Part shown: positions 1 to 64,000 of the stretch, one piece after another
Position numbering within the stretch: the stretch's first letter is position 1
How the letters are laid out: each line of letters begins with the position of its first letter
Assembly: GCA_016931895.1 (NCBI GenBank)
Contig: JAFGDY010000053.1
Coordinates: 1 to 64,000 of the forward strand
Direction of reading: 5' to 3'
From: Anaerolineae bacterium
GTDB taxonomy: Bacteria > Chloroflexota > Anaerolineae > 4572-78 > J111
DNA length: 64,000 nucleotides
Notes under the pieces: generated by a model
What the model was told of the DNA's origin: nothing
Database searches by the model: none
The model's input: the letters and a program-made list of their open reading frames with translations, nothing else
Made by a program: the position numbers and the translations under genes

Positions 1-65
1 TAGTTTGAAACCGTTACTTTCAGTAACAATGGTGGATATGTCATTCGACGCCGCTACGCTTACAG

Positions 66-107
66 GAGAAATCTCCTCAAAACCGTACCTGTAGAAGGAG
101 ATTTCTC
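66..107. repeat. 12-bp perfect inverted repeat
   Basis: GAGAAATCTCCT at 66-77 is matched by its exact reverse complement AGGAGATTTCTC at 96-107, with an 18-nt spacer. No convincing reading frame covers positions 1-224. The stretch may be the end of a transcript that starts left of the window and stops at the terminator at 225-265. Its function is unknown. Confidence 0.6.
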
Positions 108-224
108 GGCCTGTGGCCTCAAAATGACCTTAGCTTGTCGCTCCACAAAAGTATCGGTCTCATTCTGTTTTTAGTATAGAATGACATACCCGTATAGGTG
201 GCAACTTGGGTTAAGAAATAAATC

Positions 225-265
225 AACAGGCCCTGCTGTTTTGTTCAGCAGGGCCTGTTTTTTTC
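225..265 (+). terminator. Strong intrinsic terminator
   Basis: A perfect 14-bp stem (AACAGGCCCTGCTG at 225-238, complement at 246-259) closes a 7-nt loop and runs directly into a T tract on the plus strand. This is a textbook Rho-independent terminator. It must serve a plus-strand transcript that begins left of the window, because no plus-strand gene lies between 1 and 225. Confidence 0.9.
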
Positions 266-965
266 TATGTGCCCCCAGCGCGAGTGTTGGCAATTTATAT
301 TGCCGCGATTAAAATCGCCAGGTTCCCACCTCACCCGACTGTGGGTTGAACGAAACGGAAAAGACGATGGTGGTTAAAGTTGGCATCCGCGGGTGGGCTG
401 GAATAATTTCAAAAAAAGAAAGAGAAATTATTCAACCCCACCATTCTAGAAACAGCCAGGCCGTCGAGACTTTTAACAAAAATTCAATCGTAAAGCCGTC
501 AAAAAGCTTGCGCCGCGCCTGCCGGTCAAATTTTATTAAAATCAGCCGCAGGAGAGCCAAATGTAAAGGCCTGTCTGTCTGTAACTTTGCCCGGTGACAG
601 GAGGCTTGGTTCATAAACAACAGGGGTAAAGAGCAAACGCACCAATCGCCGTTGTTTATGGCCAAAGTCTTAAGCCGCAAAAATTAGCTCCACCGGCTCA
701 CTTTGGGCCGATTTTAGAATAGCCGTTTCGCCGAAATCCGTTTCCTTTCTATCGTTGAACCTGGGTGAAGATGTAAACACACTAAACCTATTTTAGCATA
801 TACCCATCCCAGAATTTTGTCTAATTTTAAACAACTGGACGGAAAAACCGGGGCCGGAAAGAGTAAGGAGGTCTGGGCGGACGGGAACCTGCTTGTCCGC
901 CCAGAACCCCTCACGCCCAACTAAGGTTGGGAGCGAAGTCTTGGTTTTGTTGCTACTTAAGCGGC
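266..965. other. Gene-free stretch with two hairpins
   Basis: I see no credible protein or RNA gene here; the open frames have no family-like composition and no ribosome binding sites. Two structures stand out. One is a 19-bp imperfect inverted repeat (392-410 with 424-442, two mismatches, A-rich loop). The other is a perfect 11-bp stem TCTGGGCGGAC (872-882) with its complement at 895-905. The second lies 60 nt downstream of the minus-strand sigma gene and could help end its transcript, although the T tract is poor. Confidence 0.55.
392..442. repeat. 19-bp imperfect inverted repeat
   Basis: GGTGGGCTGGAATAATTTC at 392-410 pairs with 424-442 across 19 positions with two mismatches, enclosing a 13-nt purine-rich loop. 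It has no flanking T tract on either strand, so it is not an ordinary terminator. It could be a remnant of a small non-autonomous element or a structured RNA segment. Confidence 0.55.
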
Positions 966-1547
966 TTACACCGCCAAAACAGCCATTTGCCGTAAATGGC
1001 GCACGCCTCTACTTTTGTGCTGGCGCACCAGCGCTTCGGTAATGCCCAAAGATTGGGCAATCTCGGTGGTGCTATTGCCCCGCAAATAACCTTCCAACAC
1101 CTGGCGCCTGTTCTGCGAGAGCCTGGCCAAACCGGCGTGCAACGAGTCCTGCTGCTCTTGCTGTTCAACCACAGCTTCCAAATGCTCGTTGCTTTCAAGC
1201 TGGCTATAGGGTGTGTCGTCAAGGGGAATAAACCGCCGGGTGCGCCGCCGGGCCTCACGGATTTTGTTGCGGGCAATGCCTTTAACGTAAGCGGCAAAGG
1301 GCACGTTGAGATGGGGGCGATACTTCCCCCGCTCTACCTCCACAAATGCCGTCATCATTGCTTCCTGGAAGATGTCCATGTCAGGTTCGGCGGTGTCGTT
1401 TTGGGCCTTGATAAAGGCCAGCACCGACGCCTCGCCTGCCTGCGTGTACCATTCTTGCCAGGCTGCCGCGCGACTGGCGGAGTTGCCGTTGCTGCTTGGC
1501 AACAATCGTTTAACCAAGACTTCGTCGGACTCCGGTTGTGCTAACAT
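966..1547 (-). CDS. Sigma-70 family RNA polymerase sigma factor
   Basis: A 193-residue protein with the two-domain layout of a small (ECF-like) sigma factor. The region 2-like segment (roughly residues 55-105) contains the DIFQEAMMTAFVEVERGKY stretch and an arginine-rich end. The region 4 helix-turn-helix (roughly 145-190) reads RQVLEGYLRGNSTTEIAQSL and then a recognition helix. I chose ATG at 1547 because AAAGGAG precedes it at good spacing; a frame opening at 1616 would add 23 residues without a Shine-Dalgarno sequence. It is transcribed alone, separated from the MFS gene by about 420 bp holding a gene remnant and a structured leader. No anti-sigma gene is adjacent. Promoter targets cannot be read from the sequence. 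It lies next to the lipopeptide operon, but a regulatory link is only a guess. Confidence 0.85.
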   Translation of the reverse strand: MLAQPESDEVLVKRLLPSSNGNSASRAAAWQEWYTQAGEASVLAFIKAQNDTAEPDMDIFQEAMMTAFVEVERGKYRPHLNVPFAAYVKGIARNKIREARRRTRRFIPLDDTPYSQLESNEHLEAVVEQQEQQDSLHAGLARLSQNRRQVLEGYLRGNSTTEIAQSLGITEALVRQHKSRGVRHLRQMAVLAV

Positions 1548-1760
1548 CAGCACGCTCCTTTCTATAGGGCTAATAGAATAGGTCTTCCACCATCTGGTCC
1601 AACGAAAAAGGGGCACATATTTAGTTGTTAAGGTCGGTGAAACGTGTGGGTCTCACCGGGAGGACACGTACCTCCCTATATGTTACATGCCGTCCGCCGC
1701 CATTTTGTGACAGGCTTTCCAGATTTACTTGACATCTTGGCCAACGTACGGCAACTTTCC

Positions 1761-1789
1761 ATTATAGGCATAAGCCGGGGATCGGGCAA
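1761..1789 (-). promoter_or_regulatory. Possible promoter of the sigma gene, structured leader
   Basis: On the minus strand, TTGCCC (1789-1784) is followed after 17 nt by a perfect TATAAT (1766-1761). The leader down to the ATG at 1547 would be about 210 nt. It carries two short inverted repeats, CGGTGA/TCACCG at 1635-1658 and GGGAGG/CCTCCC at 1658-1676. The -35 box matches only 4 of 6 bases, so confidence is limited. Confidence 0.35.
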
Positions 1790-1790
1790 A

Positions 1791-1976
1791 TTAAATCGGC
1801 TGCGCCTTAACCATCTGGGTTGCAGTGCGGCCTGCCTCGCAAAGCAAGGCTATGCCGCCGCCACTCAGCGGCCGGTCGGTATCTTCTATCTCAAACAGCA
1901 GTTGACCATCTCCCCTAATATTTTTGAGAGCGCGTACCCTGCAAAATAGTTTATAGTTATGCCAGTTTAGACGATC
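1791..1976 (-). pseudogene. C-terminal remnant of a LamG/DUF1080-like beta-sandwich protein
   Basis: Reading the minus strand from 1976 to the TAA at 1791-1793 gives a 61-residue open stretch containing WHNYKL, GDGQLLFEIEDTDRPL, GGGIALLCEAGR and a QPI end. This spacing is typical of the last strands of concanavalin-like (LamG/DUF1080-type) carbohydrate-binding or hydrolase domains. An in-frame TAG at 1977-1979 blocks it upstream, and there is no start codon or ribosome binding site. It therefore looks like the tail of a gene whose body was lost. It begins just at the end of the MFS gene and overlaps its last codons in another frame, which suggests a deletion or rearrangement joined the operon's 3' end to an older gene. 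The family assignment is by pattern memory, not search. Confidence 0.6.
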
Positions 1977-3277
1977 CTATCCGGCAGTTCATCCTCTACC
2001 CGGCGTAAATGCGAATACTGGTAAGCAGCAAAAGTGACCAGTATCCCGCTGAGGCCCATCGCCACCAGCATCAAGCCTATCCCCCGGCCTGGCCCAACGC
2101 CCAGCAGCGCCCCCAAACTTGCGGCCAAAGGGCCGTTTAGATTCAGCAAAGGCTCAAAAACGCGGTCGGCCAGTATGCCTGCTAAAAAATAACCCAGCGG
2201 CAATGTTGACCAGGCAATCAGGCGCCGTACCGCAAAAACCCGTCCTTGTGTGCCGGAGGGGACCTTCTTTTGCCAGATCGCCTGGCTACAACCCATCAAG
2301 ATGGGTAAGCTAAAAAAGTAGAAAAAGGTAGCGGCGGTGATGAGGTTCACCGAGGGAGCTATTCCGGCCACCAGCAAACATACAGCCTGCATCAGTTGTG
2401 CCCCGTAAACGCCATTAATAAGCCGTCGCGGTCCGCCCCATACGCTCATCACCAGGCCCCCCAATAGCATACCGCTTCCTCCCAGCGAGATAACCGTCCC
2501 GACGATGGTGACGGAAGAAAAAGATAGCAACAAAGGTATAAATAATACCTGGATGGTCCCCACCCCCAGATTGCCAAAAGCAATCAGAATCTGCATGCTC
2601 AATAGGCCGGGGCGCGCAGCAATGTATTGCCAGCCGTAGGCGACTTTGGATATAAATGAATCTATGATAGCCTGACCGCTGACCGAAGATTTTACTTTTG
2701 GAAAACGGATAACAAGCAGGATGGACACAGCCACAAGAAATGTGGCAAAATCCAGCAGAAGCACGCCCGTTAATTGAATGGTCACCAGGAGAAGGCCGCC
2801 CAATACCGGGGCCACTAACTGGGCAGCGGCCATATTTATGTTGGTCAGGCCGCTGGCCCGGCCAAAGTGTTGTTTTGGCAGCAACAAGGTTGTGGTGGCC
2901 ACGTAAGCGGGCCATTGAAAAGCCTCGGCAATGGAACTAACACTGGCCGTAAGGTAAAGGTGCCAGACCTCAAGACGATCAAAAATCAACAGTCCTACTA
3001 CACAACCCGTTGCCAGCGCTGCCGCCGAATCGCTAAGGATCATCACCCAGCGGCGGCTCCGGCGGTCGGCTACCACGCCGGCCCAGGGAGAAATCAAAAT
3101 GCCGGGTAGGTAGGCGCATAACAATACCAAACCAAGTTGCGTGGCTGCGCCGGTTTGCTGAAAAATCCAGATGCCCAGCGCGAAACGGGTCAACCCGGAG
3201 CCAATGAGCGAAACCAGTTGCCCAAACCAGACCAGGCCAAAAACCTGCCATCCCGGCAGCATTGCGTGTTGGCGCAT
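1967..3277 (-). CDS. MFS efflux transporter (EntS/MFS_3-like)
   Basis: A 436-residue polytopic membrane protein with about 12 hydrophobic segments. The signature loop GVVADRRSRRWVM between helices 2 and 3 (roughly residues 66-78) is typical of the MFS_3 group that includes enterobactin exporter EntS and many natural-product efflux pumps. It is the last gene of the biosynthetic operon, starting 5 nt after the stop of the PKS/NRPS gene, so translation is probably coupled; no strong Shine-Dalgarno is visible. A role in exporting the lipopeptide or giving self-resistance follows from position, not from sequence. An alternative start four codons in (MLPGW) is possible. The gene's 3' end abuts an unrelated gene remnant and no clear terminator follows. 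Confidence 0.85.
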   Translation of the reverse strand: MRQHAMLPGWQVFGLVWFGQLVSLIGSGLTRFALGIWIFQQTGAATQLGLVLLCAYLPGILISPWAGVVADRRSRRWVMILSDSAAALATGCVVGLLIFDRLEVWHLYLTASVSSIAEAFQWPAYVATTTLLLPKQHFGRASGLTNINMAAAQLVAPVLGGLLLVTIQLTGVLLLDFATFLVAVSILLVIRFPKVKSSVSGQAIIDSFISKVAYGWQYIAARPGLLSMQILIAFGNLGVGTIQVLFIPLLLSFSSVTIVGTVISLGGSGMLLGGLVMSVWGGPRRLINGVYGAQLMQAVCLLVAGIAPSVNLITAATFFYFFSLPILMGCSQAIWQKKVPSGTQGRVFAVRRLIAWSTLPLGYFLAGILADRVFEPLLNLNGPLAASLGALLGVGPGRGIGLMLVAMGLSGILVTFAAYQYSHLRRVEDELPDRIV

Positions 3278-3282
3278 CTAAA

Positions 3283-6200
3283 TTATTTTGGCTTTCTCAC
3301 AGATGGAGCCAAGTAAGCATTCAGGTGCGTGGCTAAAACTTGCACGTGCGGCTCCTCAAGCAGGGTGTAGTGATTACCGGGCAGTTTATGGATTTCAACG
3401 TTGGGGGCCAGTTCAGGCCAGTCCGGCTTTTGGTTTGACCCGCTCTGAGATTCGCCGGCCTGGAAAAGCATCAGTTGTTCGGGATATGGTTGGGGTTGGT
3501 AACGATGATAAGCATGCGCATTGCTTTTGAAGACATCCCACAGGCGGTGTAACTGAGACAGATCGGCTTCCTGTGGCAGTAATCCAATTTCTTTGGCTTG
3601 TTGGCCAATATACCGCATTTGTTCAGCCAAAGATAAGTCTTTCAGGTCCGCAACCGCCAGGGGGAGCGCTACCTCCCGGCCAAAGAGCGCGACCGGATCG
3701 TTAAGCAGCGTTGAGATCAATTGGGCGTCGTCAGGCAGTTCGTCTACCGATTCGGCGGCGTAACTATCAACAAGGGCCAGCGCCGCTACCGATTGACCTT
3801 GCCGGGTCAACTGTTGGGCCATTTCAAAAGCGATGATCCCGCCAAAAGACCAGCCGCCAAGCTGATACGGACCGTCAGGTTGAACCGTCCGGATCACGTC
3901 AATATAATGAGCGGCCATCTCTTCTATGGTAGGCAAAGGTGATTGCGCGCCGTCAAGCCCCACGGCTTGCAGGCCATAAAAAGGTTGGTCCGGTTCCAGA
4001 TGCCGGGCCAACCCGGCATAACAGAGCACATTGCCGCCCATGGGGTGGATGCAAAAAAACGGCGGCCGCCGGCCTGTTGGTTGGATGGGAACCAGGGCCG
4101 ACCATGGTTTGTTTCCGGGCTGCTGGCGGATGAAACGCGCCAGTTGTTCGATGGTTGCTTTCTGAAAAAGAGTGCCCAGGGCCAGGTTGGCCCCCGCTTG
4201 AGAGCCAAACCGGGCCTGGATTTGCGCCAGCAAACGGAGGGCCAGCAACGAATGGCCGCCCAGGTCAAAAAAGTCATCCCGCACCCCAATGGGCCGAACA
4301 GCCAGCACCTCTTCCCAAATTTGGACCAGTTGCAGTTCCAGCGTGTCGCGGGGGGCCACAAATTGCGCCGGCGTATCCTGGCGTGAGCGGTCCGGCGCGG
4401 GTAAAGCGCGGCGGTCAATTTTGCCGTTGGGCGTTAAAGACAGCGCCTCCAGCATGACAAAATCTGATGGGATCATGTACGAAGGCAACTTATCCCGGAG
4501 AAAATGACGAAACTCTGTAGTTGCAGTGTCTGTTGGTTGATCTAACACAAGATAGGCCACCAACCGGCTATCCTCGGGCCGGTCTTGCCGGGCCACCACC
4601 ACGCATTGTTGAACCGCCGGATGTTGGCGCAATGTTGTTTCAATTTCACCCGGCTCAACCCGAAAACCCCGCACTTTGAGTTGATGATCCACACGTCCTA
4701 AAAATTCAATGATTCCGTTGGATTGGTAGCGGGCCAGATCGCCGGTTTTGTACAGAACGCGCGGCTTTTCTTCATCCTTCAGCTTTCCGTCTTCATCCTT
4801 CACAAAAGGATTGGGGATGAATTTTTGCGCCGTCAGCTCAAGTTGGTTGAGATACCCCCGCGCCAGGCTCGCCCCGCCAAGATGCAACTCGCCGGGCGCA
4901 CCAACGGGCACCGGATTGAGTTGCTCATCAAGAATATAGGCCCAGGTATTGGCAATGGGCCGGCCAATGGGCATCACCGGCTGGCCGTTGTCCGCTTGGC
5001 ACGTCCACCAGGTGGCATCAATGCACGCCTCGGTAGGGCCATAGAGGTTGTGCAATTTTACATCCAGTTTGGCCCACAATTGTTTGGCCAGGTCAACCGG
5101 CAGGGCCTCGCCGCCGCAGAAAATGTGGCGCAGCGATCCGCAGCGGGCCAGGTCATCATCGGCCACCAACAGCCGCAATAACGATGGAACCAGTTGCAAA
5201 ATGGTAATCTGTTGCTCAACGATGCATTGCACCAGATAGGCGCTGTCCTGATGCCCACCGGGTTTGACCAGCACCAGTTGCGCCCCCACCAACAGCGGGG
5301 CGTAGAATTCCCAAATGGCGGCGTCAAAACTGAAGGGTGTTTTCTGCAAAACCTTATCCGCAGCGGTTAGCGAAAAGGTATGTTGAAACCAGGCCATGTG
5401 GTTACAAATGGCCCGGTGGGTCAGCATTACGCCCTTGGGTTGGCCGGTTGAGCCGGAGGTGTAAATAACATAGGCCAGGTTCTCCGAGGCAACCGCACCG
5501 GTGGGATTGGATTGTTTTTCTTGAGCGATGGTGTCCCAATCGCTATCCAGGCAGATGAGGTGGGCTTGCTGTTTGGGCAAGTTTGGCCGGAGCCGTTGTT
5601 GGGTCAGTAGAACGGGCGCTTGGGCATCGGCCAGCATAAAGGCCAGGCGTTGGGGGGGATAGGCCGGGTCCAGGGGCACGTAAGCGCCGCCGGCCTTGAG
5701 CACGGCCAGCAGAGCGATCACCATCTCCGGCGACCGTTCCAGGCACAAACCGACCAGAACATCGGGGCCAATACCCAGAGCTTGCAGGTGATGGGCCAAC
5801 TGGTTGGCTTTGGCATTCAACTCGTGATACGTCAACTGTTGATCTTCAAACACAACAGCTACCGCCTCTGGTGTTTGTTTCGCTTGTTTTTCAAACAACC
5901 GGTGCAAGCATTTGTCTTGCCGGGGAAAGCTAACCTGGGTGTTATTCCATTCTTCTAAAATTTGCTGCCGTTCCGTTTGGGTGAGTAAAGATACAGATAG
6001 GGGACTCTGTTGCAGGCCGGTGGCGGCGATATGGGTTAGCATGGTTTCAATATTGCTCAAAATGCGGCGGATGGCGGTTGCCTCAAACCGGCTTTCATCA
6101 TAGCCAATCTCCACCGCCAATTCCGCGCCCGGCAAAACAATCAAATTGAGCGGGTAATTGGTTTTTTGTGACAAATGGATCTCATCAATCGGCAGGGCCT

Positions 6201-9200
6201 CTTGCCACTCCGCCAACGAAGCGGCCAGGGGGAAGTTTTGAAAAACAAGCAGGCTTTCAAATAGGGGCGTACCGCGTGGAACGTCGCTCCAGCCCTGAAT
6301 TTCAACTAAAGAGGTGTAGGCGTACTGTTCCTCTGCCATAAGCTGAGTTTGCAGGTTTTGCAACCATAACAAGAGCGATGTTTCGCCCGTTATCTGCGCC
6401 CGCACCGGCAGCGTATTGATGAATAAACCCACCATCGCCTCAACGCCGGTCAGGGCGGGCGGACGCCCCGAAACCGTCACGCCAAAAACCACATCCTTTT
6501 CGCCGCTGTAAACGCCAAGCAGCAGCGCCCATACGCCCTGAATCACGGAATTCAGGGTCAATTTATGCTGTCGCGCCAGAGACTGGAGCGCCGTTGTGGT
6601 TGAGGCCGGTAACCGGAGATGCTGCTTTTCGTAACGCCCGGCCGGATCGCCTCGGCGTTTGGGGCCGGTATCGCCCGGCAACCGGGTGGGGGCGCTGAAT
6701 CCTTGCAGCATTTTGTGCCACAATGTCTCGGCTTTGGCTGCGTCTTGCTGTTGAAGCCAGGCAATATAATCCGCATAAGGGCGCGGCGGGTCAAGCAGTG
6801 GTAACGTTTGGGCCTGGCTGAACGCCTGGTAAAAGAAAAAGACTTCTTTGAGAATGAGGGGAATGCACCAGCCGTCCAGCAAAATGTGGTGGTGGCTCCA
6901 GATGAAACGATACTTCTTCTGGCCCAGCCGGATCAGGGCGCAGCGCGTTAATGGGGCTTGGTCAAAGGCAAAACCCCGGCGGCGGTCGGCGTCGAGCAAC
7001 GTTTGTAACTCGGCTTGTTGTTGCGGGGCCGGCATCTCCCGCCAATCAAGCTCAATCCAGGGCAGCTTAACATTTTGCCGCACGATTTGCAGGGGTTCTT
7101 TTTGATTTTCCCACACAAAAAACGTGCGCAAAACCGGATGGCGGTTAATCACCTGCTGCCAGGCTTGCCGAAAAGCGACTGTGTTCAGTGAAGTATCAAA
7201 CGTACAGCTAAATTGCTCAAAATAAACCGCCGAGTCCGGATCAAACAACGTGTGGAAAAGCATCCCTTGCTGCGTGGGAGCCAGCGAATAAACGGCTTCA
7301 GCATGGGCCGGCAGTTCTGGTTCCAAATCTGTTGGTATTTCCGGCATAACAGGTTGGCTGAATTGATGTGTTTTCGGCGAGTCTTCTTCAGCGGGTAGCA
7401 CCGGGGCCATTTCCGCAACCGCAGCCAACTCGGCGATGGTGTGATATTGAAATAGTTGTTGCGGCGTTACCCGCAGCCCGGCCTGATAAGCGCGGGTGAT
7501 GATTTGAATGGCCACAATCGAGTGCCCGCCCAGTTCAAAAAAATCATCGTGGATGCCCACTTTTTCCAGCCCTAACACGTCGGCCCAAAGTTGGGCCAGC
7601 AGTTTTTCGGTGGGAGTTTGGGGGGGGACAAAATCAGCCGTAGATTTGAGATTCGCCGGGCCGGGCATGGGCAGCGCCCGATAATCGGTTTTGCCGTTGG
7701 GGGTCAGGGGAATGTCATCCAGGTTCACGAAAATGGCCGGGAGCATATAATCGGGCAATTTATCGCGCAGAAAGCGGTGGAGTTCGCCCGTGGCCGGAGG
7801 TTCCGATTGAGTGGAAACAATGTAGGCGACCAATTGCGGGCCGGTGGGCGTATCCTGATCTACCACCACGCTCTGCCTCACTTGCGGGTGTTGGTTGATC
7901 GCCGCTTCCACGTCGCCCAATTCAATGCGGAATCCCCGGATTTTGACCTGCCGGTCAATGCGTCCCAGGTATTCAAGGGAGCCGTCGGCCCGGTAGCGGG
8001 CCAGATCACCGGTTTGGTAAAGGATGGATGTTTTGTTTTCGTCGTCCAGGAAGGGGTTGGGGATAAATTTTTCAGCCGTCAGCGCGGGCCGGTTGAGATA
8101 GCCTCGGGCAACCCCGGCCCCGCCCACGTAAAGCTCTCCGACCACGCCTATGGGTACAGGTTGCCGGGTTTGATCTAAAATGTAGACCTGCAAGTCCGGG
8201 ATTGGCGTGCCGATAGGACTGCCTGAGGTGGTTTTTAAATCTTTGGTGGTTAGGGGCTGATAGGTGACATGAACGGTTGTTTCGGTGATGCCGTACATAT
8301 TGACCAATTGGGGCGCTTGGTCGCCGTGCCGTTCAAACCAGGGGGTCAAGCTTTGTGGTTCAAGCGCCTCGCCGCCAAAAATAACCCGGCGCAGGGCCAA
8401 ATTGGGATTGGCTCCCAGTGTTTCCTCTGTTTGGATCAGTTGCCGGAAAGCGGAGGGGGTCTGGTTGAGAACCGTCACCTGTTCCTTGGCCAGTAATTTG
8501 TAAAACGCCGCAGGCGACCGGCTTATCCAATAGGGGACCACCACCAACCGGCCGCCGTACAAAAGCGCGCCCCACAGTTCCCAAACCGAAAAGTCAAAGG
8601 CGTAACTGTGGAATAACGTCCACACATCCCGGTGGTCAAAGTTGAACCAGCCCTGGGTTGCCTCAAATAGACGGGAGATATTGCCGTGGGTGACCACAAC
8701 GCCTTTGGGTTCGCCGGTTGAGCCGGAAGTGTAGATAACATAAGCCGCATTTTCCGGCGAGATAATAGTGGTGGGGTTTTGCTTGCTGTGCCGGGCGATG
8801 AGGGGCCAATCGGTATCAAGATAAACAAAACCGGTTTCACGGGGGGGCAACTTCTCGGCCAGTGCTTGTTGGGTTAATACAAGCGGGGCCTGGGTATCGG
8901 CCAGGATAAAGGCCAGCCGTTCCGGCGGGAGAGCCGGGTCTAACGGCACATAGGCACCGCCGGCTTTGAGAATGCCCAACAAGCCAACAACCAGGTCCAG
9001 AGATCGCTCAACGTACAGCGCCACCAAAACTTCGGGGCCAACGCCCAGGGTTTGCAAGTGATGGGCCACCTGGTTGGCTCTGGCATTCAACTCGTGATAC
9101 GTCAACTGTTGATCTTCAAACACAAGGGCTACCGCCTCCGGTGTTCTTTCTACCTGCGCTGCAAATAGTTCAGGCAGGTTTGATTGCGGATAGGCGACCG

Positions 9201-12200
9201 GCGGATTGTTGAAGTCTACCAGTAATTGGTGACGCTCTGCCGGGGTTAGCAATGGAAGTTGGGCAATGGGTTGGTGGGGGTCAACAACAATAGCCTGCAA
9301 CAACGTTTCAAAATGGCCCAAGATGCGGGCAATGGTGGCGTCTTCAAATAACGTGCAATCGTAATCGCAATCCAGGGCCAGTTGCCCGTCGTCCAGTTCG
9401 GTGGCATGCAGGCTGATTTCGTGCGCCACAAAATTGATTGGCTCCGAAAACCATTCGGCTTCCAATTCAAATACCTCCGGCATGGGGATCGGCGGGTTCA
9501 TATTAAAAATGGTGGTTGCCAGGGGAGAGGGGCTATTTTTACGCTTAAAGAGATGATCCAACAACCGGGCATAGGGGTAGTCATGGTGTTCGTAGGCGTC
9601 GAGCAGAAGCTCTCGGGTTTTAGCCAGATGCGCGGCAAAGGTGGTTGGGCCGGTCAAATAACTGCGGATGGGCAGTTGGTTGGCGCAAAAACCCACCATC
9701 GTTTCGCTGCCCTCCAGCGTTCGTCCCGAGGTGGGAATATCAACGCGGACATCATCTTGACCCGTCAGCCGGTGCAGCAACACAATGTAGGCCGCGAGCA
9801 GGGTCATAAATAGGGTGCAGTTATGTTCCAGTCCCACCTGCCTGAGTTTACGGCCAAGATGAGCCGGCAAGCGCACCGATTTTCTACGCCCGCGGTATGT
9901 TCTAATCGCCGGGCGCGGGTGGTCGGTGGGCAGGTTCAACACCGGGATCGAGTTGGCAAATTGGGCCAGCCAGTAAGCTTCGTGGGCGGCCATTGCTTTG
10001 GTTTGGTTTTGTTGGGCCAGCCACTCGGCGTAGGTTCTAAATTGCATGGGCGGGTCCCATTGAATTTGGCGCCCCTGGCAAATGGCCGAATAACGCGCGC
10101 CCAGTTCTTGCATTAACACCCCCGCCGACCAGCCGTCGGCCACAATGTGGTGGGCCGTGAGCGCGGCCACATGCCGGTTTGCCGCCAGTTTGAGCAGGCC
10201 GGCCCGGAAAAGCGGGCCGCGGGTCAGGTCGAATAGGTGCCGGCTCTCGGCGTTGAGCCATGCGGTGGCTTTGGCCTCGTGTTCCGGCTCCGGTACATTT
10301 GAATAATCGGTCAGGGAGAGTTCAACCGGCCAGGTTGACCAAATTTCTTGAAATTGACCGTCGCTGCTGATGGTGGTGCGCAACGCTTCGTGCCGGGCGA
10401 CCACTTGCTGAACGGCCTGCTGCATCGCCTCTAGCCGGAGCGGCCCGCGCAATTGAAGCCCCACGCACATATTGTAGGCCAACGAGCCGCCCTCCCAGAG
10501 TTGGGCCAACGCCCACAACTGCTTTTGCGCTTCGGTCAGCGGTACTCGCCGGATGACCTGCGGGTCCGGCTCGTTTTGAGGTGTGACGCGGGCCGGTGGT
10601 GGGGGGGTGGTTGGGCCGGCGGGCGATGGCGGCGAAGATTCGATGGCCTGGCCGGCCGGTTGTGGCAAAAATCCGCCCGCGCGCAACTCGTCAATACTGG
10701 CTGTGACCGCCTGAATGATGGCAGCCAGGTCGTCATCGGTGTGAGCCGTAGAGAGGAAACAGGCTCTTCCTTCCCACACGTAGATGCCTTTTTCCAGCAA
10801 ATGATAAAACAGCAAATCCATATTGCCGCTAAATTCAAACCGAAACAGTGAGCCAAAATGAGCCACCCGGATTGGAACATGATTTTGACTAAAATAGTTA
10901 TTGAGGGTGGCAACCAGTTGGTCTGTCTGCCGGTTCAACCGCGCCTGCAATTGGGGGCCTTGCGTTTTTATATGCTGCAACGTGGCTCGCGCGGCAGCCA
11001 TGGCCAGCGGATGCTTGCAAAACGTGCCGGCAAAAAACGTAGTTTCGGCTCCAGGATAGGAATTATCGCCATATTGCCACATGCCGCCGTCAACGCCGTC
11101 CAAATATTCGGCCCGGCCCGCCACCACGCCAATGGGCATGCCGCCGCCGATAATTTTACCGTAGGTAGCCATATCCGCCGTAACGCCAAACCAGGCCTGC
11201 GCCCCACCGGGATGAATGCGAAACCCGGTGATGATCTCGTCAAAGATCAGGGCGATATTGTTGTTGGTGGTAAATTGGCGCAGTTGGTGCAGAAACTCCC
11301 GCGGCTGCAAATCCGGCTGCCGGCTCTGCACGGGCGAAACCAACACCGCGGCCAGTTGGTCGGCGTGCCTTTGCAGCACGTCTAATGATTGGGGGCTGCC
11401 GTAATCCAGCACCAACACATCGGCCACCATGTTGGGCGATATGCCGGGCAACACCGGTATTCCGGCCGGGTCCTCGGTTCCGTTCCGGGCCATGGCCAGG
11501 GTGCCGTCAAAATGACCGTGATAAGCGCCGGCAAACATCGCCACTTTGGGCCGGCCTGTGGCCGCGCGGGCCAGGCGCAGCGCCGTCATCACCGCTTCGG
11601 TGCCGGAATTACAAAAGATGACCCGCGCCATGCCGGTCAGCTCGCTGATGAGTTCCGCGACCTCCCCGGCCAGTTTTGTTTGCGGGCCAAGTTGCATGCC
11701 TTGTTGCAGTTGGGCTTGCAGGGCGGCGGTGATAAAATTAGGCCGGTGGCCAAATAGGTTAACGCCAAAACCCATCGTCAGGTCAATGTACTCGTTGCCG
11801 TCAACGTCCCACATCCGGGCGCCTTCCGCCCGTTGGCCGACAATGGGGTACAACATTTCTTTGATGGAAAAACGAAAACCGGCGGAGGCTCGATTATCGG
11901 CCAGCACCGGGCGATAACGCTGGGTAAGTTGTTTTGATTGGGGCGTGCGTTGGGTATAACGCTCAACCAGCGCGGCCAGATGATCCGCTTGCTGTGGGGT
12001 CAGGTGAGGGGACGGCGTTTTCGCCACCTGTGGAATAGGAAAAGGCAGCGCGCTTGAGGCCGCAGGCAGCATTGGCATTTGCGCCAGGGCTGGGCGAACT
12101 TCATTAACGGCGGGCGTTTGGGGCAGCTCCGGCGCGGAACGACGACCCCGCAGTACCTCTAACTGTTGTGCCATCAGTTGCGACATGGTTTCAAGCTGCT

Positions 12201-15200
12201 GCGCCATAATACGCTCTACGGCAGTCGCGGGCGCGGCGGATTTTTGTTTGGCGGCACTTTTTGGCGGTTCAACCGGCGCGGTTGTGATGTTCGGTGTTTC
12301 CGGCGGCGGGGACGTGTCAACAGTAAGGTCCGGTGGGGGGGATTCCGGCGCGCCCCAATCCGGCGGTAGATTCTGGTCAATGTAGGCGGCCAGCGCCGCC
12401 AGGGTTGATAGTTCTTCAAAGAACTGGCGATTTTTGAGCTGCAAGCCATAGGTATTCTCAATCCTGCGGTTGGCCTCAACCACAATCAACGAGTCGGCCC
12501 CCAGTTCCAAAAAAGAGGCATGCTCATCAACATTATCCGGTGAAGTTTTAAGCAGTTCGGCGGCCACCGCGCGCAGGGTTGACAAGATGGTCTCGCGCCG
12601 ATCTTCTGCCGGAGTGGCGGCGATTTCAATATCCTCAATCTCTGTTAAAACGGGAGGAAGTGGCGCGGAAACAGTCGTTTTTTCCGTGACGGTTGAGGAA
12701 TCAGTCTCCGGCAGGGTCCAGTCCGGCGGCAAGTTTTGGTCAAGGTAGGCGGCGATGGCGGCCAGCGTATTCAGGTTTTCAAAGAACTGGCGAATGGTTA
12801 TGGGCACGCCGTACCTTTTTTCAACTTTGTTGGCCGTGTCAAGCAAAACAATGGAGTCGACCGCCAGATGCAGGAGGGAAGTTTCAGTATCTATCTGGTT
12901 AGGGCTGACGCGCAGCAGCGTGGCGGTCAACAAGCGCAGGTCGTCCAAAATCAGCCTTTGGCGTTTTTTAGCAGAAAGGTTTGGCGTTGGCGGCAGGTTT
13001 TCCGGTATAATGGGGCCGGGTTCAGCCGGAGGTTGATCCGCAAACCAGTAGCGTTGGCGCTGGAACGGATAGGTGGGCAGGTGGTATTTTTGTTGGCGGG
13101 CATAATCCTGATCAAAGCGTTCCCAGTCAATCTCCACACCCCGCACGTATAGGGCGGACAGGCTGTTGAGCAGCACCGGCCAGTCATCTTCACCCTGGCT
13201 TAGGGAGGGCAGCCAGGTAACTTTTTGGCCCTGGGGGTAACGTTTGCCCAAGGTGGCTAACGTTGGTTGCGGGCCAATTTCCAGAAATAGATCATAATCT
13301 TGCTCAAACAGGGCGGCCATCCCGGCCATAAAATTTACCGCGCCCCGGTTGTGCTGCCGCCAGTGGCCGGCGGCGAGCGGGCGTTGAGAATTCAGTGGTT
13401 GGCCCGTTACCGTGGAGATGAGCGGCAGGCGAGGCGCTTGCCATGTGATTTTGGCCGCGTCTGCTTCAAATTCATCCTGCATGGGGTCTGTGAGCGGCGA
13501 ATGGAAAGCCGGCGAGCCGTCCAGCTTATACGTCTCCACTCCCTCAGCCGTTAGCCGGGCGGTCACGGCGGCTACGGCTTGTTGCCGCCCGGATATGACC
13601 GTTAAGTCCGGGCCGTTGAGGGCCGCAATAGCTACCTCGTTGGCGTGGGGCGCAATGGCGGTTATCACCTGGGTTTTGGCGGCGCGGATCAGGGCCATTG
13701 TCCCTTGTTCAGGCAAATTTTGCATCAGGTGGCCCCATTTGGCTACCAGGGTTAAGGCATCGGCCAGGCTGACGCATCCGGCCACGCAAGCGGCCACATA
13801 TTCACCCACACTGTGGCCCATCACGGCTGCCGGTTTGACCCCCCACGCCTGCCACAACTCGGCCAGGGCGTACTCCAGGGCAAACAGGGCCGGTAATCCG
13901 TAGCTTGGTTCGGTAAGAACGGTGCTTGAGCGGGGTTGTTGGTAGAGAACGCTTAATAATGATTCTTTGAGGTGGGGGCGCAAAATTTCGTCGCACGTTT
14001 GCAACGTTTGCCGGAACAAAGGTTGGGTTTGGTAAAGTTGGCGACCCATATTCACGTATTGCGACCCGTACCCGGTGAAAAGAAAAACAACCTTTGGTGG
14101 GGGGGCCGGGGTTTGTCCCTGCGATATGCCAATCCGGCCATCATGCTCCTGACCAAAAGTCGCCAATCGTTCCCGGGCCTGCGCCACCGACTCGGCTACG
14201 AGACCCAATCGGTGCCGCAAATGGGACCGCCCGGTGTTGGCCGAAAAACAAACATCCGGCCAGCTCGCCTGGGGATGGTCGGCCAGCCATTGTACATAAT
14301 GGCCCGCCAACACCTTTAACGCCGGCGCTGTTTTGGCCGACAGGGTCAAGATATGCAGGGGGCGTTCCTGGCGGGGTGGAGAAACAGGGGCCAACGTTTT
14401 TGGGGATTCATTTTGAGGTAGAGGCATTTCCAACACCACGTGCGCGTTGACGCCGTTCAAGCCAAACGCGTTCACCCCGCCAAAACGGTGGGTTTCCACC
14501 GGCCAGGGCGTGCGTTCCGTAGCCACCAAAAGGGGCAATTTAGACCAGGGAATCTGCGGATTAGGTTGGTTAAAATGCAGGTGCGGCGGGATCTCTTGTT
14601 GGCGTATGGCCAAAATTGTTTTGATCAAACCGGCCATGCCCGCCGCCGCATCCAGGTGCCCCACATTGGTTTTAACCGAGCCAATGTACAAGGGCCGGTC
14701 GTGGTTACGGTTTTGTCCAAAAACATGGCCCAACGCGCTTAACTCTATCACGTCGCCCAAAAATGTGCCGGCGCCATGCGTTTCCACATAAGCCACCTGA
14801 GCGGGTTCAACCCCGGCGTTTTTTAACGCTTGCGCCATCACCGCTTCCTGCGCTTTGCCGTTGGGTACGGTCAGGCCCCCACTGGGGCCATTTTGATTCA
14901 CGGCGGACCCGCGCACAATGGCCAAAACGTTGTCGCCGTCCGCCAGCGCGTCGGATAATTTTTTGAGCACAACTACCCCGCCGCCTTCGCCTCGCACAAA
15001 TCCGTCGGCGGCGGCATCAAATGTTTTGCAACGGCCCGCCAGCGACATCACCCCGGCTTTGCAAAAATTAATGTTCCCTTCGGGCGCTAACAGCAAACTT
15101 ACGCCTCCGGCCAGGGCCAAATTGCACTCACCCAGGCGCAGGCTCTGGCAGGCCAGGTGCAGCGCCACCAACGATGAGGAACAGGCTGTATCAAGGGCGA

Positions 15201-15819
15201 TGGCCGGGCCGGTCAGGCCCAACAGATAAGAGAGGCGTCCCGCCGCCGAACTAAAGATATTGCCCAGCAAGCCGTGATAGCCGTAGATATGGTCAATGTT
15301 TCCCCCGCCCAAAATACGCATGCCGTAGTCAAAGCTGCCGATGCCAATAAATACGCCGGTTGAAGTGCCGGATAACCGGCCCGGCGCTTGATTGGCGTGT
15401 TCCAGCGCTTCCCAACTCACTTCCAAGATCAAACGGTGCTGCGGGTCGAGGCTTATGGTTTCTTTAGGTGACAGGTTAAAGAACTCTCGATCAAACTGAT
15501 CAACTTGGTCTATAAAACCGCCGTGGCGGGTGTACATTTTGCCCGGCGCGGTCGGGTCCGGATCGTAATAAGCCGCCATATCCCAGCGATCCGGCGGCAC
15601 CTCGGTAATGGCGTCAACCCCATTGCGCAGTAATTGCCAAAATGCAGCCGGCGTATTGGCCCCGCCGGGAAAACGGCACCCCAGCCCGATAATGGCGATG
15701 GGTTCGTTGTTGGTCCGTTTCGCGGCCTCGAGTTTGGCCTGCATTTCTTTGAGCGCCAGCAGGGCGCGTTTGGTGGAAGAGAGGTCTGTTTTTGCGTTTG
15801 AGTCAGGCTTCATTACCAT
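3283..15819 (-). CDS. Hybrid PKS-aminotransferase-NRPS megasynthase (KS-AT-ACP-ACP-AMT-C-A-PCP-C-A-PCP-TE)
   Basis: A 4178-residue assembly-line protein. Domains in order: N-terminal docking helix (10-36); KS (about 38-465, Cys213 in DTACSSSL); AT (about 575-880, Ser670 in GHSVGEY, AFHSPL suggesting malonyl-CoA); two ACPs (Ser989, Ser1110); a short M/Q/L-rich coiled coil; a class III PLP aminotransferase of the glutamate-1-semialdehyde type (about 1300-1720, Lys1555); C1 (HHIVADG at 1890-1896); A1; PCP1 (Ser2767); C2 (HHILLDGW near 2979); A2; PCP2 (Ser3857); TE (Ser3991 in GWSFGG). The A1 specificity residues read DFWNIGMVHK, the known Thr code; A2 reads DAWQFGLIDK, the known Gln code. The AMT should turn a beta-keto thioester into a beta-amino one, as in MycA/ItuA-type enzymes. 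There is no epimerase domain. The KS has HGAGT where HGTGT is usual, but the His is kept. It is the fifth gene of the operon. A Sfp-type PPTase is required but not present in the window. Confidence 0.93.
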   Translation of the reverse strand: MVMKPDSNAKTDLSSTKRALLALKEMQAKLEAAKRTNNEPIAIIGLGCRFPGGANTPAAFWQLLRNGVDAITEVPPDRWDMAAYYDPDPTAPGKMYTRHGGFIDQVDQFDREFFNLSPKETISLDPQHRLILEVSWEALEHANQAPGRLSGTSTGVFIGIGSFDYGMRILGGGNIDHIYGYHGLLGNIFSSAAGRLSYLLGLTGPAIALDTACSSSLVALHLACQSLRLGECNLALAGGVSLLLAPEGNINFCKAGVMSLAGRCKTFDAAADGFVRGEGGGVVVLKKLSDALADGDNVLAIVRGSAVNQNGPSGGLTVPNGKAQEAVMAQALKNAGVEPAQVAYVETHGAGTFLGDVIELSALGHVFGQNRNHDRPLYIGSVKTNVGHLDAAAGMAGLIKTILAIRQQEIPPHLHFNQPNPQIPWSKLPLLVATERTPWPVETHRFGGVNAFGLNGVNAHVVLEMPLPQNESPKTLAPVSPPRQERPLHILTLSAKTAPALKVLAGHYVQWLADHPQASWPDVCFSANTGRSHLRHRLGLVAESVAQARERLATFGQEHDGRIGISQGQTPAPPPKVVFLFTGYGSQYVNMGRQLYQTQPLFRQTLQTCDEILRPHLKESLLSVLYQQPRSSTVLTEPSYGLPALFALEYALAELWQAWGVKPAAVMGHSVGEYVAACVAGCVSLADALTLVAKWGHLMQNLPEQGTMALIRAAKTQVITAIAPHANEVAIAALNGPDLTVISGRQQAVAAVTARLTAEGVETYKLDGSPAFHSPLTDPMQDEFEADAAKITWQAPRLPLISTVTGQPLNSQRPLAAGHWRQHNRGAVNFMAGMAALFEQDYDLFLEIGPQPTLATLGKRYPQGQKVTWLPSLSQGEDDWPVLLNSLSALYVRGVEIDWERFDQDYARQQKYHLPTYPFQRQRYWFADQPPAEPGPIIPENLPPTPNLSAKKRQRLILDDLRLLTATLLRVSPNQIDTETSLLHLAVDSIVLLDTANKVEKRYGVPITIRQFFENLNTLAAIAAYLDQNLPPDWTLPETDSSTVTEKTTVSAPLPPVLTEIEDIEIAATPAEDRRETILSTLRAVAAELLKTSPDNVDEHASFLELGADSLIVVEANRRIENTYGLQLKNRQFFEELSTLAALAAYIDQNLPPDWGAPESPPPDLTVDTSPPPETPNITTAPVEPPKSAAKQKSAAPATAVERIMAQQLETMSQLMAQQLEVLRGRRSAPELPQTPAVNEVRPALAQMPMLPAASSALPFPIPQVAKTPSPHLTPQQADHLAALVERYTQRTPQSKQLTQRYRPVLADNRASAGFRFSIKEMLYPIVGQRAEGARMWDVDGNEYIDLTMGFGVNLFGHRPNFITAALQAQLQQGMQLGPQTKLAGEVAELISELTGMARVIFCNSGTEAVMTALRLARAATGRPKVAMFAGAYHGHFDGTLAMARNGTEDPAGIPVLPGISPNMVADVLVLDYGSPQSLDVLQRHADQLAAVLVSPVQSRQPDLQPREFLHQLRQFTTNNNIALIFDEIITGFRIHPGGAQAWFGVTADMATYGKIIGGGMPIGVVAGRAEYLDGVDGGMWQYGDNSYPGAETTFFAGTFCKHPLAMAAARATLQHIKTQGPQLQARLNRQTDQLVATLNNYFSQNHVPIRVAHFGSLFRFEFSGNMDLLFYHLLEKGIYVWEGRACFLSTAHTDDDLAAIIQAVTASIDELRAGGFLPQPAGQAIESSPPSPAGPTTPPPPARVTPQNEPDPQVIRRVPLTEAQKQLWALAQLWEGGSLAYNMCVGLQLRGPLRLEAMQQAVQQVVARHEALRTTISSDGQFQEIWSTWPVELSLTDYSNVPEPEHEAKATAWLNAESRHLFDLTRGPLFRAGLLKLAANRHVAALTAHHIVADGWSAGVLMQELGARYSAICQGRQIQWDPPMQFRTYAEWLAQQNQTKAMAAHEAYWLAQFANSIPVLNLPTDHPRPAIRTYRGRRKSVRLPAHLGRKLRQVGLEHNCTLFMTLLAAYIVLLHRLTGQDDVRVDIPTSGRTLEGSETMVGFCANQLPIRSYLTGPTTFAAHLAKTRELLLDAYEHHDYPYARLLDHLFKRKNSPSPLATTIFNMNPPIPMPEVFELEAEWFSEPINFVAHEISLHATELDDGQLALDCDYDCTLFEDATIARILGHFETLLQAIVVDPHQPIAQLPLLTPAERHQLLVDFNNPPVAYPQSNLPELFAAQVERTPEAVALVFEDQQLTYHELNARANQVAHHLQTLGVGPEVLVALYVERSLDLVVGLLGILKAGGAYVPLDPALPPERLAFILADTQAPLVLTQQALAEKLPPRETGFVYLDTDWPLIARHSKQNPTTIISPENAAYVIYTSGSTGEPKGVVVTHGNISRLFEATQGWFNFDHRDVWTLFHSYAFDFSVWELWGALLYGGRLVVVPYWISRSPAAFYKLLAKEQVTVLNQTPSAFRQLIQTEETLGANPNLALRRVIFGGEALEPQSLTPWFERHGDQAPQLVNMYGITETTVHVTYQPLTTKDLKTTSGSPIGTPIPDLQVYILDQTRQPVPIGVVGELYVGGAGVARGYLNRPALTAEKFIPNPFLDDENKTSILYQTGDLARYRADGSLEYLGRIDRQVKIRGFRIELGDVEAAINQHPQVRQSVVVDQDTPTGPQLVAYIVSTQSEPPATGELHRFLRDKLPDYMLPAIFVNLDDIPLTPNGKTDYRALPMPGPANLKSTADFVPPQTPTEKLLAQLWADVLGLEKVGIHDDFFELGGHSIVAIQIITRAYQAGLRVTPQQLFQYHTIAELAAVAEMAPVLPAEEDSPKTHQFSQPVMPEIPTDLEPELPAHAEAVYSLAPTQQGMLFHTLFDPDSAVYFEQFSCTFDTSLNTVAFRQAWQQVINRHPVLRTFFVWENQKEPLQIVRQNVKLPWIELDWREMPAPQQQAELQTLLDADRRRGFAFDQAPLTRCALIRLGQKKYRFIWSHHHILLDGWCIPLILKEVFFFYQAFSQAQTLPLLDPPRPYADYIAWLQQQDAAKAETLWHKMLQGFSAPTRLPGDTGPKRRGDPAGRYEKQHLRLPASTTTALQSLARQHKLTLNSVIQGVWALLLGVYSGEKDVVFGVTVSGRPPALTGVEAMVGLFINTLPVRAQITGETSLLLWLQNLQTQLMAEEQYAYTSLVEIQGWSDVPRGTPLFESLLVFQNFPLAASLAEWQEALPIDEIHLSQKTNYPLNLIVLPGAELAVEIGYDESRFEATAIRRILSNIETMLTHIAATGLQQSPLSVSLLTQTERQQILEEWNNTQVSFPRQDKCLHRLFEKQAKQTPEAVAVVFEDQQLTYHELNAKANQLAHHLQALGIGPDVLVGLCLERSPEMVIALLAVLKAGGAYVPLDPAYPPQRLAFMLADAQAPVLLTQQRLRPNLPKQQAHLICLDSDWDTIAQEKQSNPTGAVASENLAYVIYTSGSTGQPKGVMLTHRAICNHMAWFQHTFSLTAADKVLQKTPFSFDAAIWEFYAPLLVGAQLVLVKPGGHQDSAYLVQCIVEQQITILQLVPSLLRLLVADDDLARCGSLRHIFCGGEALPVDLAKQLWAKLDVKLHNLYGPTEACIDATWWTCQADNGQPVMPIGRPIANTWAYILDEQLNPVPVGAPGELHLGGASLARGYLNQLELTAQKFIPNPFVKDEDGKLKDEEKPRVLYKTGDLARYQSNGIIEFLGRVDHQLKVRGFRVEPGEIETTLRQHPAVQQCVVVARQDRPEDSRLVAYLVLDQPTDTATTEFRHFLRDKLPSYMIPSDFVMLEALSLTPNGKIDRRALPAPDRSRQDTPAQFVAPRDTLELQLVQIWEEVLAVRPIGVRDDFFDLGGHSLLALRLLAQIQARFGSQAGANLALGTLFQKATIEQLARFIRQQPGNKPWSALVPIQPTGRRPPFFCIHPMGGNVLCYAGLARHLEPDQPFYGLQAVGLDGAQSPLPTIEEMAAHYIDVIRTVQPDGPYQLGGWSFGGIIAFEMAQQLTRQGQSVAALALVDSYAAESVDELPDDAQLISTLLNDPVALFGREVALPLAVADLKDLSLAEQMRYIGQQAKEIGLLPQEADLSQLHRLWDVFKSNAHAYHRYQPQPYPEQLMLFQAGESQSGSNQKPDWPELAPNVEIHKLPGNHYTLLEEPHVQVLATHLNAYLAPSVRKPK

Positions 15820-15827
15820 TTGCCTCT

Positions 15828-18800
15828 TTAGAAACTGAGTTTTTCCAATTCTTTCAACAATAATGCTTCTGCCTCGGCTTCTGAAAGCCGCTCTATTTGG
15901 CCGGCGGTTGTAGCGCCAAACTCATCACTTTCCGGTGGATCGGCAGGAAATACCGTCTCAACGGTGGTTGCTTTTGTATTGGCTGGCGGGCTGTCTTCCG
16001 GCAGTTCTAGATTTTGAGCCAGATAATGAGCCAGGGCTTCAACCGTGGGCTGGTCAAACAATACCGTGGCCGGTAATGTTTGTCCTAAACTATTTTCAAA
16101 CTGATTTCTTAGTTCAATGGCCATCAACGAATCCAGCCCCAGTTCAAAAAAGCGTTGTCGAGGCTCAATTTGTTCGGCTGAACTCAAGCCCAACACCCGG
16201 GCCAGTTGCGCGCACAAATAGTCAATTAGCACGGCTGGACGTTCTGCGGCAGGGGTTGCCTGAAGCGTTTGCCGTAAATCCAATGATTTTGGTGAGGGGG
16301 TTATGGCCACATTGCGGGCCAGGGTTTCAATAAAGGGAATCGCCGGCATTGCTGAAAACTGGGCCAGGAATTTTGACCAGTTGATGTTCAATATCCCAAT
16401 TTGAGGCGTATTTTGCCGCAGCAGCGTGTCCATCGCTTGTTTGCCCTGAGCGGGGGCAAATGCCGTGATGCCCTGCGCGGTCAGGCGGGCTTGATTATGG
16501 GCGCTTAGATCGGCCAGCATACCCACGTTAGCCCACGGCCCCCAGTTGATACTCAAGCCCGGCAAACCTAACCGCCGGCGATGGTGCATCAGCGCGTCCA
16601 TAAACGTATTGGCCGCCGCGTAGTTCCCCTGGCCGGGCGAACCGAGCAATCCGGCCATTGAAGAAAAACAAACAAAAAAGTCAAGCGGCAGGTGTTGGGT
16701 CAGCGTGTGCAGGTTCCAGGCGCCGGCCACCTTGGGGGCCATGACTGCCTCAAAACGCGGCCAGGTTTGTTGCAGGAGCACACCGTCGTCTAAAATCCCG
16801 GCGGCATGCACAATGCCTCGTAAGGGGGGCATTGTTGTGGCCGCCTCTTCTAACAGGTGGGTTATCGCTGCCGGGTCCGACACATCCGCCGGCATAACCC
16901 GGACATCCACCCCCGCCGCCGCCAATTGATCCACTGCCTTCTGCGCCGCCGCCGACGTAAGGCCGCGGCGGCCGGTCAAAATCAAGTGCTGCGCGCCCTG
17001 TTCGGCCAGCCAGCCGGCCACCAGCAGCCCCAATTCGCCCAGACCGCCGGTGATCAGGTAACTGGCGTCGGGCCGAACCGGCGTTTCGTTTTCAGCAATG
17101 CATTTGCTCTGGGTAATCACCACTTTGCCAATATGGTTGGCCTGGGCCATATATCGAAACGCATCAACGGCATTTTCTATAAAAAACACCTGATGCGGCA
17201 GTGGTTTGAGCTGCCCGGCCTGCAACAGCCGGCTCATTTCGGCCAGGAGTTTTTGGATAAGGCCGGGGTTCTGTTGGGCCACCTCCAGCAGATCAAAGGC
17301 GTGATAGGCCACATCCGGCCGGGCTTCTTTCATTTGAGCCGTTGTCCAAATGTCAATTTTGCCAATCTCAATAAATCGGCCCTGCGGGGCCAGGGTGGCC
17401 AGACTCTTGGGGATAAATTCGCCGTTGAGGCTGTTGAGAACAATGTCAACGCCCTGGCCCTGGGTGAGCCGCAGCACGTCATCGGCAAAATCTAAGGCGC
17501 GGGAATTCAGCACGTGGGAGATGCCCATCGCCCGGAGGAATTCCCATTTCCCCGGACTGGCCGTGGTAAATATTTCGGCGCCGACTTGTTGGGCAATTTG
17601 CACCGCTGCCTGTCCCACCCCCCCGGCTGCCGCGTGAATCAATACCCGGTCGCCGGGTTTAATCTTGGCCAGGTGGGTCAACCCATACGCGGCGGTCAGA
17701 AACGTGGTGGTGAGCGTGGCGGCTTCGGCAAAACTCAGCGATTGGGGTTTGGGTATTACAAAGGCGGCGTTGGTCGTTACGTGACTGCTCAAACTGCCGA
17801 TCGCCAGCGCCGCTATCACCTCGTCGCCAATGTTAAAATCTGTAACATTTTCCCCCAGGGCCACAATCTCCCCGGCGCACTCGCCGCCAAACGGCACGTC
17901 TTCAGGCGAGTTGAAGCCCAACTCGGCGGCAAATTGTTGCAGCAAGCCCAGGGCGTTGAGCACATCCCTGAAATTAAGCCCCGTGGCCCGTACCCGAATT
18001 TCCACCTCATCGGCGGCGGGCGGCCTGCGTTTGGTCGGCGCCAACGTCAAATTTTCCAGTAATCCATAGTCAGACATGGTCAGTCGGAAAGGCTCAACCG
18101 GAATCGTCAACTCGCCGGCCTCTACTCGGCTGCCGTATGGTATCAGCCGGGCCACGTAACGTATGCCCCGGCGAAAGGCGATCTGGTCTTCTTGGTCTTC
18201 AATATCAGGCTGCGCCAACATCGCCCACAGCCGTTCCGCTTCTGCCGGGTCCGGGCGCGGGTCCAGGTCGAGCCGCGTGCAGTGAAGTTCGGGATGCTCA
18301 AAGGCAATCACGCGCCCCAGGCCCCACAGCGGTGCGTGAGCCATATTCAGCGGCAGGGCTTCCGGGCCGGCAGGCTGCGCGCCGCGCGTTACCAGCCAGA
18401 GACGCGGCGGCTGGGGCCATCTGGCCCGAACTATAGCTTGCAATAGATGCAGCACAGAGCGAGTTCCCATTTCTTGGGCCGCCGGCAGCGCCTCAACGTT
18501 AATTTTGTTAAGGGAGGCCGTAAGCCCCCACAGATGCACAACCCCGTGGTAAGCGGGCTGCCCGCCGGCCAACGAGTCGGCCAGTAATTGTTGAAACTGT
18601 TCCGGTTGGGCCGGGTTGAGATAGTAATGATCGGGTTCTTCAGCCGGGCCATACGTTTCGCCGGGCCAAACCAGAACAGGGCGGTGATGATGTTGGGCCA
18701 ACAGCGCGGCCAGTTGCCGCCCCAGCCCTGTTTCATGGGCAAAAATGAGCCAGCTTGCCTGTTGCGGTAGGGGCGGGCCAGGCTGTGTCTCAATCTCTTT

Positions 18801-21800
18801 TTTGAGCCAAATTACCTTGTATAGCCAGTTAGTTATCTCTTGTTGCAGCAACTGGCGTAAAACATCCCGGCTGACCTTTCTCAGTTGTAATCCTTTTATT
18901 TCGACCACCACCAAACCGTGCTCGTTGCATAATTGCAGGTCGGCCAGCTTCAGCTCGTGCTCTTTTGTTTCAGGTGGACTGGGGCGCACTTGCCCCCAAC
19001 TCCACAACTGGGCGCCCGGACGGCCCCGCACGGCCAGCGTTTCCAGGCCGGTGGGCAAATAGATGTCCGAGGTATCTTCACCGGTGAAGGTGGCCTCCAA
19101 TACCTGGAAACAGGCGTCACCCAAAGCCGGATGGAGCAGGTAACGGTTGGCCTCCGGCGCCAGCTTGTCGGGCAATTGAGTTTGCCCCAGGGCTTGGTTA
19201 TCGCCCTGCCATACCCGCCGGATTAATTGAAACCCCGGCCCAAAATTGAACCCCCGCGCCAGAGATTGTTGAAAGCAGGTTGCGGCGGGAATTTCGGTAA
19301 GGTGGTGGGTTTGCGGCCGGCTTTCCAAATCGACCAAAATTTCATCGGCAGGAGCCTTTTCTTGCGCAATTTTGCCGACGGCATGCCGGGTCCAGGTTGG
19401 GTTATCGCTGTTGCCGGACAGGCTATAAATTTGAAAGATATAAGTTTTGGCGTTTTCCGGCGTCAACAGAACCTGTATCGTTTTTAAACCGTCTTCCGGC
19501 AGAATCAAGACCTGCTCAAGCATAACGTTTTCAAGGGTCAGGGTCTCGGTTTTAAGGGCAATACGTCCTGCCGCCAACGCCATTTCCAGATAAGCGGTGG
19601 CCGGGAGAAGCGCGGTTTGAAAAATGCGATGGTCGGTTAAAAAAGCGGGGGCGTGCTGGCCGATGCGGGCCTCAAATTGAAACTGATGAGGTTGTAAGGC
19701 CGCCGAGTGAACCGGCCGGCCCAACAAGGGATGCAAATTTTTATCATCGGGCGCATAGTTACGGGGAGACGGCGTAGCCGTGCTTGGCTCAATCCAAAAT
19801 CGTTGTCGTTGAAAGGGGTAGGTGGGCAGGGTTACAGACGGACGCTGATCAAAATAATCTCGCTCAAAACCGGCCCAATCCATGGCGGCACCATGAGTAT
19901 ACAATGTGGCCAAAGCGGCCAACAACGGTTGCCAGTCGTTTTGCCCCTGGCGCAAACTGGGCAGCCAGACCCCGTTGTTGTCGGGTAGTGTTTGGCGCGC
20001 CAAACCCAGCAAAACCGGCTTGGGGCCAAGTTCGATAACTATAGGGCAGTTTTGCGCTTGCAGGGTTTGCAGACCCTGCTGAAACTTGACCGGTTGGCGC
20101 ACGTGGCGCAGCCAATAGTCGGGCGTTTGCGCCTCATCGCCGGCAAGTTGGCCGGTGACGTTGGATATGATGTCAATGTGGGGCGCAAAAAATGTAACTC
20201 CGGCCAAAATTTGCCCAAATTCGGCCAGCATGGGTTCCATCAACGGCGAATGAAAGGCGTGGGAAACAGTCAGACGTTGCGTTTTAATATGGTCCTTTTC
20301 CAGCGCATTAACCACTTTTTCAATAGCTTGTTTTTCGCCGGAGATGACAATTTGGCCGGGACTGTTGTAGGCGGCAATTGAGACAACCCGGTGGTATGGG
20401 GCCAGGGCAGCGCCGACCTGGGCTTCACCGGCAAATACAACCACCATCGCCCCGTTTGCGGGCAAGTTTTGCATCAAACGGCCGCGTGCCGCCACCAGCT
20501 TTAGCCCATCTTCCAGCGAAAAAAGGCCCGCCACGCAAGCAGCTACATATTCGCCAATACTGTGCCCCAGCACAACAGCAGGTGTGATTCCCCACGATTG
20601 CCACAATTGGGCCAGGGCATATTCCAGGGCAAAGAGAGCGGGTTGGGTGTAAGCGGTTTCATCAATGGGCGAAGCCTCTTCCGGGGGCGGATAAAGCACC
20701 GAGAGTAGCGGTTGGGGCAAATGATCCCGTAAAATTTTAGCGCATTCAGCCAGCGCCTGCCGGAACACCGGTTGGGTTTCGTACAAGTGGCGGCCCATGC
20801 CCACGTATTGCGATCCCTGGCCGGTGAACAGGGACGCGATTTTGGGCGACTCTTCGCGTTCAACAAATCCCGCCCACACCCCGGCGCCGTGTTGTCCTTG
20901 AGCAAAGTTGCCCAGTTTTTCCGCGGCCTGTTCGGTTGACGCCGCCGCCAGGCCCAGCCGGTGGCGAAAATGGCCCCGCCCGGTGTGGGTGGCAAAACAA
21001 ACCTCCGGCCAAGCCAAATGGGGTTGCGCCGCCAGTAGATTCCGGTAGCGGTCTGCCAGTTCAATGAGGGCCGTTTCTGTTTTGGCCGATAATGTCAGTA
21101 AGTGAAGCGGCCGGTTATCCAAATCCGGCTTGGGTTCAGCCGGGGCCGGCGCTTCTTCCAAGACAAAATGAACATTGGTCCCGCTAAAGCCAAAGCCGCT
21201 CAATCCGGCCAATTTTTTCCCCTGGCCCGGCCAGGCGCGATGTTGGGTGACCACTTGCAGAGGAATGTCGGCCCAGGGAATGTGGGGACTGGGTTGTTGA
21301 AAGTGAAGATTGGCCGGAATTTCCTGATGCTGCAAGGCCAAAATTAACTTGATTAAACCGGCCATGCCCGACGCCGTTTCCAAATGCCCAATATTGGTCT
21401 TCACCGAACCCACGTACAGCGGCTGCTCCGGGGGGCGATCCGGCCCAAAAACTGCGCCCAATGCGCGGGCCTCAATGGGATCGCCGACGGGCGTGCCCGT
21501 GCCGTGCGTTTCCACATAACCCACCTGCGCCGGTTCCACCCCGGCATTCGCCAGCGCCTGCCGGATTACGGCTGCCTGAGCCAAAATACTGGGCGCGGTC
21601 AGGCCGGGGCTGGGGCCTTCTTGATTTATGGCCGAGCCACGAATCACGGCCAGAATATGGTCTTGGTCGGCCACGGCGTCGGACAGGCGTTTTAGCACAA
21701 CCACGCCGCAGCCTTCGCCCCGCACGTAACCGTCGGCGTCGGCGGCAAAGGTTTTGCAGCGGCCCGTGGGGGACATCATGCGAGCTTTGGAAAAACCAAT

Positions 21801-22451
21801 GGTGGTGGTGGGCGCGATCATCAAATTGATGCCGCCGGCCAGGGCCGCATTACATTCCCGGTGCCGCAAACTTTGGCAGGCCAGGTGCAGCGCCACCAGC
21901 GATGAAGAACACGCCGTATCTACCGACAGACTCGGCCCGGTCAATCCCAACGTGTACGAAATTCGACCGGAGGCCACGCTCAAGGTATTGCCGGTGCCGT
22001 AGTAGGCATCAATTTGCTCCAGGCCGTTGGCGCTAACCGAATGGAGCGCATATTCAAAACCGCCGATGCCGATAAAAACCCCGGTTAAACTGTGGCGCAA
22101 CTGTTCCGGCGGAATATTGGCGTGCTCAACCGCCTCCCAGGCCACCTCCAGCAGCAGCCGCTGCTGCGGGTCAAGGCTGACGGCTTCTCGCGGCGAGATG
22201 TTGAAAAATTGGGGATCGAACTGATCTACCTGATCCAAAAAACTGCCGTGCCGGGTGTGCATTTTGCCGGGAGCGTCCGGGTCGGGGTCGTAATAGTCGT
22301 CAACGGGCCAGCGGCTGGCGGGGATCTCCGTTACGGTGTTCTGCCCCTGGCGGAGTAGCTCCCAAAAAGCCTGGGGCGTCTCCACGCCGCCGGGGAATCG
22401 ACATCCCATCCCAATAATGGCGATGGGTTCTGTTTTTGCCTGGGTCATCAA
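15828..22451 (-). CDS. Fully reducing type I PKS module (KS-AT-DH-ER-KR-ACP)
   Basis: A 2207-residue single module. KS (about 8-430, Cys181); AT (about 530-830, Ser631 in GHSIGEY, HAFHSPLM typical of malonyl-CoA selection); DH (about 905-1190, His941, later GDACFQ pair); ER (about 1460-1790, AAAGGVGQAA nucleotide loop near 1613); KR (about 1800-1985, Tyr1944 in GQGNYAAAN, HAAGILDD marking a B-type KR); ACP (Ser2108 in GLDSLM). The module should add one fully saturated C2 unit to the acyl chain received from the FAAL/PKS protein. The DH motif is HxxxQxxxxP rather than HxxxGxxxxP, so dehydration deserves a check. The C-terminal tail is acidic and helical (AEALLLKELEKL), a likely docking element for the next synthase. 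It starts 6 nt after the upstream gene and ends 8 nt before the next. Confidence 0.92.
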   Translation of the reverse strand: MMTQAKTEPIAIIGMGCRFPGGVETPQAFWELLRQGQNTVTEIPASRWPVDDYYDPDPDAPGKMHTRHGSFLDQVDQFDPQFFNISPREAVSLDPQQRLLLEVAWEAVEHANIPPEQLRHSLTGVFIGIGGFEYALHSVSANGLEQIDAYYGTGNTLSVASGRISYTLGLTGPSLSVDTACSSSLVALHLACQSLRHRECNAALAGGINLMIAPTTTIGFSKARMMSPTGRCKTFAADADGYVRGEGCGVVVLKRLSDAVADQDHILAVIRGSAINQEGPSPGLTAPSILAQAAVIRQALANAGVEPAQVGYVETHGTGTPVGDPIEARALGAVFGPDRPPEQPLYVGSVKTNIGHLETASGMAGLIKLILALQHQEIPANLHFQQPSPHIPWADIPLQVVTQHRAWPGQGKKLAGLSGFGFSGTNVHFVLEEAPAPAEPKPDLDNRPLHLLTLSAKTETALIELADRYRNLLAAQPHLAWPEVCFATHTGRGHFRHRLGLAAASTEQAAEKLGNFAQGQHGAGVWAGFVEREESPKIASLFTGQGSQYVGMGRHLYETQPVFRQALAECAKILRDHLPQPLLSVLYPPPEEASPIDETAYTQPALFALEYALAQLWQSWGITPAVVLGHSIGEYVAACVAGLFSLEDGLKLVAARGRLMQNLPANGAMVVVFAGEAQVGAALAPYHRVVSIAAYNSPGQIVISGEKQAIEKVVNALEKDHIKTQRLTVSHAFHSPLMEPMLAEFGQILAGVTFFAPHIDIISNVTGQLAGDEAQTPDYWLRHVRQPVKFQQGLQTLQAQNCPIVIELGPKPVLLGLARQTLPDNNGVWLPSLRQGQNDWQPLLAALATLYTHGAAMDWAGFERDYFDQRPSVTLPTYPFQRQRFWIEPSTATPSPRNYAPDDKNLHPLLGRPVHSAALQPHQFQFEARIGQHAPAFLTDHRIFQTALLPATAYLEMALAAGRIALKTETLTLENVMLEQVLILPEDGLKTIQVLLTPENAKTYIFQIYSLSGNSDNPTWTRHAVGKIAQEKAPADEILVDLESRPQTHHLTEIPAATCFQQSLARGFNFGPGFQLIRRVWQGDNQALGQTQLPDKLAPEANRYLLHPALGDACFQVLEATFTGEDTSDIYLPTGLETLAVRGRPGAQLWSWGQVRPSPPETKEHELKLADLQLCNEHGLVVVEIKGLQLRKVSRDVLRQLLQQEITNWLYKVIWLKKEIETQPGPPLPQQASWLIFAHETGLGRQLAALLAQHHHRPVLVWPGETYGPAEEPDHYYLNPAQPEQFQQLLADSLAGGQPAYHGVVHLWGLTASLNKINVEALPAAQEMGTRSVLHLLQAIVRARWPQPPRLWLVTRGAQPAGPEALPLNMAHAPLWGLGRVIAFEHPELHCTRLDLDPRPDPAEAERLWAMLAQPDIEDQEDQIAFRRGIRYVARLIPYGSRVEAGELTIPVEPFRLTMSDYGLLENLTLAPTKRRPPAADEVEIRVRATGLNFRDVLNALGLLQQFAAELGFNSPEDVPFGGECAGEIVALGENVTDFNIGDEVIAALAIGSLSSHVTTNAAFVIPKPQSLSFAEAATLTTTFLTAAYGLTHLAKIKPGDRVLIHAAAGGVGQAAVQIAQQVGAEIFTTASPGKWEFLRAMGISHVLNSRALDFADDVLRLTQGQGVDIVLNSLNGEFIPKSLATLAPQGRFIEIGKIDIWTTAQMKEARPDVAYHAFDLLEVAQQNPGLIQKLLAEMSRLLQAGQLKPLPHQVFFIENAVDAFRYMAQANHIGKVVITQSKCIAENETPVRPDASYLITGGLGELGLLVAGWLAEQGAQHLILTGRRGLTSAAAQKAVDQLAAAGVDVRVMPADVSDPAAITHLLEEAATTMPPLRGIVHAAGILDDGVLLQQTWPRFEAVMAPKVAGAWNLHTLTQHLPLDFFVCFSSMAGLLGSPGQGNYAAANTFMDALMHHRRRLGLPGLSINWGPWANVGMLADLSAHNQARLTAQGITAFAPAQGKQAMDTLLRQNTPQIGILNINWSKFLAQFSAMPAIPFIETLARNVAITPSPKSLDLRQTLQATPAAERPAVLIDYLCAQLARVLGLSSAEQIEPRQRFFELGLDSLMAIELRNQFENSLGQTLPATVLFDQPTVEALAHYLAQNLELPEDSPPANTKATTVETVFPADPPESDEFGATTAGQIERLSEAEAEALLLKELEKLSF

Positions 22452-22457
22452 GTTACC

Positions 22458-25400
22458 TCACTCTGGGTCATTATCGGACAACGTTGCTAATTGCCGGCCC
22501 ATCAAGTTCGCCATAGTTTTCAGTTGTTGCTGCATAAGCCGTTCCAGCATTTCATCGGTGATACCGGCCAGGTCATCAGGTTGCGGGTCAGATTTAGCAG
22601 AACCGATATCCGGCTGAGCGCGCTTGTCATTACTGGGCAGGCTGCTAAACCAATATCGTTTCCGTTGAAAGGGATAAGTTGGCAGAAAGGAAATCCGGCG
22701 GCGCGGATAGTCCCGGTCAAACCCGGTCCAATCTATATCAACTCCCTGGCCGTATAAGGTGGCCGCGCTCTCCAGCAGCACGCGCCAGTTCTCCTCCTCT
22801 TGATTGAGCGACGCCAACCAGATGGCAACTTCATCTTCCCGGCCCTGCCGGCCCAGGGTTGACAAAACAGGTCGGGGGCCGAGTTCCAAAAACGTCCGGT
22901 AGCCTTGCCGGAACAAGGTATTGATGCCGGCGGCAAATTGAGCCGTTTCGCGGGTTTGGCGTCGCCAATAAGCCGCATCCAAAATATAGCCGGGAGGGAA
23001 GATTTCACCGGTGAGATTGGACACCAATGGCATCCGCAACGCATTCACCGGCACTTGGCCGGCCGCCCCTTCAAGCGCGGCCGGCATTTCGCCGTTTTGG
23101 GGTAAAGCTTGCCTCAAGCGGCCCCGTTCGGTTGCCAGTTTTAGGCCATCTTCCAGGCTAAAACAGCCCGCCACGCACGCAGCCACAATTTCGCCCACAC
23201 TATGTCCCAAAACCACTGCCGGCGCCACGCCCCACGAGCGCCACACCTCGGCCAATGCGTATTCCAGGGCAAACAAGGCCGGTTGGGCGTAGACCGGGTC
23301 GTCAAGAGAAGTAGATTGAAGGTTGGCCTGGCCGGAATAAAGAATGTCCAGTAAAGGCACGTCCAGGTAGGGCTGTAAAATTTTGTTACAGCGATCCATA
23401 ACGTTGCGGAACGTTGGCTGAGTTGCATAGAGTTGATGTCCCATACCCGCATATTGCGCTCCCTGTCCCGTGAATAGAAAAACAATGCCGGTTTGCCGGG
23501 GTCGAGATTTTTTGCCGCCAGCCAATGTTGACACGGGCATTTGCGCGGCCAGCTTTTGCTGCAATTCATCACACGAAGCGGCCACAACTCCCAGCCGGTG
23601 CTGAAAATGGACGCGGCCCTTGTTGGCGCTAAAACAAACGTCTGCTATGTTTTGGCCCGGCGTGGTGGCTAAAATAGTCTGATAGCGCCGGATCAATTCC
23701 TCAAGCGCAGGGGCTGTTTTGGCCGACAAAGCTAACAGGTGCAACGGTCGGTCTTGAACAGTATGACGGTCCGGTTTGGTTATAGCCGGCGCTTCTTGCA
23801 CCACCAGATGCACGTTGGTGCCGCCAAAGCCAAAGGAACTAATCCCGGCCAGGCGAGGTTTATGGGCCGGCCAAGGTTGGCGTTCGGTGGGAATAGCCAG
23901 GGGAGAATTTTTCAGCGAAATATGCGGGTTGAGCGAGGCGAGATGCACATGCGGCGGAATCTCGCCGTAGTGCAACGCCAGAACCACCTTGCACAATCCG
24001 GCGATTCCGGCGGCGGCTTCCAGATGGCCGATATTGGTTTTTACCGAGCCAATCCAGCAGGGAGTAGGTTCAGGTTGCGTTGTGGCAAATACGGCCTGCA
24101 AAGCATTAACCTCAATGGGGTCGCCCAGCGGGGTGCCGGTGCCGTGGGTTTCAATATAACCAATTTCGTGGGGCGATACCTGCGCATTTTTTAACGCTTG
24201 CCGGATGACCTGCTGCTGCGACGGGCCGTTGGGGGCGGTGAGGCCGTTGGTGCGGCCGTCTTGATTGACCGCCGACCCTTTGATGACGGCCAGAATATTA
24301 TCTTTATCGGCCACGGCATCGGCTAACCGTTTGAGCACAACCACGCCGCAGCCCTCGCCGCGCCCGTAACCGTCGGCGGCGGCGTCAAACGCCTTGCAGC
24401 GGCCATCGGCAGCCAGCATGCCGGCTTGAGCAAAAATGCGGGATAAATCGGGCGATAAAATAAGGTTGACCCCGCCCGCTAACGCCAGATCGCTTTCGCC
24501 CTGGCGCAAACTCTGGCAGGCCAGGTGAACGGCCAGCAGCGCCGATGAACAAGCCGTATCAACGATCAGGCTTGGCCCGCGTAAATCAAGCAGGTAAGAG
24601 AGGCGGTTGGCGGCAATACTAAGCGCATTGCCGGTGCCGGTATAGGTGGTGAACTGCGCTAACGGGCCAAATTGCAGCCGGGCGTAATCGTTGCTGCTGA
24701 TGCCCGTAAATACGCCGGTTTGGCTGCCCGCCAGTTGGGGCGGGGCAAGCCCGGCATTTTCCAAAGCCTCCCAACTCACTTCTAGCAGGAGCCGCTGCTG
24801 GGGGTCCATCTGTGCCGCTTCGCGGGGCGAAATGCCAAAAAAGAACGGGTCAAACAAATCAACCTGTTCCAAAAACCCGCCCCACCGGATGCTCAACGTG
24901 TCCGGCGACATGTTGGCAAAATTCTCCGTTTGCCAACGACCCGGCGGAACCTCGCCAATGGCATCAACGCCCTCTCGCAAGAGTTGCCAAAACGCCGGGG
25001 GATCGTTAGCGCCGGGAAAACGGCAGCCAAGGCCAATAATGGCGATGAGGTCCGTGCCCGACATGGAGTCTGTGCCCGGCACCGGGCTGCTGTGGTGGGC
25101 CGGGGTTGTTCCGGCCAGGTGTTGGGCCAGGGTGACAATGGTGGGGTAATCGTATAACAGAGTGGGCGATACAGGACGTTCCAACCAATCTGCCAGTTCG
25201 CCCGATAGCGTGATAGCGGCCAGCGAGTCTAGCCCGTAGTGGGTAAACGGAGTGTTGATATTGATGTCTGCCGCCGGGCATTGACGTTGTTGGGCAATTT
25301 TTTCAACCAGCCAGGTTTGAATATCGGTTTCGTTGCTGGGCGGTCTGGTCGCTTTAACCGATGTTTCCGGGCCGGGCACATCCTTTGCGGGGGGCGTGGT

Positions 25401-27137
25401 CTGCTGCCATTCTCCCTGGACGGCCAGGATTTTATCTAAAAAGCCGGTTTTACAGGCTTGCCGTTGGATTTTTCCGCTGGTTGTTTTGGGGATGCTGACC
25501 GGTTTGAGCAACAACACCGCGTAAACGTCCAAGCCGTGCTCTGCTAACACGGCCCGGCGTACAGCGCCGGTAACTTCCGCCACATTCAGGGTTTGCCGGG
25601 CGTGGCGGGTTATTTCTTGGGCAATCACCAGCCGTTCGGCCCCTTGAACGTCAATGGAAAAGGCCGCGCCGGCTCCGGGCTGCAACGCGGGATGGCTTTT
25701 TTCTACGGTCAGTTCAATATCTTGCGGGTAATGATTTTGGCCGCGAATGATGATCAGGTCTTTGCGGCGTCCGGTAATAAATAGTTCTCCATCCTGCAAA
25801 AAACCCAAATCGCCGGTTCGCAAAAAAGGGCCGTCGCCCGTACCGGCCAGGTGAGCGTTAAGGGTTTGGGCGGATAGCTCCGGCTTGTTCCAATAACCCC
25901 GGCTCACGTGGGGTCCGGCGACCCAGATTTCGCCAATTTCAGCCGGCCGGCACGGTTTCAGGGTTTCCGGGTCAACAATTAATATTTTTTGACCGGCCCC
26001 ACCTTGCCCGCAGCCGACAATAGCGTGCGCGTGTTCGGCACAGGCCGGCACAGGCATAATTTGGTTTTGCCCGAGGGCAGTCCGGTCAACGTATTGGACA
26101 ACGGGCGGAGCCGTTCTTAGCCCGCCGGTCACAAAGAGCGTGGCTTCGGCTAATCCGTAGCAGGGGTAAAATGCCTCCCGCCGGAATCCGTAGGGGGCAA
26201 AAGTTTGGGTAAATTTTTCTATGGTTTCTGGCCTGACTGGTTCAGCGCCCGTAAAGGCAAGGTCCCAACTACTGAGATCAAGCCCATTGCATTGTTCGGG
26301 CGTAATCTTTTCAAGGCAAAGATCATAGGCAAAATTTGGCCCGCCGCTGGTGGTGGCTTCAAAATGAGAAATTGCCCGGAGCCAGCGAACCGGTTTTTGC
26401 AAAAAGGCCACCGGCGACATCAGCACCGTGGGTGCCCCAACATATAACGGCTGAATGATGGCCACTAAGCCCATATCGTGATAGGGTGGCAGCCAGGATA
26501 AGCCCCGGCTGGCGGGTGTGTCGCCAAATCCATGCTGAATCATAGCCGCATTGTGCAAAACATTGCCGTGGCTGATCTTAACCCCTTTGGGGGAGCCGGT
26601 TGAACCGGAGGTATATTGCAGAAAAGCCAACGTATCGGCGGTGATGGCAGGGGCTTGCCATTGACCGGCCAGGGTATTATCAATTTGTGCCGTGGCCAGC
26701 CATTGTAGTTGGGCCAGATCGGGCAATTGGGCCAGCCGCTGTTCCAAACCGGATAAAACAGCGGCTTCGGCCAGGCAAAAAGCGGCCTGGGAATCTTTAA
26801 CAATCATCTCCAGGCGGAAGTCGAGCCGGTTACGCCGGGGGGGATAGGTGGGTACGGCCACAGCCCCGGCGTACAAACAGCCAAAAAAGCCCGCAATGTA
26901 GTTCAGGCCCGGCGGGTAAAGCAATAAAACCCTTTCTCCGGCGGCTCCCAAGTTACGCAATTGTGCGCCAATAGCGCGGGCGTGGTGGTCTAATTCGGCA
27001 TAGTTCCAATGGATTGCTTCGGTTTCGCCGTCCTCTAAAAAAGTATAGGCCCGGCGTTGAGGTTGGTGTACGGCTCGCCAGCGCAACAGGTCAACCAGCG
27101 TGGTGGCGGGGATGGGTTCAAAGCGAATTTGAGTCAT
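22458..27137 (-). CDS. Loading protein FAAL-ACP-KS-AT (AT truncated)
   Basis: A 1559-residue protein that starts the assembly line. The first ~580 residues are a fatty acyl-AMP ligase (YTSGSTGSPKG near 176, GDLGFLQDGELFITGRRKDL), which activates a free fatty acid and passes it to the following ACP (Ser638 in GLDSLAA). A KS follows (about 690-1110, Cys863, HGTGT and NIGHLEAAAG present). The AT has its nucleophile (Ser1313 in GHSVGEI), but the sequence jumps from NGEMPAAL to PLVSNLTGE. Compared with the AT of the next protein, about 80 residues are missing, including the small subdomain and the FHS histidine motif. No ACP follows; the protein ends in a coiled-coil tail (EMLERLMQQQLKTM) likely to dock the next enzyme. 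The KS may be idle, or its extender unit may be supplied in trans. FAAL starters are shared with mycosubtilin and puwainaphycin-type lipopeptides. Confidence 0.9.
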   Translation of the reverse strand: MTQIRFEPIPATTLVDLLRWRAVHQPQRRAYTFLEDGETEAIHWNYAELDHHARAIGAQLRNLGAAGERVLLLYPPGLNYIAGFFGCLYAGAVAVPTYPPRRNRLDFRLEMIVKDSQAAFCLAEAAVLSGLEQRLAQLPDLAQLQWLATAQIDNTLAGQWQAPAITADTLAFLQYTSGSTGSPKGVKISHGNVLHNAAMIQHGFGDTPASRGLSWLPPYHDMGLVAIIQPLYVGAPTVLMSPVAFLQKPVRWLRAISHFEATTSGGPNFAYDLCLEKITPEQCNGLDLSSWDLAFTGAEPVRPETIEKFTQTFAPYGFRREAFYPCYGLAEATLFVTGGLRTAPPVVQYVDRTALGQNQIMPVPACAEHAHAIVGCGQGGAGQKILIVDPETLKPCRPAEIGEIWVAGPHVSRGYWNKPELSAQTLNAHLAGTGDGPFLRTGDLGFLQDGELFITGRRKDLIIIRGQNHYPQDIELTVEKSHPALQPGAGAAFSIDVQGAERLVIAQEITRHARQTLNVAEVTGAVRRAVLAEHGLDVYAVLLLKPVSIPKTTSGKIQRQACKTGFLDKILAVQGEWQQTTPPAKDVPGPETSVKATRPPSNETDIQTWLVEKIAQQRQCPAADININTPFTHYGLDSLAAITLSGELADWLERPVSPTLLYDYPTIVTLAQHLAGTTPAHHSSPVPGTDSMSGTDLIAIIGLGCRFPGANDPPAFWQLLREGVDAIGEVPPGRWQTENFANMSPDTLSIRWGGFLEQVDLFDPFFFGISPREAAQMDPQQRLLLEVSWEALENAGLAPPQLAGSQTGVFTGISSNDYARLQFGPLAQFTTYTGTGNALSIAANRLSYLLDLRGPSLIVDTACSSALLAVHLACQSLRQGESDLALAGGVNLILSPDLSRIFAQAGMLAADGRCKAFDAAADGYGRGEGCGVVVLKRLADAVADKDNILAVIKGSAVNQDGRTNGLTAPNGPSQQQVIRQALKNAQVSPHEIGYIETHGTGTPLGDPIEVNALQAVFATTQPEPTPCWIGSVKTNIGHLEAAAGIAGLCKVVLALHYGEIPPHVHLASLNPHISLKNSPLAIPTERQPWPAHKPRLAGISSFGFGGTNVHLVVQEAPAITKPDRHTVQDRPLHLLALSAKTAPALEELIRRYQTILATTPGQNIADVCFSANKGRVHFQHRLGVVAASCDELQQKLAAQMPVSTLAGGKKSRPRQTGIVFLFTGQGAQYAGMGHQLYATQPTFRNVMDRCNKILQPYLDVPLLDILYSGQANLQSTSLDDPVYAQPALFALEYALAEVWRSWGVAPAVVLGHSVGEIVAACVAGCFSLEDGLKLATERGRLRQALPQNGEMPAALEGAAGQVPVNALRMPLVSNLTGEIFPPGYILDAAYWRRQTRETAQFAAGINTLFRQGYRTFLELGPRPVLSTLGRQGREDEVAIWLASLNQEEENWRVLLESAATLYGQGVDIDWTGFDRDYPRRRISFLPTYPFQRKRYWFSSLPSNDKRAQPDIGSAKSDPQPDDLAGITDEMLERLMQQQLKTMANLMGRQLATLSDNDPE

Positions 27138-27148
27138 AAATTTGGGAA

Positions 27149-29563
27149 TTATTCATAGGCCAGGGTCTCACGTACGCTCAGCCGGGAGGCGCTGCGGGCC
27201 GGAATCAGGCTGGCAATGGTGGAAAGAATAATAACCAGTACCAGCCACAAAAAGATACCCCAAAAGGGAAACGTATAAACAAGCGGTATATTTAAAAACG
27301 TCACGCCGATAGAATTGCCAAAATAGATGCTCAAGGGAATAGCCAACAACATACCCAAAAACCAGCTTAAAAGGCCAATAAAAATGCCTTCGGTAAGCAC
27401 AATTTGCGACACAACCCGCCCCGGCCCGCCTAAAACCCGGATAATGCCAATTTCTTGAGTGCGTTCCAGCACGTTCAGGCTCATCATGCTGGTCAAACCT
27501 AAACCGCCCACCGTGGCAAACAGCAGGGTCATGGTTAGCATTAGATTTAAAATAATAGCAAATACATTTTGCAATGAGGTCCGAACATCGGTATTGAGTA
27601 ATTTGCCCCGGATGCGTAAGTTGACCCGTTGAAAGTGTTGTTCCAGGGCGTCGGACACATCTGTTTGAAACGCGATATCCTGCTTTTGGGTTCTGATGAG
27701 CAGCCGGTCTACCAGGCCCACTTCGCCCATTGTTTTGGCCAGGTAATCATAATTGGTGTAAGCGATGGGGGCCATCAAATCGGTGCCGCCGACAATCTGG
27801 CTGGTGACCAGGCCCACTACTGTCCATTTTATTGTACGGCCCTCAATTTTTAGCTCAACCGTATCACCAATGGCAAGGTCGGGTTCTTCGTCGAGAAAAT
27901 CGGTGTTGATCACCAGGCTGTTGGTGTCTCCCGCCTGTAACCAGCGCCCTTTGATAACCGTGGGGGTAATAAATTCGGTTGGCAACGATACGCCGTGAAT
28001 GGTGGTGGTTTGTTTCGATTCGGCGCCATTAGGCCGGACCCGGAAGCCGAGTTTCACCAAGCGACCTTCGACGCGCGCCACGCCGGGGACACTCAGGGCT
28101 TCTCGTTCCACTTCAACCAGGCGTTGCGGGTCGACAAAACTGATCGAAATATCTTCTTGCCAGTATGCGGCAATATCATTGGTGGTTAAAAAAAGCGAAT
28201 CCCGCACGCTCATTACGGCAATAAAAATGGCCCCGGCCAAACTCAAGGCCACCAGGGTTAAGGCCAGGCGGCCTTTATGCCGGAATATATTGCGAAAGGC
28301 GTAGAGAATGGATGTGGGCAAACCACGAAATTTTTCAAAAAGTTGGTCAAAGGCGCTGGCCCCAAACTGGGCTGTTTTTGCCCCGCCGGCGCCAATGGCT
28401 TCGCGCACGGTAATGCGGGTGCCGCTGATAATGGGATACAGCGCCGCCAGAAAGGGCACAATCAGGCCGGCCAATAATTCTAGGCCAAAAATGTAGAGCG
28501 GAATTTCAAAGCTGGTAATATTAAAATTAAGCAAACCGGCAATAAATACCGTGTTTTGCCGCGCCGCCACCATCCCTAACGGCACGGAGATAATCAGGGC
28601 CAGGATACCAAAAATCACAATGGCCAGCATATACATTGACATAATGGTGCGGCTGGTAGCGCCAATGGCTTTGAGCGAGCCGATCTGTTGCACTTGCCGG
28701 GCCAGGATGGAGGAAATAATATTGACCACTAACGAGGCGCTTAAAAACACCGAAAGAATGCCCAGCATAGATAAGATCAGGATCACCGCCTGGATGATAT
28801 TATCCAGGGGATGTTTGCCCGGCTCCCGGATTTCTTTGGAAGCAATGATCAGGTAATTGTCCTCCATTTTTTGGGTAACTTTGTCTACCACATCACGAAT
28901 ATGATCCTCGTCAAAAGGATTTTGGGCCACGGTGATCATCAATTCATTAAAACCCCGTTCGCCGGTGAGTTTTTCCAGGGTTTCGGCGGTAATGTAACCG
29001 TAGGCAATGTAAGAAAATACGGTGGGGGTTTGGTTAAGATCGTGAACGTAGCCTGCTACCATGATTTCTCGTTGTTTGCCGTTGGGGAGTTCAACGAGGG
29101 TGGTTTCGCCAATATCAAGCTGGGTCAGGTTGATGGACGAACGTTCAAGAAGCATGGTTTGGTTGGGCGGGGGCCATTGGCCTGCTTCCAAGCTAAATTT
29201 GGCAATCCGCAGGTCATCGTAATCATCCCGCACCACCAATCTCAAGGCGCGCCAGTTGTCCGGCCCCACTTTAACCCGCGCTCTGAGTCCATTTTGACCT
29301 TCGGCCTGTTTGACTTCGGGCATCCCCTCTACCAGTTCAACCACGTTGTTATTGAAATTGCGAGCGGCGTAGGTGCTGATAGTGGCGCTGGCCGGATTTG
29401 CCGCCAGGTAACTATTGGATAGATCACGCGAGAGTATCACCCAGGAACGAGCAATGCTGCCTACGGCAAACACGCCAATGGCAATGGTTAATACCACCAG
29501 GGCGGTGCGGATTTTATTGCCCCACAAATCACGCAGGATTTTGCGCGTCCGCAGGTTAATCAT
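27149..29563 (-). CDS. ABC transporter permease, FtsX/MacB family (two FtsX units)
   Basis: An 804-residue inner-membrane permease. An N-terminal helix (about residues 18-40) is followed by a MacB-type extracytoplasmic domain (about 50-240). Three helices with FtsX-like spacing come next (about 255-400), then another helix and a second extracytoplasmic region. A final FtsX triplet ends in [18 protein letters not shown] prefer ATG at 29563 because it overlaps the stop of the ATPase gene (AATGATTAA) and has GAGGA upstream; a start at 29587 adds eight residues. MacB-like permeases drive export by mechanotransmission with an adaptor protein, and a lipoprotein HlyD-type adaptor is encoded divergently at 32425. 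The gene sits between the ATPase and the FAAL gene in the same operon, so a role in exporting or tolerating the lipopeptide is likely but inferred. Confidence 0.88.
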
Positions 29564-31181
29564 TGGCCGTTTCCTCTTCATTCCCAAACGGGATCTGGCG
29601 TTTGCGGCGTTTTAGATCGGGCATAAAGTCTTTTAATTTTGCTTGCACTTGCCGGCGGGTAATGACGTGCGCAATTTCTGCTTTTACCATTTTGTTTTCC
29701 TGAACCAGGTATCGAAACGTGGCCTGATCCAGGGCCACCACTTCAACCTCGGTATCGGCTGCCGCCCGAACGGTGTTCATCCGTTTGCCGCCTCGCAACA
29801 AACCCAATTCACCAAAATGTTGACCCGCCTCTAAGCGTGTTATCACAACTGCCTGCTCGTCCGGGCGATGCTCAATAACTTCAACCCGGCCGGCGGTAAT
29901 AATATAAAACTCGGTGGCCGTATCGCCCTGGTGTACAATAGTGTCTCCCGGGGCAAAGGTTGTGGGTTTAGCCTTGGCCATTATCTCGTCCAGTTCTGCC
30001 TGACTCAGAACCGGCAAAGCTTCGGCTAAACGTTGTCCCGTCGCCCGCTCCCGCATTAGATGAATGATTTGTTCTTTGGTCATTTGCGACCGGGCCATCA
30101 AGTCGGTTAATGTATCGCGGTCTAACTGCATAGCTACAACTTCCGTATCGGCGGCAGCTCGCACCGAGGCCGTGCGTTTTCCGCCTTCCAACAAGCCCAT
30201 TTCACCAAAGTACTGGCCGCTGCTCAGGTGGCCAATGGTAACTTCCTGCCCGCTGGCGTGCTGAAAAATAACGTCAACATTACCCTTGATGATAATGTAA
30301 ACATGTTCAGCCGGGTCACCTTGTTGAACAATTGTAGCGCCGGGGTTATATTTGACCGGTTCAAGTTTTGCGGAAACCTCGGCCAGATCTTTTTTACTCA
30401 ACGAGGGCAAGGCAGCGGCAATTTGTTGATCGGTGATCTCGCCATCGGCAATAAACACCACCCGCGAAACCCGACCGGCCAGGTCTCGATCATGGGTGAC
30501 CATCAAAACCGTTTTGCCCTGCCCGGCAAAGTTTTCAAAAAGCTCAAAAATGGTATCGGATGTTTTTGAATCGAGGCTGCCGGTCGGCTCATCGGCTATC
30601 AGCACGGCCGGTGAATTAGCCAGCGCGCGGGCAATGGCCCCGCGCTGTTGCTGCCCCCCCGACAAGGTGGTGGGGAATTTATGGGCCTGATCAACCAGGT
30701 CAACCTGCTCTAGCAGATGCATGGCCCACTCTTCCCGCTCTGGCCGGGAATATAAATGGCTCAACTCCATGGGCAGCATCACGTTTTCCAGCAAGGTCAG
30801 GGTTGGCAGCAGTTGAAAGAATTGAAAGATCACGCCCAAATTACGGCCCCGCCAGAGAGCTATTTGGTCTTCATTGAGTTTGTGGATGGGGGTGCCGCCG
30901 ACAAACACCTCGCCCAAGGTGGGCCGGTCAATGCCGGTGATCATATTGATCAAGGTAGATTTGCCGCTGCCTGATTTGCCGATCACGGCCACAAATTCGC
31001 CGGCATTAACCTGCAAATCAATGCCCTTGAGGGCAGTGAATGAACCGGCAGGCGTTTCATAAGTTTTGACAACCTGGCGTAAATTAATGAGGGCATTGTT
31101 AGAGAGGGGTGCCGTTGGCCGGGTTGAACCGGCTTCGTTTTGACGGCGATGGGGTTTCGAAAGCAGACCGGGGAGTTTCAT
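29556..31181 (-). CDS. ABC transporter ATPase fused to two cNMP-binding-like domains
   Basis: A 541-residue protein. Residues ~30-255 are a LolD/MacB-type ATPase: Walker [10 protein letters not shown], signature LSGGQQQR, Walker B VLIADEP, switch histidine in MVTHD. Two tandem Crp/cyclic-nucleotide-binding folds follow (about 285-390 and 415-520). Each has a phosphate-binding-cassette-like motif, [16 protein letters not shown] and [16 protein letters not shown]. LolD/MacB ATPases normally stop near 230 residues, so the C-terminal half is an unusual addition that could let a cyclic nucleotide or another small ligand gate transport. It is the first gene of the six-gene operon. AGAGGT precedes its ATG. 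Whether a nucleotide really binds cannot be decided here. Confidence 0.88.
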
Positions 31182-31381
31182 CAGTTATACCTCTATGTAT
31201 TTGATGGATGAGAGCCAGGCCTCGTCTCTTTTTGAAGATTTTGGTGTGTATGGGTTATGGCTACAAAACAATAAACCATTAATGAAGCAAAGGCCGATCA
31301 GTTTGAACGTGGGCAAAAATAGGGAGAAATAACAAATCAATTTCTATATAGTGCTCCAGAAAAGTTTTTGCCGCTAAAATC

Positions 31382-31439
31382 GGTAGCAAGGTAGCAGAGT
31401 AACAAATTTTATATCTGCTACCTTGCTGCCCTGTTTTTT
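31382..31439. repeat. GGTAGCA-type hairpin repeat, copy 1
   Basis: GGTAGCAAGGTAGCAG at 31382-31397 pairs with CTGCTACCTTGCTGCC at 31415-31430 over 16 positions with one G-U-type mismatch, and TTTTTT follows at 31434-31439. The arm is built from a repeated GGTAGCA unit. A related diverged copy lies at 32345-32411, so this looks like a dispersed short repeat rather than a gene-specific terminator; no plus-strand gene ends here. Confidence 0.6.
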
Positions 31440-31590
31440 GGAAGAAATTTTCCTGGACATCTATAACTACAACAATTATATCATCGAATCCGAAATGTTG
31501 AAAGTCTTTTCAATACTCAATCTTAATGGCGGGGAAGGGGGCAAAAACTTCATTTATAAGGATGCGAAGCCTCTAATCATGTCCCTTAAC

Positions 31591-31627
31591 GCAAAAAGAA
31601 CAAGGGGAGGCTTAACGCCTCCCCTTG
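31591..31627 (-). terminator. Intrinsic terminator of the gene at 31658-32110
   Basis: CAAGGGGAGGC (31601-31611) and its perfect complement (31617-31627) form an 11-bp stem with a 5-nt loop. On the minus strand it runs into TTCTTTTTGC. It lies 30 nt past the stop codon of the minus-strand gene. Confidence 0.85.
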
Positions 31628-31657
31628 CCGGCGGCAAACTTTAACTGATGGCGGTGA

Positions 31658-32110
31658 TTATTCAACGTCCACGGCGTCGCGGAGTTGGGCTTTGAGAGCC
31701 GCAATCTGGTCGGTGATATCGCGAATTTTTTTAAAGAGCGTATCGTTAGCCTTGATGCCTTCGTTGATGAGGAAGGCTGCGCTCTCGGAACGACTCCTGG
31801 TGATGTCGGCTTCAACCAGCATGTCCAGGTAAGTGAGGCTGTCGTTATTGACCCGCACCATCACCACGTTGGCCCGATCCTGAAGCGCGCTGCCCAAGGC
31901 CTTGCCCAAACCCTCTACCTGCTTAAACGCCTCGTTAAGGGTTTTGCTGGCTGAACTCATCCCTTCGGACATTTTTTCACCCGCTTTACTCATCCCTTCA
32001 GAAACCTTTTTGCCCGCTTCGTCCATACCCTTGGCTACTTTATCGCCCTGGGCCTTTGCTTCTTCAACCACAGGTTCGTCTGCGCCGTTGTTTTTTGTTT
32101 CCTTTGCCAT
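31658..32110 (-). CDS. Small protein with amphipathic repeats and RHH-like C-terminal half
   Basis: A 150-residue soluble protein not assigned to a named family. The N-terminal half (about 20-70) is a run of near-11-residue repeats (DEAGKKVSEGM, SKAGEKMSEGM) rich in K/E/G/M, predicted to form a long amphipathic helix as in phasin-, LEA- or apolipoprotein-like proteins. The C-terminal half (about 82-125) contains MVRVNNDSLTYLDMLVEA and SRSESAAFLINEGI, resembling the strand-helix-helix pattern of ribbon-helix-helix proteins. The gene is monocistronic with its own terminator, and AGGAG lies just before the ATG. It could coat a hydrophobic surface or bind DNA; the sequence does not decide between them. 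Confidence 0.75.
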   Translation of the reverse strand: MAKETKNNGADEPVVEEAKAQGDKVAKGMDEAGKKVSEGMSKAGEKMSEGMSSASKTLNEAFKQVEGLGKALGSALQDRANVVMVRVNNDSLTYLDMLVEADITRSRSESAAFLINEGIKANDTLFKKIRDITDQIAALKAQLRDAVDVE

Positions 32111-32424
32111 TTTCGAAATCTCCTAAACTATAAATGATATTTTCTAATTACGTGTAAGTATGTATTATTATATCACGATACCTTATTTTTGTCAATATCT
32201 TTTGTAAGTGAATTTTACGAAATATAAAAACGTCCTTTCTTTATTTATTAAAGACAAACAATGGCCTCGCCCACCATTCTTGCCAAAATGTGCCTGCTTG
32301 GGCTATGATTAGACCCAGCCATGTTTGTTATCATTTCCGGTATAGTAACAGGGTAGCAGGGTAGAAGTAGGAAAGATAAATTCTGCTACACCTGCAACCT
32401 TGCTCCCCTGACAGAGGAACATTA
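32111..32424. other. Divergent A+T-rich promoter region
   Basis: This 314-bp region lies between divergent genes and must hold promoters for both. It is strongly A+T-rich near 32140-32230 but I cannot pick boxes with confidence. Its right third contains the second GGTAGCA-type repeat (32345-32411). No gene is seen. Confidence 0.5.
32345..32411. repeat. GGTAGCA-type hairpin repeat, copy 2
   Basis: AGTAACAGGGTAGCAGGGTA and a downstream CTGCTACACCTGCAACCTTG form an imperfect hairpin built of the same GGTAGCA-like units as the element at 31382-31439. Both copies also carry the phrase AGTAACA. It sits just upstream of the adaptor gene's ribosome binding site. Confidence 0.5.
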
Positions 32425-33615
32425 ATGAAAAATATCCTGATCATAATCTTAACCATTCTGAGTTTGCTGGCTCTCTCTGCCTGCGACGCTTCCGGCGAAG
32501 GCCTTAGCTTTGGTCAACCAAGCCCTACCCCGGCAGGAACGCCAACGCCTTTACCCACCCCCATTACCGCCTACCAAACCACTATCGCCGCCGATGGGCA
32601 GGTGGTGCTGCCGCTGCCACCCCAAACGTTCAGCTTTCAGGTGCCCGGCGTCAGCGCGACCATTGAGGAAGTTTACGTGGTACCCGGCCAACGGGTTAAA
32701 AAAGGTGAACTGCTGGCCCGGATTGACGCCACCGACCTGCGCAATGCCCTGGTGAAGGCCGAAGCCGGCCTGGCCTCGCTGCAAGCGCAAATAACCAACG
32801 AAGCCGCTCCCGCCCTGCCCGGCGACATCGCCGAGGCTGAAACCAGTTTGACCGCCGCCCAGGCAGAACTGGCTCGCCTGTTGAGTTTGCCTTCTGAAGA
32901 GGCCATCACCCAGGCCGCCGCCGATTTACGCCTGCGCGAAGTTGAATTGCGCCAAGCTCAAGAAGCTTACGACGCGGTGGCTTATGCCGAAGGCATAGGC
33001 ATGAGTCCCCAGGCCGCCGAATTGCAGCGGGCCACCCTCAACTACGAACGCGCCCAGGCCATCTACAACGAAGCCACCAAACCGGCCACCGAGGCCCAAG
33101 TCGCCTCGGCCCGATTGCAAGTTGTTCAGGCTCAAAACCGGCTGGATAAATTGCAGGCCGGCTTGCGGCCCGAAGCGTTAGCCGTCAACGAGGCTCGGCT
33201 CAACGAGGCTCAACTCCAGGTAAACGAGGCCCGGGCCAATCTGGTCAAAGCCCAACTCCTGGCCCCCTGGGATGGCGAGGTGACGGCAGTCAATGCCTCG
33301 CCCGGTATGTCAACGGCTAATGCTTCCGTCACCCTGGCCCAGGTTGAACCGTTGCGTTTTGCCACCAGCAATTTTAGCGAGCGCAACCTGGGCGACATCC
33401 GGCCCGGCGACAAAGCCGACATTTACCTGAAAGCCTATCCCAATACCCCGTTTCCGGCCCTGGTCTACCGTATTGAACTGCAATCCGAACGGAAGGATGG
33501 GGACACGGCCCTGTTCACCGTTTACCTGGATTTCAACAGCGCAGATCACGACGTGCGGCCCGGCATGACCGGCCGGGTTGAAATTGCCATTGAGCCGGAA
33601 GAACTGGCCCGGTAA
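32425..33615 (+). CDS. Lipoprotein membrane-fusion (HlyD/MacA-type) adaptor
   Basis: A 396-residue secreted adaptor. The N terminus is a lipoprotein signal with lipobox LSAC (Cys20), then a Pro/Thr-rich linker (TPAGTPTPLPTP). A biotinyl-lipoyl-like half follows (about 75-105), then a long Ala/Glu/Gln-rich coiled-coil hairpin (about 110-270). The second lipoyl half (APWDGEVTAVNASPGMS) and a beta-barrel region complete it. This is the layout of periplasmic or extracytoplasmic adaptors of ABC and RND exporters. GAGGAA precedes the ATG by 6 nt. It is divergent from the MacB-like permease/ATPase pair at 27149-31181 and is the obvious candidate partner, but that pairing is inference from proximity. 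The downstream frame overlaps its end. Confidence 0.87.
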   Translation: MKNILIIILTILSLLALSACDASGEGLSFGQPSPTPAGTPTPLPTPITAYQTTIAADGQVVLPLPPQTFSFQVPGVSATIEEVYVVPGQRVKKGELLARIDATDLRNALVKAEAGLASLQAQITNEAAPALPGDIAEAETSLTAAQAELARLLSLPSEEAITQAAADLRLREVELRQAQEAYDAVAYAEGIGMSPQAAELQRATLNYERAQAIYNEATKPATEAQVASARLQVVQAQNRLDKLQAGLRPEALAVNEARLNEAQLQVNEARANLVKAQLLAPWDGEVTAVNASPGMSTANASVTLAQVEPLRFATSNFSERNLGDIRPGDKADIYLKAYPNTPFPALVYRIELQSERKDGDTALFTVYLDFNSADHDVRPGMTGRVEIAIEPEELAR

Positions 33616-35677
33616 ACAAGTGCGGGCGGTGGGCACGGTGCGTAGAAGAAACAAGGCCAAAAAGCAAAGGAGCAAGGGAGATTTGGAGGATTGGAGATTT
33701 TTCTCCCATGCTCTTTTGCCTCCCCCCTCCGCTGTCTCTAAATATCTTCCATTTTTTATTTCCGCGATACTCTTTACGGCCAGCCTGGCCCTTTACCTCA
33801 CCACCCTGGCCCCTTCGGTGGTAACGCTGTTTGACGACAGCCTGGAATTCCAACTGGTCACCTACCAATTGGGCATCGCCCACCCCACCGGCTACCCCCT
33901 CTATACCCTCTTGGGTAAATTATTCACCTTTTTGCCGGTGGGCAACGTGGCCTTTCGCGTGAACCTGATGAGCGCCGTGTTTGGCGCGGCCACGGTAGCT
34001 CTGCTTTACCTGTTAATACGGCAAGTGGGGGCCAATAGCCACTCGCCCCGGATAAATGGGCCTTTACCTTTACCCGGCTGGGCCGTTCACCTGGGCGGCG
34101 TTGGCGGCGCGCTGTTGCTGGCTACCGGCCCGGTCTTTTGGCAACAGGCCACCATCGCCGAGGTTTACGCGCTGAATACTTTTTTTGTGGCTCTGCTGCT
34201 TCTCATCGTGGTTACGCCGCCTGCTCCCCCCAAAGAACACCGGCAATTTTACTGGCTGGCTTTTTTGACCGGCCTGTCGCTGACGCATCATCGCACTATG
34301 GTTTTGCTCCTGCCCGCGCTGGCGCTCTATCTCTATCTGACGCGCCGGGCCTACCGTTTCACCTGGAAAATCCTGGCCCTGGGAGCGCTGCTGGGTTTGG
34401 CGCCTTTACTGCTTTACCTCTACCTTCCTCTGCGCGGGCATATCGGTTCGCTTGACGGCACGTACCAAAATAACTGGCCCGGTTTCTGGCGACAGGTTGG
34501 CGCCGGCGGTTATGGCACGTTCATATTTGACAACCCCTTTGACCATGAACGCAGCGCCGGCTTTTATTGGGATTTAATGCGCAGCCATTTCTATACGCTG
34601 GTCCCCGGTTTTGTGGGTATCTTTTACCTGCTTTGGGTGGGCCGGCGCAAAATACTGGCCTTGACCGGCCTGGCCTTTTTGACCTATTTTACGTTCAATA
34701 TTTTTTACCGGGTCACCGACATTGAGGTGTTTTTTATCCCCGTTTTTTTGATATGGGCCATGTGGAGCGGCGTGGGCGCAACGTTTTTGCTGCAAATTGC
34801 CGCCGGGGCGGGAAGGGCCGCCAACCGCAGACCGGGGATGCTTGAGGGTTCAATTTCTACCGGCTTTATGAAACTTTCAGCCTGGCGCGTCGCCCTGACC
34901 GGCCTTACTTTGGTTATTTTTGGCTTTATTATTTTCCAAAATATCCGGGCCACCCGTCCCCTGTTGGCCCAACGTAATACCTGGCACGTTCACGATTACG
35001 GGCTGGATATTTTGCGGCAACCATTCGAGGATCAAGCGGCGATTGTGGGCCTGGTGGGTGAAATGACCCTGATTCGTTATTTTCAGCAAACGGAAACCAT
35101 GCGGCCCCAGGTGGAAACGATTGCCGCCGATTTGGAAGCGGATCGCCTGGTTACGGTGGAAAAATTGCTCAGGGAGGGAAAATCCGTTTATTTGACCCGC
35201 GAGCTGCGCGGCGCGCCGGAACGCTGGTTTTTGGGCGCAGTTGGCCCGCTGATCCGGGTCGGCCCTGCGCCGCTATCGGCCTTGCCGGAGGAAGTCGTTC
35301 CGGCCAATCAAACCGCCGTCCCGGAAATTACGCTGGCCGGTTATGGCGTGTCGCGCGTTCCCCATACCGGGGCGGGGCCTGCTCCGGTGCGGTTGGCCCT
35401 TTATTGGCGGGCGGAGGCTATTATCTCCGCCAACTTAAAAGTGTCGGCCCGCCTGCTCAACCAGGCCGGAGAAATTGTAACTGCCACCGACGCCGCGCCC
35501 GTCCACTTCGCCTACCCCACCACCGCCTGGCGCCCCGGCGAAATCGTTTCGGACGTGTACGATTTGACTCTCCCGGTTGACTCCCCCCCCGGCCCATACA
35601 CCCCCCTGCTCATCTGGTACGATCCCGCTCAAAATGCAACGGAGGTGGGTCGGGTTGAATTGAAGCCGGTTAATTGA
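33578..35677 (+). CDS. DUF2723 multipass membrane protein (glycosyltransferase-like)
   Basis: Up to 699 residues. After a basic N-terminal stretch comes a first membrane helix (about 55-80) and then the DUF2723 hallmark region: TLAPSVVTLFDDSLEFQL, GIAHPTGYPLYTLLGKL and FRVNLMSAVFGA. This region resembles the acceptor-side loop of protein O-mannosyltransferase/GT-C enzymes, with acidic DD and E residues in the first loop. About ten helices follow to residue ~450. A soluble C-terminal part ends in a beta-sandwich (about 560-699, ALYWRAEAIISANLKVSARL). The start is uncertain: ATG at 33578 overlaps the adaptor gene by 38 nt, and a TTG at 33683 behind GGGAG is an alternative that drops the basic tail. 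It probably transfers a lipid-linked sugar outside the membrane; donor and acceptor are unknown. Confidence 0.85.
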   Translation: MKLPLSRKNWPGKQVRAVGTVRRRNKAKKQRSKGDLEDWRFFSHALLPPPSAVSKYLPFFISAILFTASLALYLTTLAPSVVTLFDDSLEFQLVTYQLGIAHPTGYPLYTLLGKLFTFLPVGNVAFRVNLMSAVFGAATVALLYLLIRQVGANSHSPRINGPLPLPGWAVHLGGVGGALLLATGPVFWQQATIAEVYALNTFFVALLLLIVVTPPAPPKEHRQFYWLAFLTGLSLTHHRTMVLLLPALALYLYLTRRAYRFTWKILALGALLGLAPLLLYLYLPLRGHIGSLDGTYQNNWPGFWRQVGAGGYGTFIFDNPFDHERSAGFYWDLMRSHFYTLVPGFVGIFYLLWVGRRKILALTGLAFLTYFTFNIFYRVTDIEVFFIPVFLIWAMWSGVGATFLLQIAAGAGRAANRRPGMLEGSISTGFMKLSAWRVALTGLTLVIFGFIIFQNIRATRPLLAQRNTWHVHDYGLDILRQPFEDQAAIVGLVGEMTLIRYFQQTETMRPQVETIAADLEADRLVTVEKLLREGKSVYLTRELRGAPERWFLGAVGPLIRVGPAPLSALPEEVVPANQTAVPEITLAGYGVSRVPHTGAGPAPVRLALYWRAEAIISANLKVSARLLNQAGEIVTATDAAPVHFAYPTTAWRPGEIVSDVYDLTLPVDSPPGPYTPLLIWYDPAQNATEVGRVELKPVN

Positions 35678-35755
35678 CTGCCGGTTTTTCATATCACCCC
35701 AACCGGCGCAAATCGTCATGATACTCCGAATAAAACCACAACTTCATCCGTTGTA

Positions 35756-35783
35756 TATAATAACAGTCGCTCATCTGAGCGAC
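35756..35783 (+). promoter_or_regulatory. Possible -10 box and 5' leader hairpin of the ECF sigma gene
   Basis: A perfect TATAAT (35756-35761) is followed at once by an 8-bp inverted repeat, GTCGCTCA and TGAGCGAC with a 2-nt spacer (35766-35783), 12 nt before the chosen ATG. No good -35 box is present 17 nt upstream. The hairpin could be an operator or an RNA structure. Confidence 0.35.
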
Positions 35784-35795
35784 CCGGACTGGACT

Positions 35796-36350
35796 ATGGC
35801 AACCACCCCCACCGAATCTGAAGCAGAATTGGTCAAAGCGGCGCAGCAGGGCAGTAAAGAAGCTTTTCAGGCTTTGGTAGCCTTACATCAGGCCACCGTG
35901 CTGGGTTTTCTGTATCGGCTGGGCAACGAGGTGGATACGGCTCAAGACTTGGCCCAGGAAACGTTCATCAAAGCCTGGTTGGGCCTGGAAAAGTACCGGC
36001 ACCGGCAAAAGTTTAAAAGCTGGCTGCTGAAAATTGCCCACAACACCACGGTTGATTTTTGGCGGGGCCAGCGCCCCACCGTTGAGTTGGACGCAGCCAG
36101 GACAGAAGATGCCAGGATTGACCTGGAAGGCCAGGTGAGTCGCAAGCAGCAGGCCGAGTTGGTTAAGCAGGCGGTGCAGAGTTTGCCGGAGCAAAGCCGC
36201 GCGGCCTTGATTTTACGAGAATATCACCACCATTCTTACCAAGAAATTGCCCAAATCCTGGATATTCCGGTAGGCACAGTGATGTCCAGGCTCAATTACG
36301 CCCGTTCAGTTTTAAAAAAACGTTTGCAACCATTACCGGAGAACGCCTGA
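35796..36350 (+). CDS. ECF sigma factor
   Basis: A 184-residue RNA polymerase sigma factor of the ECF class. Region 2 (about 10-80) has the typical DTAQDLAQETFIKAW core-binding helix and FKSWLLKIAHNTTVDFWR. Region 4 (about 115-170) has LPEQSRAALILREYHHHSYQEIA and the recognition helix VGTVMSRLNYARSVLKKRL. I prefer ATG at 35796 because the family homology begins there; a frame opening at 35718 would add 26 atypical residues. The stop TGA overlaps the ATG of the anti-sigma gene (TGATG), a classic sigma/anti-sigma coupling. Targets probably include the downstream membrane-protein gene, by position only. Confidence 0.9.
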   Translation: MATTPTESEAELVKAAQQGSKEAFQALVALHQATVLGFLYRLGNEVDTAQDLAQETFIKAWLGLEKYRHRQKFKSWLLKIAHNTTVDFWRGQRPTVELDAARTEDARIDLEGQVSRKQQAELVKQAVQSLPEQSRAALILREYHHHSYQEIAQILDIPVGTVMSRLNYARSVLKKRLQPLPENA

Positions 36351-36925
36351 TGCATAGCCAAGAAGCGGAATTGTTACGTTATCTCGACGGCGAGTTGGGG
36401 AGCGCAGAAAGGATGAAAGTTGAAACGCACCTGGCCGGATGTTCAATTTGCCGGGCGCGTGTAACCGAATTACAAGCCCTGGCCGCTATTTTACAAAGCT
36501 GGATTTTACCCTCCGGCCTGGCCCAATTAAAACAACCGTTATCACTGCCGGCCAGAGAAACAAAAACCCAGGTGAACCTGGGCATCATTGGGTGGAGTTC
36601 TGGTTTGGGGCTGGTGTTACTTTTTATGATGGTCAGGGCCATCTTTTGGTTGAGCAGCCAGCTCAATTGGGTTGCTCGGTTGGTGGAAACATTTGGTTTT
36701 GGCGGGTGGTTTGAGCAATTTACCACTAACCTGTGGCGGTTGGTTTTGATCCATCCCTTTTACCTGGCTTACCTGGGTGAAATAGGCCAAAAGCTCAGGT
36801 TAGGGTTAGGCGTGATGTTACCATTTTTGCTTTATATGGTTTCAATCGGCGTTATCATGATTTTGTATTTTAATTGGTTCAGCCTGATCTTTGTATCAAG
36901 GCGATCAGACAAGATAAGGAGTTAA
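36350..36925 (+). CDS. Anti-sigma factor with zinc-finger motif
   Basis: A 191-residue protein. The N terminus (about 1-45) is a zinc-binding anti-sigma-like domain, RYLDGELGSAERMKVETHL followed by the HxxxCxxC set in THLAGCSICRARV. Two strongly hydrophobic segments follow (about 82-105 and 155-182), so the sensor is membrane-anchored with the sigma-binding end in the cytoplasm. It is translationally coupled to the ECF sigma gene by a one-base overlap. Release presumably depends on a membrane or envelope signal, as in the wider family. Confidence 0.85.
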   Translation: MHSQEAELLRYLDGELGSAERMKVETHLAGCSICRARVTELQALAAILQSWILPSGLAQLKQPLSLPARETKTQVNLGIIGWSSGLGLVLLFMMVRAIFWLSSQLNWVARLVETFGFGGWFEQFTTNLWRLVLIHPFYLAYLGEIGQKLRLGLGVMLPFLLYMVSIGVIMILYFNWFSLIFVSRRSDKIRS

Positions 36926-36928
36926 AAA

Positions 36929-38011
36929 ATGGATTACGTAGACCTCATTAAACGTTCTTTTAAAATTACCATCAAATACCGGGCTTTGTGGATTTTTGGT
37001 TTTTTCCTGGCCCTCTGTAGCGCCACCGGCGGTGGTGGCGGCAATGGCGGCGGCAGTGGCGGACCGCCGCCGGGAAGTTACGACGGCAATGGGTTTGAGC
37101 AGGGCTTTGATTGGCCCTATGAATCCTTCTTCACTTCCGCCAATATCTGGCTGATTATTGGGGGAATTGTGGCGGCAGTGTTGTGCCTGATTCTGTTTAT
37201 GGCGGTGGTGAGCGCCGTTGTGCAGGCAGTAACGCGCGCGGCCCTGATTGGCATGGTGGACCAGGTTGAAGAAACCGGGGGCGTCACCGTTAAAGAAGGC
37301 TGGCGGATAGGCTGGTCAAAACGCGCCTGGCGAGTCTTTTTGGTTGGTTTTATCATTGCCCTGCCTTTGATTATTATTTTTGGCGTGTTGTTGTTGGCCG
37401 CCGTCTCCCCGTTTTTCCTGGCCTTTCTGGAAAACACCGGCTTGTTGATCTTTGGCATTGTGGCCGGTATTGGCCTGTTGCTGTTGTGGATTTTGGCCGT
37501 GATTATTGTTAGCGTTGTGGTGATGCCGTTCCAGGAATTGGCCTGGCGTTATGCCGTGCTGCGGCAAAAGGGAGCTGTTGAGAGCCTCAAAGCCAGTTAT
37601 GCCTTAATTCGCCAAAACCTGAAGGACGTCGCCATTTTGGTGTTATTGATGATTGGTCTGGGAATTGCCTGGGCTATGGTATCCTTTGTGGTGACAATTG
37701 TGGTGATGGTGCTGGCCGGCCTGGTAGGGCTTATTCCCGGCCTGGTTGTGTTTTTGCTGACCTGGAAATGGTGGGCGGCGCTGCTGGCCGGGGGATTGGT
37801 GTTCATTGTGCTGCTCACTGTGTCCATGACCTTTGTTACCGGCCTCTACTTGATTTTCCGTTCAGGCCTGTGGACCCTGGCCTTCCGTGAATTAACCGTG
37901 GCCGGCCAGATGTCCGCAAAACCGGCCCTGCCTGAAGAAACGCAAGAGGATACTGATAAAAAATCTGAGATTGAGCAGGCTGATGAGGATACGCCTGCTG
38001 AAGGCAGTTGA
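36929..38011 (+). CDS. Multipass membrane protein with Gly-rich loop
   Basis: A 360-residue integral membrane protein with about six to seven hydrophobic segments. The first helix is followed by a low-complexity loop, GGGGGNGGGSGGPPPGS (about 31-50). A long cytoplasmic loop with amphipathic character (MVDQVEETGGVTVKEGWR) and later helices resemble the membrane domain seen in glycerophosphodiesterase-associated and DUF4013-like proteins. The C terminus is highly acidic. It starts 3 nt after the anti-sigma stop with AAGGAG upstream, so it belongs to the sigma operon and may be its effector or stress-response target. Precise function is unknown. Confidence 0.75.
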   Translation: MDYVDLIKRSFKITIKYRALWIFGFFLALCSATGGGGGNGGGSGGPPPGSYDGNGFEQGFDWPYESFFTSANIWLIIGGIVAAVLCLILFMAVVSAVVQAVTRAALIGMVDQVEETGGVTVKEGWRIGWSKRAWRVFLVGFIIALPLIIIFGVLLLAAVSPFFLAFLENTGLLIFGIVAGIGLLLLWILAVIIVSVVVMPFQELAWRYAVLRQKGAVESLKASYALIRQNLKDVAILVLLMIGLGIAWAMVSFVVTIVVMVLAGLVGLIPGLVVFLLTWKWWAALLAGGLVFIVLLTVSMTFVTGLYLIFRSGLWTLAFRELTVAGQMSAKPALPEETQEDTDKKSEIEQADEDTPAEGS

Positions 38012-38014
38012 GGA

Positions 38015-38881
38015 TTACCCCAACTCCTTGCCCAACACCGGCATGCGCTGCCCGGTTTGCATAAAGCCAAAACGCCGGTACAGCGCGTGAGAGCGGTGGT
38101 TGTTTTCTTGGGTATTGAGGGTAATCAGGTTGACCCCCCTGGCCAGGGTGTCAATGATGGCCTGGTAGAGCAATTGCGCCCCAATGCCGCGCCCCTGGTA
38201 ATCGGGATGAACGGCCAGCCGGGCCAGGTGAGCGTGCTGGCGATAAATTTCGCACCACTCATAGCCTACAATTTGTCCGTCCAATTCGGCCACCATAAAC
38301 GATACGGCCCTGGCCAGGGCTTCGCTAAAATTGGCCGGGGGTTTGCGCCAGAATTGGGCAAAAGCCAGCCGGTCCAGGGCCAGGATGGCCGGCAGGTCGG
38401 TTAGATGAGCGATGCGGATAATCGCCGGTATCGTCACCATGGCTTGGGGCCAGGAGCCGTGCCGCTCAAAATTCACCACCCACTCGCGGGTGCTAAAACC
38501 ACGTTCCTTTAGCCCGTCAATCAACCAATCGTCGTAACTCACGTGGGCCAGGGTGGTTAAATTTTGGGTGCGGGCTTTTTGCTCAATTTGGGGCAATAAC
38601 AAATCAAGGTATGGGCTAACTCCCCACGTGTCCCGCAGGGCGGCAGCCAGAATCAGGGCCGTCTGCGGTTGTTGGGCCTCAATCATCATAAAGCCGCGCA
38701 ACCCAACCTGGTCCTCGGCCAAAAAGCCGGGGGCCGTTTTTATTTTGGCCGGTAAATTGGCCGGCGGCAGCCGTAGATGAACGCGCCGGGCGCTGTCTAC
38801 CAGCCGCAAGATACTGCGACTATCGGCCTCATTAATTGGCCGCACTATGGTTGGTTGATTGATTTTCGCCGCGCGCATCAT
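38015..38881 (-). CDS. GNAT-family N-acetyltransferase
   Basis: A 288-residue protein with a clear C-terminal GNAT fold (about 140-285). The acetyl-CoA loop is LARLAVHPDYQGRGIGAQLL, where RGIGA is the Q/RxxGxG/A motif. The final NHRSHALYRRFGF matches the RimI-type end. The first half is a weaker, possibly degenerate GNAT-like domain, giving a two-domain layout. I chose ATG at 38881, preceded by GGAG at 6 nt; a frame from 38926 adds 15 residues without a ribosome binding site. It ends 3 nt from the stop of the convergent membrane-protein gene with no visible terminator between them. The substrate is unknown. Confidence 0.85.
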   Translation of the reverse strand: MMRAAKINQPTIVRPINEADSRSILRLVDSARRVHLRLPPANLPAKIKTAPGFLAEDQVGLRGFMMIEAQQPQTALILAAALRDTWGVSPYLDLLLPQIEQKARTQNLTTLAHVSYDDWLIDGLKERGFSTREWVVNFERHGSWPQAMVTIPAIIRIAHLTDLPAILALDRLAFAQFWRKPPANFSEALARAVSFMVAELDGQIVGYEWCEIYRQHAHLARLAVHPDYQGRGIGAQLLYQAIIDTLARGVNLITLNTQENNHRSHALYRRFGFMQTGQRMPVLGKELG

Positions 38882-39032
38882 CTGGCTCCGTTTAGAGTAT
38901 TGTAGGAAGGGAAACAAATCTGTCAAAGAATGAGCCTGACTTTAGCTTTAGGCAATGAGTCCACTACTTTATTGTTGGTATTTGTGATATAATTTTACAT
39001 AGTTTGCTTGGTAAAGCGGGAGGAAATACGCT

Positions 39033-40076
39033 ATGGTGAATGGAACAAGCGTCACCGGCAAAATTTTGATTGTTGACGATGTGCCCATCAGTTTAGGCCT
39101 CATGCGAGATCAACTGGAGAACGCCGGCTTTAACGTTCTTGCTGTTTCCAGCGGGGAAGAAGCCCTGGCCCGGGTTGAGGAAATTAAGCCCGATCTTATC
39201 CTTTTGGATGTATTGATGCCCGGCCTGGATGGCTTTGAAACGTGTCGCCGTTTAAAAGAAAATGAAGCCACTCAAGATATTCCCATCATCTTTATGACGG
39301 TGCTGTCTGAAACAGCCGATAGGCTGATGGGGTTTGAGGTAGGGGCCGTTGACTATATTGCCAAATCGGCCCCGCTTGATGAAATCCTGGCTCGCGTTAG
39401 AATTCATCTTACTCTGCGCCAAACTCAGCAGGCGCTATTGGCGGCCAATGAACAACTGCAACAGGCCAACCAGGAATTAGCGCGTGAAATCACCAACCGC
39501 AACCGGGCCAAGGAGTTACTCCAACAACGCAACCGTGAGTTGGCCCTGATTAGCCGAGCCGTTCAGATGTTTAATTCCACATTTGATTTAAATCAGATTC
39601 TGCACACCATTCTTGACGAAATACACCGTTTGTTGGATATTACCGGCACCTCATTTTGGCTGTGTCTGCCGGACACGGGTGAATTGATTTGCCAACACGC
39701 CACTGGCCCTGGCAGCAACCAGGTTATTGGCTGGCGACTGGCCCCCGGACAGGGACTGGCCGGATACGCCGCCCAAACCGGTGGCGCCCTGCTGGTGTCT
39801 AACACGCGCGCCGAAGCGCGACATTTTAAGGAAGTTGACCAGAAGATCGGCCTGGAAACACGTTCTATCCTGACCATTCCGCTGACCACGCCAAACGGGG
39901 TGATTGGTGTTTTAAATGTGGTAGACACGCGAGTGGGTCGTTTTACCAAAAATGATTTGCAATTGTTAGAGCCAATCATCGCCGTAGCCACCCTGGTCAT
40001 TGAAAATGCGCGTTTGTTTGATGAGACTCGCCAGGCCCGAATGGCCGCCGGGGTTGCGCCGGAGGCGACGGAGTGA
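39033..40076 (+). CDS. Response regulator with C-terminal GAF domain
   Basis: A 347-residue signalling protein. The receiver domain (about 9-128) has acidic pocket Asp15/Asp16, phosphoacceptor Asp59 in LLDVLMPG, Thr89 and Lys111. A coiled coil follows (about 132-172), then a GAF domain (about 185-335, FWLCLPDTGELICQHAT, GVIGVLNVV). There is no histidine kinase, HTH, GGDEF or other output domain, so it is either a ligand-sensing relay that acts by protein contact or a truncated member of the multi-domain REC-GAF family. GGGAGGAAA precedes the ATG. It is a single gene, and a TATAAT lies upstream at 38988-38993. The natural partner kinase is not in the window. Confidence 0.88.
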   Translation: MVNGTSVTGKILIVDDVPISLGLMRDQLENAGFNVLAVSSGEEALARVEEIKPDLILLDVLMPGLDGFETCRRLKENEATQDIPIIFMTVLSETADRLMGFEVGAVDYIAKSAPLDEILARVRIHLTLRQTQQALLAANEQLQQANQELAREITNRNRAKELLQQRNRELALISRAVQMFNSTFDLNQILHTILDEIHRLLDITGTSFWLCLPDTGELICQHATGPGSNQVIGWRLAPGQGLAGYAAQTGGALLVSNTRAEARHFKEVDQKIGLETRSILTIPLTTPNGVIGVLNVVDTRVGRFTKNDLQLLEPIIAVATLVIENARLFDETRQARMAAGVAPEATE

Positions 40077-40122
40077 GTCTGGCCCGGCCCCAAATTGACC
40101 AGTTCCCAATTTTAAAAAACTC

Positions 40123-40151
40123 TTGACAAATCTGGCAAGATACGCTATCAT
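40123..40151 (+). promoter_or_regulatory. Promoter of the SAM riboswitch-metB unit
   Basis: A consensus TTGACA (40123-40128) is separated by exactly 17 nt from TATCAT (40146-40151), about 40 nt before the riboswitch aptamer. Confidence 0.8.
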
Positions 40152-40190
40152 CATCATTGTTTTCTTTACCAATTGAACCCAGCACTCTGT

Positions 40191-40304
40191 GCTCATCCAG
40201 AGGGGCGGAGGGACCGGCCCTATGAAGCCCCGGCAACCTGATTGGAATTTATCCCAATTTTCGGTGCCAATTCCGGCAGAATTCAACTTCTGGAAGATGA
40301 GAGC
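40191..40304 (+). promoter_or_regulatory. SAM-I (S-box) riboswitch aptamer
   Basis: The S-box core is clear: GGCGGAGGGACCGGCCC then TATGAAGCCCCGGCAACC (kink-turn and joining regions) and GGTGCCAATTCCGGCAG. P1 is formed by GCTCATC (40191-40197) with GATGAG (40296-40301). A small alternative hairpin AGCAC/GTGCT (40181-40193) overlaps the 5' arm of P1. S-adenosylmethionine binding stabilises P1 and favours the terminator just downstream, shutting off the methionine-synthesis gene metB. Confidence 0.95.
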
Positions 40305-40324
40305 GAATCGAGCGACGACGCCCG

Positions 40325-40351
40325 GCCTCTTCTTTAGGAAGGGGCTTTTTT
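40325..40351 (+). terminator. Riboswitch expression-platform terminator
   Basis: GCCTCTTC (40325-40332) pairs with GAAGGGGC (40338-40345), including one wobble, then six T. It lies 20 nt past the aptamer and is the likely SAM-controlled terminator. Confidence 0.8.
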
Positions 40352-40370
40352 ATTAACCGCGCCCCATCCA

Positions 40371-40408
40371 AAAGGGCCTCTTATCTTCCGGTAAGAGGCC
40401 CTTTTTTT
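40371..40408 (+). terminator. Second tandem terminator before metB
   Basis: AAAGGGCCTCTTA (40371-40383) and its perfect complement (40392-40404) form a 13-bp stem with an 8-nt loop followed by seven T. It sits between the riboswitch terminator and the metB ribosome binding site, so readthrough has to pass two terminators. Its GGCCTCTT arm repeats part of the first terminator arm, which would allow alternative pairing between the two. Confidence 0.85.
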
Positions 40409-40441
40409 GTTTGTAACATTTAAAATTAAGGAGATTATTTG

Positions 40442-41704
40442 ATGACCAACCAACATTTAAGCACCCGCGTTGTTCATGCCGGTGAAGATCGGGTGAAACC
40501 TTATCACGCGCTCACCACGCCCCTGGTTCAAACCAGCACTTTTACTTTTGAAAACACCCGCGATCTGGTTAATTTCCAGGAAGCCCACAAGTGGGGCGCG
40601 CAGAATGGACGAGAGGAGTACGGGCGCTACGGCAATCCCACCGTGGCCGCGGTTGAGGCTAAACTGGCTAACCTGGATAGCGGCGAGGCAGCCTGCCTTT
40701 TTGCCAGTGGCATGGCGGCGGTCACTTCAACCTTGCTTAGCCTGCTGGCAGCGGGCGACCATGTGATTTTTACCAACGATTGTTATCGTCGCACCCGCCA
40801 ATTTGTAACCCAATTTTTGGCCCGCTACGGAGTAGAGTCGTCTCAGGTGCCAATGGGGAATTATGAAGCGTTGGAGGCAGCTATTCAACCCAATACTAAA
40901 GTCATCCTGTCCGAGTCGCCGACCAATCCTTACGTGCGGGTGTTGGATTTAAAGAAATTGGTGGCTATGGCCCACCGGCACAATATCAAAACGGTGGTTG
41001 ACAGCACCTTTGCCACACCCATCAACCAGCGGCCGCTGGAATTTGGGGTTGACTTTGTGATCCATTCGGCCACCAAATACCTGGGCGGCCACAACGATTT
41101 GCTGGCCGGGGTGGTGATTTGTTCGGATTATTTGATGGGAGCCATTAGGGAAACACAGGGGATGCTTGGCGATATCAGCGATCCCCACTCGGCCTATCTG
41201 CTGCTGCGGGGGCTAAAAACGCTGGAATTGCGGGTGCAACGCCAGAATCAAACTGCCGATAAAATTGCCCATTTCCTGGCCAAACATCCGGCGGTGCGGC
41301 GCGTTTATTACCCCGGCCTGGTCAGCCATCCCGATTACGAGGTGGCAGTGGAGCAAATGTCGGGGTTTGGCGGGGTGGTCAGCTTTGAATTGGAAACCGA
41401 TTTAGCCGGTACCGGCCACTTTATTGACCGCCTGCAAATTCCCTATATTGGTCCCAGCCTGGGCGGCGTGGAGTCGTTGGTGGGGCAGGTGGCCCAAACC
41501 TCTTATTATGAATTTTCTTCTGAAGAACGAGCCAAAATTGGCATCAGCGACAGTTTGGTGCGGCTGGCCGTGGGCATCGAGTCTGCGGATGATTTGCTGG
41601 CCGATCTGGCCCAGGCTTTGGATAAAACGTTTCAAACAGAAACACTTTTTCAAGCCATAGATGGAGAGGCCAAAGTAACGCCGGCGGTAATATATCGGCA
41701 GTAG
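40442..41704 (+). CDS. metB: Cystathionine gamma-synthase (plant/cyanobacterial type)
   Basis: A 420-residue PLP enzyme of the Cys/Met metabolism family. It joins cysteine to an activated homoserine ester to make cystathionine on the way to methionine. The PLP lysine is Lys212 in [46 protein letters not shown] and [13 protein letters not shown] match the plant/cyanobacterial CGS lineage more than the methionine gamma-lyase one. ATG at 40442 has GGAG 9 nt upstream; the frame also opens at a TTG one codon earlier. Expression is under the SAM-I riboswitch and tandem terminators directly upstream, which supports a methionine-biosynthetic rather than catabolic role. No other methionine gene is adjacent. 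A MetY/MetZ-like sulfhydrylase activity is the main alternative. Confidence 0.87.
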
Positions 41705-41949
41705 AAAAAGGCAAATTCAATAAGCAAACCGCCCTTTGTTTTGTGGTTACTGGTTGTTTTGGGTAGCAAAAAAGGCTGGGCTTTGGTTAACCCTGTGGAG
41801 GTGTTCTCCAGATGATTCATCTCTGGCTTCATTTGAAATCCCCTCCTTTCCGGGCTACAATTAGGTAAGTCTATTTTTCTCGTGGCCTGGTTCAATGCTG
41901 CGCTTGTAGAATTTTTGCATTTCAAATGTTCATCACCAAGGGGGAAACC

Positions 41950-43398
41950 ATGTCGAAACCAAGTATAACAATTAAAAGGAAATATAGTGTCCAGAGAATG
42001 ATGGGTACAGTTATGATGTCTAAAAAAAATAAATATTTGTCGGTAATTATTCTTTTGGCCGGGCTGTTTTTATTCATTCTGCCGCCGCTACTGGTTCAGG
42101 CCAACGGCCCCATATTTACTCTTACCAAGAGTGTTGATCGTGATAAACCTCATCCAGGCCAGCGGGTAACTTATATGATTGTTGTTAACAATAACGGCGC
42201 CATAGCAACCAACGCCGTCATCTCTGATACTCTGGACAGTAATCTTACTTTTGCCGGACCGGTTACCTTGCAGGGCAGCACCGGCACGGTGGCCCAAAAT
42301 GCCGGTGATCTGCCCCGGCTGGTTAGAAACGTGACTATTAACCCCAACACCACCATTACCGTTACCTTCCCGGTTACCGTTAACAGCGGCTTGGCTAATG
42401 GATTGCAAATTGCCAACACCGCCGCGGTAACCAGCAGCGAGGTAATGACGCCAACAACAGGCAGTCAGGTGGTTACAGTTAGTTACTATTACGCCTACTT
42501 ACCCGTAATCTTTAAAGCGTTAGATGGGTGGCTAGCCCAAACTTCTGGAACTGGGAATTCACTCTATGGGATAGGTTGCAAACCTTACACTAGCGTTGAT
42601 TGCGTTGTGGGCGGGCAGGCAGTGACCTTAAATACCAGTGATGGTGGCGATAACTGGAGTTTGGTCAACGTGAGCGCCGGGCTGGTGTTATATGACGTTA
42701 GTTGTCCCACCGCCGCAAAATGTGTCGCCGTAGGCAAAGGCAGCCCCGGCGTAATTTTGGTTTCTAACGATGGCGGGAAAACCTGGCCCTGGAATTTTAA
42801 CCAAACGTATCAGATGAATGCGGTAGATTGTCCCTCGGCTACCCAATGCGTGGCGGTTGGGGAAGATAGCGAAGCCAGGGTGACGGATGATGGCGGGCAA
42901 ACTTGGATCAATGGCAGAATGGGAAACACGCCTCTGTACGGCGTTGATTGTTTTGCCGAAAAAACTTGTTGGATGGTTGGGCTGGGGGGCCGGATCATTG
43001 GCACCTATCCTAATCCAAATGGTCCGGGGGGAATAGGGATTATTTCAAAGATAGATTTATTCACCAACCCGGTGCAAACTCTTATGTCGGTTAGCTGTGT
43101 TGATGGTGATAATTGCGTGGCGGTGGGCACAGATGGCGTGGTGGCCCAAAAAATCAACGGCGGGGCCTGGACGCCTTTAAGTTCAGGCACAACCAACCAT
43201 CTGAATGGCGTTAGCTGTTCCTCAACCTCGCTTTGTTTTGCCGTTGGGGCCAACGGCACTATTCTGCGCTCCAATAATGGCGGCAGCGCCTGGAGTGCAG
43301 AAACTTCGCCCACTACTCAAACCCTGAATGGCATTGATTGTATAGGGGGTTCTTGCATTATTGTGGGAACCAACGGCACCATTCTGCGGCGACATTAA
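41950..43398 (+). CDS. Exported DUF11 and HCF136-like propeller protein
   Basis: A 482-residue secreted or surface protein. A signal-anchor lies near residues 28-52 (YLSVIILLAGLFLFILPPLL). A DUF11-type beta-sandwich follows (about 55-175, TLTKSVDRDKPHPGQRVTY, VISDTLDSNLTFAG). The rest is a propeller made of repeats with SNDGGKTW/DDGGQTW blades and paired cysteines (VDCPSATQCVAVG, VSCVDGDNCVAVG), as in photosystem-assembly HCF136-like/BNR proteins. I chose ATG at 41950 because AAGGGGGAAACC precedes it. A later in-frame ATG near 42016 would put the signal at the very N terminus and is a real alternative. Tandem cysteines probably make disulphides outside the cell. Function is unknown; adhesion or envelope roles are usual guesses for such architecture. 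Confidence 0.8.
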   Translation: MSKPSITIKRKYSVQRMMGTVMMSKKNKYLSVIILLAGLFLFILPPLLVQANGPIFTLTKSVDRDKPHPGQRVTYMIVVNNNGAIATNAVISDTLDSNLTFAGPVTLQGSTGTVAQNAGDLPRLVRNVTINPNTTITVTFPVTVNSGLANGLQIANTAAVTSSEVMTPTTGSQVVTVSYYYAYLPVIFKALDGWLAQTSGTGNSLYGIGCKPYTSVDCVVGGQAVTLNTSDGGDNWSLVNVSAGLVLYDVSCPTAAKCVAVGKGSPGVILVSNDGGKTWPWNFNQTYQMNAVDCPSATQCVAVGEDSEARVTDDGGQTWINGRMGNTPLYGVDCFAEKTCWMVGLGGRIIGTYPNPNGPGGIGIISKIDLFTNPVQTLMSVSCVDGDNCVAVGTDGVVAQKINGGAWTPLSSGTTNHLNGVSCSSTSLCFAVGANGTILRSNNGGSAWSAETSPTTQTLNGIDCIGGSCIIVGTNGTILRRH

Positions 43399-43503
43399 CA
43401 GGTTAATGGAGGATTATTGGCCTCAACAGAATTTAACCGGTATAATGGTTGAAATTTTTTCCAAAGTCTTTCAAATTTCGATCCTCTGGGCTGGGAGGGT
43501 TCA

Positions 43504-44421
43504 ATGTTGGCCAAAGTTACCAGTTGCGCCGTTGTAGGTTTGGACGGCGCATTGATTGAAGTAGAGATTGACATCTCGCGGGGTTTGCCCTCGATGACCA
43601 TTGTTGGTTTGCCCGACGCCGCCGTGCAAGAGAGCCGCGAGCGGGTGCGGGCAGCCATAAAAAATTCCGGCCTGCCTTTTCCCTCGGAACGTTTGACCGT
43701 GAACCTGGCCCCGGCTGACATCCGCAAGGCCGGCCCGGCCTACGACCTGCCCATTGCCATTGGCATTCTGTTGGCCTCGGAGCAGATTTACGGCGAGGTG
43801 GGCCAGGCCATTGTGATGGGCGAGTTATCGCTGGACGGTGGCGTGCGCCACGTGAGCGGGGTGCTGCCGATGGCCAATTTAGCCAAACAGGAAGGCTTCA
43901 CCACCCTCTTTGTCCCCGCCACGGATGCCGCCGAAGCTTCGCTGATTGAAGGGCTGACTGTTTATCCGCTTGAAACCCTGCTGCAATTGGTGGACCATCT
44001 GAGCGGCCACCAGAAATTAGCCCCTTATGCCGTCAACTTTTCCCTGGACGGCGACCCACCGCCTTATGCCTGCGACCTGGCGGAGATCAAGGGGCAGGAG
44101 CATGTCAAACGCGCCCTGGAAGTGGCCGCGGCCGGGGGACACAATATGTTGATGAGCGGGCCGCCGGGAGCGGGCAAAACCCTGATCGCTCGTTCAATGC
44201 CCGGTATTTTGCCCAAGATGACGGTGGAAGAGGCTTTAGACGTAACCCGGATTTACTCCGTGGCCGACCAACTTTCGCCGGATGAGCCGCTGGTGCGCCA
44301 CCGGCCGTTTCGCTCGCCGCACCATACGGTGAGTTACGCGGGCTTGATTGGTGGCGGGCGCTGGCCCAAACCCGGCGAGATCAGCCTGGCGCATCGTGGG
44401 GTCTTGTTTCTGAACAGTTGA
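43504..44421 (+). pseudogene. comM: comM/yifB Mg-chelatase-like ATPase, 5' part, interrupted
   Basis: The first ~303 residues of the ComM/YifB AAA+ helicase family: N-terminal ChlI-like domain (VVGLDGALIEVEIDISRGLP, LAPADIRKAGPAYDLPIA), linker, then Walker A SGPPGAGKT. The frame ends abruptly at HRGVLFLNS followed by TGA, where intact relatives read GVLFLDE(L/M)PEF, the Walker B motif. From the codon after FL the DNA belongs to the mobile element, so the gene is split inside Walker B and the remaining ~200 codons lie beyond the right end of the window. ComM helps branch migration during natural transformation in species that do it. The N-terminal fragment could still be translated, but it lacks Walker B and should not hydrolyse ATP. 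Confidence 0.9.
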
Positions 44422-46405
44422 CATCTTTGATATACGCCAAACACTCATCATCATCACCACCTCCCCCAATACGCTTCAAATAATCAAAATAGGTTTCTGT
44501 ATCTTTTATAGGTTTGGGGACGAATTTGCGCATCCCGTTTCTTGTTGTTCTATAATATTTATCTCTGATCATCTCCCACTTTCGATGAGGAAAAGCCCTA
44601 GCTATTTGGATCTGATCAGCGCCAGAAGCAACCAGTGATAACAGTTCTTCTACCTCGTAAGGAAGCCATTGTGTCCCTGTCGTCGATTGCCGGGGAAGCA
44701 CTATCTCATCTGATGTTCTATCTTTCCAACGAATAACAAGGCGCAAACCATGTCCATCTGTCGGGTTAGCTTCTATCCTTTGAATAAACGAAAGTAAAAC
44801 CTCTCGTTTTTCATCTCTGGTCATAGTACCCCAATTCTCAAGCACTTCACCGCAATTTTCCCTAATTTTCTTTAACCGATTGATTTGAGATATATTACCC
44901 GTATCGGTAGCCAGTTCAGATTGTAAGCGATTGATCTCAGCCTGTGCATCTTCATATTTCTGTTGTGCGGCAGCGATCATTTCAGGATTTGTTAAGGTGC
45001 TCAAACTACCAACCAGATTTTCTTTTATAGTTGTAAGTTGATCTAACTGGGCACGTTTGACCTTTTGCTTTTCTTCAAACTCTTCGATATAGGCGTTAAC
45101 AGAGTCTTCCCAAGTATCAAAGTCGAAGGTGGCTTGTAGCTTACCTGTTATCAACGAACTGATCGTTTCGTCTACAAAATCCGCAGCTTTACTCCATAAA
45201 TACTTTGTATCATCATGTATAGACCAATACGTATAAGTATAATGTTGGAGAGGGCTTACCCAATTTGAACCCACTCGCCGCCACTCCCCATCCTCCTGAG
45301 AAAATACTAGACCTACACATAATGGTCTCTCCTTTGGCCGTTCTTCTTCTTTTTGTGGCCTACGGTATTGACGGGCAGGATTGTAATTTGGATTCTTTTT
45401 TCCATCCAAAGTTACTTTTGACAGAAAATTGAACGCCCTCATAAACAACTCTTCGTCAATAATTGCCTCATGGTTATCCCAGTGCACAATATTCCCATTG
45501 ACCATCCAATGCCCAAGATACATCGCATTTGTAAACATGCTGATAAGAGCAGTCCGGCTCAAACACCACTTTCCGCCAGTCTGTCTTATTCGATAAACGA
45601 TCTTAAATCCCTCTGGTGGCTGACACTCTTTAGGGTTTGGGAAATACGGTCCGTGTTCATTAATATACCTCACAGTAGTTCTGGCTTGACCTCCAAATGA
45701 AACAAATAATCTAAAATATTCTCGTGTGACATCGGCAAAAGGTTGGAATTCTACCAGTTTACGCCAGTTGGGGTTAGGACTACCACTGGGTAGTGTTTTT
45801 CTCATATCTATCATGAAGCCAAGAGGGATAGGTGGCCCTGCCCATAACCCGTTGTCCAGTAAACGCCGCTTTGCCTTTTGTAGTCGGCCTTTTACATAGG
45901 AATCGATATACTCAGCAGCCATTTCTGACTTGAACCGAAACTGCCGAGCGTGAAATGTCCCTAGTTGCGGGTGAGAGAAGTTGTAAACCACAGTAGGGGT
46001 GATAACCAACACGTTATGAGATTTACAGGCTTCGATAAAGATGTTGACTTGAATTTGAGTGATGTCTCTGAACAAGCGATCTTCATCTTGACAGGCAACA
46101 GCACCGATTTTGTCATTTGTAATTAAACTAAAAAGGGTGCTCATGCCTTCGCGTTCATCAATCTTGGTTGTACCGCTGATTCCCGCGTCCATATCAATCA
46201 TTATTATTTTGTCCTTTGCCCATCCCCGGCCCTTCAACAGTTCCACCATATCAACTGTTTGAATAGTAGTTGAGATATTACCTATTTGTGCTTCGGTTGA
46301 CTGGCGATAATACACGGCAACCGGTAGATGCAACGGCAGTTGGGTGTCACCAAACAAAGCATCATCTTTTTTTGTGATAGGCTGGTATCTTGTTCTTCCC
46401 ATCAT
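44381..46405 (-). CDS. Large serine recombinase (integrase)
   Basis: A 674-residue site-specific recombinase. The catalytic resolvase-type domain (about 27-185) has nucleophile Ser36 in YYRQSTEAQ, the DAGISGTTKIDEREGM loop and CQDEDRLFRD. A Recombinase domain (about 210-330) and a long coiled coil (about 455-560) follow. The usual zinc-ribbon cysteines are missing: the equivalent region reads CVGLVFSQEDGEWRRVG and retains only one cysteine. The last ~11 residues (SETRPHDAPG) are read from the antisense strand of host comM, because the junction is near 44412 while the stop is at 44381. The protein's C terminus would therefore change on excision. AAGGGG lies 6 nt before ATGATG. This enzyme should mediate integration into comM and, with a directionality factor, excision. 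Confidence 0.92.
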   Translation of the reverse strand: MMGRTRYQPITKKDDALFGDTQLPLHLPVAVYYRQSTEAQIGNISTTIQTVDMVELLKGRGWAKDKIIMIDMDAGISGTTKIDEREGMSTLFSLITNDKIGAVACQDEDRLFRDITQIQVNIFIEACKSHNVLVITPTVVYNFSHPQLGTFHARQFRFKSEMAAEYIDSYVKGRLQKAKRRLLDNGLWAGPPIPLGFMIDMRKTLPSGSPNPNWRKLVEFQPFADVTREYFRLFVSFGGQARTTVRYINEHGPYFPNPKECQPPEGFKIVYRIRQTGGKWCLSRTALISMFTNAMYLGHWMVNGNIVHWDNHEAIIDEELFMRAFNFLSKVTLDGKKNPNYNPARQYRRPQKEEERPKERPLCVGLVFSQEDGEWRRVGSNWVSPLQHYTYTYWSIHDDTKYLWSKAADFVDETISSLITGKLQATFDFDTWEDSVNAYIEEFEEKQKVKRAQLDQLTTIKENLVGSLSTLTNPEMIAAAQQKYEDAQAEINRLQSELATDTGNISQINRLKKIRENCGEVLENWGTMTRDEKREVLLSFIQRIEANPTDGHGLRLVIRWKDRTSDEIVLPRQSTTGTQWLPYEVEELLSLVASGADQIQIARAFPHRKWEMIRDKYYRTTRNGMRKFVPKPIKDTETYFDYLKRIGGGGDDDECLAYIKDVNCSETRPHDAPG
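44401..44415. other. Left chromosome-element junction (attL) in comM
   Basis: comM coding sequence is recognisable through GTCTTGTTTCTG (44401-44412). The next bases (AACAGTTG) no longer encode the conserved D-E of Walker B. The crossover of the serine recombinase must fall within or next to this stretch. The exact core cannot be defined without the right junction. Confidence 0.75.
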
Positions 46406-46528
46406 GAATTCCCCTTTCTATCTGCGGTAGTCCGTAGATATGCCTTAATCAAAACTTTGTATGCCGTCTTAAGATCAAGTTGTTTCCTAATTGGTGGTTT
46501 ATTCTTTTGTTGTTTTTTCATCAATTAC

Positions 46529-46559
46529 TTGGCTAACAATTACGTAAACCATTAGCCAA
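46529..46559. promoter_or_regulatory. Inverted repeat upstream of the recombinase gene
   Basis: TTGGCTAA (46529-46536) and TTAGCCAA (46552-46559) are perfect 8-bp arms with a 15-nt spacer. They lie about 125-155 bp upstream of the recombinase ATG in an A+T-rich region, a plausible operator for an element-encoded regulator. Confidence 0.5.
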
Positions 46560-46585
46560 TTATGATTTTTTTATAACTTTTTGAT

Positions 46586-46647
46586 GAGTGTAAAGTGTAA
46601 TCTCCCGGTGCAACCGGTGTAAACTACACCTTACACCTTTACACCTT
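46586..46647. repeat. Cluster of GTGTAA/TTACAC repeats
   Basis: Several copies of GTGTAA or its complement TTACAC sit here, including GGTGTA-AAC-TACACC and a direct run TACACCTTACACCTTTACAC. The right part encodes the last residues of the FtsK-like protein. It may be a binding array (iteron-like or operator) or part of the 3' end structure of that transcript. Confidence 0.5.
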
Positions 46648-47875
46648 TGTATTTTTGTAAAATCTCTTTGACCTGCTGGTTCTGATTACCACCCTTTGAG
46701 CCAAATACTTCCTCAGCAATGGCAGAGATACTTTTGCCCTCTGAGTACAAACGTAAAATGCAGGCTTCTGCTACCGTGGGTTCCGGCTCCATATCCACTT
46801 CGGTAAAAGTAAGATTGTCAATATTGACAGAGTAGGGGACAGTTCCTGTAAATGGGCCAGGGAGAATGGCTGGTACTTCACCGTTTCCAGTCTCCAAGGT
46901 CGCTTGGCGCTGACCATTAACATTTGATAATCTCACGACGGCAAACCCATCTTTCAAGTCATATTCACCTTCCAAACCCAACGGTTTGGCTCGATCTGAA
47001 TGACTGGCGACAAATACACTAAAAGCCGCCTTACGACTTTCGGTCAGTAAAGCTTTGATGGCTTCGCTAGCACCCTTGACGTTGTAGACGATAGCACGCC
47101 ACTCGTCGATAAGAATGGTCACTCTGGGATGGGTTCCCTCAACCACCATACCTTTGCCGATTTCGTCATACCGTTTGGTCATCAACTGAACCAGAGCATC
47201 CAATCCTCTTTCGATCTCGGCATAGTTTCGACCGGTACCAACGACGGTGCTATTAGGCCACTTATCCGGCCAGCCGTGGGGGTCAATGACAATGGTCTTG
47301 GAGGTTTGCACTTTCCGGCTGATGAGCCATTGAAGTAGGGTGGTCTTACCGGAGTCACTGGGGCCAACGATAAGACATCGCTGTACACTATCCAAGGCAG
47401 CTAACAGATCAACCTGGGTAGGCGCAGGCAAATATTGGGCTTCGATACCCTGACTGATCACATTGGGGCGGCCACGTAACATATAGGTTTGCCAAGCTGC
47501 CATTTCCACTTGGCTCGGCAATGTACCTCTTCCATTGGCATAGATCCGACCATCCAGATGTGCACTACGCCAAGTGACTTTGTCATCAGTATCCCGGATG
47601 TAGACTTGTTCACCCTCCATCGCACGCACTACCATCACTTTGGAATCGCGTTCCATCACCTTTCGGTCGGCTCGCTCTTTGAGGATGCGTTCATTGATAA
47701 TGAGCACCGCAACAATGGAAACGCCAACGAGAACTGCGATAATCGCGAAGGCTAGGGCGTAGACGACCCACCTAACAGCCTCGGTGATCTCATTGTGAGC
47801 CAAGCTATCGATGTACCAGCCAAACATACATAGAACGATCAGTCCAACGGTAGCAATGGTGATTTGATTTTTCAT
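46631..47875 (-). CDS. FtsK/HerA-like DNA-translocase ATPase
   Basis: A 414-residue protein. Two N-terminal membrane helices (about 6-25 and 38-62), then a P-loop ATPase of FtsK/HerA type: Walker A GPSDSGKTT (about 172-180), Walker B VTILIDEW, and SRKAAFSVFVASHSDRA typical of the sensor strand. A C-terminal HTH-like segment (about 370-412, EGKSISAIAEEVFGS) may bind DNA. It is much shorter than chromosomal FtsK and resembles the FtsK-type transfer proteins of actinobacterial integrative elements, which move double-stranded DNA between cells without a relaxase. It is the last gene of a three-gene unit joined by ATGA overlaps. Transfer function is inferred from the family and its neighbours. Confidence 0.82.
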   Translation of the reverse strand: MKNQITIATVGLIVLCMFGWYIDSLAHNEITEAVRWVVYALAFAIIAVLVGVSIVAVLIINERILKERADRKVMERDSKVMVVRAMEGEQVYIRDTDDKVTWRSAHLDGRIYANGRGTLPSQVEMAAWQTYMLRGRPNVISQGIEAQYLPAPTQVDLLAALDSVQRCLIVGPSDSGKTTLLQWLISRKVQTSKTIVIDPHGWPDKWPNSTVVGTGRNYAEIERGLDALVQLMTKRYDEIGKGMVVEGTHPRVTILIDEWRAIVYNVKGASEAIKALLTESRKAAFSVFVASHSDRAKPLGLEGEYDLKDGFAVVRLSNVNGQRQATLETGNGEVPAILPGPFTGTVPYSVNIDNLTFTEVDMEPEPTVAEACILRLYSEGKSISAIAEEVFGSKGGNQNQQVKEILQKYKGVKV

Positions 47876-48138
47876 AAATTCACCCCCAATCCATAGGTAA
47901 GGGCATTGAAACCGATGGTCAAGACCTTACCTGTGAAATCCAGTGCCGCTTTGACATCACTGATTGATGCCGATAGTTCATAACTGGTTACTGACACCCA
48001 CTGGCTGACTTGCCAAAACAGCCCGAACAACCCCGTGGCAAACGCAATTGAAAATGCCAGCAGTCCTGTATCATCTTCAACAACGATGTTCACAGCTAAA
48101 CGAGTTTGGTGACAGAGAGTTATGGCACGAGTGTTCAT
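47872..48138 (-). CDS. Small membrane protein of the FtsK module
   Basis: An 88-residue protein. ATG at 48138 overlaps the stop of the upstream DUF2637-like gene as ATGA, and its own stop overlaps the FtsK-like start the same way. Two hydrophobic segments (LLAFSIAFATGLFGLFWQV and VLTIGFNALTYGLGV) make it an integral membrane protein. I do not recognise a named family. Tight coupling on both sides suggests it assembles with the ATPase and the DUF2637-like protein, perhaps at a membrane pore. Confidence 0.7.
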   Translation of the reverse strand: MNTRAITLCHQTRLAVNIVVEDDTGLLAFSIAFATGLFGLFWQVSQWVSVTSYELSASISDVKAALDFTGKVLTIGFNALTYGLGVNL

Positions 48139-48941
48139 TGCACAACCTCCCAACCGTCACCATTTTTGACAACCTGTCCAGTTTCTGACAGTGCTTTCAA
48201 GTCGCTGTACACTGTACCCCGCGAAGTGTTCAATCGGTCAGCCAGGGCTGTCGGGCCGATGTCACACTCGAGGGTCAGAATGTGCAACAACTTGCCGCGG
48301 CGTTGTTCAATGGTCAAGGCATCCTGTTGCGCTTTGACCTGTTGAGCCTGTGCAATACTGCTGTTTTGCACACGTTTGGCTTGTTCAATTTCCTCTCGCA
48401 GACTGTTCAAGGTCTCCTGAGCTTGTTCAATCGAACTGTTCACTCTGTCGGCCTCACTGTTCAGTTGGTTGAGTGCTGACTGTTTAGCTTTGATCAGCTC
48501 ATCCAGTTCCAGACGTTTGGTGTTCAGTTCCTCTGTCAGTTGTTCAATACTCTCGACAGTATTTGAACGTTTAACGACGTGCTTGATCTGTCCAATGAAG
48601 GTTTCAAATGACAGCAATAAAAACAGGCTGGGCATTGCAGCCATAGCCCGGCTTAGAATGTCAGTCTGGGCGTGGGCGACATTGAACGAACCGGCGATCA
48701 AAGAGGAACCAATGATCAAGGCCCATTGCCATCTGACGCTTTCACCGTTTACCGATCTGTACAGTGCGTTCAGACTGAAGATAACCACACCCGCCTCAAC
48801 GACTAGGGGAAAGAGTGGGGGAATGCTGACACCATGTTGGGCGGCCAAATCGGTCAAGGCATTGAAGGATAAGACAAAGGAAAACAATGCCATCAATAAC
48901 GTCAGGCTTCCGGTAATCCAAGCGATTGTTTTTGTATTCAT
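48135..48941 (-). CDS. DUF2637-like membrane protein with coiled coil and winged-helix end
   Basis: A 268-residue protein. Four helices in the first ~125 residues (IAWITGSLTLLMALFSFVLS through PSLFLLLSFETFIG) resemble the DUF2637 proteins of actinobacterial plasmids and integrative elements. A coiled coil (about 130-210, SIEQLTEELNTKRLELDEL) follows. The C terminus is a winged helix (about 215-262, LECDIGPTALADRLNTS, RGTVYSDLKALSETG). The layout would tether a DNA-binding domain to the membrane next to the FtsK-like ATPase. It is the first gene of the transfer-like unit. Its promoter region carries the GGTAG/CTACC operators shared with the HTH gene at 49048, implying common control. Confidence 0.75.
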   Translation of the reverse strand: MNTKTIAWITGSLTLLMALFSFVLSFNALTDLAAQHGVSIPPLFPLVVEAGVVIFSLNALYRSVNGESVRWQWALIIGSSLIAGSFNVAHAQTDILSRAMAAMPSLFLLLSFETFIGQIKHVVKRSNTVESIEQLTEELNTKRLELDELIKAKQSALNQLNSEADRVNSSIEQAQETLNSLREEIEQAKRVQNSSIAQAQQVKAQQDALTIEQRRGKLLHILTLECDIGPTALADRLNTSRGTVYSDLKALSETGQVVKNGDGWEVVQ

Positions 48942-48942
48942 C

Positions 48943-49026
48943 AGGTACCTCCATTTAGGTATAAATAATGCTACCTATTATTTCAAAAAAATATGTCATA
49001 TTTATTTTGGTAGAAAAATTACTACC
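48943..49026. promoter_or_regulatory. Operator cluster, left set (AGGTA/TACCT palindromes)
   Basis: Three palindromic sites precede the DUF2637-like gene: AGGTACCT (48943-48950), TAGGTA-N10-TACCTA (48956-48977) and GGTAG-N-CTACC (49009-49026). They share half-site GGTA(G) with the sites upstream of the HTH gene at 49048-49260, whose product is the natural candidate to bind them. Confidence 0.65.
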
Positions 49027-49047
49027 TATCTAGCTAAAAAAAGAGAC

Positions 49048-49260
49048 TTATTCTTTCTTTGCCTTTGGGCCGGTACGGGCATCGTCTGAGTTCTGAATTT
49101 CGGTCACATACTTCTCTAAACTATCCACGCGAATCAGATAAGTGGGACCAACTTTGATGGCTTCAATCTTACCGTGCCGAATCAAGCGGCGTAGGTATTC
49201 TTCGTTATAGCCGGTTTTTTGACTGGCTTCTTTGATGGTGTAGCTGGGCCATTCAGGCAT
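49048..49260 (-). CDS. Excisionase-like helix-turn-helix protein
   Basis: A 70-residue basic protein of the HTH_17/MerR-like excisionase group: YTIKEASQKTGYNEEYLRRL (HTH) then RHGKIEAIKVGPTYLIRVDS (wing) and a C-terminal helix. ATG at 49260 has AAGGA 8 nt upstream; the frame runs open to 49416 but without family-like sequence. Proteins of this type act as recombination directionality factors or repressors of mobile elements. It is flanked on both sides by GGTAG/CTACC palindromes. A paralogue with the same layout and a similar GPK tail is encoded at 62984. Confidence 0.85.
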   Translation of the reverse strand: MPEWPSYTIKEASQKTGYNEEYLRRLIRHGKIEAIKVGPTYLIRVDSLEKYVTEIQNSDDARTGPKAKKE

Positions 49261-49262
49261 AG

Positions 49263-49374
49263 AATCGTCCTTTAATAGGTAGTACTTATGGGACGATTTT
49301 AACATAATGTGGCTTTGACGGCTAATTTTGGCAATCATTTTTATCAATTTGGTATTGGTAGTAAATCTACTACC
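49263..49374. promoter_or_regulatory. Operator cluster, right set, upstream of the HTH gene
   Basis: AATCGTCC (49263-49270) and GGACGATT (49291-49298) form an 8-bp inverted repeat around TAGGTAGTACTTA (49276-49288). A second perfect site, GGTAGTA-AATC-TACTACC, lies at 49357-49374. The sites cover the ribosome binding site and upstream DNA of the HTH gene, consistent with autoregulation. Confidence 0.65.
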
Positions 49375-49653
49375 TATATTACTCAAAAAACAAATTTTTG
49401 TCAAGTGTAAGTGCAATTTTCATCGAGAATAGGGGGCAAGATTAAAAAAAACTTAAAATAGTGGTATAATTGACTTTATGAATGGTTTGGCAAGAAAATA
49501 TCGAATAGGCTTGATAAAGCAGTATCAAAATTAGCAAAGAACCTAGTTTCTTCATACTCACTACCAGGTAAAAATAGCCCACTCCAATAGGAGCGAAATC
49601 GCTTCACCCAATAATCATATCTTCAACAATTCCTAAAATTTGAGGAATCTCCA
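49375..49653. other. Leader region of the defence cassette
   Basis: This A+T-rich segment separates the divergent HTH gene from the defence cassette. It contains an extended -10 promoter at 49462-49470 and no gene I can support. GAGGAAT lies just before the ATG at 49654. Confidence 0.5.
49462..49470 (+). promoter_or_regulatory. Extended -10 promoter of the DUF499 operon
   Basis: TGGTATAAT (49462-49470) is a consensus extended -10 element reading toward the defence genes, about 180 nt before the DUF499 start. The -35 box is poor, as is common with extended -10 promoters. Confidence 0.5.
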
Positions 49654-52600
49654 ATGGAATCACTAAAACAACTTTGTACCCCGCGTGAAAGCGCCTTTGA
49701 CACTCAGCGCCGAGATACAGTGCTGGATCTGACCGATCTGATCGGCGATCGGATCAAACCTGAAGAGTTCTTCAACGAAAACTACATTACCGAAGGTATG
49801 AAAACCCTATTAGAACACGGTTTCAAACGTCTGGAAGGTAAAACAAGTCAGGGTATCTTTAAACTCAGGCAGGCGATGGGGGGTGGTAAAACTCACAACT
49901 TGTTGGTCTTGGGTTTGTTGGCCAAGCACCCTGAGTTCCGCGAGCAGGTAATGGGCGAATTCTACACCCCTGACCCTGACCTAGGGCCAATCCGTGTCGT
50001 TGCCTTCTCTGGCCGCGAGTCCGACGCACCGTTTGGTCTTTGGGGCGCTATTGCGGAACAGATGGACAAAAAGGATCAGTTCAAAGACCTTTACTCACCC
50101 TTACAAGCCCCCGGCCAAAAAGCGTGGGAGAAGTTGTTCGCCAATGAAACCGTCCTGATTTTGCTCGACGAGTTGCCTCCCTATTTCCAGAGTGCTCGTT
50201 CCAAGGCGATTGGTAATTCTGACTTGGCCGAAGTAACCGCAACAGCGCTTTCTAACCTATTGGTTGCGATTGGTCGCGAAGCTTGCGACCGGGTATGCCT
50301 GGTCCTAACCGACCTGACTGGCTCTTATGAAACTGGCAGCCAGCAAATTTCAACAGTGCTGGCCGACCTGGAGAAAGAAACTCATCGCACGGCTATGAGC
50401 CTGGAGCCGGTTCGGATCAACTCGGACGAACTGTACCATATTCTGCGTAAACGTATTTTTGAAACCCTCCCCACTGAAAGCGAAATCAGTGAGGTGGCGC
50501 AGGGCTACGCCAAAGCCGTTCGTGATGCCAGGCAAATGGACATCACCAATGAGTCGCCGGAGCAGTTTGCTGCCCGCATCCAGGTGTCTTATCCTTTCCA
50601 TCCCGCTATTCGCGACTTGTACGCCCGTTTCCGCGAGAATCTCGGCTTTCAGCAGACACGCGGGCTAATCCGGTTGATGCGAATTGTCGTTTCCCGATTG
50701 TGGGAAACTGGGGCAGCCAATCAACGCTATCTGATTGCCGCCCACGATCTGGATTTTAATTACCAGGAAACGATGACCGAAATTGATCAAATCAACAATA
50801 CACTGGGCAATGCTGTTGCTCACGATATTGCTTCCGGTGGCAATGCAGTGGCAGAGGTAATGGATGCCCAATTGGGCGGTACCGACACACAAGACGCCTG
50901 TCGCTTGCTCTTTATGGCTTCGCTGGCAAATGTGCCTAACGCCGTTTTGGGATTATCCATCTCTGAACTCATTGCCTTTTTAGCCGAACCAGACCGTGAC
51001 CTTTCCAAACTTAAGAACGACGTTTTGGCCCGGTTGTCCACCGCAGCCTGGTACTTGCACAGTACCCGCGACGGCAAACTGTTTTTTAAGAATACACAGA
51101 ATCTCAACGCCAAACTTGAGTCGCTGGTGAAGGCGTATCAGGCTGAACAGGCGGTGCGGGAATTGCGTACCCGGCTGGCCGAAATTTTCCAGCCGACCAA
51201 CCGCTGGTGTTACCAGCGCGTACTGGCCTTACCGGCGGTGGATGAAATCGAATTGGAGCAAGACCAGGTCACCCTCATTATCACCGAACCACATCCGGGG
51301 TCTGGCTTGCGACAAGATTTGCAGCGATTTTTTGACCAAGCCACTTACCAAAACCGGCTCGCTTTTTTAACCGGCACGCGAAACACCTATAACGACCTGA
51401 TTGATACTGGCAAACGTTTGAGGGCGATCCAGCAAATCCTGGATGAGTTAGCCGCCGAGCATGTGCCGGACAATGATCCACAGATGACTCAGGCTAAAGA
51501 TCTGGCCGAACGCACTCTGTTGGCCTTTCATTCGGCGGTGCGAGAAACCTTTACCACTTTGTGGTTCCCCATAAAAAACGGCCTAACCAGCGCCGACTTC
51601 AGCATGCAGTTTGAAGGCAACCGCTATAGCGGCGAGGACCAAATTGTTGAACTGCTCAAAGAAAAGGCTAAATTTGAAACTGATGTAACCGGTGAAGTTT
51701 TTCAAAAGAAATGCGAACGCCGCCTGTTTACTACCCAATCATTACCCTGGAGCGAGATAAAACTGCGCGCCGCCACCAATACCCAATGGCAGTGGCATTT
51801 ACCCAGCGCCTTGGATGATTTGAAAACCGATTGTCTACGGCGCGATGTGTGGCGCGAGGAGGGTGGCTTTGTGGACAAGGGGCCCTTCCCGCAACCCAAG
51901 ACCGATCTTACCATCCAAGAGATGGAGCGCGATAATGATACGGGGGAAGCCCAACTTAAGCTGACCCCCCGGAACGGTGATACCATTTACTATGATGTTG
52001 GCAGTGCAGCCACAACCGCTTCGGCCAAAATTGAGGGCGACGAATTAAAAACCGCTGAGTTGCGTGTTTCTTTTCTGGTGGTTGATTCAACCGGCGAACA
52101 CGAAACCGGCCCGGCCAAAAGCTGGCAAAACCGCATTACGCTCAAGTATCGAACCTTTCAAAGTGGCACCGACAAAAAATTGGAGCTGCAAGCTGCGCCA
52201 AGTGCTCCGATTTTCTACACTACCGATGGTTCAGACCCCAAAACGGTCGGGGCGGTATATAATGAGCCTTTCATCATCTCCCGCAGTTCGCAACTGGTTT
52301 TGGCTTATGCCGAACGTGACAATATCGGCTCTCAGGTAGAGCGTATCCCCATCAGTTGGGATCGAGATGAGACGGTTAAAGTTGAACGCGACCGTCCGGC
52401 CACCTGGAAACCAACCCAGCGTTTCAGATTTTCCAGTACGCGCGACACCTACGACTTTATTGAGAAGCTCAAAAAACATCAAGGTATCCCTCTGGGCGTG
52501 TCGGCGATCATCTCCGGTGAAAGCGGCGACCGGGACTGGCTTGAGTTGCAAACCAACTCGGAGAAGTGGGTTGAACCGGCCATTATCGAGGAGTGTTTGG

Positions 52601-52737
52601 CCGCGTTGCGCAAACTGCAAACCACCGGCCAGGTACAACTTGGGGCTGAGGCTATTCATTTTGAGATGGGGCAAGATTTGCTGGAATGGGTGGAGGATGA
52701 TAAAACTACCTTACAACCCGGCGAAGTCCAGCAGTAG
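49654..52737 (+). CDS. DUF499 anti-phage ATPase
   Basis: A 1027-residue P-loop ATPase with Walker A MGGGKTH (about 74-80) and Walker B LILLDELPPYFQ (about 170-180), the arrangement of DUF499 proteins related to the BrxC/PglY ATPases of BREX/Pgl systems. The C-terminal third contains a chitobiase-like beta-sandwich (about 840-900, APIFYTTDGSDPKTVGAVYNEP). It is the first gene of the DUF499-DUF3780-DUF1156-helicase cassette, a combination reported as enriched in bacterial defence islands. It probably works as a motor or assembly factor that couples the modification and helicase parts. Its G+C content matches the next three genes and is higher than that of the gajAB genes downstream. Confidence 0.88.
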   Translation: MESLKQLCTPRESAFDTQRRDTVLDLTDLIGDRIKPEEFFNENYITEGMKTLLEHGFKRLEGKTSQGIFKLRQAMGGGKTHNLLVLGLLAKHPEFREQVMGEFYTPDPDLGPIRVVAFSGRESDAPFGLWGAIAEQMDKKDQFKDLYSPLQAPGQKAWEKLFANETVLILLDELPPYFQSARSKAIGNSDLAEVTATALSNLLVAIGREACDRVCLVLTDLTGSYETGSQQISTVLADLEKETHRTAMSLEPVRINSDELYHILRKRIFETLPTESEISEVAQGYAKAVRDARQMDITNESPEQFAARIQVSYPFHPAIRDLYARFRENLGFQQTRGLIRLMRIVVSRLWETGAANQRYLIAAHDLDFNYQETMTEIDQINNTLGNAVAHDIASGGNAVAEVMDAQLGGTDTQDACRLLFMASLANVPNAVLGLSISELIAFLAEPDRDLSKLKNDVLARLSTAAWYLHSTRDGKLFFKNTQNLNAKLESLVKAYQAEQAVRELRTRLAEIFQPTNRWCYQRVLALPAVDEIELEQDQVTLIITEPHPGSGLRQDLQRFFDQATYQNRLAFLTGTRNTYNDLIDTGKRLRAIQQILDELAAEHVPDNDPQMTQAKDLAERTLLAFHSAVRETFTTLWFPIKNGLTSADFSMQFEGNRYSGEDQIVELLKEKAKFETDVTGEVFQKKCERRLFTTQSLPWSEIKLRAATNTQWQWHLPSALDDLKTDCLRRDVWREEGGFVDKGPFPQPKTDLTIQEMERDNDTGEAQLKLTPRNGDTIYYDVGSAATTASAKIEGDELKTAELRVSFLVVDSTGEHETGPAKSWQNRITLKYRTFQSGTDKKLELQAAPSAPIFYTTDGSDPKTVGAVYNEPFIISRSSQLVLAYAERDNIGSQVERIPISWDRDETVKVERDRPATWKPTQRFRFSSTRDTYDFIEKLKKHQGIPLGVSAIISGESGDRDWLELQTNSEKWVEPAIIEECLAALRKLQTTGQVQLGAEAIHFEMGQDLLEWVEDDKTTLQPGEVQQ

Positions 52738-52828
52738 TCATCTGTCGAACCGGCAAAATCAGTGTATAATATCCGGTATACTTTTTCATCTGTTTTAAGC
52801 AGTCTCACGGTCAAAAAAGTGGTAACTG

Positions 52829-53464
52829 ATGAGCAAACAAACTGAGCGGCTTTTACAAAATACATTTGGCTTTGAACCAGAAAATAGCACGCACCATTTT
52901 CTGGTAAATATTCCGCGCGGCCAACACGATCACGTTGAAATCAGTGAGCATTTCACTTGGGACCCAGTTGAGGGTTCCAGTGAGGTCTCCTATGGCAGCC
53001 GCAGCGATGGTCAAATTCGGGTGCGCCTAGCCCACCTCAAGTGGGAGGCCATTGCCGATGAGTTACGCGCCCAGTTTAACCGCCGTTTGAAAAAGTATGG
53101 CGTTAAATCTGGTAGTTGGAAAATTGGCCCCAATCTGGTACGCCGCGAATTGGGCAAAGAACTGGTGCTGCTGGCTTGGGCCATTGAAGATGCTGACCCC
53201 GGCCTGATCCCGGCGGCCATTGCCAATTGGCGGGGATTAGAGCCAGAGGAACGCTGGTGGTTGTATACCCAAACCGCTGCTGCCACCGGCCACGGCCTGA
53301 ACGACCGGGGCAAAGGTTGGCGCAGAGCTGTGCGCCACGCCTTAACCGAAAATCCGGTTACGGATCATTTTACAACTCAAACCACTCTCCCCGAATTTTA
53401 CCGTCGAGCTGCCGAAACGCCCTTGTTTGCTGCCCTCCGGGAAACTGAACTAAACGAGGAGTAA
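52829..53464 (+). CDS. DUF3780 defence-cassette protein
   Basis: A 211-residue soluble protein matching DUF3780 in size and in its FGFEPENSTHHFLVNIP start and ERWWLYTQTAAATGH segment. No catalytic motif is evident. It is found almost only beside DUF499 and DUF1156 genes, so it is taken as a structural or specificity partner of the methylase. A 91-bp gap precedes it and contains TATAAT at 52765-52770, which may be an internal promoter. Only 2 nt separate it from the methylase gene. Confidence 0.8.
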   Translation: MSKQTERLLQNTFGFEPENSTHHFLVNIPRGQHDHVEISEHFTWDPVEGSSEVSYGSRSDGQIRVRLAHLKWEAIADELRAQFNRRLKKYGVKSGSWKIGPNLVRRELGKELVLLAWAIEDADPGLIPAAIANWRGLEPEERWWLYTQTAAATGHGLNDRGKGWRRAVRHALTENPVTDHFTTQTTLPEFYRRAAETPLFAALRETELNEE

Positions 53465-53466
53465 TT

Positions 53467-56394
53467 GTGACCAGCCAGCCCCAATCTGCCACGCCACCCG
53501 CCGAAACCCCACTGGCGGATGCCCCTTGTTTCATTGAACACCAATTCCCCGTCGCCAAAATTTCGATGGAAAGCTATAAGGAACGTAAGGCTGGTAATGG
53601 ACAAACCTTGACCGGTCTAGGCAAATGGTGGGGCCGCAAGCCGCTAGTATTAGTGCGAGCCGCCTTGTTAGGGTTGTTGCTGCCTACCACTACCGAGCCA
53701 GAAAAAGATCGGGAGATTTTCTTGAAGTTGATGACGATGGATAGTGAGGGCTTGTGGCACCGCAAAACCAAGACTATTCCCGGAAAAAGACTGCTTGAAG
53801 AGTTGTTGGTTTTACCACATTCTGTTCAGAAGCGATTCCTGGACCCAACCGCTCCATCTGACGCCCCTCAGATACGCCGCTTTTCTCGTGCCGAAGCAGA
53901 AGAACGTGAGGAATTGCAACGGCTAGTTTTTGATCGGATGAGCTATGATGAAAAACTGATCTATTGCGACCGGCCCGAACAGGTTGATGGTCCTGCGCCA
54001 GAATCGTGGGACGAGATTAATGCTCATCTAGGAACTCAAGCCAACAATTTGACGGAACTGGTGCAGGAATTGGGTCAACTCCGTTTTGGTCACGTGCCTC
54101 GGGTGGGCGATGCCTTTTGCGGTGGCGGCTCTATTCCTTTTGAAACGGCACGATTGGGGGTGGAAGCTTATGGAGCCGATCTAAACCCGATGGCAGCCTT
54201 GTTAACCTGGGCGGCATTAAATATTGATGGTGGTGGGCAGGAAACTGTAGCAGCAGTTGAGGCCGCCCAACAGCACGTGTATGAGGCCGTTGGCAAACAG
54301 ATAAATTCTTGGGGTATAGAGCACAACAGTTTGGGGTGGCGGGCCGACGTTTTTCTATATTGTGTGGAAGTACGCGATCCCGAGTCTGGTTGGTGGATAC
54401 CTTTAGCCCCCAATTGGGTTATTGCGGCCAGCAAAAATATCATCGCTAAGCTTGTACCCGACAAAAAGAACAGACGGTACGATATTGAAATTGTGGAAGC
54501 TGCCTCTGAAGCGGGAATGGAAACAGCCCGAAGTCGCGGTACAGTAGATAATTCACGGCTCATTCCCCCGGATGGTGGCCCCTCTACCCCTATTGAGGTC
54601 ATCCGGCGCAACCTTCGTTTGTGGGGAAATGACGATTTTGTTCCTCGTCCAGATGATGTGTTTCAGGAGCGGCTCTACTGTATCCGTTGGGTCGAGACGT
54701 ATCTTGATAGCCAAGGACGGAAACGCACCCGACGTCACTACCGTGCTCCAACCACCGATGATTTGCAGCGGGAAGCCAAAGTATTGGAATTGCTTAAAGA
54801 GCGTTTTCATCACTGGCAGGTAAAAGGGTTTATTCCCAGCCGTGCCATTATACCTGGCAGTGAAACTACTCGTTTGCAGAGGGAACGTGGCTGGACCCAC
54901 TGGCACCATCTTTTTACGCCACGTCAGTTGTTACTAGCAGGTTTATTTGCAGAGGAGAATGCCAAACTAACGAACAAAGCGGAACGTGCTGTTTGTTTAC
55001 TTGGTATTAACAGTATCACTGATTGGAGTTCACGACTAACAAGATGGGCACCTAATCCTGGCAAAGAAATGGTAATCCAGACATTTGGCAATCAAGCTCT
55101 AAATACCCTTTTTAACTATGGGTGTCGAGGATTGACATACCTTGAAACGTCGTTTTTTTTACGACTGGTTCCATCGTTTTGCGTGTCCTCACATACAATG
55201 GCTTCAGATGCCCGTGACACTTCAGAGACCTGCACAATTTGGATCACCGATCCACCCTACGCTGATGCGGTAAATTACCATGAATTGTCGGAGTTCTTCC
55301 TGGCATGGTACGATAAGCAACTGTCCCAGCTCTTTCCCGATTGGTATACTGACTCCAAGCGGGCACTGGCGGTGCAGGGTAGTGATGAGAGTTTTCGACG
55401 GGCTATGGTTGATGCTTACACCCGCCTGGTGCAAAACATGCCGGATAACGGCTTGCAAATCGTGATGTTCACCCACCAGGATGCTGCTGTCTGGGCTGAT
55501 CTGACCATGATCTTGTGGGCTGCTGGACTACACGTCACCCAGGCCTGGACTATTGCCACCGAAACCGACTCGGCGCTCAAACAAGGCAATTACGTCCAAG
55601 GTACGGTTCTGCTGGTGTTGCGCAAACGCAAGGAAACCGAGCCGCTCTTCATGGATGAGATCATCCACGATGTTGAGGCCGAAGTGCGCCGCCAGCTTGA
55701 TACTATGACCCGGCTGGAAGATGATAGCGACCCCAACTTTGGCGATGCTGATTACCAACTGGCTGCCTATGCCGCCGCTCTGCGAGTGCTGACCGCCCAA
55801 CCTATCGAAGAGATTAACCCGGAGCGAGAAATTCTGCGTGAGCGTAAGCCCGGCGAAATCAGCCCGGTAGAAAAATTGATCCGCGATGCGGTCAAAATTG
55901 CCGCCGACCACCTGGTGCCCCGGAACTTCAACCCCGACATTTGGCGGTTCCTATCTCCAATGGAACGGTTCTATTTGAAGGGGTTGGAAGTGGAAAGTCA
56001 CGGCGAATATCGTAGTGGTGTTTATCAGGAATTGGCCCGGGGCTTTGGCGCCGCCGAATACACCGAGCTATTGGCCAATACTCGCGCCAATGAAACCCGC
56101 CTCAAAAGCGCCACCGAATTCGGCAAAAAGGGGCTGTCCGGGGCTGGCTTTGATGGTTCGTTGCTGCGCCAATGTCTCTTTGCCGTGCATCAAGTCCGTC
56201 AAACTGAAGAAACACAAACCGGTCTCAACTGGCTCAAAACCGAACTGCCGGATTATTGGAACCAGCGGGAGCGGATCATCCACCTTCTAGATTATTTAGC
56301 GTCGCTGGTCCGCGTTTCCTCTATGGCCCACTGGCGCAAAGACGGTCAAGCAGCGGAACTCTTGGCCGGCACGGTGAGAAATGACCACGTCTAA
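53467..56394 (+). CDS. DUF1156 adenine-specific DNA methyltransferase
   Basis: A 975-residue protein. The N-terminal DUF1156 region contains ISMESYKERKAG and KWWGRKPLVLVRAALLG. SAM-binding motif I is GDAFCGGGSIPFE (about 215-228), and the catalytic motif DPPYADAVNYHE (about 595) is of the N6-adenine DPPY type. The two motifs are separated by a ~370-residue insert. GTG at 53467 is the start, behind GAGGAG. It most likely marks self DNA for the cassette; its target sequence is unknown. Its 3' end overlaps the helicase gene by 14 nt. Confidence 0.88.
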   Translation: MTSQPQSATPPAETPLADAPCFIEHQFPVAKISMESYKERKAGNGQTLTGLGKWWGRKPLVLVRAALLGLLLPTTTEPEKDREIFLKLMTMDSEGLWHRKTKTIPGKRLLEELLVLPHSVQKRFLDPTAPSDAPQIRRFSRAEAEEREELQRLVFDRMSYDEKLIYCDRPEQVDGPAPESWDEINAHLGTQANNLTELVQELGQLRFGHVPRVGDAFCGGGSIPFETARLGVEAYGADLNPMAALLTWAALNIDGGGQETVAAVEAAQQHVYEAVGKQINSWGIEHNSLGWRADVFLYCVEVRDPESGWWIPLAPNWVIAASKNIIAKLVPDKKNRRYDIEIVEAASEAGMETARSRGTVDNSRLIPPDGGPSTPIEVIRRNLRLWGNDDFVPRPDDVFQERLYCIRWVETYLDSQGRKRTRRHYRAPTTDDLQREAKVLELLKERFHHWQVKGFIPSRAIIPGSETTRLQRERGWTHWHHLFTPRQLLLAGLFAEENAKLTNKAERAVCLLGINSITDWSSRLTRWAPNPGKEMVIQTFGNQALNTLFNYGCRGLTYLETSFFLRLVPSFCVSSHTMASDARDTSETCTIWITDPPYADAVNYHELSEFFLAWYDKQLSQLFPDWYTDSKRALAVQGSDESFRRAMVDAYTRLVQNMPDNGLQIVMFTHQDAAVWADLTMILWAAGLHVTQAWTIATETDSALKQGNYVQGTVLLVLRKRKETEPLFMDEIIHDVEAEVRRQLDTMTRLEDDSDPNFGDADYQLAAYAAALRVLTAQPIEEINPEREILRERKPGEISPVEKLIRDAVKIAADHLVPRNFNPDIWRFLSPMERFYLKGLEVESHGEYRSGVYQELARGFGAAEYTELLANTRANETRLKSATEFGKKGLSGAGFDGSLLRQCLFAVHQVRQTEETQTGLNWLKTELPDYWNQRERIIHLLDYLASLVRVSSMAHWRKDGQAAELLAGTVRNDHV

Positions 56395-59125
56395 GGCTTC
56401 AGTCGTCCGTCGTTTCTCCTCCCGTCGCCAGCGACTGGATCACTCCTTTCTGTCCCCTCGCCTCAAAGGTGCCCAACAGTATGATCGTATTGCCGGTTAC
56501 TTCAGTTCCTCTCTATTGGAACTGGTTGGCGAAGAACTAGAAACCGTTACCGGCAAAATTCGGGTTGTTTGCAACTCTGATTTACACCCCCAAGATGTAA
56601 GAACCGCCAAAGCCGCGCAGATGGCTATCCGCCGGGCCTGGACAAGTTCCCGCCCGGAAAATTTGCTTCAAGGTGAAGGCGAAACGCGCATCCGCGAGCG
56701 TTTTAGCCACCTCTATCAACTGTTGAGCAGTGGCAAGTTGGAAGTCAAAGTTTTGCCCGACCAGGTCTTTGGCCTGGTTCACGGCAAAGCCGGGGTCATC
56801 ACCCTGGCCGATGGTTCGCAAACCTGCTTTGTGGGCAGTGCCAATGAGTCGAAATCGGCCTGGCGGCTCAACTATGAGATTGTTTGGGAAGACTCCTCGC
56901 CCGAGGCCGTCGTCTGGGTGCAGGAGGAATTCAACGCGCTGTGGGGCGACTGCCGGGCACGCCCCCTGGCCGAAGGAGTTATTCAAGACCTCAAACGGCT
57001 GGCTCATCGCCGCGTTATCTACCTGGTTGATGATTGGCTGACCGGCGACGGGGCAGAGACCGATCCGGCAGCGGCCATCGTAGAAACGCCGGTTTACCGG
57101 GACGAGGTTGGATTGTGGGAGCATCAAAAATATTTTGTTAAACTGGTGTTTGATGCCCATCAAGGCCCCACCAAACGTGCCCGCTTTGTGCTGGCCGATC
57201 AGGTTGGCTTGGGCAAAACCCTGCAACTGGCTATGTCGGCCCAACTGATCGCCCTCACGGGTACCCGTCCTATTTTAGTGGTGTGTCCCAAAACTCTGCT
57301 ATGGCAATGGCAGGCCGAAATGCGTGATTTGCTGGCTATGCCTTCAGCGGTATGGAATGGACGTTGCTGGGTGGATGAACAAGGTTACAAACATCCGGCC
57401 ATCGGCCCGGAAGGTATCCTCAAATGTCCACGCCGGGTTGGCATCGTCTCCAGCGGTCTGATTAGTCACGGCGCTGAGACGGCTCAAAACTTGCTCCGGC
57501 TCAAATATGATTGCGCCATTCTTGATGAAGCCCATCGTGCCCGTCGCCAAAATCTGGGCCAAAATCGGAGCTACGTATCCGTTGATCCCAACAATCTGCT
57601 CCGATTCATGTATGATCTGGCCGAACGCAGCCGGAGCGTCCTGCTGGCTACAGCCACCCCGGTTCAGCTACGCCCTATTGAGGCGTGGGATTTGCTCGAC
57701 ATCCTCAGTCGAGGTGATGAGTCCGTATTAGGTAATGCGCAAAGCAAATGGCGACGCGGCGGACGAGCCCTTGAGTTAGTAATGGGGCAAGCTGATCTAC
57801 CTACCGACGAAATTGAGCGGTGGGAATGGACACGCAATCCTTTTCCACCCAAAGAGGAACATCGCGATTTTTTCACGTTGCGGAGAAGTTTGGCCGTGCC
57901 GGATAGGCAATCTATCTTGCCCGGCAGTTACCTAACCAAACTCTCTCGTCCGGATCGCAACCGTTTTAATCGTTTGTTTCCGCGCCTGGTTGCAGATCAC
58001 AATCCCATTATCCGCCGCATTGTGCGTCGCACTCGCCAACAACTTGAAGAGACTATTGATCCGGAAACCGGCGAGCCACTGTTGAAACGAATTGAGGTTG
58101 AACTACTGGGTGAAGGTCCAAACGAAGCCATCCCTCTACCGGGCTATCTACGGGAAGCCTATGATCTAGCCGAAGAGTTCTGCCAAAGCCTGGGGCGGGG
58201 TTCTGGTTTGCTAAAAACTCTGTTGCTGCGGCGGGTAGGTAGTTCTATTTATGCGGGTTTGACCACCGCCCAAAAACTACTGGGCGGCGACACCGATTTT
58301 GATAGTGAAGAAGATGACGAAACTGACGATGTGGCTGGGGCAGCTAGTAGCCTGGCAGCACAGCTAAATTCTACCCAGCAGCAACTTTTAGAGAGTTGTG
58401 TTGCCAATCTAAGGCAATATCTGGAACAAGAACAAGACCCCAAATATGCGGTCGTACTTGATTGCCTGCAACGTCGCGGCTGGCTGGAGCGGGGCTGTAT
58501 TATCTTTAGCCAGTATCGTGACTCCATCCAATGGTTGGCCGAACAACTTACCCAGGAATTTCCCGAAGAACCCATTGCCCTTTATTCCGGCCCTACCACC
58601 TCCGGCATTATGCGTAATGGGCAATGGCAGCCTACTGCCCGCGAAACGCTCAAACAAATGGTGCGGCGCGGCGAAATACGACTGATGCTCGGCACCGATG
58701 CGGCCTCGGAGGGACTGAACTTGCAGAGTTTGAGCACGCTCATTAACCTGGACTTGCCCTGGAATCCCACGCGGTTGGAGCAGCGCAAAGGCCGCATCCA
58801 GCGTATTGGGCAAATCAATGATACCGTTTACATTTTCAATATGCGTTATCAGGACTCGGTGGAAGATCGGGTTCACGAATTGCTCTCCAGCCGGTTACAC
58901 GACATCTACCACCTGTTTGGGCAACTGCCAGATGTGTTGGAAGACGCCTGGGTGGCCATAGCTCTCGGCGAAAAAGAACACGCCCAAAAGATTATCGAGG
59001 CTGTGCCGGAAATGCACCCCTTTGAACTGCGCTACACCGATGTTGAAAATGTCGAATGGGAAACCTGCGAGCAGGTATTGGATGCCGGAGAGAAGTGGCG
59101 GGTGTTGAGTGAGGGGTGGGGGTAG
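56381..59125 (+). CDS. PLD-like nuclease fused to SNF2-type helicase
   Basis: A 914-residue protein. The N-terminal ~190 residues are phospholipase-D-like, with a single HKD-type motif (HGKAGVI near 132, SANES near 157), probably dimerising to form one nuclease site. A SNF2-family helicase follows: motif I DQVGLGKT (about 273), motif II DEAH (about 381), motif III TATP, and motifs V-VI TDAASEGLNLQ and QRKGRIQRIGQ in the C-terminal lobe. In this cassette it is the likely effector that translocates along and cuts unmodified DNA. DISARM also pairs PLD and helicase proteins, but its DrmA/DrmB pair is absent here. The gene ends 64 bp before gajA. Confidence 0.88.
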   Translation: MTTSKASVVRRFSSRRQRLDHSFLSPRLKGAQQYDRIAGYFSSSLLELVGEELETVTGKIRVVCNSDLHPQDVRTAKAAQMAIRRAWTSSRPENLLQGEGETRIRERFSHLYQLLSSGKLEVKVLPDQVFGLVHGKAGVITLADGSQTCFVGSANESKSAWRLNYEIVWEDSSPEAVVWVQEEFNALWGDCRARPLAEGVIQDLKRLAHRRVIYLVDDWLTGDGAETDPAAAIVETPVYRDEVGLWEHQKYFVKLVFDAHQGPTKRARFVLADQVGLGKTLQLAMSAQLIALTGTRPILVVCPKTLLWQWQAEMRDLLAMPSAVWNGRCWVDEQGYKHPAIGPEGILKCPRRVGIVSSGLISHGAETAQNLLRLKYDCAILDEAHRARRQNLGQNRSYVSVDPNNLLRFMYDLAERSRSVLLATATPVQLRPIEAWDLLDILSRGDESVLGNAQSKWRRGGRALELVMGQADLPTDEIERWEWTRNPFPPKEEHRDFFTLRRSLAVPDRQSILPGSYLTKLSRPDRNRFNRLFPRLVADHNPIIRRIVRRTRQQLEETIDPETGEPLLKRIEVELLGEGPNEAIPLPGYLREAYDLAEEFCQSLGRGSGLLKTLLLRRVGSSIYAGLTTAQKLLGGDTDFDSEEDDETDDVAGAASSLAAQLNSTQQQLLESCVANLRQYLEQEQDPKYAVVLDCLQRRGWLERGCIIFSQYRDSIQWLAEQLTQEFPEEPIALYSGPTTSGIMRNGQWQPTARETLKQMVRRGEIRLMLGTDAASEGLNLQSLSTLINLDLPWNPTRLEQRKGRIQRIGQINDTVYIFNMRYQDSVEDRVHELLSSRLHDIYHLFGQLPDVLEDAWVAIALGEKEHAQKIIEAVPEMHPFELRYTDVENVEWETCEQVLDAGEKWRVLSEGWG

Positions 59126-59189
59126 GGGAATATCGTGTCAGGAAACTTATGATTTTGTTCTAATATTTGAAAGGTGATCGAAAAACACT

Positions 59190-60929
59190 GTGAGACTTAA
59201 ACTCGTAAAAATATCTAATTACCGGAATTTGGATGGGGTTGAAATAACCTTTAGCCCAAAGCTCAACTTTCTAATTGGCGAGAATAATCTGGGAAAATCC
59301 AATTTCCTTAATTTATTGAATACGCTTTTTACCAAACGTGGATTTAGCTATGATGATTTTTCTGATCCAGATGAGGCAATAGAAATTGAATTTACACTGA
59401 TTCTTGAAGATGTAGAATTAGGAGTATTCGAGGATCTGTTTAATCCCGAAAATGAAAACCAGATAGATATTCTCGCAGTTCAAGAAACGCCGGAGGGATC
59501 TTTGGAGTTCTGGCATCAAGAAACCAGTACCAAGATTTCAGTAACCAGTGTAAGAGCCATCAACTATATTCACTATGACTCGTTGAGAAACCCATCTTCG
59601 GAGTTAAATTTTGATCGGAATCGAGGTGTTGGAAAGTTCCTTAATTTTCTCATCCAGAGGAGTCTTGAGGATGAAGAAGAAGCAGATTTAGATTTCGTTG
59701 ACAAAGATAGATTAAACGGTCTCATCAGTTCGGTGAACGACGTCCTACAAAAATTGAAGTCTTTTAGAGATTTCTCAATAAACGCCACTTTAGAAGAGGA
59801 AGCGAATAATCTTTTATCAAGACTCATTCTATTAACCGATGGTGAAGGAAGAGAATTAAACCAATCCGGTTATGGAGTTCAATTCTTGTCAACAGTTTCA
59901 CTCGCAATACTGGGAAGATTACTAACTCTGAGCGATGTTCGCTGGAGGAACGTGATTTTCGAAAATGAAGAAACTGGAGAGAACTATATTTCTCTATTGC
60001 TTGGTCTTGACGAACCTGAAATACACCAGCATCCGTATATGCAAAGATCTTTGATAAAGTATCTGAGTCAGATTATTTCCAACAATGAGGCTGATTTCCT
60101 TAAGGTCATTAAACATGTTTTTGATGTGGACGGATTCGTCGGCCAGTGTATCGTTGTATCGCATTCCCCAAACGTATTACTGAATGATTTCACAGAAATA
60201 GTAAGATTTTATAAATGTAACAATCGCATTTCAGTTAAGAGTGGAACGAATATCGTTCTTGATGAGCAAAAAAGGGCCCATCTTCTAAAAAATTTTCCCT
60301 TTGTTAAGGAGGCATTTTTTTCTCGCTGCGTAATAATTGTTGAAGGCGATAGTGAAATTGCGGCCTTGCCTTTATTTGCAGGAAAAATGGATATTTCTGA
60401 CTTGGACGATCTTGGCATTAGTATTATTCAGGCTGGTGGGATCAAGTCAGTATTGCCACTGATGAAACTATTAGAAAACTTTGGGATTAATAGTGTGGGA
60501 GTAATTGATAGTGATGATGCTACCGAAATTCCTGCAAACACGTTCGATATTTTTGTAACAACTGAGCGTGATTTTGAGGCTGAGCTTGTCACCACTCTTT
60601 TGGACAATAATAAAGAGACCCTTTTGATAAAAATCTTGGAAGATTATGATACTTTGGGCCAGAACCGTTTTCTAAAATCAAAAATTTTGAATGAGTGCAA
60701 ACAAAAATATAGCATTACCCCCTCTAATTTCTCGACCGGCCAAACATTAGCTAACATTTCTCTGACAGACACCAACAACCGTAAAGTATGGTATTTAACC
60801 TGGTTTATTATCAACAAAGGGATACTTTTAGGGAGAACTGTTGGTGAACTTCTAGGTAAAGACGATATACCAATGATTTATCAAAATGCGATTAAGAAAG
60901 CAATTGAGCTAACCCAAAATAACTCCTGA
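59190..60929 (+). CDS. gajA: Gabija GajA, OLD-family ATP-gated endonuclease
   Basis: A 579-residue protein. The N-terminal ABC-type ATPase has Walker A GENNLGKSN (about 31-39), a Walker B region LGLDEPEIHQHP and VVSHSP. The C-terminal TOPRIM domain begins with VIIVEGDSEIAALPLF (Glu near 385) and GVIDSDDA. This is the OLD/GajA layout; in Gabija, GajA is a sequence-specific DNA nickase held off by nucleotides and released when they are depleted during infection. The start is GTG at 59190. The stop overlaps the gajB ATG (TGATG). The gene is markedly more A+T-rich than the preceding cassette, suggesting a separate origin. Confidence 0.88.
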   Translation: MRLKLVKISNYRNLDGVEITFSPKLNFLIGENNLGKSNFLNLLNTLFTKRGFSYDDFSDPDEAIEIEFTLILEDVELGVFEDLFNPENENQIDILAVQETPEGSLEFWHQETSTKISVTSVRAINYIHYDSLRNPSSELNFDRNRGVGKFLNFLIQRSLEDEEEADLDFVDKDRLNGLISSVNDVLQKLKSFRDFSINATLEEEANNLLSRLILLTDGEGRELNQSGYGVQFLSTVSLAILGRLLTLSDVRWRNVIFENEETGENYISLLLGLDEPEIHQHPYMQRSLIKYLSQIISNNEADFLKVIKHVFDVDGFVGQCIVVSHSPNVLLNDFTEIVRFYKCNNRISVKSGTNIVLDEQKRAHLLKNFPFVKEAFFSRCVIIVEGDSEIAALPLFAGKMDISDLDDLGISIIQAGGIKSVLPLMKLLENFGINSVGVIDSDDATEIPANTFDIFVTTERDFEAELVTTLLDNNKETLLIKILEDYDTLGQNRFLKSKILNECKQKYSITPSNFSTGQTLANISLTDTNNRKVWYLTWFIINKGILLGRTVGELLGKDDIPMIYQNAIKKAIELTQNNS

Positions 60930-62725
60930 TGAATGAAACGGATATTCAAGAAAAATTTCAGAAGATACATAGCGACGATATACAACAGTTAGAGGTGATC
61001 TTATCGTCGGAAGGGAGGATTCTGGTAGAAGCACCAGCAGGCTATGGCAAAACCAAGACGATGATTAGCAAAATTGCTAATCTCATGGCTACAAACCAGA
61101 TTCCAAATCCTAAAAAACTACTGGCCCTGACCTTTAGTGTCAATGCAGCTTATAAAATCAAGAAGGATGTAGCTGAACAGATCCCTGAATTGCTACAAAC
61201 AGATTTTGGTCCTCCATTTCGTGTCAATGAGAAGGTGTTCGTGTCTAATTATCATGGTTTTTGTCGGCATGTCTTAAAACGATATGGATACTTAATAGCA
61301 GATAATTTAGCCAATATCAATATACTCAAATCGATTGACGATAGCAAGGCTCAGGATTTGATGGCGTTTGGGGTTGGTTTAAGTCTCGATGATGCAAAAT
61401 TTTTTAGTGACGTAAATGACGCCATAAGAGAGTTAAATACCAATTACTTAAGACAGAATTTTAGAGAGTATTGCCATCGGGTTGCATCTCAACTTCTTCC
61501 ACACGACCTCATACCTTTTAATGCTATTTTGATGCTCACCATTCTTCTTTTCAAAGATTATCCGCGAATTTTGAACTTTTATCAAAAATATTTTCCAGTG
61601 ATAATTATTGATGAATTTCAAGATACTAATATCTTGAGTTATCAATTGATAGAAACATTGGTTGCTTCAAATACTCAGTTAATCTTGATGGGAGATTCTC
61701 TGCAAAGAATCTATGGTTTTATCGGTGCAATTCCTAATTTGTTATCCCGCGCAAAAGAATTTTTCTCAATGAAGGAGATAGTGCTTACTAAAAATCATAG
61801 GTTTGAGAACAATCCACAGATGCTAAATCTTGATGCCAATCTTCGAGAGAATGCCAAAAATCCTGCTAATCCAAACATAAGCGAAAGTGCCTGTGTGGAA
61901 TTCGATCTGCTAGAAGATCAAATTGAAGAAGCAAACTGGCTTACAAGGAAAATACAAACAATCCAAAGTGATAATCCAAATTCAAAAATTGCAGTACTGG
62001 TAAGACAACGAAGCCAAAATACTAAAAGAATTCTGGAAGTGTTCAAGATTCATAGCCTCCAATTTTTCTATGCCCTTTTTAGTGATGAGGATCAAGATTA
62101 TGTGGATTTCCATAGAATTTGTTTGCGTATTCTTATTGATATTCTAAAGACATATAAAGGGGTCTCTAGCAGATGTTTAAGGTCGCTACTTACTGAAGTT
62201 AAAGCCCACTATTCTGATGATAGCTCACCGCTAATCGAAGCATTACTGAGTCTATTGGAGATTTTTTGTCAGCGCATTGTAGAGGACTTTGCATTTTTGG
62301 ATGTAGAAGATCGTATCACGCTTATGAAAGATATATTAGAAAGTAATGCTCTAAAACAGAATCTAGAATTTGTTAAGACCAATTTAGTAATATCTACAAT
62401 ACACGGAGCTAAGGGATTGGAATGGGATTATGTATATCTCCCTGATATGGAACAATACTCTCTTCCCAACTATCCTGGCCTATGTGGAAAGTGTAATTGC
62501 CAACAAGCTTGTAACTTAAAGGTAACTCAATCATTAGAGGCCGATTTTCTTCAAGAGCTATGTGTTTTTTATGTAGGGGTCACAAGGGCCCGAATGAATG
62601 TTTCTTGTTCTGCCAGCAGAAAGCGAATTAGGTATGATGGTACAGTGCGATCTTGTAATGTTAGTTGCTTCCTAAATTTAAAAGGTATCGAATTAGTGTC
62701 ATCGGATGATCTTGAGATGAAATAG
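60929..62725 (+). CDS. gajB: Gabija GajB, UvrD-like helicase
   Basis: A 598-residue SF1A helicase. Motif I is APAGYGKTKT (about 35-44), motif II IIIDEFQDTN (about 226-235), motif III MGDSLQRIYGF, motif V STIHGAKGLEWD (about 488-499) and motif VI YVGVTRARM. A compact cysteine cluster, CGKCNCQQAC (about 518-528), lies between motifs V and VI and looks metal-binding; with the later Cys residues it may hold a zinc or an Fe-S centre. With GajA it forms the Gabija complex, in which GajB senses DNA ends or cleavage products. It is coupled to gajA and followed by its own terminator. Confidence 0.88.
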   Translation: MNETDIQEKFQKIHSDDIQQLEVILSSEGRILVEAPAGYGKTKTMISKIANLMATNQIPNPKKLLALTFSVNAAYKIKKDVAEQIPELLQTDFGPPFRVNEKVFVSNYHGFCRHVLKRYGYLIADNLANINILKSIDDSKAQDLMAFGVGLSLDDAKFFSDVNDAIRELNTNYLRQNFREYCHRVASQLLPHDLIPFNAILMLTILLFKDYPRILNFYQKYFPVIIIDEFQDTNILSYQLIETLVASNTQLILMGDSLQRIYGFIGAIPNLLSRAKEFFSMKEIVLTKNHRFENNPQMLNLDANLRENAKNPANPNISESACVEFDLLEDQIEEANWLTRKIQTIQSDNPNSKIAVLVRQRSQNTKRILEVFKIHSLQFFYALFSDEDQDYVDFHRICLRILIDILKTYKGVSSRCLRSLLTEVKAHYSDDSSPLIEALLSLLEIFCQRIVEDFAFLDVEDRITLMKDILESNALKQNLEFVKTNLVISTIHGAKGLEWDYVYLPDMEQYSLPNYPGLCGKCNCQQACNLKVTQSLEADFLQELCVFYVGVTRARMNVSCSASRKRIRYDGTVRSCNVSCFLNLKGIELVSSDDLEMK

Positions 62726-62780
62726 ATCTCCGTCACAGCTGGCCGATTACCGAGAAGGCTATCCAGGGAAACTAACGTTA

Positions 62781-62815
62781 CTGTCTACTGAATCTGACTC
62801 TGTAGATAGTTTTTT
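62781..62815 (+). terminator. Terminator after gajB
   Basis: CTGTCTAC (62781-62788) pairs with GTAGATAG (62802-62809), one wobble, and is followed by TTTTTT. It lies 56 nt past the gajB stop. Confidence 0.65.
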
Positions 62816-62983
62816 AAACATATTGCTATCCGACTACATAAACCCGGGTTTGCCAGCTTTGCTTAAACCACCCTTGAAATCTAGGGAAGGATCGGAATTT
62901 CTTATTAAGAAATAGAAACAAGGTGAACATTGTCTCGCTTAACTATTGAGCTTATATAAATTCTTATAACCATATACCTTGCG

Positions 62984-63211
62984 GTGTCCGAACAGACCAC
63001 AAACCGGGATCCGTTAGCGGATCTCACCTCAAAGCTTATCTCAGTGACGAGGGCTTCCGAGTTGAGTGGTCTCACCCCCAGTTACATCCGGCGTTTGCTG
63101 CGGAATAGAGTTATCGCAGGCAAAAAAATTGGCCGGGACTGGTTTACCACGGAAGAGACCATACGGGAGTATTTGCAGCAAGAACGCCGTCCAGGCCCCA
63201 AACCCAGATAA
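62984..63211 (+). CDS. Second excisionase-like helix-turn-helix protein
   Basis: A 75-residue basic protein: HTH ISVTRASELSGLTPSYIRRL, wing RVIAGKKIGRDWFTTEETI, then a helix ending GPKPR. The start is GTG at 62984 with no strong Shine-Dalgarno, so the start is less certain. It has the same length, layout and GPK-type tail as the protein at 49048-49260 and is probably its paralogue. It sits after the gajB terminator and before a promoter with a palindromic operator at 63251-63270, which it may control. Confidence 0.8.
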   Translation: MSEQTTNRDPLADLTSKLISVTRASELSGLTPSYIRRLLRNRVIAGKKIGRDWFTTEETIREYLQQERRPGPKPR

Positions 63212-63242
63212 ACATAGCCACCTGGCGGCATCATTATTAAAT

Positions 63243-63271
63243 TTGACAATTAGTACCGCTAAAGGTACTAT
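63243..63271 (+). promoter_or_regulatory. Promoter with a palindromic operator between its boxes
   Basis: TTGACA (63243-63248), 17 nt, TACTAT (63266-63271). A 7-bp inverted repeat, TAGTACC (63251-63257) and GGTACTA (63264-63270), fills the spacer and overlaps the -10 box. A repressor bound here would block RNA polymerase. Confidence 0.7.
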
Positions 63272-63328
63272 TATAAGTGTAATCAATTTGATTGCGCTTT
63301 TTTGATTCTTCAATTTCTTCTCCCCGAA

Positions 63329-63416
63329 ATGAACCTGACAATTTCATGAAGGTGATCGCGATTGCCGCTATATCTCTGCCAGGAGGTGCCCTATGAGTGG
63401 TGGAACCGGCGGCTAG
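63329..63416 (+). other. Chain of three tiny overlapping ORFs (possible leader)
   Basis: Downstream of the promoter three short frames are linked by ATGA overlaps: MNLTIS (63329-63349), MKVIAIAAISLPGGAL (63346-63396) and MSGGTGG (63393-63416). The last has a perfect AGGAGG ribosome binding site 6 nt before its ATG. They end just before the terminator at 63427-63466. They may be a leader/attenuator or coincidental; translation is not proven. Confidence 0.35.
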
Positions 63417-63426
63417 CAAGGTTATT

Positions 63427-63466
63427 CGGGCGATGGATGACCGCGGACTCATCGCCCGTTTCTTTT
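63427..63466 (+). terminator. Terminator of the short right-hand transcript
   Basis: CGGGCGATG (63427-63435) and its perfect complement CATCGCCCG (63450-63458) form a 9-bp stem followed by TTTCTTTT on the plus strand. With the promoter at 63243-63271 it defines a transcript of about 190 nt. The minus-strand side lacks a T tract. Confidence 0.75.
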
Positions 63467-64000
63467 CACCAATACCATTTGATGGTATACACTTCAAATC
63501 GTCGGACTTTCTCGGTCTCCCAGGTGACCATTTGTCGCCCATCGGGAAAAGAGACGAAATGTTCGGGGCCAAGCGTTTTGGTGCGATGGTGGCTTCGTTC
63601 GACTAGGGTCGCTTTTTGGCACCGTCGATTCTTGGGGAAAATAATCCTCATTCTCAATCGTTTAGTACGATGGCGAATTTCACTCTGGAATGATTCCTCA
63701 ACTTTGGTAAAGCCATTTTTGGCTGTACGTTCAATGTAAAAATCGGCCTCATTGCCGCTGTTTTTGGTCTCGCGTAGGGAGATCAAAATGTTCCAGCGGT
63801 CACCCTCTTGGTAACGATCCACTTCAACACCGGGCGAGCACTGGTAGTCGGCAAATATCTCTCCATCACCCCAGGCATAATCTTCAAAGGCCAGGATATG
63901 GTTTTGGATGAACTTGACCTTCTGTCGTTTCTTGAAAAGGGCAGTCTTGCCTTTGGTATCCAACAATTCAAGCGTGGAGTCATAGTCAAGGATTTCATAG
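63466..64000 (-). CDS. Unknown protein, 3' part (gene runs off the window)
   Basis: An open minus-strand frame from the right edge to the stop at 63466, at least 177 residues. The visible part is rich in Lys/Arg/Glu and aromatic residues (YAWGDGEIFADYQCSP, RWNILISLRETKNSG, IKWYW end) and has no membrane helix. I do not recognise a family. The frame remains open upstream of any local start, so the N terminus is outside the window. It is convergent with the short plus-strand transcript at 63243-63466. It belongs to the mobile element and could be another cargo gene. Confidence 0.6.
   Translation of the reverse strand, partial: YEILDYDSTLELLDTKGKTALFKKRQKVKFIQNHILAFEDYAWGDGEIFADYQCSPGVEVDRYQEGDRWNILISLRETKNSGNEADFYIERTAKNGFTKVEESFQSEIRHRTKRLRMRIIFPKNRRCQKATLVERSHHRTKTLGPEHFVSFPDGRQMVTWETEKVRRFEVYTIKWYW

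Follow-up and report, generated by a model that had tools for sequence, protein, structure and literature searches.

A Chloroflexota PKS-NRPS operon with altered acyltransferases, predicted to make a beta-amino fatty acyl-Thr-Gln lipodipeptide

The minus-strand operon studied here, which lies in a 64,000-nucleotide stretch of an Anaerolineae contig (the window), combines three KS-AT units with a single aminotransferase and two amino-acid modules. What such a line would make, and how many of its polyketide units would take part, is the question that it raises. The evidence laid out below suggests that this hybrid PKS-NRPS operon probably directs the synthesis and export of a 3-amino fatty acyl-L-Thr-L-Gln lipodipeptide, with KS1-AT1 idle and with AT2 or FabD shared between modules.

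Operon layout and transport genes

The operon and its upstream boundary comprise the following features.

1967-3277, minus strand: MFS efflux protein, macrolide-efflux/EntS-like (Pfam; NCBIfam below cut-off)
3283-15819, minus strand: 4178-aa protein KS3-AT3-ACP-ACP-AMT-C-A-PCP-C-A-PCP-TE (Pfam)
15828-22451, minus strand: KS2-AT2-DH-ER-KR-ACP protein (Pfam)
22458-27137, minus strand: FAAL-ACP-KS1-AT1 protein (Pfam)
27149-29587, minus strand: permease of duplicated FtsX/MacB type, pairing with the ATPase (Pfam FtsX twice, MacB_PCD)
29556-31181, minus strand: LolD/MacB-type ABC ATPase carrying two cyclic-nucleotide-binding domains at its C-terminus (Pfam ABC_tran, cNMP_binding twice; best NCBIfam matches LolD, FtsE and MacB)
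31599-31629, minus strand: hairpin resembling a terminator at the end of the upstream gene (31658-32110), which it sets apart from the operon

An earlier note on this DNA had described a six-gene minus-strand operon, and its coordinates proved exact: the genes share one strand, the intergenic gaps measure 5, 8, 6 and 11 nt with one overlap, and all six frames are open (29 kb). Its placement of an ABC pair and an MFS pump in the same unit as the synthetase was likewise borne out by Pfam and NCBIfam. The domain order that it gave also agrees with Pfam, except that the acyltransferase (AT) of the FAAL protein is incomplete and AT3 is altered. The order of transcription is ABC ATPase, permease, FAAL protein, reducing PKS, 4178-aa PKS-NRPS and MFS exporter.

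The host assembly, a draft, consists of 320 contigs. It contains no 16S gene, but in an RpoB tree the host joins named Chloroflexota with full support. On the right flank, similarity to the congener G001 picks up again at 31593, and the G001 contig stops about 200 bp further on; together with the hairpin at 31599-31629, this suggests that the unit most likely begins just upstream of 31181. On the left flank, the match to the same congener is confined to 846-1792. The small gene at 31658-32110 has no Pfam match and is conserved in the congener (L128); upstream of it, at 32167-32195, lies a sigma-70 type promoter match (12/12) with an extended -10. Near the left contig end, positions 225-259 form a 14-pair hairpin with a T-run, terminator-like in the plus direction.

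The two cyclic-nucleotide-binding domains of the ABC ATPase, absent from the earlier description, are present by Pfam, and their fusion to the ATPase hints that a nucleotide signal might control export. The permease is at best 49% identical to permeases of family members and has nine matches in its own genome, itself included. Both the ABC transporter and the MFS protein would serve to export the lipodipeptide. In the contig search, the closest homologues (65-66%) of the aminotransferase (window positions 10000-12800) were genes standing alone in Scytonema, Nostoc and Tolypothrix (L001, L002 and L008), each followed by an MFS gene resembling that of the operon.

Polyketide modules and their acyltransferases

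The polyketide part of the line begins with the FAAL protein.

25419-27083, minus strand: FAAL (fatty acyl-AMP ligase; Pfam AMP-binding, DIP2-like; NCBIfam FAAL models below their cut-offs)
25116-25313, minus strand: loading-unit ACP (Pfam PP-binding, 609-674; GLDSL motif)
23940-25046, minus strand: KS1, catalytic C-H-H intact (Pfam, motifs, tree)
22794-23483, minus strand: AT1, truncated (Pfam, alignment)
22461-22544, minus strand: C-terminal tail ERLMQQQLKTMANLMGRQLATL, helix-like, a match to the pre-AMT linker of related lines

The FAAL aligns across its whole domain to the solved PKS-embedded homologue 7r7e. In the KS tree, KS1 groups with the KSs of FAAL-ACP-KS-AT-ACP-AMT lines, where its precise branching point is not fixed, and its branch length indicates a rate of evolution no faster than that of its relatives. 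Pfam covers AT1 only at profile positions 1-131 and in one later fragment, and alignment reveals that a block of about 75 residues is cleanly missing, in frame (junction near 23079), with the catalytic His of HAFHS and most of the small lobe gone. An assembly chimera behind this gap is unlikely, as the gap is in frame and the flanks of the junction are only moderately similar to AT2 and AT3. Pfam finds no ACP after AT1, and a hidden one was ruled out, the tail being a pre-AMT linker: ERLMQQQLKTMANLMGRQLATL matches the stretch between ACP and AMT of related lines and recurs at that place in the 4178-aa protein. Since AT1 lacks its catalytic His and no ACP follows, FAAL-ACP-KS-AT, previously read as a working module, does not appear to be a functional extension module in cis. 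These observed lesions suggest that KS1-AT1 has lost the capacity to elongate. KS1 itself may have a role, given that its C-H-H residues are kept and that it evolves at the pace of its relatives.

The two further KS-AT units and the carrier domains belonging to them are as follows.

21300-22430, minus strand: KS2 (Pfam, motifs; sister of KS3 in the tree)
19890-20831, minus strand: AT2, the sole intact malonyl-type AT of the line (GQGSQ, GHSIGEY, Arg, HAFHS; Pfam)
16020-19733, minus strand: DH-ER-KR-ACP of a fully reducing module (Pfam; DH H/D, ER, KR LDD and S-Y-N, and ACP DSL motifs)
14572-15705, minus strand: KS3, C-H-H kept, with the HGAGTFLGDVIE variant (Pfam, motifs)
13183-14088, minus strand: AT3, Gln to Tyr and Arg to Trp, on a longer branch than AT2 (Pfam, alignments, tree)
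12409-12879, minus strand: tandem ACP pair upstream of the AMT (VDSI and ADSL motifs; Pfam PP-binding matches four stretches of the whole protein)

The DH motif of the reducing module reads HRIFQTALLP, with Q instead of the usual G. KS3 has HGAGTFLGDVIE for HGTGT..GDP.E, whereas all other KSs listed have HGTGT or HGSGT, and GDP. In AT3, Trp replaces the malonate-carboxylate-binding Arg, 25 residues after the catalytic Ser. Arg occupies this position in all other related-locus ATs passing the same motif filter (45/45) and, by direct alignment, in CurL and DEBS. The oxyanion motif of AT3 is GYGSQ instead of GQGSQ, a Gln-to-Tyr change at a position less strict than the Arg (it is Gly in six Saprospiraceae ATs), and the catalytic Ser and His are retained. 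The end branch of AT3 measures 0.58 changes per column against 0.33 for AT2, while those of KS3 and KS2 measure 0.39 and 0.32; the longer AT3 branch beside near-equal KS neighbours fits relaxed constraint on AT3.

The type I PKS ATs of this cluster are the only ones in the genome, and the one other AT is FabD (C36); loan of an AT from other PKS clusters was considered and rejected, as the genome offers only FabD. A separate malonyl-AT gene beside the synthetase, as in the Bacillus clusters, does not occur in the operon. AT2 alone appears fit to load malonyl. Because AT3 is without the malonate-binding Arg, we propose that AT2 or FabD may load the tandem ACPs, and we lean slightly towards two elongations rather than three, with one of these enzymes serving module 3 in trans. 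In comparison with trans-AT systems, AT1 and AT3 carry lesions, and in the tree the KSs cluster with those from modules that have an AT. AT3 may retain activity towards a different acyl donor, or slow activity towards malonyl, and, given the motif changes of KS3 itself, the whole of module 3 may be losing function.

The view that all three KS-AT units are working modules, implied by the layout in the earlier note, is not supported, given the truncation of AT1 and the double substitution in AT3. A version of it would keep three elongations with every KS-AT unit active, KS1 using malonyl on a neighbouring ACP such as that of the reducing module. The intact residues and normal branch length of KS1 are compatible with this, but it would demand work from a module without an ACP and an AT1 without its catalytic His, in an operon that has no free-standing ACP, and we consider it unlikely. 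AT3 might also be re-specialised rather than dead, the Trp for Arg exchange favouring a monocarboxylic acyl group, as in loading ATs. Loss of this Arg in FAS and PKS ATs moves specificity away from malonyl, and the kept Ser and His and the open frame point the same way. A starter unit would, however, be useless to an extension module behind a reducing module, the oxyanion Gln has changed as well and the branch is longer, all of which makes re-specialisation very improbable.

Aminotransferase, peptide modules and release

Downstream of the tandem ACPs, the 4178-aa protein carries the domains that would define the product.

10669-12018, minus strand: class III aminotransferase (AMT), PLP Lys in GKIIGGG (Pfam Aminotran_3)
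7420-10548, minus strand: NRPS module 1, C-A-PCP, A code DFWNIGMVHK (Thr; Pfam, code)
4135-7284, minus strand: NRPS module 2, C-A-PCP, A code DAWQFGLIDK (Gln; Pfam, code)
3319-4062, minus strand: type I thioesterase (TE), GWSFGG and GNH (Pfam, motifs)

The AMT matches the solved mycosubtilin MycA AMT (6kfm) over its whole length (E = 5.5e-166). The A codes, read by anchoring on core motifs with the final K as the A10 lysine, are exact copies of published codes for Thr (DFWNIGMVHK; PMC2533009) and Gln (DAWQFGLIDK; PMC2866473). The other catalytic motifs are present throughout (FAAL, KS C-H-H, AT2, DH, ER, KR, carrier serines, AMT Lys, C HHxxxDG, TE Ser/His), and the host genome has two phosphopantetheinyl transferases, including an Sfp-like one. 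The C domains carry HHxxxDG and an E domain is absent, so that L-Thr and L-Gln are expected. The earlier reading of a FAAL start and an AMT giving a beta-amino acyl chain, followed by Thr, Gln and a TE, is upheld as a prediction by the MycA match and the exact A codes, and the product class with its Thr and Gln is very likely correct.

Reading each catalytic step from the observed sequences and lesions, we infer the following course. The FAAL, judged by its family, would charge its ACP with a free fatty acid (chain length n). KS1-AT1, a probable remnant of an ancestral single PKS module, would add nothing, KS1 either relaying the chain or serving as a scaffold only. The chain would pass to KS2-AT2-DH-ER-KR-ACP for extension and full reduction (n+2), and KS3 would then add one more unit without reduction (n+4, beta-keto), using malonyl placed on the tandem ACPs by AT2 or FabD. 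The AMT would turn the 3-keto group into a 3-amine, the two NRPS modules would attach Thr and then Gln, and the TE would release the product, which is more likely to be the linear free acid than a lactam with a ten-membered ring. For chains of C12 to C18, the calculated [M+H]+ values of the linear form are 445.302, 473.333, 501.365 (C16) and 529.396, each lower by 18.011 for the ring.

The lactam would require the TE to close a small ring through the beta-amine. The iturin TE cyclises its product, and the catalytic motifs of the present TE are intact. The puwainaphycin TE is also held to promote cyclisation (PMC4219810). A ten-membered ring would nevertheless be far smaller than those of the puwainaphycin or iturin families, and closure here is doubtful. 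A more radical alternative is that the line is decaying and has no product, with AT1, its missing ACP, AT3 and the KS3 motifs as accumulated damage. Several lesions in the PKS part and the lack of an aminotransferase hit in the one congener searched would suit decay; against it, every frame of the 29 kb is open, canonical motifs are kept in the FAAL, AMT, C, A, PCP and TE domains, and KS2 and KS3 evolve at rates similar to those of their relatives. Decay appears improbable.

Relatives and evolutionary setting

The operon has the general features of FAAL-primed beta-amino lipopeptide synthetases, namely a starting FAAL and ACP, a class III AMT after a KR-less KS-AT-ACP, an NRPS directly after the AMT, and a TE. 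In the puwainaphycin/minutissamide synthetase of Cylindrospermum alatosporum, FAAL, ACP and a reducing PKS precede a KS-AT with AMT (PMC4219810). Both lines thus share FAAL and ACP, a fully reducing PKS, a KS-AT with embedded AMT, an NRPS and a terminal TE, for a beta-amino acyl lipopeptide that is here predicted. Puwainaphycin stands apart by its large peptide ring, by a methyltransferase within the reducing PKS and by a monooxygenase downstream of the AMT; in our line, Pfam matched neither of the two enzymes, the peptide part has just two residues, and AT1 and AT3 look inactive.

The mycosubtilin and iturin synthetases (MycA, ItuA) resemble the operon in their FAAL-ACP-KS-ACP-AMT-C front and in the full-length match between AMTs. 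The AMT module relies on an outside AT in the Bacillus loci (L018-L022), where this AT is a separate gene, and would do so here, with AT2 or FabD in the putative role. By contrast, the Bacillus lines have no reducing PKS module, and seven amino-acid modules make a cyclic heptapeptide where our line has two modules. On domain order, the front end is nearer to puwainaphycin than to iturin, and the AMT itself is of iturin type. The laxaphycin/scytocyclamide front (LxaA, LxaB, LxaE) also has a FAAL-ACP start and an AMT-made beta-amino acid (PMC7524897), but splits one elongation over LxaB and LxaE and continues with 11 or 12 residues.

Within Chloroflexota, genome G333 (L100-L101) holds the closest AMT of the phylum-wide sample (67%) in a similar line, FAAL-ACP-KS-AT-ACP-AMT-C-A-PCP-C-A-PCP followed by C-A-PCP-TE. 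That line differs in having one PKS module, an intact AT, three residues and different A codes. One-residue megasynthases (KS-AT-ACP-AMT-C-A-PCP-TE; L037-L048) are conserved across two phyla, in Luteolibacter, Haloferula, Verrucomicrobiaceae and Saprospiraceae, as if making beta-amino acyl mono-amino acids. Judging from these domain orders, few-residue beta-amino lipopeptide lines are not unique to this locus, with one residue in Verrucomicrobia and Saprospiraceae and three in G333. The open-access literature searched yielded no described beta-amino acyl-Thr-Gln compound; the earlier statement that no lipopeptide of this make-up is described thus stands for those papers, with the qualification that few-residue beta-amino lines occur elsewhere. 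Other Chloroflexota lines are longer: one family (G132, G140, G171 and G335; L102-L109) conserves a FAAL / ACP-KS-AT-ACP-AMT line with many NRPS modules, to which G140 adds a later KS-AT-KR module.

KS2 and KS3 are sisters in the KS tree (99/89) and adjoin KSs of another family of the same class (G702, G592). The AT tree holds no such pairing, AT2 lying elsewhere and AT1 joining AT3 (93/76), and this discordance suggests that domains were probably exchanged in addition to module duplication. G702 (L136) and G592 (L137) have KS-AT-ACP-KR-ACP-AMT, and some 490 unassigned residues separate the AMT from the C domain; this stretch may hold a monooxygenase like that of puwainaphycin. Searches of a single same-genus genome (G001) and of ten same-family genomes gave no AMT of the embedded type. 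In the simplest history, a single-module FAAL-KS-AT-ACP-AMT line would have split, its first module would have lost the ACP and part of the AT, and PKS modules would have been inserted.

A tentative extension of this history is that a cis-AT line has been caught part-way to trans-AT, with AT2 feeding two proteins after the loss of two ATs, KS1-AT1 acting as a relay or docking scaffold from FAAL-ACP to the next protein, and an undescribed beta-amino acyl-Thr-Gln lipodipeptide as product. This is possible rather than probable, and the open-access papers searched returned nothing on AT sharing. The operon predicts a simple new class of lipodipeptide surfactants from Chloroflexota, a phylum with little characterised PKS-NRPS chemistry in the open-access literature searched. 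It is also a small natural system in which to ask how a modular PKS manages after losing ATs and whether one AT serves several modules; such sharing would bear on the origin of trans-AT systems and on the engineering of short lipopeptides.

Follow-up and report, generated by a model that had tools for sequence, protein, structure and literature searches.

Amino-acid leader peptides and attenuators carry a short open reading frame (ORF) with a run of codons for a single amino acid ahead of a terminator. The 7-codon mRNA of mccA, the microcin C precursor gene of the Escherichia coli mcc operon, undergoes many rounds of translation in vitro before the ribosome departs, and its seven-residue length is conserved, with a variable sequence, partly because short ORFs are reiteratively translated (PMC6495379). 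In cyanobacteria, PatS and other RGSGR peptides are very short Gly/Ser peptides with a dedicated protein partner; PatS requires its RGSGR motif and acts on the regulator HetR (PMC7761841).

Here, we analyzed a 64,000-nucleotide stretch of DNA from an Anaerolineae bacterium (the window), near the right end of which a compact unit encodes the micropeptide MSGGTGG. In architecture, its closest analog is mccA, with which it shares a seven-codon ORF, a strong Shine–Dalgarno (SD) motif, and downstream termination. Unlike the mccA product, however, the micropeptide is rich in glycine, is conserved in sequence, and across its family has Gly, Thr, or Ser, not Asn, at the C-terminus; there is no adjoining MccB, and the partner is instead a convergently encoded protein predicted to be beta-sandwich-like. 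PatS is a longer peptide, and the micropeptides have neither its RG(S/T)GR motif nor HetR. The first-pass annotation had regarded the locus as an operator–promoter–mini-ORF–terminator unit of no known feature type, and this assessment holds: the unit has no relevant Rfam family at the gathering score and no counterpart in the protein libraries searched, and we found no description of it in the literature on Chloroflexi glycine-rich micropeptides, ultra-short ORFs, and leaderless pheromones.

The unit begins with a sigma-70-type promoter on the forward strand (positions 63243–63271), in which a −35 element (TTGACA, 63243–63248) and a −10 element (TACTAT, 63266–63271) are separated by 17 nt and match the consensus at 10 of 12 positions. 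A generic promoter scan returned 20 such sites in 4 kb versus 10.5 in shuffled sequences; promoter-like sites are thus common, and the match alone is weak. The spacer holds an operator-like palindrome (TAGTACC-GCTAAA-GGTACTA, 63251–63270), and its pattern (TAGTACC-N3–9-GGTACTA) occurs nowhere else in the 6.06-Mb genome. Upstream lies a gene for a 75-aa excisionase-type DNA-binding protein (62984–63211, forward strand), the presumed regulator, which matches Pfam HTH_17 slightly under the curated cut-off (E = 1.4e-5) and TIGR01764 (E = 3.5e-4). Downstream, ATGA overlaps join three tiny ORFs at 63329–63349 (MNLTIS), 63346–63396 (MKVIAIAAISLPGGAL), and 63393–63416 (MSGGTGG), the last of which is preceded by AGGAGG (63381–63386) 6 nt upstream of its ATG. 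An intrinsic terminator with a 9-bp stem and a CCGCGG loop follows (63427–63466), composed of the hairpin CGGGCGATG/CATCGCCCG (63427–63458) and TTTCTTTT up to 63466. Its T-run meets the stop codon (63466–63468) of a 225-codon convergent gene, here called CONV, whose 3′ part occupies 63466–64000 on the reverse strand. CONV begins on the side of the window's right edge and runs out of the window, and it is complete in another locus (L006:467–1144). The promoter, palindrome, joined ORFs, SD motif, and terminator are thus all present as originally read.

The predicted transcript is 183 nt long and is not more folded than shuffled sequences (z = −0.19). An additional hairpin with a T-run (63275–63304, forward strand) lies just 3′ of the promoter and straddles the predicted start site, and equivalents of it occur in three related units (L029, L021, and L016). 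The full stem is worth −12.3 kcal/mol, compared to −6.9 kcal/mol when read from the predicted start site. Because it is weaker from that site and recurs elsewhere, this hairpin may serve to block transcripts running on from the HTH gene without hindering the micro-ORF promoter; alternatively, it may act as an attenuator.

When 61 relatives were searched with the unit at the DNA level, only one match lay beyond its own genome, in G009, and it covers only the ORF end and the terminator, which is kept at 78 per cent identity. There, the order is a divergent XRE-type gene, a leader, GAGAGGAGG, the micro-ORF MAGGGSGG, the same terminator, and CONV. A search for related loci with the 75-aa HTH protein as query gave no match. 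CONV, which had been overlooked in the first-pass annotation, is the conserved partner: as a query it was found in 13 of 396 genomes of the class (about 3 per cent), and an alignment search of GTDB contigs recovered 31 loci. Nearly all of these are titled Chloroflexota, among them Pelolinea submarina MO-CFX1, whose genome is complete and whose locus, L054, carries MGGGSGT; one is titled Ca. Shapirobacteria and is possibly misbinned. Searches of viral contigs and PLSDB plasmids, at the sensitivity employed, detected no CONV.

Opposite the CONV stop codon, we read 37 micro-ORFs in Anaerolineae and one other class of Chloroflexota, most of them of six to eight codons. Besides MSGGTGG and MAGGGSGG, they include MRGGGTGG, MSGGGGT, MSGGSGT, MGGGSGT, MAGGGNGG, MVYYGGGGDSG, MFSGGTGT, MSGGGQGG, MALSDGGGGT, MKGVGTGT, MSGVGSGT, MGGGSG, MTSGGGGTL, MDGGGGT, MALEHGGGG, and MSGGIGT. 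Among the 36 tabulated by length, 30 have six to eight codons (15 with seven, 11 with eight, and 4 with six). All start with ATG or GTG, and an SD-like motif precedes each of the 35 that have upstream sequence, at a distance of 5–9 nt in almost all. By reading, an SD-led micro-ORF is found at nearly all CONV loci, including those in which a gene is inserted between it and CONV (L037, L038, L050, and L053); L048 is the sole named CONV locus in which none was recognized. One locus, L042, carries two copies some 1.9 kb apart, and in the other class of the phylum an HTH_17-like gene accompanies an MDGGGSGT unit (L088). A pattern scan of the 396 class genomes gave matches away from CONV at about the background of the reversed pattern, and the match MGGGIGT in G211 was rejected as it sits within a longer gene.

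Seven-codon ORFs each have little information content. Both they and promoter-like matches are common, which would suit the view that promoter-, SD-, and terminator-like sequences coincided by chance in an intergenic gap. The flank counts refute this view, to which we assign a negligible probability. Under a strict definition (an SD-like motif and 6–14 codons, at least half of them for Gly), a micro-ORF is present in 22 of 31 CONV-adjacent flanks, compared with 0 of the 686 control windows drawn from other parts of those loci and with 1 of 6,200 shuffled flanks, and conservation extends over more than 30 loci. Most of the nine flanks missed by this definition have peptides poorer in Gly or belong to loci with an inserted gene. 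The family also bears the mark of purifying selection in the coding frame only, with fewer non-synonymous than synonymous changes (pN/pS of 0.49–0.55 in frame versus 1.27–1.55 in the other frames; over the last five codons, 0.49 versus 1.55 and 1.30). For MGGGSGT, four loci use four different DNA sequences, and the same holds for MSGGSGT; the differences lie in Gly and Ser codons, with both Ser codon families in use. GGG makes up 3 per cent of the Gly codons, a rarity that fits with translation but might also stem from composition. The flank counts, pN/pS values, varied codons, lengths, and SD motifs give good support, at the level of comparative sequence data, for translation of the micro-ORF and for selection on the sequence of its peptide. 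The two upstream ORFs (63329–63396, forward strand) are without a ribosome site, have no counterpart in the sister locus L008 of G009, and look incidental. Conservation of the unit applies to the third ORF, its SD motif, the promoter, and usually the terminator, but not to the first two ORFs; the palindrome is often present with a varying sequence.

These findings sit poorly with the initial suggestions of a regulatory RNA, a leader or attenuator, or a decoy, since the last ORF evolves as a coding sequence. As an attenuator, the unit would respond through its Gly codons to charged tRNA-Gly or to ribosome stalling; this would set whether transcription passes the hairpin and hence whether RNA antisense to CONV is made. 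Runs of three to five Gly codons immediately 5′ of the terminator, a transcript aimed into the 3′ end of CONV, and the covarying terminator stem would all fit. Yet unlike attenuators, the unit has no downstream operon: CONV is convergent in the window and most loci, and a same-strand gene lies downstream only in a few insert-bearing loci, so that a leader has nothing to lead. Moreover, several units are without a terminator (L032, L039, L052, and L054), and the Ser and Thr positions, which a Gly sensor would not need, are also kept. We consider this explanation improbable.

The regulator belongs to the unit, as had been supposed of the adjacent HTH gene, but its identity changes. By cluster assignment, 16 named loci have an HTH homolog upstream of their micro-ORF, and a close homolog is present in 8 class genomes, at the CONV locus in 6 of them. 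In most loci the upstream regulator is of the HTH_17 type, whereas about ten loci have a divergently encoded XRE protein in its place. At least six switches of regulator type are required on the CONV tree, yet the peptide persists through them: L027 has an XRE gene where its sister, the window, has HTH_17, although peptide type and terminator are common to the two. The link between the peptide and CONV is therefore tighter than the link of either to the regulator. Near-consensus promoters stand before most related micro-ORFs, many matching at 10–12 of 12 positions. Many HTH_17-type promoters hold locus-specific palindromes between their −35 and −10 elements (TAGTACC/GGTACTA, TATTCG/CGAATA, GTAGCG/CGCTAC, and TAGGCGATATCGCCTA), and differing palindromes occupy the same promoter position in L028, L029, L030, L046, L055, L016, and L021; in several units (L040, L044, and L051) the palindrome is weak or absent. 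From these positions, we infer that the HTH protein represses the micro-ORF promoter.

The terminator follows the micro-ORF in the window and most units. Across 12 Anaerolineae units its stem shows covariation, whereas the CCGCGG loop hardly varies, and two-sided changes affect 7 of the 16 predicted pairs in the alignment, all within this stem. For the unit as a whole, RNA structure is not significant in the window and weak in G009. Palindromes of at least 8 nt are found in the leaders of 21 units, against an expectation of 8.7 from shuffles (14 in the largest shuffle), with ACGGCCGT recurring. Seven units (L035, L037, L040, L041, L045, L050, and L056) combine a (GA)CGGCCGT leader palindrome 25–37 nt 5′ of the start with a CCGCGG or CCTAGG terminator loop. 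The leader palindromes and CCGCGG loops may serve as binding sites or in RNA contacts. If they were instead the active parts of a regulatory or dual-function RNA, the ORF would serve mainly RNA stability, and the excess of palindromes over shuffles and the CCGCGG loop in most HTH_17-type units agree with that. However, most XRE-type units are without the leader palindrome and the CCGCGG loop while the peptide is present in all, and what is conserved is amino acids rather than bases. A dual-function RNA is therefore hard to credit.

The CONV protein has no match in Pfam, NCBIfam, PADLOC, or PDB sequences. Its core is predicted with very high confidence (pLDDT 95) to be an all-beta domain, and all aligned members end at their C-terminus in W-x-W. 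Among solved structures, the closest in fold are the N-terminal beta domain of M1 aminopeptidases and Ost1/ribophorin I (TM 0.5–0.63 over the query, rmsd over 5, and 7–14 per cent identity), a similarity of fold in the model and not family membership. Assignment of CONV as an M1 aminopeptidase fails, as there is no zinc catalytic domain and no Pfam or PDB-sequence match, the likeness being at the level of fold alone. Peptide similarity tracks CONV similarity (Mantel r = 0.37, P = 2e-4), a correlation that shows shared descent of the two and not contact. We regard CONV as an unannotated protein family and the likely partner of the micropeptide.

The neighbors of CONV vary among loci and include integrases, resolvases, ParA, RadC, TraG/TrwB, ArdC, DUF2958, and restriction–modification genes, as well as nSTAND1, EAD7-AbiJ, HEPN, Piwi, and ubiquitin-like E1–E2 genes. 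In the window, the cassette is preceded by Gabija and a DUF499/DUF3780/DUF1156/PLD-helicase set. The Gabija pair is complete (59190–62725; GajA of 579 aa and GajB of 598 aa, with a one-base overlap) and lies directly 5′ of the HTH gene, and the genes at 49654–59125 (DUF499, DUF3780, a DUF1156 methyltransferase, and a PLD-type SNF2 helicase) match PADLOC candidate models. Farther away are a SAM riboswitch (40190–40303; RF00162, 89.5 bits) and a hybrid PKS/NRPS cluster (3283–31181) with synthases of 4,178, 2,207, and 1,559 aa, an FtsX/MacB permease, and an ABC ATPase bearing cyclic-nucleotide-binding domains. Elsewhere, the gene inserted between the micro-ORF and CONV encodes an EAD7 domain fused to an AbiJ N-terminal-like domain (L037:4662–5336) or a different EAD-type protein (L050). 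The cassette is accessory, carried as a module on mobile and defense islands of Chloroflexota, and it is absent from the same-genus genome G001. In one HTH_17 locus (L097 of G297), the HTH gene is apparently disrupted and a remnant TTGACA promoter is left, with neither micro-ORF nor CONV; here, the module seems to have decayed as a whole.

Two CONV loci adjoin prokaryotic ubiquitin-like operons: one with a ThiF-family E1, E2 proteins, and small beta-grasp-like proteins (L054:256–3451) and the other with an E2 and a ThiF E1 that has an apparent JAB-like N-terminus (L053:556–2408). These E1-like genes, the seven-codon mccA ORF behind its strong SD, and the dominance of lengths seven and eight raise the option of a RiPP-like precursor, in which the peptide would be formylated, modified, and act as a signal or inhibitor, with CONV as a modifying, binding, or immunity partner. 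The precursor of about seven residues behind a strong SD is indeed found, but C-terminal Asn occurs in 0 of 37 peptides, and ThiF, the family of the adjacent MccB of microcin C loci, occurs in 2 of 31 loci, both times within the E1–E2 operons. The survey of neighbors revealed no recurrent modifying enzyme or exporter, and the ThiF neighbor in L054 was rejected as a microcin-type enzyme because it belongs to the operon with E2 and beta-grasp-like proteins. A modified peptide is a rather unlikely alternative, although it ranks ahead of attenuation of antisense read-through, which in turn ranks ahead of a dual-function RNA.

The explanation that we favor, and hold to be somewhat probable, is a regulated micropeptide gene, repressed by the HTH protein, whose translated Gly-rich peptide is the product and works with CONV. 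The HTH protein would bind the promoter palindrome and keep the gene off until a cue of some kind derepresses the promoter and a short mRNA is made. A ribosome would then initiate at the strong SD, read six to eight codons, and release the peptide, and the terminator would close the mRNA at the stop codon of CONV. Reiterative translation, as for mccA, would favor exactly this ORF length. The strict linkage and shared ancestry suggest that the peptide may act with the CONV protein as a ligand, inhibitor, or substrate. More tentatively, the unprocessed, directly translated peptide of six to eight residues could be a specific ligand or a covalent tail or substrate of CONV, forming an island-borne and perhaps anti-phage switch; in the clade of the window, several peptides have a C-terminal Gly-Gly like that of ubiquitin-type tails, and E1–E2 genes adjoin two CONV loci.

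Surveys of small proteins often start at about ten codons (one bacterial survey was restricted to 10–50 aa [PMC5521070]), so that genes of six to eight codons are not sought and stay invisible to annotation. What makes so tiny a gene detectable in Chloroflexota is its phylum-wide conservation, together with a promoter, ribosome site, and terminator, a regulator that is swapped, and a partner that stays fixed. The family thereby raises the question of the minimum size of a functional gene, and it suggests a principle for finding others, namely a search for tiny SD-led ORFs at fixed spots adjoining conserved genes.
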